Below are positions 1 through 40,793 of a DNA stretch of 40,793 bases, one piece after another. Under the pieces are notes generated by a model, which had not been told where the DNA came from, ran no database searches, and saw only the letters and a list, made by a program, of their open reading frames with translations. The stretch comes from a virus. A program made the translations under genes and the position numbers. The stretch is taken from IMG/VR virus record IMGVR_UViG_3300029914_000063, positions 1 to 40,793 of that record; one strand, given 5' to 3'. Numbering within the stretch: position 1 is the first letter of the stretch; each line of letters opens with the position of its first letter.

Positions 1-761
1 GGGCCGGTTGCTCCGGATGCGCCGGGTCCGGTGGGACCAGTGAGACCCGTCGTGCCCGTCGCGCCTACGGCGCCTGTAACGCCGACAGGTCCAGTGACAC
101 CGACAGGTCCCGTGGGGCCTTCGGCGCCAGTCGGGCCGATTGCACCCGTGGCGCCTTGCTGCGCCATGAGCGACCAGTAAGTCGTCCAGCTTGCGCCAAC
201 GCCGGGTTCAGTCGTCGAACTCGACGTGTTCCCAAGCTTGCAGTAGTAGCTGGAGCCGCCGTTTGAGACGGCGGCGTTGATCGCGTAGACGGTGTCCGTG
301 AGCCAGTCTGAGCGCCAATCGATGACCGGGCCAGTGACGCCGGCGGGACCGGTGACACCCGCGGGGCCGCTCGCTCCCGAAGGACCGGTCGAACCGCTGG
401 CGCCGGAAGCGCCCATGACGCCGGTTGGGCCTGTCGTACCTTGAGCGCCGGTCGGGCCGACGGAGCCCGTGGGTCCAACAGGTCCTGTGGGACCACTTGC
501 GCCGGAAGCGCCAGTCGAAGCGAGAAGACTCCACTTCGTCGTCCAGCTTGCGCCGACGCCGGGCTGCGTCGTAGAACCCGAAGTGTGTGCAGCGGTGCAG
601 ATGTAACTCGAGCCGTCGAGCGAGACTGCGTCGTTGAGGAGATAAGCGGTGGCGGTGAGCCAGACATCACGCCAGTTTGTCGAGCCGCCCGCGGGGCCGG
701 TGGGGCCGGTGACGCCGATCGGGCCGGTAGAGCCGACAACTTGAAGGATAACGCTCGTCAT
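1..761 (-). CDS. Collagen-like tail fibre protein, 3' end missing
   Basis: The frame opens with ATG at 761 and stays open through 253 codons to the left edge, so the C-terminus lies outside the window. After a short start (MTSVILQVVGSTG) the protein is Gly-X-Y collagen repeat (GPTG, GATG, GASG) interrupted twice, near residues 27-75 and 130-180, by a Trp-rich module of the form W-x3-W-L...Y...A-V-x6-S-Y-C...S...P-G-V-G-A-S-W. That module resembles the small carbohydrate-binding folds (CBM5/12 type) common in phage and chitinase proteins. Collagen-like phage proteins are usually trimeric fibres or fibre linkers, so a host-surface adhesin is likely. It is the last gene of the leftward late block and has its own promoter/operator 31 nt upstream. 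Collagen repeats are certain; the carbohydrate role is inference. Confidence 0.85.
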   Translation of the reverse strand, partial: MTSVILQVVGSTGPIGVTGPTGPAGGSTNWRDVWLTATAYLLNDAVSLDGSSYICTAAHTSGSTTQPGVGASWTTKWSLLASTGASGASGPTGPVGPTGSVGPTGAQGTTGPTGVMGASGASGSTGPSGASGPAGVTGPAGVTGPVIDWRSDWLTDTVYAINAAVSNGGSSYYCKLGNTSSSTTEPGVGASWTTYWSLMAQQGATGAIGPTGAEGPTGPVGVTGPVGVTGAVGATGTTGLTGPTGPGASGATG

Positions 762-786
762 CTGCCCATGGTCCTAGAGAAACCCC

Positions 787-815
787 AGAGTAAGTCAAAA
801 CTGATTGATATTCAA
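787..815 (-). promoter_or_regulatory. Promoter with 14-bp operator in its spacer, upstream of the fibre gene
   Basis: Read on the minus strand: TTGAAT (815-810), a 17-bp spacer, then TACTCT (792-787). The last 14 bp of the spacer are the site AATCAGTTTTGACT (806-793), which abuts the -10 box. The start codon at 761 is 31 nt from the site. The -10 is weak by sigma-70 standards, but the same site-TACTCT arrangement recurs at 5534-5562. The -35 overlaps the stop codon of the upstream gene. Confidence 0.55.
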
Positions 816-2689
816 GCTCGCCATTTTCCCTTCTGGAAAGTCACGAGGCTGCGCTTGTCGTTCGGGTAGTGAATGATGTCGGCCGTAGCCCAGCTCGACG
901 GGCCAAGATTGTAGCCGTGATGCAAATTCATCCCGCCGGCGCCATAGACGCCGTCGTTAATCGAGGGCGAGTGCTTATCGCCGACAGACATTTTCCGACC
1001 CATCTTCGCGTAGCCCATCATGGTCGCGCGGGTGCCGTTCGACCCACGAAAGCCGTGATGACCGCACTCGATCCCGCCAATCAGGTAGGAATAGCCGTCA
1101 TAGGCCCACTCGACGTGGTCGACGCTCTTGCCCATCAGATCGCGCAGGGCGTATTCGAGCAGCGCGAACCGTTCTGGCTCCTTGTAGGCGTCGAGCGCCT
1201 TGGCGACTCGATAGCGATTGTTCGCCATCGCCGCCTCGAGTTTTAGACCGAATGAAAGATTGATGCCGTCATTCCGATAGCGCCCCTCTTTGATGTAGCG
1301 ATTGAGGGCGAGATCGTGATTCGATTCGACGTTGACGATCTTGAGACCGGGTCGTTTGAGCGCGGCGTAGAAGGCGCCGAGGTTCTCGACCTCCGTCTGA
1401 ACCGACGAGCGGCCGCGCACCGCCAGCTCATAGGCGGCATGGCCGTCGTCTGCCCTGTGATGGTTGCCGATCTCCTGATCGTGCCCGTCATGAATGAAGA
1501 TCGTCTCCGGCTTCAGAACGTCGAGGATCGACTGATTCCAGATGTGCTTGTTCGTACGAACGTCGAGACCGAAGTTGCCGCGCGCGTTCGCCGGGTCGAG
1601 CTTGGCGTGATGCAGGTCGCCGAAGACGATCGCCTTGACCGTGTGACCGGTCTCGACCAGGCCGTCATGCACGAAGATGTTGAGGTCGTAGAAACTTCCA
1701 TCCTCGCTGGCGTTGAGCTGCCGGCAGAAGACATCGCCATCTTCGTCGAACTCGACCAGCGTCGCGCCGATGACATGGTGAAAGATCGACTTTGAGCCGG
1801 CTTTCCGGGCGATCACCTTGGGGCGCGTGACGGCGCCGGAGGTCATGATCTGATAGGCTTGAACGCCCGGATCGGTCGACGGGATGCTTTCGAGCGCGAG
1901 CTTGGAATGCGGGAAGACTGCCCAGCGGCTGCGGCTGTATGTGGCGAGACCGGAGAGCGGCCGATCGGCGGTCGGCAGCGTGTTCATTTCGCCGCAGAAG
2001 ACGAAGTTATCGCCGATGGCGAGCTGACCGAAGCACAGATGCGGCGTCAGTTCATTGGCGTAGGAGCGCGAGATCGGGTTGTTCTCGCTCCACCACTGCG
2101 TCTCATAGGTCCATGGGCCGACGATGATCTCGGCGCCGATCGCCGTGGCGTAGGCTTGAAGATTGATCCAGAACTCGGCGTGAAGCGGCGCGTCGTTCTG
2201 AGCGCCGGCGAAGATGAACTTGCGATCGCGGCAGTCGGCGATCGGCGCGACCCGGAGGGTGTCTGAGATCCAGGTGCGCGGGGTGCCCTCGATCATTTCA
2301 TAGACGCCAGTATCGCGGTCATAGCGCTCGGAGAGATAGCTGTCGACGATGATCGCTTCGGGATTGATGACGGGATAGTCAGAGCGCTGCAACAGCGTTG
2401 TGATCTCTGCGTTCAGTCGCGTAGCGCGCGCTTTGGCATGATCTTGGGCGGTGAGCTCGGGCGCTTCTTCTGTCTTGACCTCGACATCCTTCTCACGCGA
2501 CCGGGTGACGATCAGCGGCAGGCTCATGCCCGCCTCGAGGAGCTGACGATGCGTCGCGGCGCGGTTGATCACCGATTTGCGGGAGAGGCCGAGAGCTGCC
2601 GCAACATGCGCGATAGTCGGGCAATCATCGAGATCGTTGTACGCGGCGATGAACTCGTCCATCTTCGGGACAGATTGGAAACCCACCAT
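812..2689 (-). CDS. Metallophosphoesterase-like phage protein with N-terminal HTH
   Basis: A 625-residue protein. Residues about 22-45 (TIAHVAAALGLSRKSVINRA) form a helix-turn-helix. The C-terminal half carries calcineurin-type phosphoesterase signatures in order: GDLHH (357-361), HDGHD (400-404), ESNHD (455-459, the usual GNHD/E position), CGHHG (542-546) and GDKHSP (570-575, where GHxH is usual). The middle 110-340 is not recognised. A phage metallophosphoesterase of similar size is the T5 pre-early A1 DNA-transfer/host-DNA-degradation protein, which is a possible but unproven relationship. HTH plus phosphoesterase suggests a DNA-directed nuclease or phosphatase. It sits between the spanins and the fibre gene, 81 nt after the o-spanin stop. 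ATG at 2689 is preceded by GAGAGA. Confidence 0.6.
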   Translation of the reverse strand: MVGFQSVPKMDEFIAAYNDLDDCPTIAHVAAALGLSRKSVINRAATHRQLLEAGMSLPLIVTRSREKDVEVKTEEAPELTAQDHAKARATRLNAEITTLLQRSDYPVINPEAIIVDSYLSERYDRDTGVYEMIEGTPRTWISDTLRVAPIADCRDRKFIFAGAQNDAPLHAEFWINLQAYATAIGAEIIVGPWTYETQWWSENNPISRSYANELTPHLCFGQLAIGDNFVFCGEMNTLPTADRPLSGLATYSRSRWAVFPHSKLALESIPSTDPGVQAYQIMTSGAVTRPKVIARKAGSKSIFHHVIGATLVEFDEDGDVFCRQLNASEDGSFYDLNIFVHDGLVETGHTVKAIVFGDLHHAKLDPANARGNFGLDVRTNKHIWNQSILDVLKPETIFIHDGHDQEIGNHHRADDGHAAYELAVRGRSSVQTEVENLGAFYAALKRPGLKIVNVESNHDLALNRYIKEGRYRNDGINLSFGLKLEAAMANNRYRVAKALDAYKEPERFALLEYALRDLMGKSVDHVEWAYDGYSYLIGGIECGHHGFRGSNGTRATMMGYAKMGRKMSVGDKHSPSINDGVYGAGGMNLHHGYNLGPSSWATADIIHYPNDKRSLVTFQKGKWRA

Positions 2690-2752
2690 GAATCAGTTCT
2701 CTCTGCTGCGCTGGAACCGCTTGAAAGCGATCCCTTCTAATATAGCAAGATC

Positions 2753-2766
2753 AGTCAACGTTGACT
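2753..2766 (-). promoter_or_regulatory. Operator-family site, perfect palindrome AGTCAACGTTGACT
   Basis: A perfect two-fold symmetric copy of the recurring 14-bp site, placed 5 nt after the o-spanin stop and 63 nt before the phosphoesterase start. On the minus strand it is followed directly by GATCTT (one change from the TATCTT found at other sites) and 8 nt later by TATATT (2744-2739), so a promoter is likely here, although no good -35 at standard spacing is evident. Confidence 0.6.
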
Positions 2767-2770
2767 GGAA

Positions 2771-3097
2771 TCATTGGAGTTTCGTCCGTTTCATAGCGGC
2801 AGTCGCCTTCTCGTAGTAGTTTACGATGTTGCTCATCCGCAGCATCCAGCTTGCCACTTGGACGTCGTTCTGGAGGGCGAGCTTCTCGTCGCCCATCGAC
2901 ACGCAGGCCATTGTGCCGCAGAGACCCCAGTGAATGCGCGAGAGCTTGACCGGCGCCGGGCGAGCCGGCTGCGCGATCGCGATAGGCTCAACGCTTAACT
3001 GGACGGGCGGCGCCGGAGGCTGACTCGAGCAGGCTGTCAACAGCGTCATTGTCGCGATTGATAGCGTCAATCGCCTTGACCATTTCAGGATCGACAT
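2771..3097 (-). CDS. Outer-membrane spanin (Rz1-like lipoprotein)
   Basis: A 108-residue protein starting at ATG 3097, chosen because AAGGA lies 8 nt upstream. The frame extends further up but that part is Arg-rich out-of-frame spanin sequence. The N-terminus is a lipoprotein signal: basic start, hydrophobic LTLSIATMTLLTAC with lipobox Leu-Thr-Ala-Cys near residue 22, then a Pro-rich stretch (SSQPPAPPVQ) typical of o-spanins. It overlaps the end of the i-spanin gene in another frame, the classic nested Rz/Rz1 arrangement, and follows endolysin and holin-like genes. Its role would be joining the i-spanin across the periplasm to fuse inner and outer membranes at lysis. The C-terminal part is longer than in lambda Rz1 and is not recognised. 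Confidence 0.75.
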   Translation of the reverse strand: MSILKWSRRLTLSIATMTLLTACSSQPPAPPVQLSVEPIAIAQPARPAPVKLSRIHWGLCGTMACVSMGDEKLALQNDVQVASWMLRMSNIVNYYEKATAAMKRTKLQ

Positions 3098-3443
3098 TTG
3101 CATCTTCCTTCTTTGCTGGCGTGATTGGCGGCTTCGGCTCAGTGATGGTTTGGATCTGCGTCTGAACATCAGCCGCTTGGCTAGACGCCGCCGCATCGGA
3201 ATTCACGAGCCCCACAAGGGCGCCCGCCTGCGATCGCGCCTGCTGGCGCTGAATCTCCGAGGACTGCGCCTGATACTGCGTGACGACCTCTGCCCTGGCA
3301 GCGATCTGCGCCTGTGCAATCAGTCGGTTCTGAGTGGTTTCGAGGTACATATAGAGAGCGAAGATCACGCCGGCGAGCGCCAGAAGCGCGACACCGATGG
3401 CGATAAGACGCGGAACGAGAGTGGTGGGCCAAAGACTGAGCAT
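2988..3443 (-). CDS. Inner-membrane spanin (Rz-like)
   Basis: A 151-residue protein from ATG 3443, with AGGA 4 nt upstream inside the holin-like stop region. Residues about 9-32 (VPRLIAIGVALLALAGVIFALYMY) are one N-terminal transmembrane helix; the rest is periplasmic, Gln/Ala-rich and probably coiled coil up to about residue 75, then an acidic tail. This is the i-spanin topology. Its 3' part overlaps the lipoprotein gene by 110 nt. It works with the o-spanin at 2771-3097 in the last step of lysis of a Gram-negative host. Assigned from topology and position; sequence similarity to lambda Rz is not obvious. Confidence 0.75.
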   Translation of the reverse strand: MLSLWPTTLVPRLIAIGVALLALAGVIFALYMYLETTQNRLIAQAQIAARAEVVTQYQAQSSEIQRQQARSQAGALVGLVNSDAAASSQAADVQTQIQTITEPKPPITPAKKEDANVDPEMVKAIDAINRDNDAVDSLLESASGAARPVKR

Positions 3444-3450
3444 TAGATCC

Positions 3451-3807
3451 TCACGGCATGGGCGGGGGTTGCGGCTTCTCAGCCGTCGGCGGAGCTTCCG
3501 GGATCGGCGAGCGACGCCAGGCCGGGCTCTGATAGGAGTTGTCGTCGTAGGAGCTCGACCCGTAGTTGTTGCGGCGGTTGTTGTCGTCCCAGACCGCGCC
3601 AAAGATGTAGGCGGTGAGCAGCGTGACGCCGGAACCGGATAGAGCGATGAAGGCTTGATCGTATAGAGCGTTGTCGATGCCGCGAACGAGGATCGCAGTC
3701 ATCGCGACGCCCATCCAGATCAGGGTTGCGAAGAGCACGCGCCGACGATTCTTCCAGTTGTCCTCAACCGGAATCATCTCGATCGGCTGCGCGCCCGCCT
3801 GGCCCAT
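3451..3807 (-). CDS. Holin-like membrane protein
   Basis: A 118-residue protein from ATG 3807, which overlaps the endolysin stop as TAATG, so translation is probably coupled. Two hydrophobic helices are visible at about 23-41 (VLFATLIWMGVAMTAILV) and 52-71 (AFIALSGSGVTLLTAYIFGA), followed by a hydrophilic, Asn/Tyr/Ser-rich and then Pro-rich tail. Size, two helices and position directly after the endolysin and before the spanins fit a class II-like holin. The alternative is an unrelated phage membrane protein; the 4400-4771 product is the other holin candidate. Confidence 0.6.
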   Translation of the reverse strand: MGQAGAQPIEMIPVEDNWKNRRRVLFATLIWMGVAMTAILVRGIDNALYDQAFIALSGSGVTLLTAYIFGAVWDDNNRRNNYGSSSYDDNSYQSPAWRRSPIPEAPPTAEKPQPPPMP

Positions 3808-4385
3808 TACGGAGCCTGCGCGGCGTCGAGAAAGGCGTCGTGATAGTCGGCGATCTTCTCGGCGCAGTCGGTGCCATTGATGATGCGGCGCGCGTTGACC
3901 GGGTCGTCGTTCGTCGCGCTGAAATAGCCGCCGAGCTTGGCGCCGGTGAACCAACCTTCGATCATCCCCATGATCATGATCGCCGCGGCGATGTCGGGGC
4001 GCTCGGCCAGTTCCGGGTTCGCTTCGAGATTGTCGTTTGCGTCGAGGACGCCGAGTTCGCGCAGCCGTTTGGTGGCGTGCGCGTAGTTGGCCTCCCAGGT
4101 GAGCTGAACGTCGCCGCGACCGAAATACGCCTGGTGCCAGGGGCCAGTCGGCACTCCGTAGGAATGGCCCCTGCCCTGCCCATACTCGTCGATCGGCTGC
4201 ATGGTCGCGGCCGTCTCGTGATAGGCCGTCGCAAGGCTGTAGCAGACGAAGCGCACGTCGGCGGCCGGGACCCAGTGCTCCCAAGCATCCAGAATCGCCT
4301 GCATCCCGTCGACCTGGCCTTGGCCTAGATTGCCGGCGAACAAGGAAGCGCGAATGGAGGGGAAGAACTTGTCGCGATCAATCAC
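3807..4385 (-). CDS. Endolysin, GH19 chitinase/lysozyme-like
   Basis: A 192-residue protein from GTG 4385, with AAGGA 7 nt upstream. The family signature is clear: A-Y-H-E-T-A near residues 55-60 supplies the catalytic Glu, followed by M-x-P-x2-E-Y and the substrate-cleft motif Y-F-G-R-G-D-V-Q-L-T-W-x2-N-Y near 85-100. GH19-type endolysins cleave the peptidoglycan glycan backbone. No signal peptide is seen, so export would depend on the holin-like product of the next gene, whose start codon overlaps this stop. The full family length is present with no separate binding domain. Confidence 0.9.
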   Translation of the reverse strand: MIDRDKFFPSIRASLFAGNLGQGQVDGMQAILDAWEHWVPAADVRFVCYSLATAYHETAATMQPIDEYGQGRGHSYGVPTGPWHQAYFGRGDVQLTWEANYAHATKRLRELGVLDANDNLEANPELAERPDIAAAIMIMGMIEGWFTGAKLGGYFSATNDDPVNARRIINGTDCAEKIADYHDAFLDAAQAP

Positions 4386-4399
4386 GGATCTATCCTTGG

Positions 4400-4771
4400 T
4401 TAGTCGTGCTGACGTTGCTCGAATGCGCGGTCCAGGCGGGCGCCCAAATCGCGGATTGCCGTGGTGACGCCATCGATTGCAGAGAAGAGCCGCGCCTCTA
4501 CTTGTCGCAGCGTGTCGGCGTTGACGTATCGCGTGGCGACTTCGAGTTTGTGCTCGGTGAGCTCGCGGCTGACGACGGCGAGAGCCTTTTCGGTCTCCGC
4601 GGTCTTCTTGGCGGATTCAGCGAACCCGACTTCGGTCTTCGCCCGCTCTTTGACGCCGTTGATGTAGGCCGATGCCGCTGAGCCAAGCGCGATGATCATC
4701 GCGACCGTCCCGAGAATCTGGCTGTAGGTGGGAAACCAACCGGACGAAGCCGGGCCGAAATCGGGGGTCAT
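4400..4771 (-). CDS. Membrane-anchored coiled-coil protein, possible second holin/antiholin
   Basis: A 123-residue protein with one transmembrane helix at about 17-36 (SQILGTVAMIIALGSAASAY), then a long charged amphipathic stretch (Lys/Glu/Ala-rich, residues 40-120) predicted as coiled coil. It is the first gene of the lysis block, 14 nt before the endolysin start and 30 nt after an operator-family site. Position makes a lysis role likely (pinholin, antiholin or lysis regulator), but the function is not demonstrated by sequence. Confidence 0.55.
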   Translation of the reverse strand: MTPDFGPASSGWFPTYSQILGTVAMIIALGSAASAYINGVKERAKTEVGFAESAKKTAETEKALAVVSRELTEHKLEVATRYVNADTLRQVEARLFSAIDGVTTAIRDLGARLDRAFEQRQHD

Positions 4772-4794
4772 CAGATTAAGGTCCGCTTCGAGCT

Positions 4795-4815
4795 AGAGCA
4801 CAATCAATGTTGATT
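4795..4815 (-). promoter_or_regulatory. Operator-family site before the lysis cassette
   Basis: AATCAATGTTGATT (4802-4815) lies 30 nt upstream of the 4771 start, the usual distance in this genome. On the minus strand TATGAT ends 1 nt before the site, and TGCTCT (4800-4795) follows 1 nt after it, resembling the TACTCT that abuts other sites. Both are possible -10 elements; no strong -35 is visible for either. Confidence 0.5.
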
Positions 4816-4848
4816 GATCATACCAGCCGAAAGTGAAAAAGGGAACTG

Positions 4849-5511
4849 TTAAGCTAGCACCGCCGAATCGTCCGACAGTCGGCGCCAGGCGCCGTTCGAA
4901 TAGACGACGAGAACGCCGGTGCCAGCGCCGACGCCCTCGCCCGTCTTGCGGCCGTTTGTTGCGAAGGCGACACCGCCAACGACGCCGGCCGGAAGCGCCG
5001 ACACCAGGCATCGCATCGTCAGAAGCAGAGCATTGGAAGTCAGAGCGGTAAAGGTGCCCGCCGCCGGCGTGACGCTGCCGATGACGACGCCGTCCATGAC
5101 ACCGCCGAGACTGGCCGCGCTGATGATCACGACACCCGAGACCGACACGTCGCCCTGAAGAACGCTGGAAATCGGGGAAAGCGCGACGAGCGCCGCGTCG
5201 ATCTGAAGAAGCGACTGAGCGATGAGGCTCGAAGTGTCGATGTCGCCGAACGCTGGCGTTGGGAAGGCGTTGGTCGGCGTGAAGTCGCGCTGAATGGCGT
5301 TTTGCTGCGCCGTCTTAGTCGTGCCGACATAATTGGTGGTCAGCGTGATCTGTATGTCGGAGTCGACGCTGAGAATCTTGTACCAGACGCCCTCTCCCTG
5401 AATCTCGAACAGGTCGTTCGCGGTAACATTGGCCGCCCACTGCGTTCCCGCGCCAGCGACGACAGGGGATCCATTGGTGACGTTGACGGTGCCGAGACGA
5501 TACTGAGCCAT
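4849..5511 (-). CDS. Tail-associated structural protein with duplicated N-terminal module
   Basis: A 220-residue protein from ATG 5511 with GGAAGGG upstream. Residues 1-90 form a small beta-rich module (G-T-V-x-V-x-N-G-S-x-V...S-V-D-S-D-I-Q-I-T...D-F-T-P-T) shared with the next upstream gene at 5571-5915. The C-terminus (N-G-R-K-x-G-E-G-x-G-A-G-T-G-V-L-V-V-Y-S-N-G-A-W) matches the end seen in many phage structural and fibre proteins, which often close a beta-sandwich domain. It lies between tail-tip genes and the lysis cassette. Probably a tail-tip or fibre accessory protein; the exact role is unknown. Confidence 0.6.
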   Translation of the reverse strand: MAQYRLGTVNVTNGSPVVAGAGTQWAANVTANDLFEIQGEGVWYKILSVDSDIQITLTTNYVGTTKTAQQNAIQRDFTPTNAFPTPAFGDIDTSSLIAQSLLQIDAALVALSPISSVLQGDVSVSGVVIISAASLGGVMDGVVIGSVTPAAGTFTALTSNALLLTMRCLVSALPAGVVGGVAFATNGRKTGEGVGAGTGVLVVYSNGAWRRLSDDSAVLA

Positions 5512-5533
5512 GAATGCCCTTCCTGCTTCCGCA

Positions 5534-5562
5534 AGAGTAAGTCAAAACTGAATGATTCTCTA
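5534..5562 (-). promoter_or_regulatory. Promoter with operator in its spacer
   Basis: Minus strand: TAGAGA (5562-5557), 17-bp spacer, TACTCT (5539-5534). The spacer ends with ATTCAGTTTTGACT (5553-5540), one mismatch from consensus, abutting the -10. The start codon at 5511 is 28 nt from the site. The stretch from the site through the -10 is nearly identical to that at 787-806. Confidence 0.5.
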
Positions 5563-5570
5563 CCGCAAAA

Positions 5571-5915
5571 TTAGGTGAGCGGCATTTCCAGATCGAGAAT
5601 CTTCAGGCCGCGATTGATCAGCGCCTGCGAATTGAGATGGTTGCGGCCCGGCATCGGTAGATTGAGCGTGGGTGTGAAGTCGGTGGCGATCGCATAGACC
5701 AGCCCGAACAGAGTGTTTCCGGTCGGGCCGGGGATCGTCTCGAACACGGTCAGTTGGAGGTCGCTGTCGACCGACTTGATATGAAAGATCTGTTTGAGGC
5801 CGGGGATCGAGACGAATTGACCGACCTTTGCATTGGCGAGAAAGGCCGTGCCGTCGCCTTTGATCGTGCTGGTGTTGCAGACGAGTCCAATCGTGCCATC
5901 GGTGTATGCGGCCAT
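5571..5915 (-). CDS. Small tail-associated protein, paralogue of the 4849-5511 N-terminus
   Basis: A 114-residue protein from ATG 5915 with GGAGAAAG upstream. It shares the pattern D-G-T-x-G...G-D-G-T-x-F-x-A-N...I-K-S-V-D-S-D-x-Q-L-T and D-F-T-P-T-x-N-x-P with the next gene downstream, so the two are tandem paralogues, this one lacking the C-terminal domain. It is only 22 nt downstream of the preceding gene, so probably co-transcribed with the tip genes. Function unknown beyond likely virion association. Confidence 0.55.
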   Translation of the reverse strand: MAAYTDGTIGLVCNTSTIKGDGTAFLANAKVGQFVSIPGLKQIFHIKSVDSDLQLTVFETIPGPTGNTLFGLVYAIATDFTPTLNLPMPGRNHLNSQALINRGLKILDLEMPLT

Positions 5916-5937
5916 CGACTTTCTCCAAGATTATCGG

Positions 5938-6447
5938 TCAAAGACCATAGGTGCGGAAGGCGTAAGCCTGTGGCGACGTCCACGACGTTGGATTTGCGAA
6001 GTTGATGACAGACAGAAACAGGAAGATATAACTCGTCGTAGCGAAGAAGCCTGAGTTCGCGCCTGTGCCACGTGGCGTAATTACACCGCCGGATGTAACA
6101 TAGGTCACAGTTCCACTGTTATAGCTGGCGACCCAATCATCCGTTGCTGGATCTTGATAGGAAGCGAAGACGAGCGGGATATAGGCGTAGGGCGTGGCAA
6201 AGTTATACTGATAAGAATAGTAATAGGCGGATTTCACATAAGAAGCATTAGGTGGATTGTAGCTGACCGGCCCAGAAAAGGACGACCACGGAATTTGTTG
6301 CGCAACGGACGCCCCGCCGTAGCGAGACCCGTAAGCGTCGAAAATAACATCAGCCTGGTTAGTCGGGGATACCGCGCTATCTCCAGAACTAGTGGAGCGC
6401 ATAACTCCTGCACTCGGGTCGATGTAAAACTGGGTCGTCAAAGTCAT
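5938..6447 (-). CDS. Hypothetical tail-tip accessory protein
   Basis: A 169-residue protein rich in Tyr, Ser, Thr and aromatic residues, as in beta-structured virion proteins. The segment S-P-T-N-Q-A-D-V-I-F-D-A-Y and the Y-A-Y-I-P-L-V-F pattern are echoed in the longer upstream neighbour (D-P-T-N-I-I-F-D-S-D; L-G-Y-I-P-F-V-F), so it looks like a shorter relative. It starts 3 nt after the upstream stop. Its base composition is visibly more AT-rich than that of the capsid genes. No known family recognised. Confidence 0.5.
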   Translation of the reverse strand: MTLTTQFYIDPSAGVMRSTSSGDSAVSPTNQADVIFDAYGSRYGGASVAQQIPWSSFSGPVSYNPPNASYVKSAYYYSYQYNFATPYAYIPLVFASYQDPATDDWVASYNSGTVTYVTSGGVITPRGTGANSGFFATTSYIFLFLSVINFANPTSWTSPQAYAFRTYGL

Positions 6448-6450
6448 AGC

Positions 6451-7350
6451 CTAATGCCATTTATTCTTCATAATAAAGATTGAGGTTGGAGCGATAGCGA
6501 GCGTCTTGCCCGCGCTGCTGTAGCCGCTACCGCGCCCAACAACGTAAACACGTTGATCGTCAACATAGATGTTTGGGGATGCCAAGGCAGATACACGAAA
6601 ATCGGGGTACGAGATCGAGAACACGAAGGGGATATACCCGAGACTGTGCTTGTATGAATATATGTAGTCTGCGACCTTATTATACGTTGGCGTCACGCCG
6701 GGTGCATTATATTGGTTCCAATTCTGCACCCAGCCCAGCGATGAGACCGTCTCCGAATGAAGCGGTCGGCCAAGCACAGGCCCTAGTGACGCCGGCGGGA
6801 TCAGAAAATCCCAGACATTCGTCGAGCTGATCAAGCGTCCAGGCTTCGATACGACTGGGCCACTGGCGTCCCACTTCATCCATGTGGTTCCCGCGCGAGA
6901 TCCTGCCAGCGCGGTGGGATCGGCGAAGAAGACGGCCCATAGGCCCGTCGAAACATTCCCCATGGCCGGGAGAGACATGCTCGATTCCGACACTGCGAAC
7001 CCGCTGGAAAGCTGATACGCGGTCTGCAAATCTTCCCACAGAGTCGTTCCGTAGTAGTTGTAGGGTAGCGGATGGCTTGAACTGTATGCCGGAAGATCAG
7101 GTACATAGAAAGCGCCGGCGACGAACGGCAAGAAAGGCAGCGTGGGAAAACTGACGGTCGTAATAGCAGTGGGCGATAGAACCGCCGTCCCGTAGTAGCC
7201 CGCGGCTGTGCTCAGCAACTCTGGCCAGTCAGAATCGAAGATGATGTTGGTCGGATCAGTCGGCGCCGGGTCGGCATCGAAGCCAGGCGCGACGACGCGA
7301 AAGCGGTGCCCCCCATCCGAGAAATATCCCGCCTTGACGCTGATGGTCAT
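6451..7350 (-). CDS. Hypothetical tail-tip accessory protein
   Basis: A 299-residue protein beginning 3 nt after the J-like stop, so translationally linked to the tip protein. It is rich in aromatic and small residues with no membrane helix or repeat. It shares short motifs with the next gene (T-N-I-I-F-D, Y-I-P-F-V-F), suggesting gene duplication. Genes in this position after J in lambda-like tails often encode tip attachments or host-range accessory proteins; that role is inferred from place only. Confidence 0.5.
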   Translation of the reverse strand: MTISVKAGYFSDGGHRFRVVAPGFDADPAPTDPTNIIFDSDWPELLSTAAGYYGTAVLSPTAITTVSFPTLPFLPFVAGAFYVPDLPAYSSSHPLPYNYYGTTLWEDLQTAYQLSSGFAVSESSMSLPAMGNVSTGLWAVFFADPTALAGSRAGTTWMKWDASGPVVSKPGRLISSTNVWDFLIPPASLGPVLGRPLHSETVSSLGWVQNWNQYNAPGVTPTYNKVADYIYSYKHSLGYIPFVFSISYPDFRVSALASPNIYVDDQRVYVVGRGSGYSSAGKTLAIAPTSIFIMKNKWH

Positions 7351-7353
7351 AGA

Positions 7354-10300
7354 TCACGCATTGAAGTAGATCGCCCCGCCATCGAGATCGATGATCATTT
7401 TCCCGTCAGTGCTCTGGATAGTGCCGGCGGTCACAGCGCCAATATCGGCGCTGATCGCCGAGAGCGTGGTGACGTCAAGCTGCGCCGCGGTGATCGAGTT
7501 GGCGGCGATTTGGGTGGCCGTGATGGTGCCGGCGGCGATTTGGGTGGCCGTGATGCTGCCGGCGGCGATCAAAGCCGCGGTGATCGAGTTTGCGGCGATC
7601 TGAGTAGCCGTGATCGTTCCCGCCGTTAGGCGATCGGCGGTGATCGCGCCCGCCTGAATCTGGGTAGCGGTGATCGTGCCAGCGGCGATCTGATCGGCCG
7701 TGATCGAAGCAGCGGCGATCTGCGCGGCCTTGATTGAGCCGGTGACGATGTTCGAGCCGTCGACAACGGTCTGACCATAGCTGACGATCATTCCCGCCAG
7801 GGGAGTATAGCTGGCGAAATTGATCACGTCGGCGCTAGAGCTCGCGGCGATGTCGTTCGAGAGTGTCGTCGCGTCCTTCTCCCACCAGACGTAGATGGGA
7901 GTGCCAGTGTAGGTCAGAGAGCCCGCAGCCACCGTGACGGTTACGTTGTCGCCGGCGTCGTCGAGATATTGGATTGTACCGGCCGTCCAGGAGAAGACGC
8001 TCGTCCCGATGTTGAAGGCGAAAGTGAAGCCGGTGATCGTGACGCCGCGCAGGCCGATGGTCAGTAGGTTAGCCGCAATGGTGTTGGCTGCAATCGAGCC
8101 GCCGTCGATCTTGGTCGCGTCTGAACCGTTCTGCCAGGAGGCGAGCGTTGTCGAACCGTCGATCTCGATTAGACCGGCGGCGATCTGGGTGGTGTTATTG
8201 TAGTTGATCAGGGCGGCTGGATCGCCAATCTCAACGCCTGTCGTGCCGATGGTGATCGTCGGCGGGAGTGAGGTCGTAATGTTGAGAAGATCGCCCGTAA
8301 TTGAACCGGCGACGAGTCGATCGGCGGTGATCGAGCCCGCGACAATGTCACCGTTGGCGACTGCGCCAGGCGTGACAGAGACGGGGCCTGCGTAAGCACC
8401 CGCGACGCCCGACGTGTTGACAGCGCGCACCCAATAATAGAGCTCTACGCCCGTCGTGAGCCCCGCCTGAGTGAATGCAGTCCCGTAAGACGTGCCGGCC
8501 AGCACTGCTGCGCCGAGCACACCGGTCGTGCCGAACCAAATCTCGAGATGATCGAGGTCGGCGTCGCTCGGATTGACCCACTGAAGATAGACGCTCTTGA
8601 GCGATGCGGCGACGGCGAGCTCAGTGATAGCGCCCGGACCGGTCGTCTTCGCCGGCATGGCGATCGAGATGCTGGCGCAGAATGCCGACGCATACGCCGT
8701 CTGCGACCAAGCTCGGACCTTGACCGTGTATGTGTGGCCGGAGACCAGGTTCGGCCAGGAGAAGATGTCGAGCGAGGTCTGATAGCTGATGAAGGAGCCG
8801 GCGCCGTCCTGAATCTCGACGTCGAAATAGGCGAAGTTGCTCGAGGGCGAAGCGTCCCAGGTCGCGGTCAGAACCTGTTGAACCTCACCCGTCGTCAGAG
8901 TGAGGTTGCTGGTAGATAGCTCAAGGCTGGTTGGAATATCTGGCGGGGTGACGTTGGGCGTGTAGCCGCCCACTGTCACAGCGAAGGGCGGCGAAATGTT
9001 CAGGTTATCGGTGCCGAACTGATCGTAGCCGGCGATGCGGATATAATAGGTCGTTCCGAGATCGCCGGGGATCGCGACCAGATTGTTTGACCCCTGATAG
9101 ACCGGCGTCGTCGCAAGGGGATCGAAGTTCTGATCGGTCGAAGCCCAGACAAAGGAGCCGACGAAGTCTGCATCCGACGGGTTGACATAGGTGACATACA
9201 TCGCCTGCGCGCCAGACGTGACGGTCGGGAAGATGACATCGGGGACCGGATTGTCGACCGCAAGCGTCACCGCCGGGGACTGACGACCAAGAGTATCTTG
9301 GACCACGACGCTGACCGAGAACGCACGCTGCGGCCCGCGGTTGAAGGCGACATTGTCGGCGGTGTTCTTATCAAAGGTGTAGACGTAGTCGCTGGTGTAG
9401 ACGGTCTCGGTGCGCAGCACCGTGCCGGTGGTGGCGTCAAGGATTGAGACGCTGTTGCAGAGAAAGAAGGGGTTGACGCTTCCTACGCCTGCGGTGCTCT
9501 GGCCAACATCGCTGGTCGAACCGGGGAAATTATTCTCCCAGGTGACGTGGCAGTCCTTGCCGCTGAAGTTGGCGCTGTTGCCAGAGTCGAAGACTTCCAA
9601 CATGCTGACATAGGGCGGCGGCGTCGCGGCCCAGCCCTGTACGTTGTAGTCTATGGAGACATCCGTCGAAACGCGGCCGTCAAAGCCGACCGATTGAATG
9701 TTGAAGGTCCACTGACCAAGCTGAATGCCGTCGGCGTCAAGGCTCGAGACGTTGGTCTGGCCGATCGTCGTCGTGCCGCCGATATTCGGGCTGATGCCAG
9801 TGACCAGATAGGACTGAGCGAGGAAGTCATCCGAGGGCGACCACGAGAACGTCAGACGATTGGCCGCAACGCCGTTCTGAAAATAGACGCTCTCCTGCAC
9901 CTGAAAATTAGCAGGCGGGTTGATGGTCGACTGCGGGCGCGAATATTGGATCGTCGCGAGATTTAGATTACCCTCGACTCGATCGTACTTCGTCGGATCG
10001 TAGAAGAGCGCCGTGATCTTGAAGAGGTTCTTTTCAGTCTCGGCGATCGAAATAACGCGATATTGCCGCGGCGCGAGCTCGGTGCTGGTGATCACCCACA
10101 TCGCGCCAATGAGCGGCGCCTGCGCAAGAGCCGACTCGAGCGTGACCGTCTGATTGTCCGTACTGAAACTCGCGATCGTCTGCGAGCCGATCGTACCGTC
10201 CGGAAATTCAACCATGAGCGCGTAGGTTTGACCCAAGACCGGAACGAACGGCTGATCTAAAGTCAATACTGACTGGCTCGTGATGACCTGAATACGCCCG

Positions 10301-11820
10301 CCAAGCCGCACTTGAGCTTTGTTTGGGTCGGCGATCGCGATGACGTCGCCAGGCCGAACGTCGATATGATCCCAGGAAGCGGTATATTCGACGGTCTCGG
10401 TGGCGAATTGCTCGGTATCGAGCAGCCACTTTCCCATGCGGTTGGCCTGGCCACGGCTCGTGCAGCCAATCGCGGTCAGGTTCGTCTCGCGCCACCCATA
10501 TTGAATGAGCTGCGGCTCGCTGACCACTACCTCGACGTCAGGCCCGTAGAACATGATCGGGTTGTTCCACCGGATCATTGCGACCGAATGCCGAGCCTTT
10601 AGAGCTGTGCCGCTGTAGTTGAAGTGCCCGTCGATGACGTTCGTCGGCGAGACCAGCTTAACGGGATCCATCGGCATATCGGCGATGGCGAAAACCTGGC
10701 CAATCGACCAGTAGGCCATGCCTCGGAAGCTCGACGTGATGTTCTGAAGAGCCTTGTAGGCTTCCTGGCGATTATTAAGCACACCATTGAAGGTGTAGCG
10801 CGGCTCCTGCCCGCCGTAGCCGTCAGAGACCAACTGATCGCAATATTGGGCGATCGAATAGAGCGACCACTTGTCAACTTTGGTGGCGTCGATGAACTCG
10901 CCGATACCGTAACGATCGTTCGTGAACAGGTCGTAGAGCACCCACGCCGGGTTGTTGGAATAGGCCATTTGGAATGTGCCATCCCAAACGCCGGTGTAGA
11001 CTCGAGTTGTCGGATTATAGTTGCTCGGAACCTGAATGATCAGGCCCTGAATGTGAAACGACCGAGCTGGGATTGCGCTTGCGCTAAACAGCTCCGAATC
11101 GACGGTGAGACCGACAACCGCCGAGTTCGGGTAGATGAAGTTGCCGGCGACGATCGTCGTGTAGGAATCCCACCACGTTTCGTTCTGCAAACGAACGTTA
11201 TCGGAGTCTTTGGTGATCCGCCGAACGCGCAAATTGCAGGGCGTGCTGCCCGGTGGGATGTCGAAGACGCTCTGGTGCTGATAGGCGCTGGTGCATTTCT
11301 GATTGTTAAGGTTGACGGTGGCGGCGAGCGTCCAGTAGCCGCCATTAGGCTGAATTTCGACGACCCACGAAACACTGGTTGGATTTATGTTGCCACTGCT
11401 GTCCGTCGACGTGAGCGCCGGCACGCGAACAATCACCTGAGCGGAAGTGACGTCCGGGTCGACAATCGTCACCGCCGAAGGCGAGATGTTTTCCTGAACT
11501 TGAATGCCGACCGCGATGACGTTCTCCGCGGTCGAATTGCCGGGCAGGGCCGGCTGGTCGGGCAATCCCACGCGGCTTTCCCACTGCACACCGCGAAAGT
11601 TCACGGTGCCATTGGCATTCACCACCGGCGTTTGGTTGAAATAGATCGAGGTCCCGCCGTTGACGAGACCCGCGATCTGACCCTCGCCGATCAGCTCGAC
11701 GATGCGTGCAAAGGCGGCCGAGCGAAGCGTATTGTCCGCCTCGACGCCTTGCCCGCCGCCTTTGATAAAGCCGCTGAGAGAGGAGGTCTTTGAGCCCCGA
11801 ATGGGAAGAGGAAAATCCAT
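7354..11820 (-). CDS. Tip attachment / central tail fibre protein (lambda gpJ-like)
   Basis: A 1488-residue protein, the usual size class for lambda gpJ relatives (J is about 1130). The N-terminal half has the J-core order, including a G-x2-Y...R-P-G-D-V-I-A-I-A-D-P-N stretch near residues 500-520, followed by several fibronectin type III-like modules (W-x-P-S-D-D and Y-x-V...W motifs, about 650-1160). The C-terminus has short repeats (I-T-A-T-Q-I-A-A-G-T/S, residues about 1370-1450) that likely form a fibre shaft. J binds the host receptor and closes the tail tip. It starts at ATG 11820, overlapping the I-like stop (TAATG). Gene order M-L-K-I-J is exactly lambda-like. Confidence 0.92.
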   Translation of the reverse strand: MDFPLPIRGSKTSSLSGFIKGGGQGVEADNTLRSAAFARIVELIGEGQIAGLVNGGTSIYFNQTPVVNANGTVNFRGVQWESRVGLPDQPALPGNSTAENVIAVGIQVQENISPSAVTIVDPDVTSAQVIVRVPALTSTDSSGNINPTSVSWVVEIQPNGGYWTLAATVNLNNQKCTSAYQHQSVFDIPPGSTPCNLRVRRITKDSDNVRLQNETWWDSYTTIVAGNFIYPNSAVVGLTVDSELFSASAIPARSFHIQGLIIQVPSNYNPTTRVYTGVWDGTFQMAYSNNPAWVLYDLFTNDRYGIGEFIDATKVDKWSLYSIAQYCDQLVSDGYGGQEPRYTFNGVLNNRQEAYKALQNITSSFRGMAYWSIGQVFAIADMPMDPVKLVSPTNVIDGHFNYSGTALKARHSVAMIRWNNPIMFYGPDVEVVVSEPQLIQYGWRETNLTAIGCTSRGQANRMGKWLLDTEQFATETVEYTASWDHIDVRPGDVIAIADPNKAQVRLGGRIQVITSQSVLTLDQPFVPVLGQTYALMVEFPDGTIGSQTIASFSTDNQTVTLESALAQAPLIGAMWVITSTELAPRQYRVISIAETEKNLFKITALFYDPTKYDRVEGNLNLATIQYSRPQSTINPPANFQVQESVYFQNGVAANRLTFSWSPSDDFLAQSYLVTGISPNIGGTTTIGQTNVSSLDADGIQLGQWTFNIQSVGFDGRVSTDVSIDYNVQGWAATPPPYVSMLEVFDSGNSANFSGKDCHVTWENNFPGSTSDVGQSTAGVGSVNPFFLCNSVSILDATTGTVLRTETVYTSDYVYTFDKNTADNVAFNRGPQRAFSVSVVVQDTLGRQSPAVTLAVDNPVPDVIFPTVTSGAQAMYVTYVNPSDADFVGSFVWASTDQNFDPLATTPVYQGSNNLVAIPGDLGTTYYIRIAGYDQFGTDNLNISPPFAVTVGGYTPNVTPPDIPTSLELSTSNLTLTTGEVQQVLTATWDASPSSNFAYFDVEIQDGAGSFISYQTSLDIFSWPNLVSGHTYTVKVRAWSQTAYASAFCASISIAMPAKTTGPGAITELAVAASLKSVYLQWVNPSDADLDHLEIWFGTTGVLGAAVLAGTSYGTAFTQAGLTTGVELYYWVRAVNTSGVAGAYAGPVSVTPGAVANGDIVAGSITADRLVAGSITGDLLNITTSLPPTITIGTTGVEIGDPAALINYNNTTQIAAGLIEIDGSTTLASWQNGSDATKIDGGSIAANTIAANLLTIGLRGVTITGFTFAFNIGTSVFSWTAGTIQYLDDAGDNVTVTVAAGSLTYTGTPIYVWWEKDATTLSNDIAASSSADVINFASYTPLAGMIVSYGQTVVDGSNIVTGSIKAAQIAAASITADQIAAGTITATQIQAGAITADRLTAGTITATQIAANSITAALIAAGSITATQIAAGTITATQIAANSITAAQLDVTTLSAISADIGAVTAGTIQSTDGKMIIDLDGGAIYFNA
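7501..7560. repeat. 30-bp tandem repeat in the J C-terminus
   Basis: Two adjacent 30-bp units (7501-7530 and 7531-7560) differ at a single base and encode 10-residue units A-A-G-T/S-I-T-A-T-Q-I. Diverged copies continue to about 7730. The units keep the reading frame, so repeat number could vary without disrupting J. Confidence 0.8.
10261..10274. promoter_or_regulatory. Operator-family site inside the J coding region
   Basis: AGTCAATACTGACT matches the consensus exactly but lies within codons of J (encoding part of Q-S-V-L-T). It is the only copy found in the interior of a gene. No promoter boxes flank it, so it may be a chance match, an intragenic roadblock site of the stoperator kind, or a relic. 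Confidence 0.35.
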
Positions 11821-12539
11821 TAGGTGTTACCGGAAGGCTGAGTGTATTCGGACGGACTGCCGGTGACGATGCCCTGCCCTGTTTCTGGATCATAGGTGTC
11901 GATGTTCGTGTTGCCGTCGGTCGGATTCCAATTGACGGGAATGTTCTCGATGTCGAGCGCGCCGGAGATAAGCTGCGAGCCGCAGATAACCTCGCCGTAG
12001 ATCAACGGCACAGGATTACCCTGCGCATAAGAGTTGTCGGGACCGGCGAGCGTGAACGAAGCCTGCTCATTCGGGTTCTGCTGCTTTGGCGCCAAAAGGG
12101 TCGCAACGCCAGCGAGTGTCAGCGCTAAGCCGACCATCGCCACGTTGCCGTAGCTAAACGCGCCCATGAGGCCAGCGCCGAGTGGCGCAGCGAGAGCGCC
12201 GCCCGACATGAATAATGCCGTACCGATCAGAGCGACGCCAAGAATTGTCTTCAGCGCGCCGCCGGCGGTAGAATTCTTCGAGCCAGCGATGTGCGGAACG
12301 ATATGAAGATCCGCCTGACCGAGTTTGAAGTCGTTCAGTTCGCCTTCATCGAGATACATCCCGTCATCGTTAGGATCGCCGCGCACGATCTCGAACGAAC
12401 CTTCCCGCAGCTCCTCAAGGAAGCCCGTCAGATTGGCGTGGAGCGCGCGAATAGCTTCGCCGGCAGTCGCGACGTTCAGGCGGAATACGTCGCCGAATTT
12501 GTCGCCAAGCCGGCCGTGAAGCCAGATGTTACGAAGCAC
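11820..12539 (-). CDS. Tail assembly protein I (lambda gpI-like)
   Basis: A 239-residue protein from GTG 12539, overlapping the K-like gene by 11 nt. The N-terminus (I-x-L-H-G-x-L-G...F-R-L-N-V-A-T-A-G-E-A-I-R-A-L) is the ubiquitin-like beta-grasp typical of gpI. The central part has hydrophobic Gly/Ala-rich segments (about 95-150, A-L-K-T-I-L-G-V-A-L-I-G-T-A-L-F and G-L-A-L-T-L-A-G-V-A-T-L-L), and the C-terminal Y-A-Q-G-N-P-V-P-L-I-Y-G-E segment is the family hallmark. It participates in tail-tip assembly with L, K and J. Confidence 0.9.
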   Translation of the reverse strand: MLRNIWLHGRLGDKFGDVFRLNVATAGEAIRALHANLTGFLEELREGSFEIVRGDPNDDGMYLDEGELNDFKLGQADLHIVPHIAGSKNSTAGGALKTILGVALIGTALFMSGGALAAPLGAGLMGAFSYGNVAMVGLALTLAGVATLLAPKQQNPNEQASFTLAGPDNSYAQGNPVPLIYGEVICGSQLISGALDIENIPVNWNPTDGNTNIDTYDPETGQGIVTGSPSEYTQPSGNT

Positions 12540-13308
12540 CGCTAGTCCCCTTGTAACGAACCCAAATCTCCGCGGCGCGCGCCCAGATACCGGCGGGTGT
12601 TCGATGCGAGAGGCGACCGGGAAGATGATGAATGATTGTGCCGTCTGAAGTCAGAATGCCGCAATGGTTGAGAGTCAGGCTCCGAATCTTCATGAGGAAG
12701 GCATCGCCCGGCTTCGCCTCCTCGCGCGGGATTTCGACGAAACCAGCCTTCTTGAAGTTGTCGACGTAGAGGGTCTGACCGAGCTTCTTCGTGTCGCCCC
12801 ACCAGCCGTCAGCGCGAGGAAACTCAGGGAGAATGATTGACTCGAGCGGCCAGAGAACGCTCTGTTGAGCAAGCTTCTCTTTTCCCAAGCCGTATGTGTC
12901 GCGCGCAAGCGAGTAGCAGTCGCGAATCCCGTGCATGAACGAGCGTCCGAGAATCGGGGCGATCTCAGCGTTCCCGCCCCAAATCTCAGGTGTCGAGGTG
13001 ATCTCCCCATCCGTCGCAATGAGAACCCACGGCACGCCCGTCGCAAGCTGCCCAATCATGTCGCTATCGGTCGGAAATAGCGGGCCGCCGGGGTGCGAAT
13101 GCACAACTGCTTCGATCTTCTTGCCATCGGTCTTCAGCTTGACCTGAAGCGCCGCGGCGATCGTGAAGTCTTTGTTTGGGTCGGTCGCGTAGTTGAAGCA
13201 CGGCAGATAATCGCCGTCGACGATCAGCCCGCAAGCCTCCTTCGGGAAGTCCCGGATCGTGTGCGCCTTAATATCGCTGATGTTCTTGGCCGTCAGGATA
13301 AAGGTCAT
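12529..13308 (-). CDS. Tail tip protein K: JAMM peptidase plus NlpC/P60 domain
   Basis: A 259-residue protein with two catalytic modules. The N-terminal JAMM/Mov34 metallopeptidase has E-A-C-G-L (about 24-28), the zinc motif H-S-H-P-G-G with a downstream P-T-D-S-D (about 70-83). The C-terminal NlpC/P60 cysteine hydrolase has the nucleophile in R-D-C-Y-S-L (about 130) and the catalytic His in N-H-C-G-I-L (about 214). This two-domain layout is that of lambda gpK, which processes tip proteins and may cut peptidoglycan during DNA entry. It overlaps the L-like stop by 4 nt. Confidence 0.93.
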   Translation of the reverse strand: MTFILTAKNISDIKAHTIRDFPKEACGLIVDGDYLPCFNYATDPNKDFTIAAALQVKLKTDGKKIEAVVHSHPGGPLFPTDSDMIGQLATGVPWVLIATDGEITSTPEIWGGNAEIAPILGRSFMHGIRDCYSLARDTYGLGKEKLAQQSVLWPLESIILPEFPRADGWWGDTKKLGQTLYVDNFKKAGFVEIPREEAKPGDAFLMKIRSLTLNHCGILTSDGTIIHHLPGRLSHRTPAGIWARAAEIWVRYKGTSGAS

Positions 13309-14012
13309 TGGAACCTCGCAACGCCGGCAAAGCCACCATAGGGTAGATCGCCGGTAGCGCCGAAGCGAAGCTTGCAGCTCGAGACCATGCGGCCGCAGCC
13401 GTCCTGAGTCGGATCAGTGCTTGCCGCGTCCTGTGCGGTCATGATCGCCCCAGTGTAGGGGCACTGAGCCTTGGTGTAGTCGAAGGCGCCCGTGGTCATG
13501 TTCCAGACTCGGTATCGCCAGGTGCAGGTGTCGCGGATAACCATGCGCTTGGGAATCATCGCGCCTTGATTGTCGAGAGAAGAGGATAATTCCCACTCGA
13601 TGAAGATTGGGTTCTCGCTCGATTTCCGCTCAACGAGAAAGATGTCTGGACCAAAAAGCGCGGTCGGATCTGCTTCCGCGGCGCCATCGAGATACTGAGC
13701 GAAGGTGCGAATGCGAGTCAGCGTGCAACCAACGAGGTCGCCGAAGGTGTTCAGCATCGCCTGAAAAATGCCGTTCGAGTTCGAGACCTTAATTTTTGGG
13801 GTCGGCAAGCCGCCCGAGCCGCTCATCTCGAAGCCCGAATAGCTGACGTCGGTCGGCGTGTAGTAGACGCCATTGAAAGTCACGCCGAGATTGTTCTGAG
13901 CGGCCGCGCAGAAGCTCTGAATGGGGCCGCCGATCGAGCTCGTATCCAACTGAAACATGGTCACGAGTTCGCCAGGTGTCGGACTCTGAACATTTTCGGT
14001 TAGATTGGTCAT
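13305..14012 (-). CDS. Minor tail protein L (Fe-S type, lambda gpL-like)
   Basis: A 235-residue protein whose C-terminal third holds the four cysteines that bind an iron-sulfur cluster in gpL: T-C-T-W-R-Y, Q-C-P-Y-T-G, D-G-C-G-R and S-S-C-K-L-R-F-G, ending L-P-Y-G-G-F-A-G. gpL forms the ring joining tail tube and tip. The start ATG 14012 has TAGGAGC upstream. The gene is preceded by one of the best operator-in-spacer promoters, so L-K-I-J and the accessory genes may form one transcript. Confidence 0.92.
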   Translation of the reverse strand: MTNLTENVQSPTPGELVTMFQLDTSSIGGPIQSFCAAAQNNLGVTFNGVYYTPTDVSYSGFEMSGSGGLPTPKIKVSNSNGIFQAMLNTFGDLVGCTLTRIRTFAQYLDGAAEADPTALFGPDIFLVERKSSENPIFIEWELSSSLDNQGAMIPKRMVIRDTCTWRYRVWNMTTGAFDYTKAQCPYTGAIMTAQDAASTDPTQDGCGRMVSSCKLRFGATGDLPYGGFAGVARFQ

Positions 14013-14035
14013 CTCACATCTCTGCTCCTATTCAC

Positions 14036-14064
14036 ATGATAAGTCAATTTTGACTTCATGTTAA
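14036..14064 (-). promoter_or_regulatory. Promoter with operator in its spacer, driving L-K-I-J
   Basis: Minus strand: TTAACA (14064-14059), 17-bp spacer, TATCAT (14041-14036); each box has five of six sigma-70 consensus bases. The spacer ends with AGTCAAAATTGACT (14055-14042), an almost perfect palindrome abutting the -10. The L start at 14012 is 29 nt from the site. The -35 lies within the last codons of the M-like gene. Confidence 0.7.
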
Positions 14065-14412
14065 GGTGCTAAAATTCTGCGTTAGAGTTGCGTTGATTGT
14101 TCGTAGACCACCCTGCCCTCGCTTGACGGACCAATCTTCGCAGGTCCATTTGGTCGGCGCGAGATCATCGGAGACCGTATAGTAAAACGGCACGTCGCCG
14201 CCCTGATCGCTGAAGAAGGTGTCGATCACGACGGCCTGATCGAGGGTCAGCGTCTCCCAGGTCAGCGTCAGCGAGTTCTTGATCCAGTTCACGCCGTCGC
14301 GCGTAGCCTGCGAATATCCGTCACCGAAGTCTGCCTTGAGCAGCTTCGGCTTACGCTTGATGTCAGTTCCCGGCGAGGGTGGCGGATCAGGGTTGAAAGT
14401 ATTTAGGGTCAT
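14056..14412 (-). CDS. Minor tail protein M (lambda gpM-like)
   Basis: A 118-residue protein with the family pattern D-F-G-D-G-Y-S-Q...W-x2-T...L-T-x2-Q-A-x2-I-D-T-F-F-x2-Q-G-G-x3-F-Y-Y-T-V-x-D and a Trp in K-W-T-C-E-D-W. gpM forms part of the distal tail ring between tape measure and L. It starts 9 nt after the tape-measure stop, and its position between tape measure and L is as in lambda. Confidence 0.88.
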   Translation of the reverse strand: MTLNTFNPDPPPSPGTDIKRKPKLLKADFGDGYSQATRDGVNWIKNSLTLTWETLTLDQAVVIDTFFSDQGGDVPFYYTVSDDLAPTKWTCEDWSVKRGQGGLRTINATLTQNFSTLT

Positions 14413-14421
14413 CTTGGTCTC

Positions 14422-17400
14422 TTAGCCGAACAGAAGATTACCGGGACGCATTTGTTGCCGCAATTCATCCACTACCGTAGAACGTGCAATGCGCTCGACG
14501 TGCGCGCCAACCTGTGCAGCCAGGTCCGCATTGTCCTCGGGGCGGCCGCCGTTCGCATTCACGATCACGTTATTGTGGAGCGTGACCTGATTGTTGCTGC
14601 GGCCCAGCGCCTTCATCTGCTCCTGCGTGAACACGCCCTCGTTCTTCTTGGCGATGATCGGCACCTCGTCGACGCCGACGATGCCGCCGCTGTGAAAGCG
14701 CGGCGCATTGGCGAACGGGCTGCCGCTGCTCATCAGACTGGCGAGCGACATATAGCGCATCCCTGACGCGCCGCCGACGATGCCGCCCGTGTGGTGAGTC
14801 GCGACGCCGAATAGCGTCGTGAGCTTGCTGCCGCCACCGCCGCCACCCATCTTGCTGCCGCCGCCGACGGCGCCGGCGAGCTGCATCGGTGCGCCTTTGC
14901 TGCCGCCGCCACCGCCCAGCAGTGATCCCATGCCGCCCAAGAGACCGCTCGCGGCCCCTTTCATAGCGATCTCAAGCAGGTCTTTCTCGATCGAGGCCGC
15001 AAACGAGGCCCAGTTCGCCTTACCGGTCATGATCTGGGTCGCCAGATTGTCGACAGCCGAGTTCATGAAGCTCGACGTCGCCTGTTGCAGATTCTTGGTC
15101 GAGTCTGCCCAATCCTGCATCTGCTTGGCGAATGGCGTCTTGGCCTGCATCGCAGCCCAATCAGCCGCGAGCGCGGCGTTGAACTGCTTGGAGATGACTG
15201 CCTTCTGCTCTTCGGTGCCCGTGAAGTTGGCGAGGTCGCGCTGATATTCCTGAGCTAGCGCATTGTATTTGGCGACGTCAGCCTGCTCCTGCGACATCGT
15301 CGACTCACGATAGGTCTCGGTCTTCTTCTGAGCGGCCTCGGCCGCCTTCATGATGTCCTGATCTTGCTGAAGAGCGGAGTTCTGATCCGCCTCGCTCTGC
15401 GCCTGAGCAGCCTGCGGCGAGCCGGCGCCATATGCCGTCACGGCCTTCGAAACGTTGCGCTGACCCTCTTCGCGCACCTTTAGGAGCGCATCCGAAGCGC
15501 CATCCGCGCCGTGAGCGAGCTTCGTGAAGTCGTTGGCCAGCGCCTCGCGTCCTTCAACGAGCTTCTGCGCCGAGGCTTTCGCGGCCGTTTCAGCATCGGT
15601 GATCGCGGTCTTAAAGGCGTCGGCCTGCTTCTTGGCTTCGTCGGCCGCGCTGGCGGCATCCTTGAACGGCTGATAGCGCGGGTCGTCAGAGTTGTTGGTG
15701 CCAAATGAGGTCTTTTGACCGTTCTCTTTGATCCAGGCGATCAGCTTGGAGAGCTCGGTGCCGCTACCTTCCGCCTCGAGCGACTTGACGTCGCCCATCT
15801 TCGAGAATTTGTCGAACAATTCCATCAACGCCTTATTAGCGTTGGCCTGTTCAACCTGCGGCTGTAAAGTCCTAGCAGTTTCGGCGAGCCGATCGTTCTT
15901 CTGCGTCTCACTTTCGGGAGCGTTCACCACCGAACGGTTGGCGGCGATCTGCTTCACTAGAGCATCTATCTGGGCGACGCTCATGCCGGCGCGACCCATC
16001 TCGCCGCCAGAATCGGCGAAGGCGCCGGTCTTGCCCATGTCGAGATGAAGATGCGAGTCCGAAACGCCGACGCGGGTGAAGCCCGCTTCGATCGCCTTGG
16101 TGACGAGATCGATGTATTGCGCGCCGGACATGCTGTTGTTGGCGGCGATGTCGACCGCCTCGCCCTTGTAATGCTCCGAGTCCTTCGCGTGATCGCCCTG
16201 TGTCGTTGAGGTGATCGTGAACGCGCCGGCCATCTGCTCCAGCGCATGCAAGGCGCTCTTGACGTCGTCCTGAAGCGGATCACTTGGGCTGGTCTTAGCA
16301 GAGAACGGACCCGCATTGCCGAAGTTGATGCCTTGCGCCCAGTCAGTGGGCGGAGGGCCGCTAGGCGCGGTAGCGCGCGGCCCGGCCATGATCGAGCCGT
16401 TCAGTAGCGAGGCGGCCGGCTGATTAAACAAGCCGCTCTTCGCCGTACCATTGACGATGCTTAGAAGCGCGCTAGACGTGCCGTTAAGCGCATCGTTGAC
16501 CGTCGTGATGTTCTGAGCCAGCGTGACGCCGAAGCTGTCCTGAAGCGCCTTGCCGGCGTCTACCGCGGCCTTTTGCGCCTTATCGAGCTCTTCGCGCATC
16601 GCAACCAGTCGAAGTTGATCGGGCGTCGTGCCGCCCTGGCCGGGATATTCGCCGCGGGCCTTCCTCGCCATAATCTGTTCGTAGCCGCTCAACTTGCCAT
16701 AGAGATCGTCGAAGATCGTGTTGTTATCCTTATCGATTAAATCCGTCAGATCTTTTTCGAGCTTGTGACCACCAGAGATAATATTCTCGTAGTCGTCGGC
16801 CTGCGTCTTCAATTCCTTCATCTGCACGATCGCCTCGGCGACCATCCCGACATGACTGTCGCCGGCCTTACCCAACCGCAGCCAGGTCTGATAGAGCTGC
16901 TCGGCCGACGCATCCGCCCCTTCGATCCCAGCCTTGTAGCCGTCGATCGAGGCGTAGAGCTTCTGGATCTCCTCGCTGGCTTTCTCCATCAGCTTGTCGT
17001 CAGGTAGCACCTTCTTGTTGAGCTGGAAGCCCATCGGCTGCTTGGCGTACTCATCGCGCTGCGTCTTCAGCGCCTGTTCACGCTCCTCCAAATTGAGAAT
17101 GAATGAATCCGCAGCCATCTGGTCGGAGGGCGACGTTGACGTCTTGCGGACCTCTTCGGCCTTCGCCTTGTATTCTTCAAGCTTGGCGATCTCGGAATCG
17201 TAATCGCTCATGACGCGATCGCGCTGAGCAGTCTGATAATCAGCAGTCGCCAGCGCCGCCGATTGGTGAGCATTGTTGATGATCTTCAATTGCGCGTCGA
17301 AGGCTTTTGCGGCTGCATCCGATGATTGATTATAGAGCAGCTTGATCTTCTGAATATCTGCGTCAACTAGCTGCATAGCCTTCGCGCTGATGCGCTGAGC

Positions 17401-19299
17401 GTCATTGCCAAGCCCTTCGAGCTGCCATTCGCCGGCCTTGCGCTCGAGATCAGCAAGTTCCTTCCGCTTCGCTTCCAGCTCTGGGTCAGCCGAGGCGTGG
17501 GCGGCGTTCGCATTGCCGAGAATGCCTTCAGCGGCTAGGCGGGAGGCGCGATCGGCCTCCATGACACGAAGCTCCTCGCGCTTGACGTTCAAGAATGCAT
17601 TGGCGCCGTCTGCGGCTTCCTTCGACGCCGCGCCGTAGTGCTCGAGATTCTGCCACCCCTCGCGCGCGCGCGAGTTGAATATATCGAAATAATCACTGAG
17701 AAAACCAATGACCGGTAGCGCGACCATTGCCGCTACGCTGAAAGCGCTCAAACCTTCGACGAGCAACGGCATGAAGGCGCCGGCGATCTTCCCGTTGCGA
17801 CCAAGAACACTAGCCGACGCCGCCATTTCGCCGGCGCCCGAGGCAGCGGTCGCCTCCTTGAGCGCGGCTTGAGCAGCAAGCGATTCCTGTTCGGCGCGGG
17901 TCGCAGCCGCAACAGCAGCAGCAGCGACCTCCGCCTTGGCGGCCGCTTGCTCGGTCGTCATTAAAGCTCGGCTAGCCATGCTTTCGGCTAGGGCTGCCAG
18001 TCGGGTCGCCTCCGCCGCAGTCGCCGCGGCCTCGGCAGACGTTGCGGAAGCCACATCGGCCGTTGCGGCAGCGGCCGCCTGCGAGGCATAGAGCTTCTGC
18101 ATACCGGCCCACTGCGTCTGCGGCTTGGTCGCCGAGACCGTGGCCATGCCGGTCGCGATCTGCACCTGCATCGTCTTCATCAGCGTCATGACGCCGGTGA
18201 TCGACGAAGCAAAGGTGGTGAAGATGCCGCGAACCACCGAAATACCGAAGGCGATCGCTAGGGCTTCGCCAGCCGCCTCGATCTCCGTGTGAAACTTAGC
18301 GACGAGTTCGATACCCTCGCGCAGATCAAGAACGACGGAGGTCAGGGCCGAGCCCAGCTCATTGCCAAGGCCCTGCGCGATCCCGTGGCCGCCTGCGCCG
18401 CCAGCGAGGAACTCGTTGAAGTCCTTCATCTGTTGCTTGACGGTCTCGTAGAAGCCGTCGGCGTTCGGGAGACCGTCCGCACCGAGCGGCTTACCGACGC
18501 TCTGAATGGCGATGTCCTGGAGCAGTACCTTCATGCGGCCGATTTGACCGTTAAAGGTCTCCATCTGTCGTTGAGCGGCGCCGCCGAAGGCGCGCTCGAA
18601 CTCTAGCTGGAGGGCCTGGATGGTCGATTTGGCGTCGACGGTGCCGGTGTGAATGTCCGTCATCATCTCGCCGTAGGACTCGCCGACCGAACGAGCCATC
18701 AAGCGAGCGGCGCTAGGCACCGCCATCATCAACTGATTGCGCAGTTCCTTCATCTGCACAACGCCCTTGCCGGCCATTTCCTGAAAGGCCAGGGCGGCGC
18801 GACCAAGCTCGGCATCGCCGCCGCCGAACGCTGCCACCGCGTCAAGCAGCGACTGCATCGTGCCCTTCATAGGCTCGAGGCCGGCGGCGTTCAGTCGAAC
18901 GAAAGCGTCATGGATCGCGTTCAGCGAGAACGGCGCATCCTTGGCCATTTCGCGGAGCTTGGTGACGGAGGTCGTCGCCTCCTTGAGAGGATCCTGCGCC
19001 GTCGAGAGCGAGCGCATGATCGTAACCATGCGCTCGAACTCGGCGTTGACCCCGACGATCTGGCGAACCCAAGACGTGCTGACGGAGTCGATCATCCCCA
19101 TCGCCTGATGAGTCAGACCGAGAACGACGGTTACGTCTCGAAGCGTGGAAAGAAGGCTCTTGGAATTGCCCTCCAGAACTTTGATCGTGCTGCCGGCAGT
19201 CTTCGTCTTGGACTCGAAGACGTCAACGGCTTGTCCCGCCTGCGTAAGCTTGGACGTGAAGTCGTTGTCGTCTAGGTCGAGTTCAAAACTAAGGGCCAT
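14422..19299 (-). CDS. Tape measure protein with M15-type peptidase domain
   Basis: A 1625-residue, Ala/Gln/Lys-rich helical protein, the longest in the window. The N-terminus has the tape-measure signature (I-x-V...E-F-E-R-M-V-T-I-M-R-S-L...G-A-x2-A-R-L-M-A near 90-200). An Ala-rich membrane-like region with hydrophobic helix lies near 505-540. Near residues 1040-1090 is a VanY/M15-like Zn-peptidase motif: H-Y-K-G-E-A-V-D-I followed by S-H-L-H-L-D, giving two His and an Asp as ligands. This would nick peptidoglycan cross-links during DNA ejection. By the usual rule of about 0.15 nm per residue, the tail should be around 240 nm (inference). A Gly-rich segment precedes the C-terminus. Confidence 0.92.
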   Translation of the reverse strand: MALSFELDLDDNDFTSKLTQAGQAVDVFESKTKTAGSTIKVLEGNSKSLLSTLRDVTVVLGLTHQAMGMIDSVSTSWVRQIVGVNAEFERMVTIMRSLSTAQDPLKEATTSVTKLREMAKDAPFSLNAIHDAFVRLNAAGLEPMKGTMQSLLDAVAAFGGGDAELGRAALAFQEMAGKGVVQMKELRNQLMMAVPSAARLMARSVGESYGEMMTDIHTGTVDAKSTIQALQLEFERAFGGAAQRQMETFNGQIGRMKVLLQDIAIQSVGKPLGADGLPNADGFYETVKQQMKDFNEFLAGGAGGHGIAQGLGNELGSALTSVVLDLREGIELVAKFHTEIEAAGEALAIAFGISVVRGIFTTFASSITGVMTLMKTMQVQIATGMATVSATKPQTQWAGMQKLYASQAAAAATADVASATSAEAAATAAEATRLAALAESMASRALMTTEQAAAKAEVAAAAVAAATRAEQESLAAQAALKEATAASGAGEMAASASVLGRNGKIAGAFMPLLVEGLSAFSVAAMVALPVIGFLSDYFDIFNSRAREGWQNLEHYGAASKEAADGANAFLNVKREELRVMEADRASRLAAEGILGNANAAHASADPELEAKRKELADLERKAGEWQLEGLGNDAQRISAKAMQLVDADIQKIKLLYNQSSDAAAKAFDAQLKIINNAHQSAALATADYQTAQRDRVMSDYDSEIAKLEEYKAKAEEVRKTSTSPSDQMAADSFILNLEEREQALKTQRDEYAKQPMGFQLNKKVLPDDKLMEKASEEIQKLYASIDGYKAGIEGADASAEQLYQTWLRLGKAGDSHVGMVAEAIVQMKELKTQADDYENIISGGHKLEKDLTDLIDKDNNTIFDDLYGKLSGYEQIMARKARGEYPGQGGTTPDQLRLVAMREELDKAQKAAVDAGKALQDSFGVTLAQNITTVNDALNGTSSALLSIVNGTAKSGLFNQPAASLLNGSIMAGPRATAPSGPPPTDWAQGINFGNAGPFSAKTSPSDPLQDDVKSALHALEQMAGAFTITSTTQGDHAKDSEHYKGEAVDIAANNSMSGAQYIDLVTKAIEAGFTRVGVSDSHLHLDMGKTGAFADSGGEMGRAGMSVAQIDALVKQIAANRSVVNAPESETQKNDRLAETARTLQPQVEQANANKALMELFDKFSKMGDVKSLEAEGSGTELSKLIAWIKENGQKTSFGTNNSDDPRYQPFKDAASAADEAKKQADAFKTAITDAETAAKASAQKLVEGREALANDFTKLAHGADGASDALLKVREEGQRNVSKAVTAYGAGSPQAAQAQSEADQNSALQQDQDIMKAAEAAQKKTETYRESTMSQEQADVAKYNALAQEYQRDLANFTGTEEQKAVISKQFNAALAADWAAMQAKTPFAKQMQDWADSTKNLQQATSSFMNSAVDNLATQIMTGKANWASFAASIEKDLLEIAMKGAASGLLGGMGSLLGGGGGSKGAPMQLAGAVGGGSKMGGGGGGSKLTTLFGVATHHTGGIVGGASGMRYMSLASLMSSGSPFANAPRFHSGGIVGVDEVPIIAKKNEGVFTQEQMKALGRSNNQVTLHNNVIVNANGGRPEDNADLAAQVGAHVERIARSTVVDELRQQMRPGNLLFG

Positions 19300-19314
19300 A
19301 ACACGTCACCAGTC

Positions 19315-19731
19315 TCAAGCGTTCGAACCAACCGCCCTCATCGCCTTCAAAGCGGCGAGACCGGCACGATCGAGTTCTGAGACCATGGCCTCTGCCGCTC
19401 GGTCGATTTTAACCACCTCACCCATCTGATCGCGAAGAACGGTCATATACTGGCCGAATCCCTCGCCGGACTGCATCGAAGCCCCGATTTGGGCTGTTCT
19501 GATCGACTCCTCTGCCGCGAGACGATCGGTGTTTCGATGCAGAAGCCAGAACCGAGCAATCGGGAGAGAAAGTGTTTCCTGATCGCTCAGTCCGTAGAAC
19601 CGCATAACGCGACAGAACAGAAATCCGAAGTCTATTTCGGAGACGAAATCGGCTGAACCGCCACTCGTTCGATCAGCGTTGCCAGAGCGGGGTCGACCAC
19701 CGGCGGCGCGGCCGCCGGGACGGCCAAAGGG
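19315..19731 (-). CDS. Tail assembly chaperone GT, frameshift extension (T part)
   Basis: This frame is open from the slippery site at 19731-19725 down to a stop at 19315 and has no convincing independent start or ribosome site. It reads through a linker into I-D-F-G-F-L-F-C-R-V-M-R-F-Y-G-L-S-D-Q-E, then a helical region. It lies in the -1 frame relative to the G gene, as expected for a lambda gpG/gpGT pair. The GT fusion product recruits major tail protein to the tape measure and is not part of the finished virion. An ATG at 19605 inside this frame could give a shorter product but is unlikely. Confidence 0.8.
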   Translation of the reverse strand, partial: PFGRPGGRAAGGRPRSGNADRTSGGSADFVSEIDFGFLFCRVMRFYGLSDQETLSLPIARFWLLHRNTDRLAAEESIRTAQIGASMQSGEGFGQYMTVLRDQMGEVVKIDRAAEAMVSELDRAGLAALKAMRAVGSNA

Positions 19732-20075
19732 TGCGATGCAGCTTCGGCCTCGACCTCCTCGTCGGCCGTCTTTTCGCCGTTGTGCGAGCGCGCGAATTCC
19801 AGAATCTTGTTGAGCTTGACGAGCGGCATATCCTTGAGCATGTCAGCCGTCAGAGTCTTGAACGACCGCGTGATCATGTTGATGATCACGTTGGCTTCCG
19901 CCTCCATGTCGCCGGAGCCGGCGCGCAGCTCCTGCATCATCTTGGTGTTGGCGATCCAATCGCGCAGCGTGATCGGGGTCAGTTTGTGCTCGATCTGGTC
20001 GAGCTTGATGACAATGTTGTCCACTTCGACGTCGACTTCGTCGAGGTTGAGAAATTTCGTTTCCTTGCCGGCCAT
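19632..20075 (-). CDS. Tail assembly chaperone G
   Basis: A 147-residue protein in the position of lambda gpG, between major tail protein and tape measure. The N-terminal 100 residues are acidic and helical (L-T-P-I-T-L-R-D-W-I-A-N-T-K-M-M...L-N-K-I-L-E-F-A), and the C-terminal 40 are Ala/Pro-rich, a typical linker where ribosomes shift into the GT frame. G coats the tape measure during tail assembly. The gene lies downstream of an apparent terminator hairpin and a copy of the operator-family site. Confidence 0.82.
   Translation of the reverse strand: MAGKETKFLNLDEVDVEVDNIVIKLDQIEHKLTPITLRDWIANTKMMQELRAGSGDMEAEANVIINMITRSFKTLTADMLKDMPLVKLNKILEFARSHNGEKTADEEVEAEAASHPLAVPAAAPPVVDPALATLIERVAVQPISSPK
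19700..19731 (-). promoter_or_regulatory. Programmed -1 frameshift signal: slippery heptamer plus stem-loop
   Basis: On the minus strand the heptamer C-CCT-TTG (19731-19725) is in the G frame as X-XXY-YYZ. Six nucleotides later a perfect 8-bp GC stem (CCGGCGGC paired with GCCGCCGG, 19718-19700) closes on a 3-nt loop. The frame entered by a -1 shift is exactly that of the T part, open to 19315. The last pairing (TTG to TTT) is a wobble weakness compared with lambda's GGGAAAG. Confidence 0.75.
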
Positions 20076-20093
20076 GTGTCTTCTTGTCCCTTA

Positions 20094-20126
20094 ATGCAAA
20101 ACTGGCGCACCTTGCGATGCGCCAGT
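20094..20126 (-). terminator. Rho-independent-type terminator after the major tail protein
   Basis: On the minus strand ACTGGCGCA (20126-20118) pairs perfectly with TGCGCCAGT (20109-20101) around an 8-nt loop, followed by TTTGCATT (20100-20093); the last stem T makes a four-T run. It lies between the major tail protein stop and the G start, where transcript dosage should drop. The top of the stem overlaps an operator-family site by 3 bp. Confidence 0.65.
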
Positions 20127-20137
20127 CAATATTGACT
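20124..20137 (-). promoter_or_regulatory. Operator-family site, perfect palindrome AGTCAATATTGACT
   Basis: An exact two-fold symmetric copy of the site, 24 nt after the major tail protein stop, 48 nt before the G start and fused to the terminator stem. No -10 box abuts it on the minus strand, unlike other copies, so here it may act as a transcription roadblock or belong to a promoter not recognised. Confidence 0.55.
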
Positions 20138-20160
20138 TACTCCGAGTCGAAAGACAAGGA

Positions 20161-21015
20161 TTAAGCGGCAGTCATGTCGCCGACGACGAACAGGTCGCCG
20201 GTGTTCGGATCCGGGTAGCCGGAGAAGGAGACGTCGTAGATGCGCTCCTTGTCGATTTGGTAAGCGAACTTCAGGCCGCCGGCGGTCGCCGCGAGCGGAA
20301 TGTTGAAGTCCTCGGCGCGGTCGGTGTCGGCGTTGACCTGCGGATGCAGGGTGAGCATCTTGGCGATCGCCAGGAGCGACGTGCCAATACCGGTCGGGAC
20401 GATGACCTTCTGCTTGGTTGCGAGCACGCCGCCAGCCAGTGTCGCGCCCGAGACCGTCAGGCTGGTGCCGGACTTGACGAGCGTGATGGAGTTGTACGAG
20501 TAGAACGACGTGTCGTAGGCTGCGGCGGTCAGGGTCACGACGCCCAAGGCGCTGGTCGCAACGACCATAACCGAAGCATCGTCGATGGCGTTGATCGCCG
20601 CGGCAAGCAAGGCGGCCTGCGTGGTGGCATCGGCACCGATGCCGAACTGGTTCGCGGCGGCGGGCGCGGTCGCGGCCGTGAAGACGACGCCGTCAATCGA
20701 GATGGAGTCGCCGACGGTCGCAACGGTCGAGAAAGTCGCGGTGCCGGAAGCCTTGGTGGCGCCAGTTTCGACGATCGAGGCGCCGGGCATGATCTTGACC
20801 AGGTTGTCGAGGGTCGTTTCCGCGAGCGGAACCTTGACCGTGACGGTGCGGCCCATGATGACCTCGTTGACCACCGATTTGCCGAACTGATCGACCATGA
20901 CCTGATGCGTATCGGTCTTCACCTCAACGTCGACGCCGCCCTGGGTGTAACCCAGATCCTGGCCACCGAAGAAGACGCGGCAGACACCGAGCCGAACGTT
21001 ATTCGTGTTGCTCAC
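20161..21015 (-). CDS. Major tail (tube) protein
   Basis: A 284-residue protein from GTG 21015 with AAGGA 7 nt upstream. N-terminal (about 1-90) and C-terminal (about 215-284) parts form the tube domain (G-Y-T-Q-G-G-V-D-V-E-V-K-T-D...; F-N-I-P-L-A-A-T...Y-D-V-S-F-S-G-Y-P-D-P). Between them is an inserted module (G-D-S-I-S-I-D-G-V-V-F-T-A...N-Q-F-G-I-G...A-A-I-N-A), a repeat type often found in phage and flagellar surface proteins. Position between tail terminator and G/GT, a strong two-site promoter, and a downstream terminator all fit the most abundant tail protein. Confidence 0.85.
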   Translation of the reverse strand: MSNTNNVRLGVCRVFFGGQDLGYTQGGVDVEVKTDTHQVMVDQFGKSVVNEVIMGRTVTVKVPLAETTLDNLVKIMPGASIVETGATKASGTATFSTVATVGDSISIDGVVFTAATAPAAANQFGIGADATTQAALLAAAINAIDDASVMVVATSALGVVTLTAAAYDTSFYSYNSITLVKSGTSLTVSGATLAGGVLATKQKVIVPTGIGTSLLAIAKMLTLHPQVNADTDRAEDFNIPLAATAGGLKFAYQIDKERIYDVSFSGYPDPNTGDLFVVGDMTAA

Positions 21016-21031
21016 GGTGATTTCCTTCGAA

Positions 21032-21096
21032 AAGATACGTCAAAACTGACTGTGGAGAATTATAGCCATGATGGGCGAGAAAAGTCAAAGCTGATT
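21032..21096 (-). promoter_or_regulatory. Two-operator promoter of the major tail protein gene
   Basis: Minus strand: AATCAGCTTTGACT (21096-21083) supplies the -35 TTGACT, then an 18-bp spacer, then a perfect TATAAT (21064-21059). A second site AGTCAGTTTTGACG (21051-21038) starts 7 nt after the -10, over the expected transcription start, and is itself followed by TATCTT (21037-21032). Site centres are 45 bp apart. The start codon is 22 nt from the second site. Confidence 0.75.
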
Positions 21097-21100
21097 TAAC

Positions 21101-21505
21101 TCAGATCATGATGTAGTGGGCCTTGATGTTGCAAGCCCACTCGTACTCGTTACCCTGTGTTCGCGGGTAGACGACCGGCCGCGTCAGCGGGAAACACTGA
21201 AGAACGCGCATCAGGACGTCGCCGCTGACGGGATCCGTGAAAGTCCGGTTGTAGAAGGTCAGCGCGTTGTTGATCAGCAGCGACTGAGCGTCGCCGAAAG
21301 CGTGATCCTTGGAGCGCAGAATCGCCTGAAAACTGCCTTTGTAAAAGCCGATGATATAGTGGTTGACCGGGATGCCATCCATCGGCAGCTTCAGCAGGAT
21401 GCCCTGCGTGCAGGTCTCCGGGATGTGATGCTCGAAGATGTCAACGCCAAGCGCCGTCGCCAGGTTGGCCTCAATCAGAACTTCGGCGATGCAGTCAAGA
21501 TTCAC
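21101..21505 (-). CDS. Tail terminator / completion protein
   Basis: A 134-residue protein from GTG 21505, overlapping the upstream stop as GTGA. The fold pattern (N-L-D-C-I-A-E-V-L-I-E-A-N-L...G-I-L-L-K-L-P...Y-I-I-G-F-Y-K-G-S-F-Q-A-I-L-R-S...A-x-S-L-L-I-N-N-A-L...L-x-R-P-V-V-Y-P-R-T-Q-G-N-E-Y-E-W) fits small tail terminator proteins of the lambda gpU / minor-tail group: alternating strands and a middle helix, located just before the major tail protein. Assignment is by position and size more than by sequence. Confidence 0.6.
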   Translation of the reverse strand: MNLDCIAEVLIEANLATALGVDIFEHHIPETCTQGILLKLPMDGIPVNHYIIGFYKGSFQAILRSKDHAFGDAQSLLINNALTFYNRTFTDPVSGDVLMRVLQCFPLTRPVVYPRTQGNEYEWACNIKAHYIMI

Positions 21506-21948
21506 TTCCCCTCCTCCGCCATCGTCTGGGATGTGACTTCGATCAGCGCCGCCTCGAGCTTCGGCTCTTGCTCGGCCACCGCCCGGTCGATGAAATGCTC
21601 GCCGATATAGACGCCTGGATTGGCGTTTCGCTTGGCGATCGTGCCGGGACCGGGGTGCATCGAGGAGTAGTTCTCGTCGATCTCAGAGGCGTAGGCGTCC
21701 ACGTCGATGCCGCCGAACTCGCCGCCGGCGACGATGTCGATCGCCAGGCGGCCGCGACCCTCATAGGTCGTCTCCTGATGGATCGAGTCCTCCAGGTTGC
21801 CAAGATCCACCGGGCAGAACAGCTTGGCGCGCTCGACGATCTTGTCCGCAGCACGGTGCATCACCTTACGGCCGTTCTCCGGGACCTTGTCGGCGATGTT
21901 GCGCAGAGCTGTCCGCAATGCGTCGGCGCCATAGAGCTTCCCGCCCAT
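21502..21948 (-). CDS. HK97 gp10-like tail completion protein
   Basis: A 148-residue protein. ATG 21948 is preferred because it overlaps the upstream stop as TAATG; a longer start at 21975 would run deep into the neighbour. The N-terminal G-A-D-A-L-R-T-A-L-R-N-I...R-K-V-M-H-R-A-A-D-K-I-V-E-R-A-K and following C-P-V-D-L-G-N-L-E-D-S-I are hallmarks of the HK97 gp10 family (P-V-x-T-G-x-L-x-x-S). These proteins complete the head-proximal end of the tail. Confidence 0.8.
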   Translation of the reverse strand: MGGKLYGADALRTALRNIADKVPENGRKVMHRAADKIVERAKLFCPVDLGNLEDSIHQETTYEGRGRLAIDIVAGGEFGGIDVDAYASEIDENYSSMHPGPGTIAKRNANPGVYIGEHFIDRAVAEQEPKLEAALIEVTSQTMAEEGK

Positions 21949-22298
21949 TACTGGCTCCCAGCTTCGAAGGTGCATTCGTAGTGGTCGAGATTGCCAGCGA
22001 TGCTGATTCGCGGCTGGACCGAGATGCAGCGCAGCGAGACGCCGAGAATGACAAATTTGTCGCCCTCGGTAATCTGTACGCTTGACGGGAATAGGATCAT
22101 GGCCGGCTCGATGAGTTCATCCGCCTCGCCGCGCGAGGCCGATCCCGTCGATCGGATTGGCGTCTTCTGAACCGTCGGCTCGAGCTTGACGATAGCGCAC
22201 GGGACAACAGCCGCCTCGCCATCATAGATCGCCTGGCCAAATTTATCCGTGCCTGCGGTGTATGACGTCAAAAGACCGGTCGTGTTGGGGAGGAACAC
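21948..22298 (-). CDS. Head-tail connector / head closure protein
   Basis: A 116-residue beta-rich protein from GTG 22298, starting 2 nt after the upstream stop. Position between the adaptor-like protein and the gp10-like protein is that of head closure proteins (SPP1 gp16 / HK97 gp7 class). Strand-rich sequence (A-I-V-K-L-E-P...G-D-K-F-V-I-L-G-V-S-L-R-C-I) fits a small barrel. No diagnostic motif was found, so the assignment is positional. Confidence 0.5.
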   Translation of the reverse strand: MFLPNTTGLLTSYTAGTDKFGQAIYDGEAAVVPCAIVKLEPTVQKTPIRSTGSASRGEADELIEPAMILFPSSVQITEGDKFVILGVSLRCISVQPRISIAGNLDHYECTFEAGSQ

Positions 22299-22300
22299 GA

Positions 22301-23170
22301 TCAGCTCCGAGTGATGGTGTATTTGATGTCGACGTAGCCTTGGATGAAGGCGAGCGCCGCGCGCGAGACGCCTAGATCGAGCGGCTGAACGTTGCGAAAG
22401 GTAGTGTTCGACTCGCCAATGCGCTCGGATAGAATGCCGGAGGCCCGGCGCTGCGCGTAGACGTCGTTGGCGAGGATCTGATCGGCCTCGACGACCTGCG
22501 CGTTGCGCATCGCCTGGCGGAAGATCTCAGGATAATAGCTGTACCAGCGCTGCGTCGTCATCGCCGTCCACAGACGCGGGATGATGATCTCGTTGCGGCT
22601 GTCGAACCAGTTCAGATAGTTCTGAGCGTCCGGGTCGCGCGGCCAGCGCACGAAATAGCCAAGTTTGGTCAACCGCAGCCAGGCCGTCGACATGGCGTTG
22701 ATGCGATCCTGCTCAGTCGCCGTCGGAAAGGCCGTGAGGTTGGGGAGATTGCTCGCGGTCAGAAGCGCCAGATTGTAGGTCTGAAACGAGTTCTGAAGCA
22801 GGACGAGCTGAGCGTCGCTCGCCCGAAGAATGTATTGGATTTTGCTGACGAAAGCGCCGGTGGGCGTCGTCATGGTGAGCTGAATCTCACGCAGACCAGA
22901 GACCGTGATGATCAGGTTGCCGCTCTGAGTCCCGTCATTGATGTTGGGCGCAGGGCCGGCGAGCTGATTGCAGACTTCCGGGACGCTGATGAGGACCGAA
23001 GTGTCGGTGCTTCCCGGCGCCGCAAGCGCGGTCGTGTCCTGAACGATGTTCTCCAGCTCATCGAGCACTCGATAGGCAAGCGTCATCCCCGCCGGCGAAA
23101 TGGCGGCGCCGTTCATGTCTACGAACGGGATCGTTACGGCGACCAATGCGCCAGCGGGGTAGCTGTTCAT
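22301..23170 (-). CDS. Head-associated protein, probable connector/adaptor
   Basis: A 289-residue protein. The N-terminal 110 residues are strand-rich and resemble an Ig-like domain (Y-P-A-G-A-L-V-A-V-T-I-P-F-V-D-M-N-G...), and the rest is helical with many Trp/Tyr/Arg (A-W-L-R-L-T-K-L-G-Y-F-V-R-W-P-R). It starts 9 nt after the preceding stop. In head-to-tail gene order this is where an adaptor or decoration-adaptor fusion sits. Family not recognised with certainty. Confidence 0.45.
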   Translation of the reverse strand: MNSYPAGALVAVTIPFVDMNGAAISPAGMTLAYRVLDELENIVQDTTALAAPGSTDTSVLISVPEVCNQLAGPAPNINDGTQSGNLIITVSGLREIQLTMTTPTGAFVSKIQYILRASDAQLVLLQNSFQTYNLALLTASNLPNLTAFPTATEQDRINAMSTAWLRLTKLGYFVRWPRDPDAQNYLNWFDSRNEIIIPRLWTAMTTQRWYSYYPEIFRQAMRNAQVVEADQILANDVYAQRRASGILSERIGESNTTFRNVQPLDLGVSRAALAFIQGYVDIKYTITRS

Positions 23171-23179
23171 GGCGATCGA

Positions 23180-23785
23180 TTACTCGGTGATCACGGGAGC
23201 GGACTTCTTGGCGAGTTGCTGAGCGTTGAGGATGTTCTCGATCAGATCGGGGATCGAGCGCGCCTTGACGCCATAGGGCAAAGCCACGTCCCGGAGACCC
23301 TGAATGCCCTTCTTCTCGACGAGGACGCACAGCTCTTCGTATGTGTAGAAGATCGTCTCTTGCTTGGCTTCGAGATCGCCGGATGCAACCAGCACCGCAG
23401 CGTCAGCCTCGAGCTGCTCCTGCTTGGTGACAGTGGCGTGTTCCAGATGCACCGCAACCGGCATACGCGCCGTGCGAGCGTCGATCATGCGCTGTTGCGG
23501 GCCGATCGAGTCGCCAGTCTCGGCGTCGACGGCGCGAATCTGAGTGCAGATGCGATCCGAGAACGTCTCGGGGATCGCCACATCGGACAGACCGTCAGTG
23601 AAGTCCACGCCACCGAAGTTGCCGGTATAGGTTTCCCAGCCCTTCTGGACGATGCGAATGCGCCGGGGCTCCCGACTGTCGGGAATCGGAACGGGCGGGC
23701 GGTGAACGCGGGGTTGACCGGTTGTAACGGCCGGCTCCTGGGTCTGGCCGTTTCCGCTAAGAGCGGCTCGACGAGTGAGGGTCAC
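23180..23785 (-). CDS. Head protein with C-terminal SAP/HeH-like segment
   Basis: A 201-residue protein from GTG 23785 with GGAGA upstream. The first 60 residues are Pro/Arg-rich and probably disordered. The last 45 (Y-E-E-L-C-V-L-V-E-K-K-G-I-Q-G-L-R-D-V-A...D-L-I-E-N-I-L) look like a helix-extended-loop-helix (HeH/SAP) nucleic-acid-binding motif, as in small head-associated phage proteins. It is the first gene after the major capsid terminator and has its own promoter overlapping that terminator. Exact role unknown. Confidence 0.5.
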   Translation of the reverse strand: MTLTRRAALSGNGQTQEPAVTTGQPRVHRPPVPIPDSREPRRIRIVQKGWETYTGNFGGVDFTDGLSDVAIPETFSDRICTQIRAVDAETGDSIGPQQRMIDARTARMPVAVHLEHATVTKQEQLEADAAVLVASGDLEAKQETIFYTYEELCVLVEKKGIQGLRDVALPYGVKARSIPDLIENILNAQQLAKKSAPVITE

Positions 23786-23810
23786 AAAATTCTCCGTTTA
23801 TCTCTCGGCC

Positions 23811-23842
23811 CATAAAGCAAAGGGCGGGATTGCTCCCGCCCT
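23811..23842 (-). terminator. Strong intrinsic terminator after the major capsid gene
   Basis: On the minus strand AGGGCGGGA (23842-23834), tetraloop GCAA, then TCCCGCCCT (23829-23821): a perfect 9-bp GC stem followed by TTGCTTTATG. It begins 32 nt after the major capsid stop, limiting read-through from the capsid promoter. Confidence 0.85.
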
Positions 23843-23871
23843 AAGATAGATCAATCTTGACTGATTGCCAA
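23843..23871 (-). promoter_or_regulatory. Promoter with operator in its spacer, abutting the capsid terminator
   Basis: Minus strand: TTGGCA (23871-23866), 17-bp spacer, TATCTT (23848-23843). The spacer ends with AGTCAAGATTGATC (23862-23849), one mismatch from consensus. The first base of the terminator stem follows the -10 directly, so the predicted start point falls inside the 5' arm. Transcripts from this promoter would lack a full hairpin, while read-through from upstream would be terminated. Confidence 0.7.
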
Positions 23872-23873
23872 GA

Positions 23874-24776
23874 TTAAACGTTGGTGATGCCCGCGAGACG
23901 CGCCAGCGACAGCGTGCTCTTGAGAGCCGTGCCGACGTACCACTTCATGCGGTAGCGGACGGCGTCCTTGTTCTGGATGGTGCCGATGTTCTCCACTTGG
24001 ATGCCGGCGGACGGGCCGCCGAAGATCGCATGAAAGCCGTCGGCTTCATTCAGGCGGATCGCGTAGATCGAGGTCGTGGCGCTATTCGTGCCGCACGTCT
24101 CGTTGTTCGGGACGTAGTCGTTCAGCAGCACCGGGGTGCCGTCGAACGAGTGGACCGGACGACCGAAGTTCTCGATCATCATTTCTTCGGCATGGTTGCC
24201 GTTGAACGAACGAAGGAGAGCGCGAACCGCGCGCCAGGTCGAACGGCGCATGACAAGCGCGTCGGCGCCGAGCTTGACGAGTTCCTTGAGCTCGTCGAGC
24301 ATCGCCAGCGTCATGGCGGCGCCGTTGGTGTCGGCCAGAATCACCTGCGAGGGGTCGCAGAGCGACGCCAAGCCGTCAAACGACTTCGCGTTGACGCTCG
24401 AGGAGCCCTGAACCAGAGCCCGACGGAAGGCGCGGCCAAGACCCTTCGCCTTCGAAGCGAGCTGGATCGCAAGCTGCGAGTTGTGATCCGACTGGGTGGC
24501 CAGCAGGAATTTGTCCATGTCGACGTCGCCGGCCATGATCTTCAGCGTGGTCGTGACTTCGGTGAAGGTCGCGCCGCCTTCGTTCACGGGATCGTAGGGC
24601 GACAGGAAGTCGGCCTCGGTCAGCGTGTTTTCGCGGTTGTAGACATACGCCTTACCGTCGACGTACATGAAGGGGACGAGAGCGAACAGTTCGTCCTTGT
24701 CGATGATTTCCTCAATGACGCCGCGCTCGAGCTGTTCGAGCGAGAGTTTGGCGGCTTCGGCAACAAGCAAAGGCAT
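23874..24776 (-). CDS. Major capsid protein (HK97 fold)
   Basis: A 300-residue protein from ATG 24776 with AGGAGC upstream. Features include an N-terminal helix (E-A-A-K-L-S-L-E-Q-L-E-R-G-V-I-E-E-I), an E-loop-like segment (N-R-E-N-T-L-T-E-A-D-F-L), a spine-helix region (Q-L-A-I-Q-L-A-S-K-A-K-G-L-G-R-A-F-R-R-A-L-V-Q-G) and a conserved turn F-D-G-T-P-V-L-L-N-D-Y-V. About 33 kDa, without a prohead-protease domain, and preceded by a separate scaffold gene. It has a two-operator promoter, a structured leader and a strong terminator, all signs of a highly expressed single-gene unit. Confidence 0.88.
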   Translation of the reverse strand: MPLLVAEAAKLSLEQLERGVIEEIIDKDELFALVPFMYVDGKAYVYNRENTLTEADFLSPYDPVNEGGATFTEVTTTLKIMAGDVDMDKFLLATQSDHNSQLAIQLASKAKGLGRAFRRALVQGSSSVNAKSFDGLASLCDPSQVILADTNGAAMTLAMLDELKELVKLGADALVMRRSTWRAVRALLRSFNGNHAEEMMIENFGRPVHSFDGTPVLLNDYVPNNETCGTNSATTSIYAIRLNEADGFHAIFGGPSAGIQVENIGTIQNKDAVRYRMKWYVGTALKSTLSLARLAGITNV

Positions 24777-24790
24777 TTTTAAGCTCCTGT

Positions 24791-24867
24791 AGCTTCTCGC
24801 GGAAGCTGGTTTCAGTCTCGTTCAAGACAAGTCAAAACTGATTGACCATATGATACCGCGAGAAGCT
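24791..24867 (-). repeat. Inverted repeat in the capsid promoter/leader
   Basis: AGCTTCTCGCGG (24791-24802) recurs as its reverse complement at 24856-24867, the latter forming most of the -35/-10 spacer of the capsid promoter. In the leader the near copy also makes a local hairpin, arms 24791-24796 and 24802-24807 with a 5-nt loop, directly 5' of the ribosome site. It may stabilise the mRNA or tune initiation. Confidence 0.5.
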
Positions 24868-24902
24868 GTTTTGTCAAATACCGAAATCAATCAAATATGA
24901 CT
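24830..24902 (-). promoter_or_regulatory. Two-operator promoter of the major capsid gene
   Basis: Minus strand: operator AGTCATATTTGATT (24902-24889, one mismatch), then TTGACA (24877-24872, perfect -35), 16-bp spacer, TATCAT (24855-24850), and a second operator AATCAGTTTTGACT (24843-24830) beginning 6 nt after the -10, over the expected start point. Site centres are 59 bp apart. A leader of roughly 65 nt follows. Confidence 0.8.
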
Positions 24903-24918
24903 GTTTTCGATGTTCGCA

Positions 24919-25809
24919 TTACTTTTTCTTCGCGGCAGCAGCCTGAGCGTTGAGAATCGCTTCGATTCGCGACGCGCCAGTCAGGCCCTTGGCCGCGGCC
25001 GCGGCGGCAACTGCCAGGTCGGCAGTCGTCGAACGCGCACCAGCCGCCAACTTGGATTTCAGAAGGCTGGCGTGATCCGGGTCGGCCGCGACGATGCGCT
25101 TGATTGCCTCGTCGAACGCCAGCGGCTTGCCGGAGGCGTCGACCAGCTTCGTACGGTCGGCGGAGCCCTTCGGCTTGTCGTAAGCGATAACCGCGCCCTC
25201 TTCGATCTCGAAGTTCGAGCCGTAGACCTGGCGAGCCTTATTCGGCGGCAACACCATCTCCTTGCCGATGAAGTCCGAGCTGGAGAACGCCGAACCGATG
25301 GTCAGATCGCCAATCTGCCCGGTGAGCTTAGCGACGTCGGCCGACTGCGCTTCGATCTGCGTTCTCAGCTTGGTGACTTCCGCAGCGTGCTCGTCCGCCA
25401 TCATCTTCTTGACGCGCTCGTAGTCGCCGGTCTTCTCGGCAGCCGCCTTCTCGGCGCTGACCTTGTCGGCAAGCATCTTCTTGATCTCGGCGACATCGAT
25501 GCCGTCGAATTCCTTGAGCTTGGCGGTCAGATCCTCGATCTTGGCCTTGCGACTCATGCTCTCCTTGAGAAGCGCGGCTTCCTTGTCGCTGAGCCCGCTA
25601 TTGGCGTGCTTGTCGGCCTCGAGTTTGGCGGCAGCGGCCTTGTCAGCTTCGGCCTTGTCGGCGATAGCTTTGTCGGCAGCGGCCTTATCGGCGGCAGCCT
25701 TGGCGGCAGCCGCAGTGTCAGCGCCACCACCCGTCCCATCTTCGGGCTCCAGACAAACCATGCTGTAGAGCGAGTGATAGGAGTTGGTGTAGTTAATCAA
25801 ACGAAACAT
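24919..25809 (-). CDS. Capsid scaffold protein
   Basis: A 296-residue protein from ATG 25809 with AAGGAAAA upstream. Residues about 33-68 are an A-A-A-D-K-A repeat, followed by a charged coiled coil to about 165 (K-I-E-D-L-T-A-K-L-K-E-F...K-L-R-T-Q-I-E-A-Q), and a C-terminal Ala-rich, basic helical end. Composition (Ala, Lys, Glu, Asp) and position between portal and major capsid are typical of scaffolds. No protease motif was seen. Confidence 0.8.
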   Translation of the reverse strand: MFRLINYTNSYHSLYSMVCLEPEDGTGGGADTAAAAKAAADKAAADKAIADKAEADKAAAAKLEADKHANSGLSDKEAALLKESMSRKAKIEDLTAKLKEFDGIDVAEIKKMLADKVSAEKAAAEKTGDYERVKKMMADEHAAEVTKLRTQIEAQSADVAKLTGQIGDLTIGSAFSSSDFIGKEMVLPPNKARQVYGSNFEIEEGAVIAYDKPKGSADRTKLVDASGKPLAFDEAIKRIVAADPDHASLLKSKLAAGARSTTADLAVAAAAAAKGLTGASRIEAILNAQAAAAKKK

Positions 25810-25865
25810 AGTCTTTTCCTTCGGTCGGTCACTTGACCTGATTTCGAGCCGATCACTTGGCCCTT

Positions 25866-25883
25866 CAGCGACGAATGTCGCTG
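25866..25883. other. Small hairpin between portal and scaffold genes
   Basis: CAGCGAC and GTCGCTG form a perfect 7-bp stem with loop GAAT, 5 nt after the portal stop. No T-tract follows on the minus strand, so it is more likely an mRNA end-protecting or processing hairpin than a terminator. The rest of the 78-bp gap holds nothing recognised. Confidence 0.35.
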
Positions 25884-25887
25884 TTCG

Positions 25888-27681
25888 TTATGCAGTCCGA
25901 CTCGTCACCTGTCCTTGGCGCTTACTCGTCTGCGAATTCTTCTTGGCGGGCGGCTTGCCACCGGCCGGGGGTTCAACTTGAGTTTGAGGCTGAATCGCCG
26001 GCGTCTCTGAGTCGGTCAGCTTGGCCGGGAACGTCGCGGTCGGATTGCCGGAGAGGACGCCGTTGATCTGAATCTTGTCGGCTTCCGTGATCGGCCAGGC
26101 GTCGAGATCGGCGAGCATCCGCTTCTTCAGATCCGCCTTGAGAGACGGGAAGAGCTTGTCGATGATCTGCTTCATCTGCTCCTGACGAACCGACGGTGGG
26201 GCATCGATCAGCTTAAGATTCTCGGCGACCGTGAATTCGTCGTAGAGCGAGCGAACGTCGAACGTGTCGGCGTATTTGACCAAGCCGTTCTGACCTTCTT
26301 CCTGATCCGGGTCGAGATAGTCGCCAGGCTTCTCGCCATTCCAGGCCGCTAGAAGCTCGACGATCGCGTTCTCGGCGTTCTGTAGCGCCTCGGATTTTGT
26401 CGTCAGCAGACTGTTCAGCCGCTCAAAGTCGTAAGCCTTGGCGACGCCGGAGGAATTGTCGATACCGACGGCGTTGTCCTGCTTGGTGCGCTCGCCGCCC
26501 ATGCCAACCGAGTGATAGATCTCGTTGATGATCTTGTTCACCACCGTAACGATGACCTCGGCCTGCTTGACGTCCGGGCTGAGATAGAAGGGCGCCGCGC
26601 CGTTCTCGCCGTCGTAAAGAAAGACCCGCTTGGTCCCCATCTCACGAATCTGCTCGTACTTGTCGTCGCCAGGCAGCACGTTCTGAGCCGGCATCGCAAG
26701 CTGCGAGAAGGTTTGATCTTGAATGATCGCGTCGAGATTGGAGAGATAGTTGGCGGTCGCGCGGTCTAGGTAGGCGATGTCGGCGATCAGTGCGGGCGCC
26801 GAGTATTTGCTGTCACCCACGACGTTGCGGAGCGGAATGCATGGGACGCGGCCAATCGTCACGAGCCCCTGATCGACCAATTTGACAACGACCCTGTTGC
26901 TCTTGTCGGCCTGAAGAACATAGGGAAGGACGCCGGGCAGCGTGAGTTGCTGAATGGCGCCCTGAGCCGGCTGAATCATGTTGAAGGAGGTCGATGGCGC
27001 CGTCGTGCCATCCGGCTTCATGTCGGCGTTGTCGGTAATCTCGAACAGATACCAGGAGTCTTCCGTCCACAAACGATAGCGGAAGCGAACGATGCCGGTC
27101 GATCTGATCGGGTCGGCGTCGTCTCGAACTCGTTCGCGCACCAGCATCCATTGCAGCGTGCCAGCTTCGGAGAAGCCAGCATCGAGCACATCTTGCGGTT
27201 TGACGACGTAAATGTAACAGCCGGAGCCGCTCGCCTGCTCGTCGGCCTTGGTCAGAACGGCCTCGCTCTTGCTGGAATCGACGAATAGCCAGACCAGTCC
27301 AAGCGTTGACGCCTTGGTCGAAGCCAGGCGCATGAATTGCTCGATATTGAGCCCATCGAGCGTCGCCTTGCGCCAGAACTTCAAAACGTAGTCGGGCGCG
27401 TCGCCCCAATTGCGAGCGACAGGGCTCTTGAAGATGTATTTCTGAATGAGATCAACCACTTCGCGGGTGTGGTTGAAACGATAGGCGCGCTCGACGCGCT
27501 CGTCGTATTCCTGATCGCCCTCTTTCACATAGCGAAAGATGTTGCCGCGAAACCAGACGCGACCGCCCTCGTAAGTCTCCTCGCAGAAAGTCCAGTGAGA
27601 GTGCAGGCGATCGTAGTCCGGGTGGCGACGCGCTAGAAAGTCTTGCAGCGTCTTCTGGTCGGCTACATCAATCGTAAGCAT
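25888..27681 (-). CDS. Portal protein (SPP1 gp6/DUF4055-like)
   Basis: A 597-residue protein from ATG 27681. It shows portal-type segments: a stem region rich in aromatic residues (R-Y-V-K-E-G-D-Q-E-Y...A-Y-R-F-N-H-T-R-E-V-V-D), V-K-P-Q-D-V-L-D-A-G-F, and the clip/wing part I-P-L-R-N-V-V-G-D...P-A-L-I-A-D-I-A-Y-L-D-R-A-T-A-N-Y-L-S-N-L-D-A-I. The last 60 residues are Pro/Lys-rich and disordered. It forms the dodecameric DNA-entry ring and lies between terminase and scaffold as expected. An operator-in-spacer promoter lies directly upstream. Confidence 0.88.
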   Translation of the reverse strand: MLTIDVADQKTLQDFLARRHPDYDRLHSHWTFCEETYEGGRVWFRGNIFRYVKEGDQEYDERVERAYRFNHTREVVDLIQKYIFKSPVARNWGDAPDYVLKFWRKATLDGLNIEQFMRLASTKASTLGLVWLFVDSSKSEAVLTKADEQASGSGCYIYVVKPQDVLDAGFSEAGTLQWMLVRERVRDDADPIRSTGIVRFRYRLWTEDSWYLFEITDNADMKPDGTTAPSTSFNMIQPAQGAIQQLTLPGVLPYVLQADKSNRVVVKLVDQGLVTIGRVPCIPLRNVVGDSKYSAPALIADIAYLDRATANYLSNLDAIIQDQTFSQLAMPAQNVLPGDDKYEQIREMGTKRVFLYDGENGAAPFYLSPDVKQAEVIVTVVNKIINEIYHSVGMGGERTKQDNAVGIDNSSGVAKAYDFERLNSLLTTKSEALQNAENAIVELLAAWNGEKPGDYLDPDQEEGQNGLVKYADTFDVRSLYDEFTVAENLKLIDAPPSVRQEQMKQIIDKLFPSLKADLKKRMLADLDAWPITEADKIQINGVLSGNPTATFPAKLTDSETPAIQPQTQVEPPAGGKPPAKKNSQTSKRQGQVTSRTA

Positions 27682-27704
27682 GAGACTCTCTCAGATTCGT
27701 CGCC

Positions 27705-27733
27705 AAGATAAATCAGTTTTGACTGTAAATCAA
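27705..27733 (-). promoter_or_regulatory. Promoter with operator in its spacer, driving the portal gene
   Basis: Minus strand: TTGATT (27733-27728), 17-bp spacer, TATCTT (27710-27705). The spacer ends with AGTCAAAACTGATT (27724-27711) abutting the -10. Here the less symmetric copy is inverted relative to most other sites, which argues for recognition of the dyad rather than of one strand. The portal ATG is 29 nt from the site. Confidence 0.65.
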
Positions 27734-27735
27734 GA

Positions 27736-29523
27736 TCAACGGGAAACGCCCGCGATCTCGATCTTGCGAACGGGATACTCGAGATCGATGCAATAGCCGA
27801 CCGCGTCCGCGGCGTGTTCGATGTTCATCGTCTTGTCGACCTCACGGGTGCCGGGCTTGTAGATGACCTGCTCGAAAGCCGTGATTGTGTGCTTGCAGCC
27901 CTGGTCAACCCGCATCCGGATCGTGCCGTCGGCCGTCTTGAACATACGGTTGGTGGCGTTGATACGATCGGAGACCTTGGGAGACTTGCGGCGGTATTTC
28001 AGCCGAATGAAGCCGGCATCGCGCATGATGTCGAGATCCGATTCGCCGCGAGCATGACCGCGCTGCTGGCCCGCCGGGTCAGGATAGATCGTGGTCTGCT
28101 TGAGGTGACGGAAGAACTTCTCGCCCAGCTTATCTGAGGCTTCCTGGGTGTTCGAACCGAATAGCACGACCTCATCGACGATCCAAACCTCGCCGTTGAG
28201 TTGAGGCTGCATGATGATCGAGGTCATCGGGTCGATGTTGAAGTCCTGCCCTATCCAGATCGGTAGCTTCGGGTTGAATAGATAGTTGCCGACGTGGAGC
28301 TTGCGGTCGAAGGCGTGATAGACGCGACCGGACATTGTCTCGAAGGAGTTGAAGTTGTTGGCGCCGCTCGCCAAAACGTAACTGTGGTCATGACTATCCA
28401 CGAGCATGTTCATGACCGAAACAGGCTCTGCTCTAAAAGATCGATTAACGACCTCGAGGCTGAGAAGACCGAGTTCTGGCAGCCAACGCTCTTTCAGCCA
28501 TTCTGAAAAGTGCGGAAAAGAATGACCCGCGGTTGAACTTCGACCAGCGTCGATATCCCTCAATAGGCGATGCGCCGCGCCGCGCGTCAGCCCAATCGCG
28601 GCGCCGATCTTTTCATAGGGGTAGCCATCGGCACGCATGTCGAGCGCCGTCTCACGTCGAAACTCGGCCTTAACCCGATATGCCTTTAGATATTTCGACC
28701 ATTGCCAGCCGAGAAGCTCCTTCGCATCGCAATAGGCGAAGCCAATCTTATCGAAGAAGACGACGATGCCGGCTGTGCCGTCGTTCACCCGCAACCAATA
28801 CGTCTTGTAGTCGTCGCCAGTCGCCGAGACCGACATCGTCACCCCAAGATCGAGCGCCATCGTCTGAAGTTGGTCGAAAAACGCCTGACCATCGAAGCCG
28901 GCCGCCTTGCACATGTTAAGAGCTGGTAGTCGCGGCATTCGAGACTTACCGCTAATGTCGTGCGCCGGCGCTGTCCCTTCCGCGCCGAATAAAGCGGCAA
29001 GATAGGCACGCTTCACCGCAACGTCGCCATTGATGATCCAGTCCGGCACTAGAAAACTCTGTCGAACCTTAGCGCCGATCGGCACGCCAAAGTCGGCGAG
29101 ATAGCGACAGTCGCTCTCGCCGAGCTGAATCTGATAGCCGTCTTTCAAATGCGCCGCAGATGTCTTCTTTGAACAAACCGTGACGCCGTCACAAAGACCA
29201 AGCGATTGAAGATCGCTCAAAATCGCCTTTAGATCATCTCGCTCATTGCTGTAGAATGCACCCTGCATTCTAGGGTAGAGCGAAATTGAGCCATCTCGCT
29301 TTGTGTATTTAGAATGAGAAAGCACGATCGTGCCGTCGCCGGTCATATAACCAACAAGCGCAGCAAGCTTCTCGTCGCCGGTGCGCGGCGCGTAGAGTGT
29401 AGGCGAAATCTCGATACGCTCAATCTCATCAAGCGCGATCTTATGAGGCGTCAGCACGGTGAACCTTGAATTTATGATGTGCGCTGGCTGAGATGATCTC
29501 GCCAGTCTCCAGTATAACGTCAC
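27736..29523 (-). CDS. Terminase large subunit, C-terminal part with most of the intein
   Basis: This frame opens at a GTG (29523) without a good ribosome site, so it is more likely the continuation of the terminase gene at 29441-30400 after a one-base frame break near 29445-29475. Residues up to 392 are intein: LAGLIDADG motif 1 (L-A-A-L-V-G-Y-M-T-G-D-G, 53-64), motif 2 (Y-L-A-A-L-F-G-A-E-G, 174-183), an HTH near 296-325 and the C-terminal splicing block ending at Asn392. From Ser393 the extein resumes with S-F-E-T-M-S-G-R-V-Y and the RNase H-like nuclease: D-F-N-I-D (about 427), Y-P-D-P-A-G (480) and H-A-A-D-A-V-G-Y (570). The nuclease cuts concatemeric DNA during packaging. Confidence 0.85.
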   Translation of the reverse strand: MTLYWRLARSSQPAHIINSRFTVLTPHKIALDEIERIEISPTLYAPRTGDEKLAALVGYMTGDGTIVLSHSKYTKRDGSISLYPRMQGAFYSNERDDLKAILSDLQSLGLCDGVTVCSKKTSAAHLKDGYQIQLGESDCRYLADFGVPIGAKVRQSFLVPDWIINGDVAVKRAYLAALFGAEGTAPAHDISGKSRMPRLPALNMCKAAGFDGQAFFDQLQTMALDLGVTMSVSATGDDYKTYWLRVNDGTAGIVVFFDKIGFAYCDAKELLGWQWSKYLKAYRVKAEFRRETALDMRADGYPYEKIGAAIGLTRGAAHRLLRDIDAGRSSTAGHSFPHFSEWLKERWLPELGLLSLEVVNRSFRAEPVSVMNMLVDSHDHSYVLASGANNFNSFETMSGRVYHAFDRKLHVGNYLFNPKLPIWIGQDFNIDPMTSIIMQPQLNGEVWIVDEVVLFGSNTQEASDKLGEKFFRHLKQTTIYPDPAGQQRGHARGESDLDIMRDAGFIRLKYRRKSPKVSDRINATNRMFKTADGTIRMRVDQGCKHTITAFEQVIYKPGTREVDKTMNIEHAADAVGYCIDLEYPVRKIEIAGVSR

Positions 29524-29680
29524 AAATTATTTTGCGCCCCGTTTCACCGATACGCAATACGCTTGTTGGAATTCTTTCGCCGTCGGGTGTAATATGGATT
29601 AGTTCGTCACCAAAACGAATATCCCGAATAGCCTTAACTTCACCATTCCACATGCGAACTTGCGTCTCAAGCAGATGACA
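28348..29680 (-). mobile_element. Intein with LAGLIDADG homing endonuclease in terminase large subunit, frame-broken
   Basis: The element runs from Cys241 of the N-terminal frame (codon at 29680) to Asn392 of the C-terminal frame (ends 28348). N-terminal blocks: C-H-L-L-E-T-Q-V-R-M-W-N-G with I-R-D-I-R-F-G-D-E-L, and block B G-E-I-I-S-A-S-A-H-H-K-F. C-terminal blocks: M-L-V-D-S-H-D-H-S-Y-V-L-A-S-G then N-N-F-N before Ser+1. Length is 1333 nt, exactly one more than 444 codons, so a single extra base accounts for the frame break. The penultimate residue is Phe instead of the usual His. It interrupts R-Q-E-F-E-A / S-F-E-T, joining perfectly as a normal terminase once removed. Confidence 0.88.
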
Positions 29681-30400
29681 CGCCTCGAACTCCTGACGGA
29701 ACGACTTTTCATCCATATCGCCGCGGGCCGCTTCGATTTCTTCGGGCGGGATGAACGGCGAGGTGATCGTCGGGAACTGCCAGCTTCTCCAGGGATTGAC
29801 CCGCCAGATCTTCTCCTTGCGATCGAAATAGTTGTCGCCGCGCTGGCCGAGCATGTAGACGTCGTAGAGCCAGTTGAAGCTCTTCGGGGTGCCGATGATG
29901 ATCGCGTCGCCGCCGGTCGAGGCCAGCGTCGCGCGCAGCACCAAATACCAGGTGTCGGGCCGCACGTCCTGCGCCTCGTCGATCACGACCAGGTCGAGAG
30001 CGGTGCCGCGGAGCGTATCCGGCTTGTCGGCGCCCTTGCACTCGATGATCGTCCCATTGGCGAGGAAGATCGTCATCAGGGTTTCGTTGATCTTGACGAT
30101 CAGCCCGCGCGGGATCGTATCGATCAGCTCGCGCCACATAATGCCGCGCGCCATTCGATAGGTCGGCGCGACGTACCAGATGAGTTTCTTGGGCTTGCGG
30201 GCAGCGATCAGAATCGCATTGCGGGCACAGGCGGTCTTTCCCCATCGGCGGCCGGCGACAATGACGCGGAAGCGCCGACGATCATTTAGAACCGTAGCCT
30301 GGCCGGAATGCACGAATAGACGCTTGGCGTCAGCGCGCAACGCCCCGCGAAACGCGCGCCAAGCGACCTTTTCAGCCTTCATTGCAGCCGACAGAGCCAT
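29441..30400 (-). CDS. Terminase large subunit, N-terminal ATPase part plus intein N-terminus
   Basis: A 319-codon frame starting at ATG 30400, which overlaps the small-subunit stop as TAATG. Residues 1-240 are terminase ATPase: Walker A A-G-R-R-W-G-K-T (about 49-56), an A-P-T-Y adenine/Q-type motif, and Walker B L-V-V-I-D-E-A-Q (about 134-141), with I-I-G-T-P coupling motif near 170. Residue 241 is the intein Cys; the frame then ends at 29441, 8 codons after intein block B, because of the frame break. The ATPase drives DNA into the prohead at the portal. As read, an active terminase needs the two frames joined and the intein spliced. Confidence 0.9.
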   Translation of the reverse strand: MALSAAMKAEKVAWRAFRGALRADAKRLFVHSGQATVLNDRRRFRVIVAGRRWGKTACARNAILIAARKPKKLIWYVAPTYRMARGIMWRELIDTIPRGLIVKINETLMTIFLANGTIIECKGADKPDTLRGTALDLVVIDEAQDVRPDTWYLVLRATLASTGGDAIIIGTPKSFNWLYDVYMLGQRGDNYFDRKEKIWRVNPWRSWQFPTITSPFIPPEEIEAARGDMDEKSFRQEFEACHLLETQVRMWNGEVKAIRDIRFGDELIHITPDGERIPTSVLRIGETGRKIICDVILETGEIISASAHHKFKVHRADAS

Positions 30401-31086
30401 TAGCTCTCTTCCTCGATCACATCGTCGTCGAGGGAAGGAAGTTCCTCATCGTCGTTCTGCTGGCTCTTGCGCGCCGCAATGATCTCGTCGTCGCCCATGT
30501 AGCGAATGTCGATCTGCGGCAGCTCCTTCTCATCGATCTGGTCGTCGATGCCGAGCAGGCGACGCATCGCTTCATCGATCACGACGATGGTGCGCGCGGC
30601 GCCATTCGCCTCTTTTACCGTCGGCCCGACGCCGCCGCTGGCGAGGTCTTCGCGCCAGTGCTTCTGTCGAACACCTTCAATTATCATGGCGCTACGGAGC
30701 TGAGCGTAAGCCGAAAGCTTGTGCTCCTCGATGTATTTGAGCCGGCGATCGGCGAAAGTCTCCTTGATCTCAGCTTCTTTGGAGGCCGCGGCCGCGGCAA
30801 CTTCGGCCTCGCGCGCGAGCTTTCGGCAAGCGAAGGTGATCTTCGCCTGGCGCAGGAGTTTCGAGACGTATTGAACGGAGATGCCGAACTTTAGAGCGCA
30901 GGCGCTAGGCTTGGTCAGACCCTCTGCGACCTGGTCACGGATCCACTGACGGTCCGCAGGGGTGGTTTTGCCCATCCCGGCGACAAAGACGCGCTTCTCC
31001 TCTTCCGGAGCCGCAGCGATCTCTTTTTCGAGCTCCGCGTCATCGGAAGCTGATACGCTCTCCGCAAGCCCTTCCTCTTCACTCAT
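30400..31086 (-). CDS. Terminase small subunit
   Basis: A 228-residue protein from ATG 31086; a longer start at 31152 would translate the operator-family site and is less likely. The acidic N-terminus (E-E-E-G-L-A-E-S...A-A-P-E-E-E) is followed by an HTH region T-P-A-D-R-Q-W-I-R-D-Q-V-A-E-G-L-T-K...C-A-L-K-F-G-I-S-V-Q-Y-V-S-K-L-L (about 42-80), an Ala/Glu/Lys coiled-coil oligomerisation part, and an acidic tail. It recognises the packaging start (cos or pac) and hands DNA to the large subunit, whose start codon overlaps this stop. Confidence 0.78.
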   Translation of the reverse strand: MSEEEGLAESVSASDDAELEKEIAAAPEEEKRVFVAGMGKTTPADRQWIRDQVAEGLTKPSACALKFGISVQYVSKLLRQAKITFACRKLAREAEVAAAAASKEAEIKETFADRRLKYIEEHKLSAYAQLRSAMIIEGVRQKHWREDLASGGVGPTVKEANGAARTIVVIDEAMRRLLGIDDQIDEKELPQIDIRYMGDDEIIAARKSQQNDDEELPSLDDDVIEEES

Positions 31087-31095
31087 AACAAGTCC

Positions 31096-31116
31096 AATCA
31101 AAACTGACTGATGATA
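31096..31116 (-). promoter_or_regulatory. Operator-family site upstream of the terminase genes
   Basis: Minus strand: TATCAT (31116-31111), one base, then AGTCAGTTTTGATT (31109-31096). The terminase small-subunit ATG is only 9 nt further, so the site covers the expected start point and ribosome-binding region. A TGGACA at 31137-31132 lies 15 bp from the -10 and is a poor -35. Confidence 0.55.
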
Positions 31117-31138
31117 ACACATCCCGGAGGATGTCCAT

Positions 31139-31206
31139 GTCCGTCCTCTCAATACTTACTAATAACTGTTAGTGATTAGTAGTTAGTACTTATTGAGAGG
31201 CTGGAC
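31139..31206. repeat. 68-nt dyad with AT-rich TTAGT-rich core beside terminase
   Basis: Arms GTCC-gt-CCTCTCAATA (31139-31154) and TATTGAGAGG-ct-GGAC (31191-31206) pair, and pairing continues inward through TACTAA/TTAGTA after a 2-base bulge. The core carries three TTAGT repeats and inverted ACTAA copies and is much more AT-rich than its surroundings. It starts 8 nt after the winged-helix gene stop and lies upstream of the terminase small subunit, where cos or pac sites are often found. No T-tract follows, so it is not a standard terminator. Candidate terminase-binding site, regulatory dyad or RNA processing structure. Confidence 0.6.
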
Positions 31207-31214
31207 GCGGATTG

Positions 31215-31517
31215 TTAGAATTCCGCGTCCGGAATGGGCTTGAAACGCCTATAGGCGGCCGGGGTTGGTTTGATGAAGCACTTCATTCCCGGCTTCTCTG
31301 GTCCATGATTCTTACCGTAGACCAGTTCCACGGCGCCGTGATCACGCAAATAGCGTAGGGAGCAGCTAATTGCGGCCTTGGATACCTTCGGACCATAGGA
31401 TAGCGCCGCTTTCAGCTCGTCGAGCGACGGAATCTGCCCCTTACCGAGAAAATTGAAGACGGTGCGAAGGATCTCGGCCTGCTTGTCCGTCGGGTCGAAG
31501 TTGTCGAGACTGCTCAT
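31215..31517 (-). CDS. Winged-helix DNA-binding protein (LexA-DBD-like), candidate regulator
   Basis: A 100-residue protein from ATG 31517, overlapping the acyltransferase stop as ATGA. T-D-K-Q-A-E-I-L-R-T-V-F-N-F-L-G-K-G-Q-I-P-S-L-D-E-L-K-A-A-L (10-40) followed by A-I-S-C-S-L-R-Y-L-R-D-H-G-A-V-E-L (49-65) and a basic wing matches the order of a winged helix such as the LexA DNA-binding domain (T-x-R-Q-x-E-I-L...P-S...L-x-x-L-x-x-x-G). It has no protease or dimerisation domain. As the only compact free-standing transcription-factor-like protein in the window, it is a candidate binder of the dispersed 14-bp sites or of the adjacent 68-nt dyad. That link is inference. Confidence 0.65.
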   Translation of the reverse strand: MSSLDNFDPTDKQAEILRTVFNFLGKGQIPSLDELKAALSYGPKVSKAAISCSLRYLRDHGAVELVYGKNHGPEKPGMKCFIKPTPAAYRRFKPIPDAEF

Positions 31518-32422
31518 GAAAGTACCAGGGGCTCAGTTGGGGGTTGGCGATCGAAAGTGTTCAGTGCGAGCTCTGCGGGAAGCGCCCTACCCCGGTCCGG
31601 GTTCTTGAAGACGCCGTACATCGGGCTGGCGAGCACCATCTGCTGGATGTTCTTGATCAGGGCGTGATCCGTCATGCCGTCGACGCGGGATGTGCCCTTA
31701 CCCTTGTTGACGCCCGTCTTCTCCATGTGGGAGTGGCGATAATAGAAGGTCCGGCACTCGGCGATGAGCTTTTCGCGCTCCAGACCGGTCTTGGAGCTGA
31801 GCTCGTCGACGATCGCCTCGTAATCTTGCGGGCTGGCGACGAAATTCTCGCGGAAGAAGCGAATCCCGACGTCGAATTTGTTGGAATTCAGCGGTGTCAC
31901 GAAGCGAAAGCCGGCCTTCTGACCAAAATGGTTGAATTTCGACATAGACGACTGAATCTCCATGAAGGTGTTGCCCTCCATGCGTGCGACCAGATTCATC
32001 ATCCGGTAGCCGCAGCCAATGCCGCGGTACATCGTGTCGAACACGAAGCGACCGATGACGCGAAAGTTGTCGTTGATGAAGACGTAGCGCTGCGTGTTGA
32101 CGATCTTGGTGTCGCCGCCTTTGGGCTTGAGCTTTGGGAAGGCGATGTGGCGCTCCTTCAGGAGACCCTTGGGCAGCCCGGTGACGATGACGCCGATGGT
32201 CTCGCCATGTAGCGTGGTCTTCCAATATCGGGCTCCCATCGGGATGCCCTCGGCCTTGTAGTGCAGGTGATGCAGCAATTCCCAGTCGCTCTTGTCGCCC
32301 CTGCTGACGATCATGTCGTCTAACAGCGAGAAACGAGCGCTGGGGTGCATCCGTCGTTCGAGACGTGCATCGCAAGCCCCAGACTCGAGATACTCGTCAG
32401 TGAGCTTCTCTGTGAATGTCAC
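31514..32422 (-). CDS. GNAT-fold acyltransferase, possibly Mom-type DNA modification enzyme
   Basis: A 302-residue protein from GTG 32422, whose start overlaps the preceding stop as GTGA. The core (about 55-175) has a GNAT pattern: G-E-T-I-G-V-I-V-T-G, then R-F-V-F-D-T-M-Y-R-G-I-G-C-G-Y-R-M-M-N-L (acyl-CoA loop R-G-x-G-x-G/R), then E-I-Q-S-S-M-S-K-F-N-H-F-G-Q-K-A-G-F. A 120-residue helical C-terminal extension follows. Phage Mu Mom, which modifies adenine in DNA to block restriction, is a GNAT-fold protein; association here with ParB-like and ABC-ATPase genes favours a DNA-modification role, but acetylation of a protein or small molecule cannot be excluded. Confidence 0.6.
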   Translation of the reverse strand: MTFTEKLTDEYLESGACDARLERRMHPSARFSLLDDMIVSRGDKSDWELLHHLHYKAEGIPMGARYWKTTLHGETIGVIVTGLPKGLLKERHIAFPKLKPKGGDTKIVNTQRYVFINDNFRVIGRFVFDTMYRGIGCGYRMMNLVARMEGNTFMEIQSSMSKFNHFGQKAGFRFVTPLNSNKFDVGIRFFRENFVASPQDYEAIVDELSSKTGLEREKLIAECRTFYYRHSHMEKTGVNKGKGTSRVDGMTDHALIKNIQQMVLASPMYGVFKNPDRGRALPAELALNTFDRQPPTEPLVLS

Positions 32423-32664
32423 GGCAGCGTGCGCCGATCGATGAAGAACTCCACGTAGAGGGCATAGCCGCCGCGGAAATAGAGCCACAGCCGGCGCCCA
32501 CTCCATTCGGGGTGCGGTTCCAGGTACGGATTGAGACGACACAAGGTCATCGCCATGATGCGCGGCATCGACTTCGCGCCATGATGCGTCCCCTCACGCT
32601 CCCAGTGAGAGAGGCTTCCGTTGATCTTCAGGGACCAGCGGCGTCGCTTGATTAGGGTGATCAC
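32419..32664 (-). CDS. Small basic protein in the ABC/GNAT operon
   Basis: An 81-residue protein from GTG 32664, overlapping the ABC ATPase stop as GTGA and itself overlapping the acyltransferase start by 4 nt, so the three are translationally chained. It is basic and Trp/Arg-rich (K-R-R-R-W-S-L-K-I-N-G-S-L-S-H-W-E-R-E-G) with a Y-F-R-G-G-Y-A-L-Y-V-E-F-F-I-D end. No family recognised. It may be a subunit or nucleic-acid adaptor of the neighbouring enzymes. Confidence 0.55.
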   Translation of the reverse strand: MITLIKRRRWSLKINGSLSHWEREGTHHGAKSMPRIMAMTLCRLNPYLEPHPEWSGRRLWLYFRGGYALYVEFFIDRRTLP

Positions 32665-33407
32665 AGCGCGCGTATCTCCTCTACTTGACCGCAGTGAACG
32701 CACAGCCGTGGATAGGTCTGGTTCATGGATCGCGAATAGATGTGTCGACCGCCCTGCCCCGAGCACTCCTTCGATTCGGCCTTCTTGAGCCGGATCTTCT
32801 CGCGAAAGTGCTTCGTCACCATTAGAGTCGGCGCGAGCTCCATCTCGAGATCGGTGTGCGTGGTAGCGACGATCAGGGTCTTCTTGAGGGCTCGGGCGAC
32901 CTTCTGGATATTGAAGGCGATGATTCGGGCTGTCACGCGATCGAGCACGGCGCCGAACTCGTCAGCGACCCAGACGTCGTGCCCTTTAGACATCAGTGAG
33001 GCGAGCTTCAGCCGATAGCGTTGACCATCGGAGAGCTCCGAAGGCTTGCGCAGATAGAGATAGGCGTCCGAGATCCCGGCCTTGGCGAGGAAGTCGGCGG
33101 CGATCGTCGTCGTCTCGCCGAGCAGGTCGATGACCGGTTGATTCCCCAGCTCGATCTTGTCGAGGTCGGCGACGGTTAGCCCGCCGGCGCGCATCTGAGC
33201 GGCCAGATCCTTCAGCAGGAGTGACTTCCCGGAGCCGGACTGACCGGTGATGTAGACGACGTCGCCAGCGTTCACCTCGATCTCGAAGTGATCGTAAACG
33301 ATGAACTCCTTCTCGGAGAGTCCGAGCCCGAAGCCTTCGGCGATCTCCAGCACGCGCGGGGTGCGCTCGACGGAGGTGGTGAATCGCTTGTCGACGACGT
33401 ATTTCAT
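32661..33407 (-). CDS. Soluble ABC-type ATPase with C-terminal zinc-finger-like cysteines
   Basis: A 248-residue protein from ATG 33407, overlapping the upstream stop as TGATG. It has Walker A G-Q-S-G-S-G-K-S (about 58-65), the ABC signature variant E-L-S-D-G-Q-R-Y-R-L-K-L-A, Walker B V-W-V-A-D-E-F, a D-loop-like V-L-D and the switch His in A-T-T-H-T-D. No membrane domain exists here or nearby, so it is not a transporter. The C-terminus (C-S-G-Q-G-G-R-H...L-C-V-H-C-G) could bind zinc. Soluble ABC ATPases are often DNA-acting; with ParB-like and GNAT partners it probably powers or gates a DNA-modification or DNA-binding machine. Confidence 0.75.
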   Translation of the reverse strand: MKYVVDKRFTTSVERTPRVLEIAEGFGLGLSEKEFIVYDHFEIEVNAGDVVYITGQSGSGKSLLLKDLAAQMRAGGLTVADLDKIELGNQPVIDLLGETTTIAADFLAKAGISDAYLYLRKPSELSDGQRYRLKLASLMSKGHDVWVADEFGAVLDRVTARIIAFNIQKVARALKKTLIVATTHTDLEMELAPTLMVTKHFREKIRLKKAESKECSGQGGRHIYSRSMNQTYPRLCVHCGQVEEIRAL

Positions 33408-33775
33408 CAAACCGGCTCGTTTTCGATGTCGTTGATGACTTCCGCGATCGTCGGATAGGATGCCCGAGCCCAGAACTTCAGGTCATCTTCGATCAGAAAG
33501 AGGCCGCCGAGGAACTTTATCGCGGTGTGAACCGGGTCAGGCTCTCTCGCCGGCAGCCCCGTCCAGCGCATGAATCCGCCAGATTTCTGGTTCCACGAAA
33601 TCATGGCGATACCGGTCAGTTCGCCGGCCTCCGCCATCTCGAGCGCGTTCTTCAGCGCGTCGATGAGAACGGAATCGGCCTCCTTCACAGCGCTTGGCTC
33701 GATCTGCGGGTCGACATAGGGGATCGGCATGATCTTCTGGCCAGCTTTGAAGTTGATCACGTTATCATTGGACAT
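33407..33775 (-). CDS. Hypothetical protein of the ParB/ABC operon
   Basis: A 122-residue protein from ATG 33775, preceded by AGGA 8 nt upstream that is itself part of an operator-family site. The middle has S-V-L-I-D-A-L-K-N-A-L-E-M-A-E-A-G-E-L-T-G-I-A-M-I-S-W, a helix-strand pattern seen in small uncharacterised phage proteins, and the N-terminus is V-I-N-F-K-A-G-Q-K. It lies between a ParB-like gene and the ABC ATPase. Function unknown. Confidence 0.6.
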   Translation of the reverse strand: MSNDNVINFKAGQKIMPIPYVDPQIEPSAVKEADSVLIDALKNALEMAEAGELTGIAMISWNQKSGGFMRWTGLPAREPDPVHTAIKFLGGLFLIEDDLKFWARASYPTIAEVINDIENEPV

Positions 33776-33776
33776 C

Positions 33777-33790
33777 AATCAATCCTGATT
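33777..33790 (-). promoter_or_regulatory. Operator-family site overlapping a ribosome-binding site
   Basis: Minus strand AATCAGGATTGATT. The AGGA within it is the apparent Shine-Dalgarno of the 33775 start, 1 nt beyond the site. It also sits 6 nt after the ParB-like stop. Bound protein here would block an internal transcript rather than a recognisable promoter. Confidence 0.5.
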
Positions 33791-33796
33791 TATCAG

Positions 33797-34474
33797 TTAC
33801 TTCGCGGAAATCTTGATCTCGTCGAAATAGGCCATCAGTGCGAGCGCACCGGTCTTGCCGGTGTCGACTTCGATCTGGGTCATGAACGCCTTGACGCGCC
33901 GGCTCTGCGCGATCGTGAATCGCTTGAAGCCGAACGCCTTGGCGAGCGGTGCGTCCTGCTCGTCGACCAGGGCCTGCTTATCGGCGTTGGTCGTCTTCTG
34001 ATGTTCGACGGCGCTCGAAATATCGTCAATGAAGGCGCTTTCGTCGAGCTCGCCGATCTTGTCCTGAAGGAATGCCAGCTCTTGCTCATTGAAATTGAGC
34101 GAAAGCAGGTCGTAGCCGAGATCCTTGAGGTCGTAGATTTCGGTCTGAATCATCTGGGTGTCGTAGTCGGTCGAGGCAGCCCGGTTGTCGGCCAGGCGCA
34201 GGGCGCGCGTCTCGGCATCGGAGATGTCGAGCACCAGCGCCGGGACCTTCTTCAGGCCCATCTTGATCGCCGCCAGGCGTCGGCCATGGCCGGCGATGAT
34301 TGAACCGGTCGTCTTCTGAATGACGATCGGCTGCGTCCAGCCAAACTGCTGGATCAGCTTGATCAGCCCGTCGATCTGCTCATCGGAGTGCTTCTTGGCG
34401 TTATTTTCGTACGGAACGAGCTTGGCGACGTCCCAGAGTTCGATTGTGCCGTTGTCGGGAATCTTGGACGTCAT
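33797..34474 (-). CDS. ParB/Srx-fold protein 1
   Basis: A 225-residue protein from ATG 34474, one base after the upstream stop. The ParB N-domain is clear: L-V-P-Y-E-N-N-A-K-K-H-S...I-x-L-I-Q-Q-F-G-W-T-Q-P-I-V-I (about 20-50), box II S-I-I-A-G-H-G-R-R-L-A-A-I-K-M-G, then V-P-A-L-V-L and A-D-N-R-A-A. Free-standing phage ParB-like proteins of this type act as nucleases, CTP-dependent clamps or regulatory subunits of DNA-modification enzymes. It is not paired with ParA here; the ParA homologue at 38079 is on the other transcription unit. Confidence 0.8.
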   Translation of the reverse strand: MTSKIPDNGTIELWDVAKLVPYENNAKKHSDEQIDGLIKLIQQFGWTQPIVIQKTTGSIIAGHGRRLAAIKMGLKKVPALVLDISDAETRALRLADNRAASTDYDTQMIQTEIYDLKDLGYDLLSLNFNEQELAFLQDKIGELDESAFIDDISSAVEHQKTTNADKQALVDEQDAPLAKAFGFKRFTIAQSRRVKAFMTQIEVDTGKTGALALMAYFDEIKISAK

Positions 34475-34475
34475 G

Positions 34476-34679
34476 TCAGTCTCGCGATTTGGAAAGGAAG
34501 CTGTCGGCGTAGGGGTCGAGTTCCTCGACGGTGCCCTCGAAGTTCTCGCCAACGCCGCAGTCACCGCAGGCTTTATTGGTGTTTCCGGGCTTGAAGAACT
34601 TGCACTCCGGGCAATCGTCGAAGCGCGGCTCGGTGGCGGCAGTGATCTTTCGACGGGCCTGGCGGCGGGGCTTACTCAT
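34476..34679 (-). CDS. Small zinc-ribbon protein
   Basis: A 67-residue protein with a basic start (K-P-R-R-Q-A-R-R-K) and four cysteines C-P-E-C and C-G-D-C spaced 14 residues apart, a treble-clef or ribbon zinc site, plus an acidic tail. It lies between the two ParB-like genes, overlapping the upstream one by 8 nt. Probably a DNA- or protein-binding adaptor of this operon; no family recognised. Confidence 0.6.
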   Translation of the reverse strand: MSKPRRQARRKITAATEPRFDDCPECKFFKPGNTNKACGDCGVGENFEGTVEELDPYADSFLSKSRD

Positions 34680-35373
34680 CGTCGAGTTCCGACGTCGTGC
34701 TCGTAAGAAGCAGGTGGACGAGTGCGTCGCCGGCGTTGGTTAGCTGGTCGGAGGCGGTGTAGCCGTGGGCCGTCTCGATACGCGCGATCAGCTCGGTGAT
34801 GCGCTCGGAATCGGCCAGCGGCACCTTGAAGCGCATGATGGCGTGGGTCTTGGGGACTTTCGCGATCGGCAGTTCAGGTTCTCGCTCCTGCTCTTCCTTG
34901 CCGTCGAACTTCCCATCAATGCCCAGCTCATCCAGGTCTATAGCTTGAGAACTGAAGATCGATGTCAGATCATCATTGTCATACGGGAGGAAGGATTGGA
35001 TCTCGTTTTCGTTGCCCAGCTCTTTGAGCAGCACGGCCAGTGCCAGCGTGTCATCGGCGCCGTACCGAGCGTTGTCCGCGAGGGAAATCTCTTTCGCTTC
35101 CTTGTCGCTGATCGGCCCCAGGTTGAAGATCGGGATGCTGTCGAGTCCGACGCGGACGGCCGACTGAGCCCGATGTTCCCCGCCGATAATCTCGAGACCG
35201 ATCGCGAACGTGCCGCCATCCTCGATCTCGATCTCCCGAACGACGACGGGCTTGAAGCACCCGAACCGGCGGATTGAAGCGTCGAGCTTCTGCTCAACCG
35301 CAGGTGACATTCGATTCGTATTCCAGGGATTTGGCAGTAGCGCGGCTGGATCCGCAGATTGGGCTTTGGACAC
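34672..35373 (-). CDS. ParB/Srx-fold protein 2
   Basis: A 233-residue protein. GTG 35373 is chosen because AGGA lies 6 nt upstream. The ParB motifs are L-L-P-N-P-W-N-T-N-R-M...S-I-R-R-F-G-C-F-K-P-V-V-V-R-E (about 10-50), box II I-I-G-G-E-H-R-A-Q-S-A-V-R-V-G and I-S-L-A-D-N-A-R-Y. A diverged paralogue of the 33797 product with a different C-terminus. It is the first gene of the leftward operon, read from the divergent control region at 35374-35434. Confidence 0.8.
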   Translation of the reverse strand: MSKAQSADPAALLPNPWNTNRMSPAVEQKLDASIRRFGCFKPVVVREIEIEDGGTFAIGLEIIGGEHRAQSAVRVGLDSIPIFNLGPISDKEAKEISLADNARYGADDTLALAVLLKELGNENEIQSFLPYDNDDLTSIFSSQAIDLDELGIDGKFDGKEEQEREPELPIAKVPKTHAIMRFKVPLADSERITELIARIETAHGYTASDQLTNAGDALVHLLLTSTTSELDDE

Positions 35374-35396
35374 AAGCAATCCTGTGTTAGATAAAC

Positions 35397-35410
35397 AGTC
35401 AAGACTGATT
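35397..35410. promoter_or_regulatory. Operator-family site at the divergent junction
   Basis: AGTCAAGACTGATT lies centrally between the leftward ParB-like gene (23 nt away) and the rightward helicase gene (24 nt away), the only point where leftward and rightward units diverge head-to-head. On the minus strand TATCTA follows 3 nt after the site; on the plus strand TAGATA precedes it by 3 nt, so it could occlude start points in both directions. The -35 boxes are weak. Confidence 0.6.
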
Positions 35411-35434
35411 TACCACAACAGAGCGAAATAGCAA

Positions 35435-37057
35435 GTGGCTTTCGAAAAAACGAAAAGCATCAAACTCGCCGCCAATTGCGTTATCGCTAGGCTGATCGAC
35501 GCCCCAAAGAAGGTTATCGACCTGGTGGCCGAACTGCTCTCCTATCGGGTCGAGGGCGCCGAATTCATGGGAACGACGAACTGGAGTGGCCGATCGAGCT
35601 TCTACTCGCGCCGAAATGACACCTTCCCGGCTGGCTTCGTCTATCTTGTCCACGCCGAACTGAGACGCCGCGGCTATGCTGTCCAGATCATCATGCGGCC
35701 GCATGTCGAGCCGCTGGGGCCTGCGTCGCCAATCGTCGACGAGTTCGGCAACGACAATCCTGACTACGATTTCCAGATGAAGGCGCTGGCGCAGGTCGAA
35801 AAGCATGGTCGCGGCATCGTTCAAGTCGCCACCGGCGGCGGCAAGTCGAAGATCGCCAAGCTTGTCGCCGCGCGCTATCGCCGGATGACGATGTTCCTGA
35901 CCACCCGCGGCATTCTGCTCTACCAGATGGCCGATGGCTTCAAGTCGGCCGGGATGAACGTCGGGATCATCGGCGACGGGGTCTGGAGCCCTGTGCGCGG
36001 CGTCAACTGCGGCATGGTGCAGACCTTCATCGCCAGGCTCGAGGAACCCGATCTCAACGCCGAGATTCGCGCTCTGGTTAAATCTCACGCTTCAGCCAGC
36101 GCCAAGGCCGAAAAGAAGGGGTTGCCGCCGCCGGCGACGCCGAACCGCGCGGCGCTGGTCAAACTGGCTACCGCCAAGTTCGATGAGAAGACCAAAACGC
36201 TTGCCCGCCACGTCAAGCTGCTCGAAATGGTCGAGGTGGTGATCGGCGAAGAGGCGCATGAGGCCGGCGGCGACTCCTATTACAAGATCCTTCGCCACTG
36301 CAAGAATGCCTCGATTCGGGTCGCTCTGACCGCAACGCCCTTCATGCGCGACGACGCCGAAGACAATATGCGGCTGATGGCGGCGTTCGGCCCGGTGCTG
36401 ATCCAGGTCTCCGAGAAGCTGCTGATCGATCGTGGCGTTCTGTCGACCCCGAGCTTCAAGTTTCACGTCAGCAAGGCTCATCCCAAGCTGCATCGCACCT
36501 CGCCCTGGCAGCGCGCCTATCAGCTTGGCTACATGGAAAATCGCTTCATGCACCTCGACATTGTTGCCGAAGCGAAGATGGCGGCTGAACGGAAGCTGCC
36601 GGTAATGACGCTGGTGCAGCGAACCGATCATGGCGATGTTCTCAGCATGGCGATGCGCGACGCCGGGCTGCGGGTCGAGTTCATTCGTGGCGACAATGAT
36701 CAGGTCGAGCGCAAACAGGCGCTCCGGCGTCTCGCCAAAGGCGAAATTGACGTTCTAATCGGCACTACGATCTTGGATGTTGGCGTCGACATGCCGGCGA
36801 TCGGTCTGGTGCAGCTCGCCGGCGGCGGGAAGGCCGAGGTGGCGCTCCGGCAGCGTATAGGCCGCGCCATGCGTCGGAAGAAGAAGGGGCCGAACGTCTG
36901 TTTCGTTACGGACTACTCCGTTGAGCTCAATGAGCACCTCAAAGGGCATTCTCAGACCCGCAGAGCGATCATCGAAGCAACTCCTGGCTTTGGAGAACGA
37001 ATTATCCCCAAGGGCGGCGATCATTTTTGGCGTCTGTTCGACAAAGTCACTGCTTAG
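35435..37057 (+). CDS. SF2 DNA helicase (DEAH-type, UvsW-like)
   Basis: A 540-residue protein from GTG 35435. Motif I A-T-G-G-G-K-S-K-I-A (about 132-141), motif II G-E-E-A-H (a DEAH variant, about 275), motif III T-A-T-P-F (about 300), motif V T-T-I-L-D-V-G-V-D-M-P and motif VI Q-R-I-G-R-A-M-R-R-K complete a superfamily 2 helicase. Layout and size resemble phage T4 UvsW and UvrB/XPB-like phage helicases that remodel forks and recombination intermediates. The N-terminal 110 residues are a separate domain of the kind found in phage SF2 enzymes. First gene of the rightward unit. Confidence 0.88.
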   Translation: MAFEKTKSIKLAANCVIARLIDAPKKVIDLVAELLSYRVEGAEFMGTTNWSGRSSFYSRRNDTFPAGFVYLVHAELRRRGYAVQIIMRPHVEPLGPASPIVDEFGNDNPDYDFQMKALAQVEKHGRGIVQVATGGGKSKIAKLVAARYRRMTMFLTTRGILLYQMADGFKSAGMNVGIIGDGVWSPVRGVNCGMVQTFIARLEEPDLNAEIRALVKSHASASAKAEKKGLPPPATPNRAALVKLATAKFDEKTKTLARHVKLLEMVEVVIGEEAHEAGGDSYYKILRHCKNASIRVALTATPFMRDDAEDNMRLMAAFGPVLIQVSEKLLIDRGVLSTPSFKFHVSKAHPKLHRTSPWQRAYQLGYMENRFMHLDIVAEAKMAAERKLPVMTLVQRTDHGDVLSMAMRDAGLRVEFIRGDNDQVERKQALRRLAKGEIDVLIGTTILDVGVDMPAIGLVQLAGGGKAEVALRQRIGRAMRRKKKGPNVCFVTDYSVELNEHLKGHSQTRRAIIEATPGFGERIIPKGGDHFWRLFDKVTA

Positions 37058-37141
37058 GGATCGATTTGCGCTATATACGTCTGTATGAACACACGTCATG
37101 TCGATGCCGTACACTTCTTTGACAGTCGCGGGGTATCCACG

Positions 37142-37273
37142 ATGTCATTCGACTTCCTTTTGAGAGAGAAAGTTCGTCTTGAGAAGGAGGTTGAGCGTCT
37201 TACACGCCTTCTTGACGCCAACCAGCGTCGTCAACGTGCCGAACTCGACGAAAGAACCAAGCAGAACTCTTAA
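37142..37273 (+). CDS. Small coiled-coil peptide
   Basis: A 43-residue protein from ATG 37142, chosen for GGGG upstream; an in-frame ATG at 37085 would add 19 residues but has no ribosome site. Almost the whole length is a charged amphipathic helix (R-E-K-V-R-L-E-K-E-V-E-R-L-T-R-L-L) with heptad spacing. Phage peptides like this often inhibit or scaffold host or phage enzymes. Function unknown; coding nature is probable from composition. Confidence 0.5.
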   Translation: MSFDFLLREKVRLEKEVERLTRLLDANQRRQRAELDERTKQNS

Positions 37274-37289
37274 TTTGCCCACCGAAGTA

Positions 37290-37303
37290 AGTCAACATTG
37301 ACT
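37290..37303 (+). promoter_or_regulatory. Operator-family site before the dNMP kinase gene
   Basis: AGTCAACATTGACT, an almost perfect palindrome, ends 8 nt before ATG 37312, directly 5' of the ribosome site GAGAGA. It is the rightmost copy found and the only one clearly serving a plus-strand gene alone. No -10 box abuts it. Confidence 0.55.
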
Positions 37304-37311
37304 GAGAGAAC

Positions 37312-37878
37312 ATGAAATTACCGCATATCATCTCGATTAGTGGCTTCCCTGGCTCCGGGAAGAGCGAAGTTCAACGAATTCTGAAGGATGTCTACGGCGT
37401 TCAGCCCATCGATGATGGCGATCCGCTGCGCAAGTTCGCGATTCAGCGCTTCGGCATGTCGCATGACGACGTCTACACTCAGGAAGGCAAGAAACGCTCG
37501 ACCGACATTCTCGGCAAGAGCTGGGTGAACCGCAAAGCGCTCGGCGAGCTGGGTAACGTGCTCGAGGCGACCTTCGGCGCTCACATCATGCCGTTCATGG
37601 CGACGCGCAACCTCGACCCCGCTCTCTCCTACAGCTTCGGCAGCGTTCGGCGCGATCAGGGCAAGTTCTACAAGAACATGGGCGGCGTCGCGTTTGGCGT
37701 CGAACGTCCTGGCACTCCGCCCTCCCCGCACGAGTTCGATCAGTTCGACCGGTCCGTGATCGACTGCTGGGTCATCAACGACGGGACGCTCGAGGATCTG
37801 GCGCAGTCTGTCGCCCTCATCCTCGAAATGCTGCAAGACCCGAACGCTCTCAGCTCAAACATTCGGCTGGTCGCGTGA
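37312..37878 (+). CDS. Deoxynucleoside monophosphate kinase-like P-loop kinase
   Basis: A 188-residue protein with Walker A G-F-P-G-S-G-K-S (residues 11-18) at the start of an NMP-kinase fold, D-D-G-D-P-L-R-K in the NMP-binding position, and S-V-R-R-D-Q-G/ A-T-R-N in lid-like places, matching phage dNMP kinases such as T4 gp1. It would raise dNTP supply and might phosphorylate a modified nucleotide. The stop overlaps the next start as GTGA. Confidence 0.75.
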   Translation: MKLPHIISISGFPGSGKSEVQRILKDVYGVQPIDDGDPLRKFAIQRFGMSHDDVYTQEGKKRSTDILGKSWVNRKALGELGNVLEATFGAHIMPFMATRNLDPALSYSFGSVRRDQGKFYKNMGGVAFGVERPGTPPSPHEFDQFDRSVIDCWVINDGTLEDLAQSVALILEMLQDPNALSSNIRLVA

Positions 37879-38000
37879 AAGAGCGCTTCAAGCCTGAGCC
37901 GGTCGGCAACTTTCTGGTGCTGGTCGGCTTCTTCGCTCTCTGCGGCCTCGCCTGGCTGCTGATCGACAGCATGAATCAGATCGCCGCCTGCCTGCACTAG
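37875..38000 (+). CDS. Small single-pass membrane protein
   Basis: A 41-residue protein from GTG 37875, overlapping the kinase stop. Sequence order: charged start K-E-R-F-K-P-E-P, a hydrophobic helix N-F-L-V-L-V-G-F-F-A-L-C-G-L-A-W-L-L-I (residues 12-30), then a short tail with one Cys. Topology predicts inner-membrane insertion. No family; might be a superinfection or membrane-effector peptide. GTGA coupling supports that it is translated. Confidence 0.55.
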   Translation: MKERFKPEPVGNFLVLVGFFALCGLAWLLIDSMNQIAACLH

Positions 38001-38008
38001 GCGCCTCT

Positions 38009-38050
38009 TCCCGAATCTGGTAGCGAATCTCCGACGCCCGATATTCGGGA
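38009..38050. repeat. Dyad and direct repeats upstream of the parA-like gene
   Basis: TCCCGAAT (38009-38016) and ATTCGGGA (38043-38050) form an 8-bp dyad around two direct CGAATCT copies spaced exactly 12 bp apart (38012-38018 and 38024-38030). It lies in the 78-bp gap before a ParF-like ATPase gene, where type Ib partition systems keep their centromere/operator. Candidate partition site or operator for the RHH protein. Confidence 0.45.
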
Positions 38051-38078
38051 CTTCGCGAAGTGGGCTCGGGGACCGATC

Positions 38079-38729
38079 ATGCTCAGCATCGCCTGCCTCT
38101 CCCAGAAGGGAGGCGTCGGCAAGTCGACGATCGCTCGACTGATTGCGGTGTCATTTGCCGCATCCAAATGGTCGGTGAAGATCGCCGACTTCAATCTCAA
38201 GCAGAAAACCTCATCGAATTGGGCCGCCACGCGGATGAAGGCCGGCGTCAAGCCGACCGTCGCCGCGGAGGCGTTCGCCAGCGTCAAGAGCGCGCTGGCG
38301 CAGGAAGCGCTCTACGACCTGATGGTGTTCGACGGGCGCCCGGATAGTGACACCGGCTCGCTGGAGATCGCCAAGGCCGCAAACTTGGTTATCTGCCCGC
38401 TCGGCGTCAGCCTCGACGATCTCGAGCCCCAGATCGCCTTCGCCGCGGAGCTGCGCGCCAAGGGCGTGCGGCGGGATAAGATTCGCTTCCTGATCAACAA
38501 TCCCTACGACAGTTCCCTAAGCATCGAGGAAGCCAAGGAACTGATCGCTTCGGCTGGCTTTCAGACCTTTGGAGAGATTCTGCCCGGCCGGCTTAGCTAT
38601 CAGCAGGCGCAGAACTTCGGGATGGGCGCTACGGAGACGAACTTCTCGTCGCTGAACGCGCGCGCGGCCGCGCTCGCCGCCGAAATATCCGAGACGCTTG
38701 GGCTCTTGACCGATGGAGATTCAAAATGA
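38079..38729 (+). CDS. ParA-family partition ATPase (ParF-like, type Ib)
   Basis: A 216-residue protein from ATG 38079 with GGGGA upstream. The deviant Walker A K-G-G-V-G-K-S-T (residues 10-17) and a short length without N-terminal HTH match the small ParF-type ParA proteins of plasmids. The switch and Walker B regions are present (I-A-D-F-N...W-A; L-M-V-F-D-G-R-P; I-C-P-L-G-V-S). It would drive DNA segregation by dynamic nucleoid binding. Paired with an RHH protein by ATGA overlap, as in parF-parG cassettes. Suggests a plasmid-like stage in the life cycle. Confidence 0.82.
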   Translation: MLSIACLSQKGGVGKSTIARLIAVSFAASKWSVKIADFNLKQKTSSNWAATRMKAGVKPTVAAEAFASVKSALAQEALYDLMVFDGRPDSDTGSLEIAKAANLVICPLGVSLDDLEPQIAFAAELRAKGVRRDKIRFLINNPYDSSLSIEEAKELIASAGFQTFGEILPGRLSYQQAQNFGMGATETNFSSLNARAAALAAEISETLGLLTDGDSK

Positions 38730-39058
38730 ACGACGAGGTCAGCACTGAACACCCGGCCGAACCAGAGAAGAGGGGCATTCGCCCGCCACCGCGCCGGCGC
38801 AGCTTGCTCGAGGCGCGCGAACGGGTCGCTGAACAGCCGGCGCCCGATCATCTGGCGACGCCAACCGACGGCGGCTATCGCAATTTCGTCGATCTCGGCT
38901 TCAAGGTCGAGCCCTGGTTCAAGCGCCGCTACGCGATCGAGGCGGCCTTCCGCGGTCTGAGCAAGAAGGATCTGATGCTGGCCTGCTTCCAGGCGTTTCT
39001 GGATGCAAACGGCGGGACGATGGAGAAGGCCAAAGCCGACTCAATGGTCGGCGACTAG
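38726..39058 (+). CDS. RHH-type partner of ParA (ParG-like)
   Basis: A 110-residue protein whose ATG overlaps the ParA stop (ATGA). The first 55 residues are Pro/Arg/Glu-rich and flexible; the rest (N-F-V-D-L-G-F-K-V-E-P-W-F-K-R-R-Y...G-L-S-K-K-D-L-M-L-A-C-F-Q-A-F-L) is a strand-helix-helix unit typical of ribbon-helix-helix proteins. A disordered N-terminal arm plus RHH is exactly the ParG plan: the arm stimulates the ATPase and the RHH binds centromere and operator. Its 3' end overlaps the converging GNAT gene by 18 nt. Confidence 0.65.
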   Translation: MNDEVSTEHPAEPEKRGIRPPPRRRSLLEARERVAEQPAPDHLATPTDGGYRNFVDLGFKVEPWFKRRYAIEAAFRGLSKKDLMLACFQAFLDANGGTMEKAKADSMVGD

Positions 39059-39499
39059 ACGCTTCTGCCAGTAGAGGGAGTGCTCGAACGCCCAGCGCGT
39101 CATCGGGTCGAACAGACGATAGCCGCATGCCATCAGATTGTTCGAGGAATGAACGTTCTCGGTCGTATCGGAGACCATGCGAATGAGGCCAAGCGCGCGG
39201 GCCTTCTCCTCACGCACGGCGATCAGACGCTTCTGGAGGCCATAGCCGCGAGCCCGTGGCATGACGCCCGAGCGCGCTAGATAGCCAGCGCCAGGCGTCG
39301 CGGCGGCGCGGCGCAGGCAGCAGAAACCAACCGGGGTGTCATCGTCCCACACGACCCACCAGTAGCCCTCCTTGAGCGACGGGCAGTCGATCTCGTCGCC
39401 GAAGCATTCCTCGTGTATATCGATGATCGCGAGGCGCGTGAGCGACTGGCGACAGTCGGCATGACGGATTGCGAATGTTGGGGCTTCAACGAGCGACAT
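39041..39499 (-). CDS. GNAT family N-acetyltransferase
   Basis: A 152-residue protein of full GNAT length. Strand 4/motif A reads A-R-S-G-V-M-P-R-A-R-G-Y-G-L-Q-K-R-L-I (about 90-108, acetyl-CoA pyrophosphate loop R-x-x-G-x-G/L), followed by S-D-T-T-E-N-V-H-S-S-N-N-L-M-A-C-G-Y-R motif B. Substrate unknown; phage GNATs modify host proteins, toxins or antibiotics. It lies in the terminal leftward block after the proteasome-like gene (3-nt gap) and converges on the ParG-like gene. Confidence 0.85.
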   Translation of the reverse strand: MSLVEAPTFAIRHADCRQSLTRLAIIDIHEECFGDEIDCPSLKEGYWWVVWDDDTPVGFCCLRRAAATPGAGYLARSGVMPRARGYGLQKRLIAVREEKARALGLIRMVSDTTENVHSSNNLMACGYRLFDPMTRWAFEHSLYWQKRLVADH

Positions 39500-39502
39500 A
39501 GA

Positions 39503-40003
39503 TCACCGGCGCTTCTTGGCTTTGGACTTCTTGGCTTTGGACGGCGCCTCGAGATTTCGGATGTCGAAATGAGCGATGTCACCGCCGGTGGCTGAGTCGC
39601 AGAGTGAGGCGATCTCGATCGCTTTTGTTGCCGATGCGCCCATATGCATCGCGGCGTATGCCGCTTCCATGCCCGAGCCGCCGGCGATGAATTCGGCGGT
39701 CACTTGCCGCCATGCGCCATTTTCGATCGAGAAAATTCTGCCATCCCACTGGGCGACAAGAATCAGAATGTCGTCGCATCCAGAGAATCTGAAGACCTCG
39801 CCTGAGATCCAGGGTAGCGCCGACAAGGACTCCATCCCGCGAACCACGTCGAGTGCATCGGCGAGCGCGCCGCAAACACCGTAGACGACGCCGTGGCGCT
39901 GGCTAACGATGAGCTTTCGAATCGCCTCCGGCACGATCACCGAACTGACCGTCGCTCTGGAGTCGGCGGCGATGATGCCGTCACGAATTGCGAGCGTGGT
40001 CAT
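39503..40003 (-). CDS. Proteasome/HslV-like Ntn-hydrolase family protein
   Basis: A 166-residue protein beginning M-T-T-L-A-I-R-D-G-I-I-A-A-D-S-R-A-T, the start of proteasome beta/HslV-type proteins in which Thr2 becomes the nucleophile after Met removal, and D/S-R in A-A-D-S-R-A-T is the family mark. Later segments G-V-C-G-A-L-A-D-A, G-G-S-G-M-E-A-A-Y-A-A-M and T-G-G-D-I also match. The C-terminus is a basic tail (K-A-K-K-S-K-A-K-K-R-R). Phage members of this superfamily have no established role; host-protein degradation or inactivation of a host protease are possibilities. Confidence 0.7.
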   Translation of the reverse strand: MTTLAIRDGIIAADSRATVSSVIVPEAIRKLIVSQRHGVVYGVCGALADALDVVRGMESLSALPWISGEVFRFSGCDDILILVAQWDGRIFSIENGAWRQVTAEFIAGGSGMEAAYAAMHMGASATKAIEIASLCDSATGGDIAHFDIRNLEAPSKAKKSKAKKRR

Positions 40004-40034
40004 TGGATCTCTCAGCTAGGAGGGCGCGGATCTC

Positions 40035-40742
40035 TCAGGCGGGAAAGGCGTGGTGAACGGCCTCGCAGGGCGTGCCGAGCGTCTGGGCGACGACCACGGC
40101 GGCAGCAGCGTTCGGGTAGCGCAGCGCGATGTTGACGTCGGCCCCGAAGGCGGTCCCGTTCCACCAGGCCGGCACGAAGACCGGTACGGCGGGCTTGGCG
40201 CGAAGTACCCAAGCCATCGTGACGTTGGAGTGATGCGCCGGCGCGCTCGAGGTCGCGGCTGCGGCTGCTTCTGCCGCGGTGGGAGTGTGCTCGGCGACCT
40301 TGAAGTGAGCGGCAGGGGTAGCCGCAGCGATCGCTCCCGTCGCGCCGGCGTTGCTCGTTGCATAAGCAGGACCGGTCGAGCCCGTCGCGCCGCCACCCCC
40401 GCCGCCAGCCAGGGTCGCACCCGTCGCACCCGTCGCACCCGTCGCACCCGTCGCAGCAGGCGCGACGACCGCGGCGTGGCTCACGTAGATCTCCCAGTCG
40501 CCGGCGAGCGTATCGCCAATCGAAGGCGCCCATACGGAAATGCTGCCGTCGACGTTCTTAATGTCGAGATGATGGTTGTAGGAGATCTGCGTTCCGGCCG
40601 GGAAGATGCCCAGCAGCGGCGCGCGATTGACGATGAAGGTGGAGCCGGGAACAAGGAAGACGAACATCCCCTTGCCGTTCCAGCCGGCGCGCGAGACACA
40701 TTCGCCCGCATGAAGGACCTTAAGTGCGCCACCGAAATCCAT
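40035..40742 (-). CDS. Tad2/DUF2829-domain protein with collagen-like linker and C-terminal domain
   Basis: A 235-residue protein from ATG 40742 with GGAG upstream. Residues 1-87 follow the DUF2829 pattern: F-G-G-A-L-K-V-L-H-A-G-E-C-V-S-R-x-G-W-N-G-K-G-M-F-V-F-L ... S-V-W-A-P-S-I-G-D-T-L-A-G-D-W-E. Members of this family include Tad2, which sequesters the signalling nucleotide of the Thoeris defence system. Here it is followed by a collagen-like/Gly-rich segment (about 95-140, repeated A-T-G) and an unrecognised C-terminal part (about 170-235, with W-V-L-R-A-K-P and P-A-W-W-N-G-T). Typical Tad2 proteins are near 90 residues, so the extension is unusual. Function by homology; not proven. Confidence 0.75.
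   Translation of the reverse strand: MDFGGALKVLHAGECVSRAGWNGKGMFVFLVPGSTFIVNRAPLLGIFPAGTQISYNHHLDIKNVDGSISVWAPSIGDTLAGDWEIYVSHAAVVAPAATGATGATGATGATLAGGGGGGATGSTGPAYATSNAGATGAIAAATPAAHFKVAEHTPTAAEAAAAATSSAPAHHSNVTMAWVLRAKPAVPVFVPAWWNGTAFGADVNIALRYPNAAAAVVVAQTLGTPCEAVHHAFPA
40414..40455. repeat. 9-bp tandem repeat in the Tad2-like gene
   Basis: GTCGCACCC is repeated four times in succession (40414-40449) with a partial fifth copy, encoding A-T-G triplets of the collagen-like linker. The 9-bp unit preserves frame, so slippage would change linker length only. Confidence 0.8.
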
Positions 40743-40767
40743 CGATCTCTCCTGTTAGTTGCCCGGC

Positions 40768-40793
40768 CCGAGGTAAAGGAGACAAACCCTCGG
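40768..40793. other. Dyad ending at the right edge of the window
   Basis: CCGAGG (40768-40773) and CCTCGG (40788-40793) are complementary arms around 14 nt, and the second arm ends exactly at the last base. The remaining 25 bases from 40743 hold only the ribosome site of the Tad2-like gene. Possibly a terminator of a gene beyond the edge, or coincidence. Confidence 0.25.

Follow-up and report, generated by a model that had tools for sequence, protein, structure and literature searches.

The repressors of lambdoid phages (CI and Cro, and c2 of P22) have an XRE fold, bind palindromes as dimers and occlude promoters at a few clustered operators, and the linear phage-plasmid N15 carries a dispersed centromere of few palindromic sites bound by a partition protein. 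Genome-wide sets of sites are also described: the C1 repressor of phage P1 has 22 dispersed operators (PMC8546580), and cluster A phages such as L5 and Bxb1 carry 20–30 stoperators per genome with a lineage-specific consensus (PMC6550527). In cluster K, the inverted repeats of the ESAS elements differ by single bases between phages (PMC3203893). Here, we describe a family of palindromes in a window of 40,793 nucleotides, the whole stretch of viral DNA that was analysed. Most likely, some 40 near-identical palindromes before genes are the switches of one small repressor that keeps the plasmid-state virus silent; in related viruses, the whole set of switches seems to have been rewritten in concert.

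Palindromic sites at gene boundaries

The original prediction had listed 17 sites matching ARTCARNNYTGAYT, 13 exactly and four with one mismatch, and all 17 were found where it had placed them (Table 1); missing from it was a further one-mismatch match at 21493, which brings the count to 18 (13 exact, five with one mismatch). Its estimate of about 0.04 exact matches by chance agrees with the mean of 0.043 (largest count 1) in 300 second-order Markov sequences, and its excess of sites survives shuffling: with up to one mismatch, 18 sites compare with a mean of 0.69 and a largest count of 4 in 100 dinucleotide shuffles. Exact matches to the reversed pattern are absent from the window. Non-coding DNA is as scarce as claimed, 5.0% of the window by our own gene calls, and 16 of the 18 sites are centred in it (binomial p 2e-19), not the equal density within coding sequence that would have spoken against the prediction. 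The two others are 10261, inside a tail J-like gene and the sole exception to boundary placement among the 17 listed sites, and 21493, probably a chance match. The palindrome itself is longer than first described, at about 20 bp (RTMARTCARNNYTGAYTKAY).

Conservation was expected at the orthologous junctions of related phages. This holds for the relative G002, where 16 of 17 window sites have a counterpart with at most one mismatch at the orthologous place (24889, which has none of its own, was paired in this comparison with the partner of 24830), but not for nickie, BUCTxx99 or the type C phages described below, from which the motif is missing. Across 15 intergenic site pairs between G002 and G001, the genome that contains the window, identity is 98% at the core positions, 70% at the degenerate ones and 65% in the flanks; the core figure is partly built in, as the partners were found by the pattern. 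The distances from site to start codon, which depend on a simple gene caller, are near-constant between the window and G002. No palindrome was found at the place corresponding to 10261 in the 14 other J-family genes aligned.

Table 1. Palindromic sites and associated genes (window coordinates unless marked; distances are upstream of the gene named or its orthologue)
Feature	Position	Strand	Match	Context	In G002
Palindrome, operator-like	793..806	.	exact	31 bp, gene 3..761(-)	27 bp
Palindrome, operator-like	2753..2766	.	exact	63 bp, DNA transfer protein gene 812..2689(-), phrog_1745	64 bp
Palindrome, operator-like	4802..4815	.	exact	30 bp, 4400..4771(-); TATGAT directly upstream	36632, by synteny
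Palindrome, operator-like	5540..5553	.	one mismatch	28 bp, 4849..5511(-)	28 bp
Palindrome in coding gene	10261..10274	.	exact	within tail J-like gene 7354..11820(-)	identical TCA/TTG/ACT/TTA codons
Palindrome, operator-like	14042..14055	.	exact	29 bp, 13305..14012(-), minor tail gene by synteny	34 bp
Palindrome, operator-like	20124..20137	.	exact	48 bp, 19632..20075(-)	49 bp
Palindrome, operator-like	21038..21051	.	one mismatch	22 bp, 20161..21015(-), tail gene by synteny; TATAAT before it	25 bp
Second palindrome, same promoter as 21038	21083..21096	.		TTGACT half ~17 bp upstream of TATAAT, the -35 position	70 bp
Match over a gene start	21493..21506	.	one mismatch		no counterpart
Palindrome, operator-like	23849..23862	.	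one mismatch	63 bp, 23180..23785(-)	17674, by synteny
Palindrome, operator-like	24830..24843	.		53 bp, 23874..24776(-), capsid-protein position by SSU5 synteny; directly preceded by TTGACA, ~17 bp, TATCAT	54 bp
Palindrome	24889..24902	.	one mismatch	upstream of same promoter as 24830	no own counterpart with ≤1 mismatch
Palindrome, operator-like	27711..27724	.	exact	29 bp, portal gene 25888..27681(-)	29 bp
Palindrome, operator-like	31096..31109	.		9 bp, 30400..31086(-); TATCAT directly upstream	10 bp
Palindrome, operator-like	33777..33790	.	exact	at start of 33407..33775(-)	1 bp
Palindrome, operator-like	35397..35410	.	exact	between divergent ParB-like gene (-) and helicase gene 35435..37057(+)	24 bp
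Palindrome, operator-like	37290..37303	.	exact	8 bp, kinase-like gene 37312..37878(+), phrog_139	5603, by synteny
ParA gene and small gene after it	38079..39058	+		small gene ribbon-helix-helix by eye, ParG-like in a relative	
XRE protein (Cro/CI-type, HTH_3-like), 147 aa	G001 45914-46357	-		outside window, ~14 kb away	

Site types and promoter context across relatives

The window is a piece of G001, a 105-kb phage-plasmid of the SSU5/RHEph10 type. Its portal is 50.0% identical to that of RHEph10 and 47.6% to that of SSU5, and the portal, terminase and ParA genes are all homologous, as membership of this group requires; a plasmid replication gene is also present (46894-48045, clustering with a RHEph10 gene annotated as replication protein C), plasmid replication itself not being shown. 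Megablast against phages gave no match, and a scan of genome contigs with portal peptide patterns found no relative. Such elements are nevertheless common: among 72,556 plasmid records, 904 match the portal, and most of these come from Klebsiella, Escherichia, Acinetobacter and Enterobacter.

G001 contains 44 sites with at most one mismatch, 36 of them intergenic, compared with 8 for the reversed pattern. Its relatives each carry 18–48 lineage-specific palindromes, nearly all intergenic and mostly 10–60 bp before start codons, and these fall into two types: type A with the half-site TMARTCAR, and type B with TAAGTAAG, one base different per half. Five genomes of a distant phage family (type C) have their own sites, TTTGCATNNATGCAAA, and all five an HTH gene that is S24-like by eye; no site family was found in nickie or BUCTxx99. 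Reversed-pattern matches with up to one mismatch are frequent in G005 (27), G010 (24), G008 (16) and G007 (12), because sites resembling AGTCAGT/ACTGACT partly match their own reversal, and the de novo site search is therefore the better evidence in these four genomes. Only the palindromy speaks for a non-regulatory motif, whether related to modification or restriction or acting as an RNA element; the strict intergenic placement before start codons, the lineage-wide base change and, for RNA, a 2-nt central gap unsuited to a hairpin leave next to no room for it.

Type A and type B genomes place their sites at largely the same genes. Among the 15 of 29 genomes taken into this analysis, gene families with sites in both members of a pair numbered 19 for RHEph10/B1VFA (6.7 expected, p 7e-10), 20 for G006/G015 (7.6 expected), 22 for G009/G012 (7.4 expected, p 6e-14) and 11 for G001/B1VFA (4.1 expected, p 2e-5). 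Two pairs, G001/Cyrano (p 0.27) and G001/G010 (p 0.10), showed no significant overlap, and a third, B1VFA/Cyrano, was borderline (p 0.05).

The palindromes might also be dispersed, parS-like centromeres bound by the small partner of ParA, with gene regulation secondary. Among the first 23 genomes, each of the 16 that are type A, type B or SSU5-like has ParA, whereas nickie, BUCTxx99 and type C are without it, and the strand residues of the partner, judged by eye, also differ between A and B. However, just one of 16 genomes has a site in the 300 bp before ParA (the window has none there), the gene after ParA is not placed in the same family by clustering or HMM in G010, Cyrano and SSU5, which have A/B-type sites, and segregation has no need of near-constant distances to start codons. 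We consider a centromere very unlikely. The partner gene of the relative N1_10 matches ParG at E 1e-3, below the cut-off, and a search of 16 genomes for iteron-like parS upstream of parA found a 7-mer repeated three times only in B1VFA and X66 (TAGATAG) and in G007 (TCTCGTT).

Promoter context was analysed in 11 of 29 genomes, at sites no more than 110 bp from a start codon. Of 258 type A sites, 94 have a -10-like hexamer 6–17 bp upstream, compared with 23–39 in five control windows. At type B sites, TATAAT (at least five of six bases) occurs at offset -7 in 23 of 100, and an NAxxxT -10 test shows no enrichment (8 of 100, controls 4–26). Further TATAAT-like peaks, of 17 and 16 sites, fall on the palindrome's downstream edge, and most sites lack a recognisable promoter. 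The asymmetry 'TATCTT downstream' noted in the window is merely weak in the larger site set.

Most sites might act as stoperators that block elongation inside operons, the same repressor being at work. This possibility overlaps with operators at promoters rather than excluding them, and it draws on the -10-like box being missing from about two in three type A sites, on several window sites between co-directional late genes and on the one conserved site within a coding gene. Set against it are the clear excess of -10 boxes immediately before type A sites, a TATAAT test that would miss promoters of the alphaproteobacterial or phage-sigma kind, and palindromy, where L5 stoperators are reported to share one orientation; we hold it to be possible, though doubtful as an account of most sites. 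The likeness to L5 stoperators drawn in the original prediction is apt as to a genome-wide operator set, but many sites look like true operators adjoining a -10 box. It is very improbable that the palindrome is a promoter or activator element, for instance for a phage-encoded sigma factor or a late-gene activator: the sites tend to be found directly downstream of a -10 box, a place in which an activator would interfere. The family of the annotated RHEph10 sigma factor is indeed found in 13 of 23 genomes, G001 included, and TTGACT resembles a -35 hexamer and seems to act as one at 21083; yet the family is missing from Cyrano, SSU5 and G010, all three with sites, and present in BUCTxx99, which has none.

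A small XRE protein as candidate repressor

A dimeric DNA-binding protein with genome-wide sites, as initially proposed, fits the palindromes, their placement and their conservation, binding being inferred. The gene of our candidate could not be noticed from the window, being located beyond it, about 14 kb away in the 105-kb genome (Table 1). It encodes an XRE protein of a family of 130–150 residues, beside the RepC-type replication gene and upstream of cobT/cobS-like genes. Of 29 genomes, 20 have the gene, every one of them with type A or B sites, and among the 22 genomes with such sites only SSU5 and one partial contig are without it; it is absent from nickie, BUCTxx99 and the five type C phages. 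SSU5, a plaque-forming phage, has kept its sites and lacks the gene, which counts against the candidate; if the candidate is right, the missing gene may be the reason why SSU5 forms plaques. In 17 of 20 genomes, a site with at most one mismatch to the relaxed A/B pattern lies within 300 bp upstream of the XRE gene (in six plasmid genomes, of its ORF boundary), against a background of 0.09–0.15 per stretch in four genomes; it often stands 110–180 bp from the start, in an intergenic region that also serves a divergent gene. AMS5 adds to the 17 with a site across its record end. Sites, placement, conservation, linked gene and co-distribution are direct observations.

By tblastn, the RHEph10 XRE protein has a match in 698 plasmid records, not all necessarily phage-plasmids; in 138 of these, the match spans at least 80% of the protein. 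Neither site family was found near the XRE homologues L300, L301 and L307 or that of the non-phage Cereibacter plasmid L312. The HTH_3 profile scores 30 bits in B1VFA (cut-off 23) and falls below the cut-off in G001 (17.8), RHEph10 (17.2) and Cyrano (13.8); phrog_8 (transcriptional regulator) of PHROG matches all four. An AlphaFold2 model predicts a helical HTH fold (mean pLDDT 72) whose structural matches, every one at E above 0.01, include P22 c2, lambda CI and C-proteins, and no solved homologue of the RHEph10 protein was found by sequence (best E 0.11). In the coliphage-plasmid Cyrano, the homologue CYRAN_45 is annotated 'putative repressor', and its transcription in the lysogen is reported as 10-fold over the prophage background (PMC9928086). 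B-type sites in Cyrano accompany 1 of 14 expressed genes compared with 16 of 109 others, which is the right direction without significance (p 0.69).

Two other candidates were set aside. The small protein 31215-31517 (a LexA-like wHTH by eye, with no Pfam match) has family members in nickie and BUCTxx99, which have no sites, and is therefore the weaker candidate; the family of the ParB-like proteins 33797-35379 likewise occurs in relatives without sites.

With a probability of roughly 0.8, we interpret the sites as operators of the phage-plasmid's immunity repressor, the small XRE protein. Its binding to the sites and the effect of that binding are inferred, as neither binding nor repression data exist for any member. 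A repressor dimer would bind each palindrome of about 20 bp; right after a -10 box it would cover the transcription start and block initiation, and at sites without a visible promoter it may halt the elongating polymerase in the manner of a stoperator. With some 40 sites over 105–120 kb, one protein could silence many lytic operons in the plasmid (lysogenic) state and control its own gene through the upstream site, and immunity would hold only against phages of the same site type.

Site type is accompanied by differences in the HTH. At residue 45, 12 of 13 type B proteins carry N, and all 14 of type A carry K, R, Q or S; at residue 35, all but one of the 14 type A proteins and none of type B carry R. 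On the portal tree, site type changes three times with residue 45 changing along (two of the changes on well supported branches of the best tree). Of 15 further XRE loci examined after the rule was noted, 10 follow it, one is ambiguous and four have no such site family. These two residues are not alone: 13 columns, theirs included, tell the types apart with no more than one exception, and common descent may therefore explain them. Left out of this column analysis were L300, L301, L307, L310 and L312, which have an ambiguous type or none, L305 and L306, which are identical to L304, and W13, which shares its XRE with G010. The apparent covariation of repressor and site, read from sequences, rests on three switches only: a sign test on residue/site-type pairs gives p 0.5, and two or three independent pairs cannot reach significance. 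The Abaum2 residue was coded N by eye in the tree analysis and is Q in the alignment.

We lean, at slightly better than even odds, towards a wider reading, in which phage-plasmids of about 110 kb in alpha-, beta- and gammaproteobacteria each have one repressor and some 40 operators, re-coded in concert into immunity groups predictable from sequence. Re-coding would here mean the same base changed in both half-sites, at dozens of sites, with matching HTH residues. If true, operator sequence and HTH residues would predict mutual exclusion among elements and silent genes, and the lineages would offer natural before-and-after examples of how a 40-site regulon changes its recognition sequence.

Comparison with known systems

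The original prediction knew of no regulator for this site. The site sequence is indeed new, but the candidate is an ordinary Cro/CI-type HTH protein; novelty is to be sought in the site itself, in the scale and in the change of sites across whole lineages, and the regulator need not be of an unknown kind. Lambdoid CI/Cro and P22 c2 act at few clustered operators, compared with about 40 dispersed here. N15 shares dispersed palindromes in a phage-plasmid, whereas ours show no link to the par operon (ParA upstream site in 1 of 16). Cluster K SAS/ESAS are likewise short repeats before the start codons of a conserved gene set; the SAS, however, is an asymmetric 13-bp GGGATAGGAGCCC at translation starts, suggested to serve translation and without an assigned regulator there (PMC3203893), whereas our sites differ in sequence and lie mostly 10–60 bp from starts. 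In cluster A, repressors favour cognate sites and heteroimmunity separates phages of different groups, as proposed here, but cluster A stoperators are described as predominantly in one orientation and mostly not promoter-associated (PMC6550527); the present sites are palindromic, with orientation undefined, and often adjoin a -10 box. P1 C1 is alike in being the one repressor of a phage-plasmid, with genome-wide operators and action on its own promoters (PMC8546580); the P1 operator, in contrast, is an asymmetric 17-bp ATTGCTCTAATAAATTT, and here an inverted repeat of another sequence occurs at about twice as many sites.

Palindromic sites in the window and in a relative

All 17 predicted sites (14-bp core ARTCAR-NN-YTGAYT, type A) are present where the original prediction placed them, 13 exact and four with one mismatch, and we found an 18th match, with one mismatch, that was absent from the earlier list. 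Dinucleotide shuffles of the window give 0.69 expected sites at ≤1 mismatch versus the 18 present, and a second-order Markov model gives 0.043 exact sites versus 13. Our gene calls leave 5.0% of the window non-coding, and the centres of 16 of the 18 sites fall inside this share. The window is a fragment of a larger genome, G001, corresponding to positions 60665-101457 of IMGVR_UViG_3300029922_000031 (105,074 bases) with 5 mismatches. At ≤1 mismatch, G001 carries 44 sites (reversed control pattern, 8) and its 51-kb relative G002, a partial contig, carries 23 (reversed, 6).

Absence of the motif at orthologous junctions would have refuted the prediction; instead, G002 carries a counterpart of 16 of the 17 sites at the orthologous position, in most cases at a nearly equal distance from the start codon. 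Twelve were paired via gene families, 10261 within its gene, and 4802, 23849 and 37290 by synteny. Across the 15 intergenic pairs, identity is 98% in the core, 70% at degenerate positions and 65% in the flanks. Since partners were picked by the pattern, part of the core value is a product of that choice; a fairer measure is that 16 of 17 places are kept against 65% flanking identity. The intragenic site, a candidate roadblock or promoter, was not seen at the equivalent place in any of the 14 further J-family genes that were aligned.

Features of the window with their coordinates
Position	Feature	Observation
1-761 and 40038-40742	ORFs at both window ends	Collagen-like Gly-x-y repeats
10261-10274	Site inside tail J-like coding gene	Identical synonymous codons kept in G002
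21038/21083	Sites flanking one promoter	TTGACT half-site of 21083 forms its -35
21493	18th match	No G002 counterpart of its own
24830	Site	Preceded by TTGACA and TATCAT
24889	Site	No G002 counterpart of its own
27736-30400	Terminase large subunit, two overlapping ORFs	Apparently interrupted by an intein-like insert (Hint/homing-endonuclease-like by eye); best matches listed for the first ORF stop at about residue 241 (one: 285) of 319
31517-33410	ABC-ATPase-like protein beside phrog_886 protein	Corresponding Cyrano genes annotated as ABC transporter and ABC-type ATPase fused to predicted acetyltransferase domain

Site families and putative shared regulons among relatives

Judged from its portal and terminase, the window belongs with the phages and phage-plasmids of the SSU5/RHEph10 group. 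The portal is 50.0% identical to that of Rhizobium RHEph10 and 47.6% to that of SSU5, and is matched in 904 plasmid records; PMC4447125 describes pLM21S1, a RHEph10-like element, as a plasmid-like prophage. Exact matches to the pattern occur in 11 of 24 further records (eight type A genomes with 9-25 each, reversed 0-7; three with one) and in five of six additional ones (four with 11-20 each, one with one). In the relatives G005 and G010, the reversed pattern also matches often at ≤1 mismatch (27 and 24), so the case there rests on a pattern-free count of exact inverted repeats, which recovered the same sites together with further lineage-specific families. Type B sites, TAAGTAAGNNCTTACTTA, number 36-38 in each of B1VFA, X66, G012 and G015 and are 100% intergenic; aligned with type A, they keep the same spacing and differ by a single base per half-site, C to A. 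The same inverted-repeat count revealed a B-like palindrome in an Acinetobacter plasmid, AAACAANTTGTTT together with a B-like palindrome in SSU5, Cyrano and pJN2-26, and a TTTGCATNNATGCAAA family of 19-25 sites in five distant phages; it gave no comparable palindrome family in nickie or BUCTxx99. Sites mostly lie 10-60 bp upstream of the start codon.

In the Acinetobacter-type phage-plasmids G010 and W13, the identical 14-mer AGTCAGTACTGACT makes up 8 of 9 and 10 of 11 exact sites, a near-uniformity that contrasts with the varied centres elsewhere. As a second dispersed family, AAACAANTTGTTT counts 20 sites in SSU5 and 18 in Cyrano (≤1 mismatch), all intergenic, one preceding parA. The five distant phages, G011, G013, G014, G016 and G018, have 19-25 TTTGCATNNATGCAAA-like sites ahead of genes; an HTH gene family, S24-like by eye, is present in all five, in G016 with such a site 128 bp upstream.

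For eight genome pairs, we compared the shared gene families sited in both members with expectation. Overlap is strong for four A/B pairs, RHEph10/B1VFA (19 of 93 shared families; 6.7 expected), G006/G015 (20 of 92; 7.6), G009/G012 (22 of 88; 7.4) and G001/B1VFA (11 of 61; 4.1), and for the A/A pair G001/RHEph10 (11 of 64; 4.2). It is borderline for B1VFA/Cyrano (p 0.05) and not significant for G001/Cyrano (p 0.27) or G001/G010 (p 0.10).

An XRE protein as candidate regulator

When gene families were profiled across 23 genomes, few were present in the type A and type B genomes and in Cyrano and missing from site-less relatives; the surviving candidates are ParA plus its partner and an XRE HTH protein. 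The 300 bp preceding XRE contain a site in 17 of 20 genomes, and AMS5 has one across its record end; for ParA, the count is one of 16. The XRE profile matched 20 of 29 genomes, all 20 carrying type A or B sites, with no match in the five type C (distant) phages, nickie, BUCTxx99, SSU5 or the partial contig G002. In Cyrano and pJN2-26, a GGTAAGNNCTTACC palindrome adjoining a TAATAT box lies upstream of XRE, and the gene adjoins an integrase in pHCM2 and Cyrano. The Cyrano homologue, CYRAN_45, carries the annotation 'putative repressor'; PMC9928086 lists it as expressed 10-fold above background in the LF82 lysogen, in a table flagging master repressors, and ciprofloxacin induces Cyrano 39-fold. 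At the corresponding place in SSU5 neither XRE nor integrase is annotated; SSU5 keeps 17 B-like sites (≤2 mismatches), 16 of them intergenic, and is possibly a lytic isolate that lost its repressor. In B1VFA, X66, G012 and G015, the XRE-proximal site combines a B half with an A half (TTGACT), as though another constraint, e.g. a -35 box, kept the A half in place.

The portal tree contains three changes of site type. Asn at XRE residue 45 accompanies type B in 20 of 20 rows as coded (Abaum2 by eye), with two independent switch pairs if only well supported branches are counted and three if all are, numbers too small for significance. In a comparison of 14 type A with 13 type B proteins, residues 14, 19 and 35 separate the types fully and ten further columns, residue 45 included, with one exception; residues 35 and 45 fall within or next to the HTH helices. 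Among 15 XRE loci examined after the residue rule was noted, 10 conform, three of which (L304-L306) share one identical protein, and several conforming loci are supported by a small number of sites. L310, whose helix region is shorter by one residue, is ambiguous for that reason; no A/B-type sites accompany L300, L301, L307 or L312. The covariation of XRE residues with site type is therefore suggestive, not proven.

Promoters, expression and known systems

Of 258 oriented type A sites, 94 have a -10-like hexamer beginning 6-17 bp upstream, versus 23-39 in each of five equal-size control windows. At type B sites, TATAAT (≥5/6) begins at offset -7 in 23 of 100, against ≤7 at other upstream offsets; the stricter NAxxxT test gave 8 of 100 versus 4-26 in controls. 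A further TATAAT-like peak covers the downstream palindrome edge in types A and B (17 and 16 sites), and most sites have no visible -10-like box. With a -10 box upstream, the palindrome would cover the start point.

With a loosened pattern (22 sites), B-type sites lie ≤160 bp upstream of 17 of the 123 Cyrano genes. Against the expression list in PMC9928086, such sites precede one of 14 lysogen-expressed genes, the repressor gene itself, and 16 of the 109 others (p 0.69). A AAACAANTTGTTT site marks 14 genes, and the list of expressed genes includes none of these (p 0.37). The direction fits, but the numbers are too small.

We found no publication describing these sites in open-access full texts, and five literal site sequences gave no match there. 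The putative system, for which there are no binding data, resembles, in its mode of working, P1 C1, with 22 dispersed operators (PMC8546580), and L5-type stoperators, with 20-30 lineage-specific sites (PMC6550527). Cluster K ESAS repeats likewise vary by single bases among phages (PMC3203893). Unlike P1 C1 operators and L5-type stoperators, the sites here are palindromic and of different sequence, and we therefore do not class them with either system.
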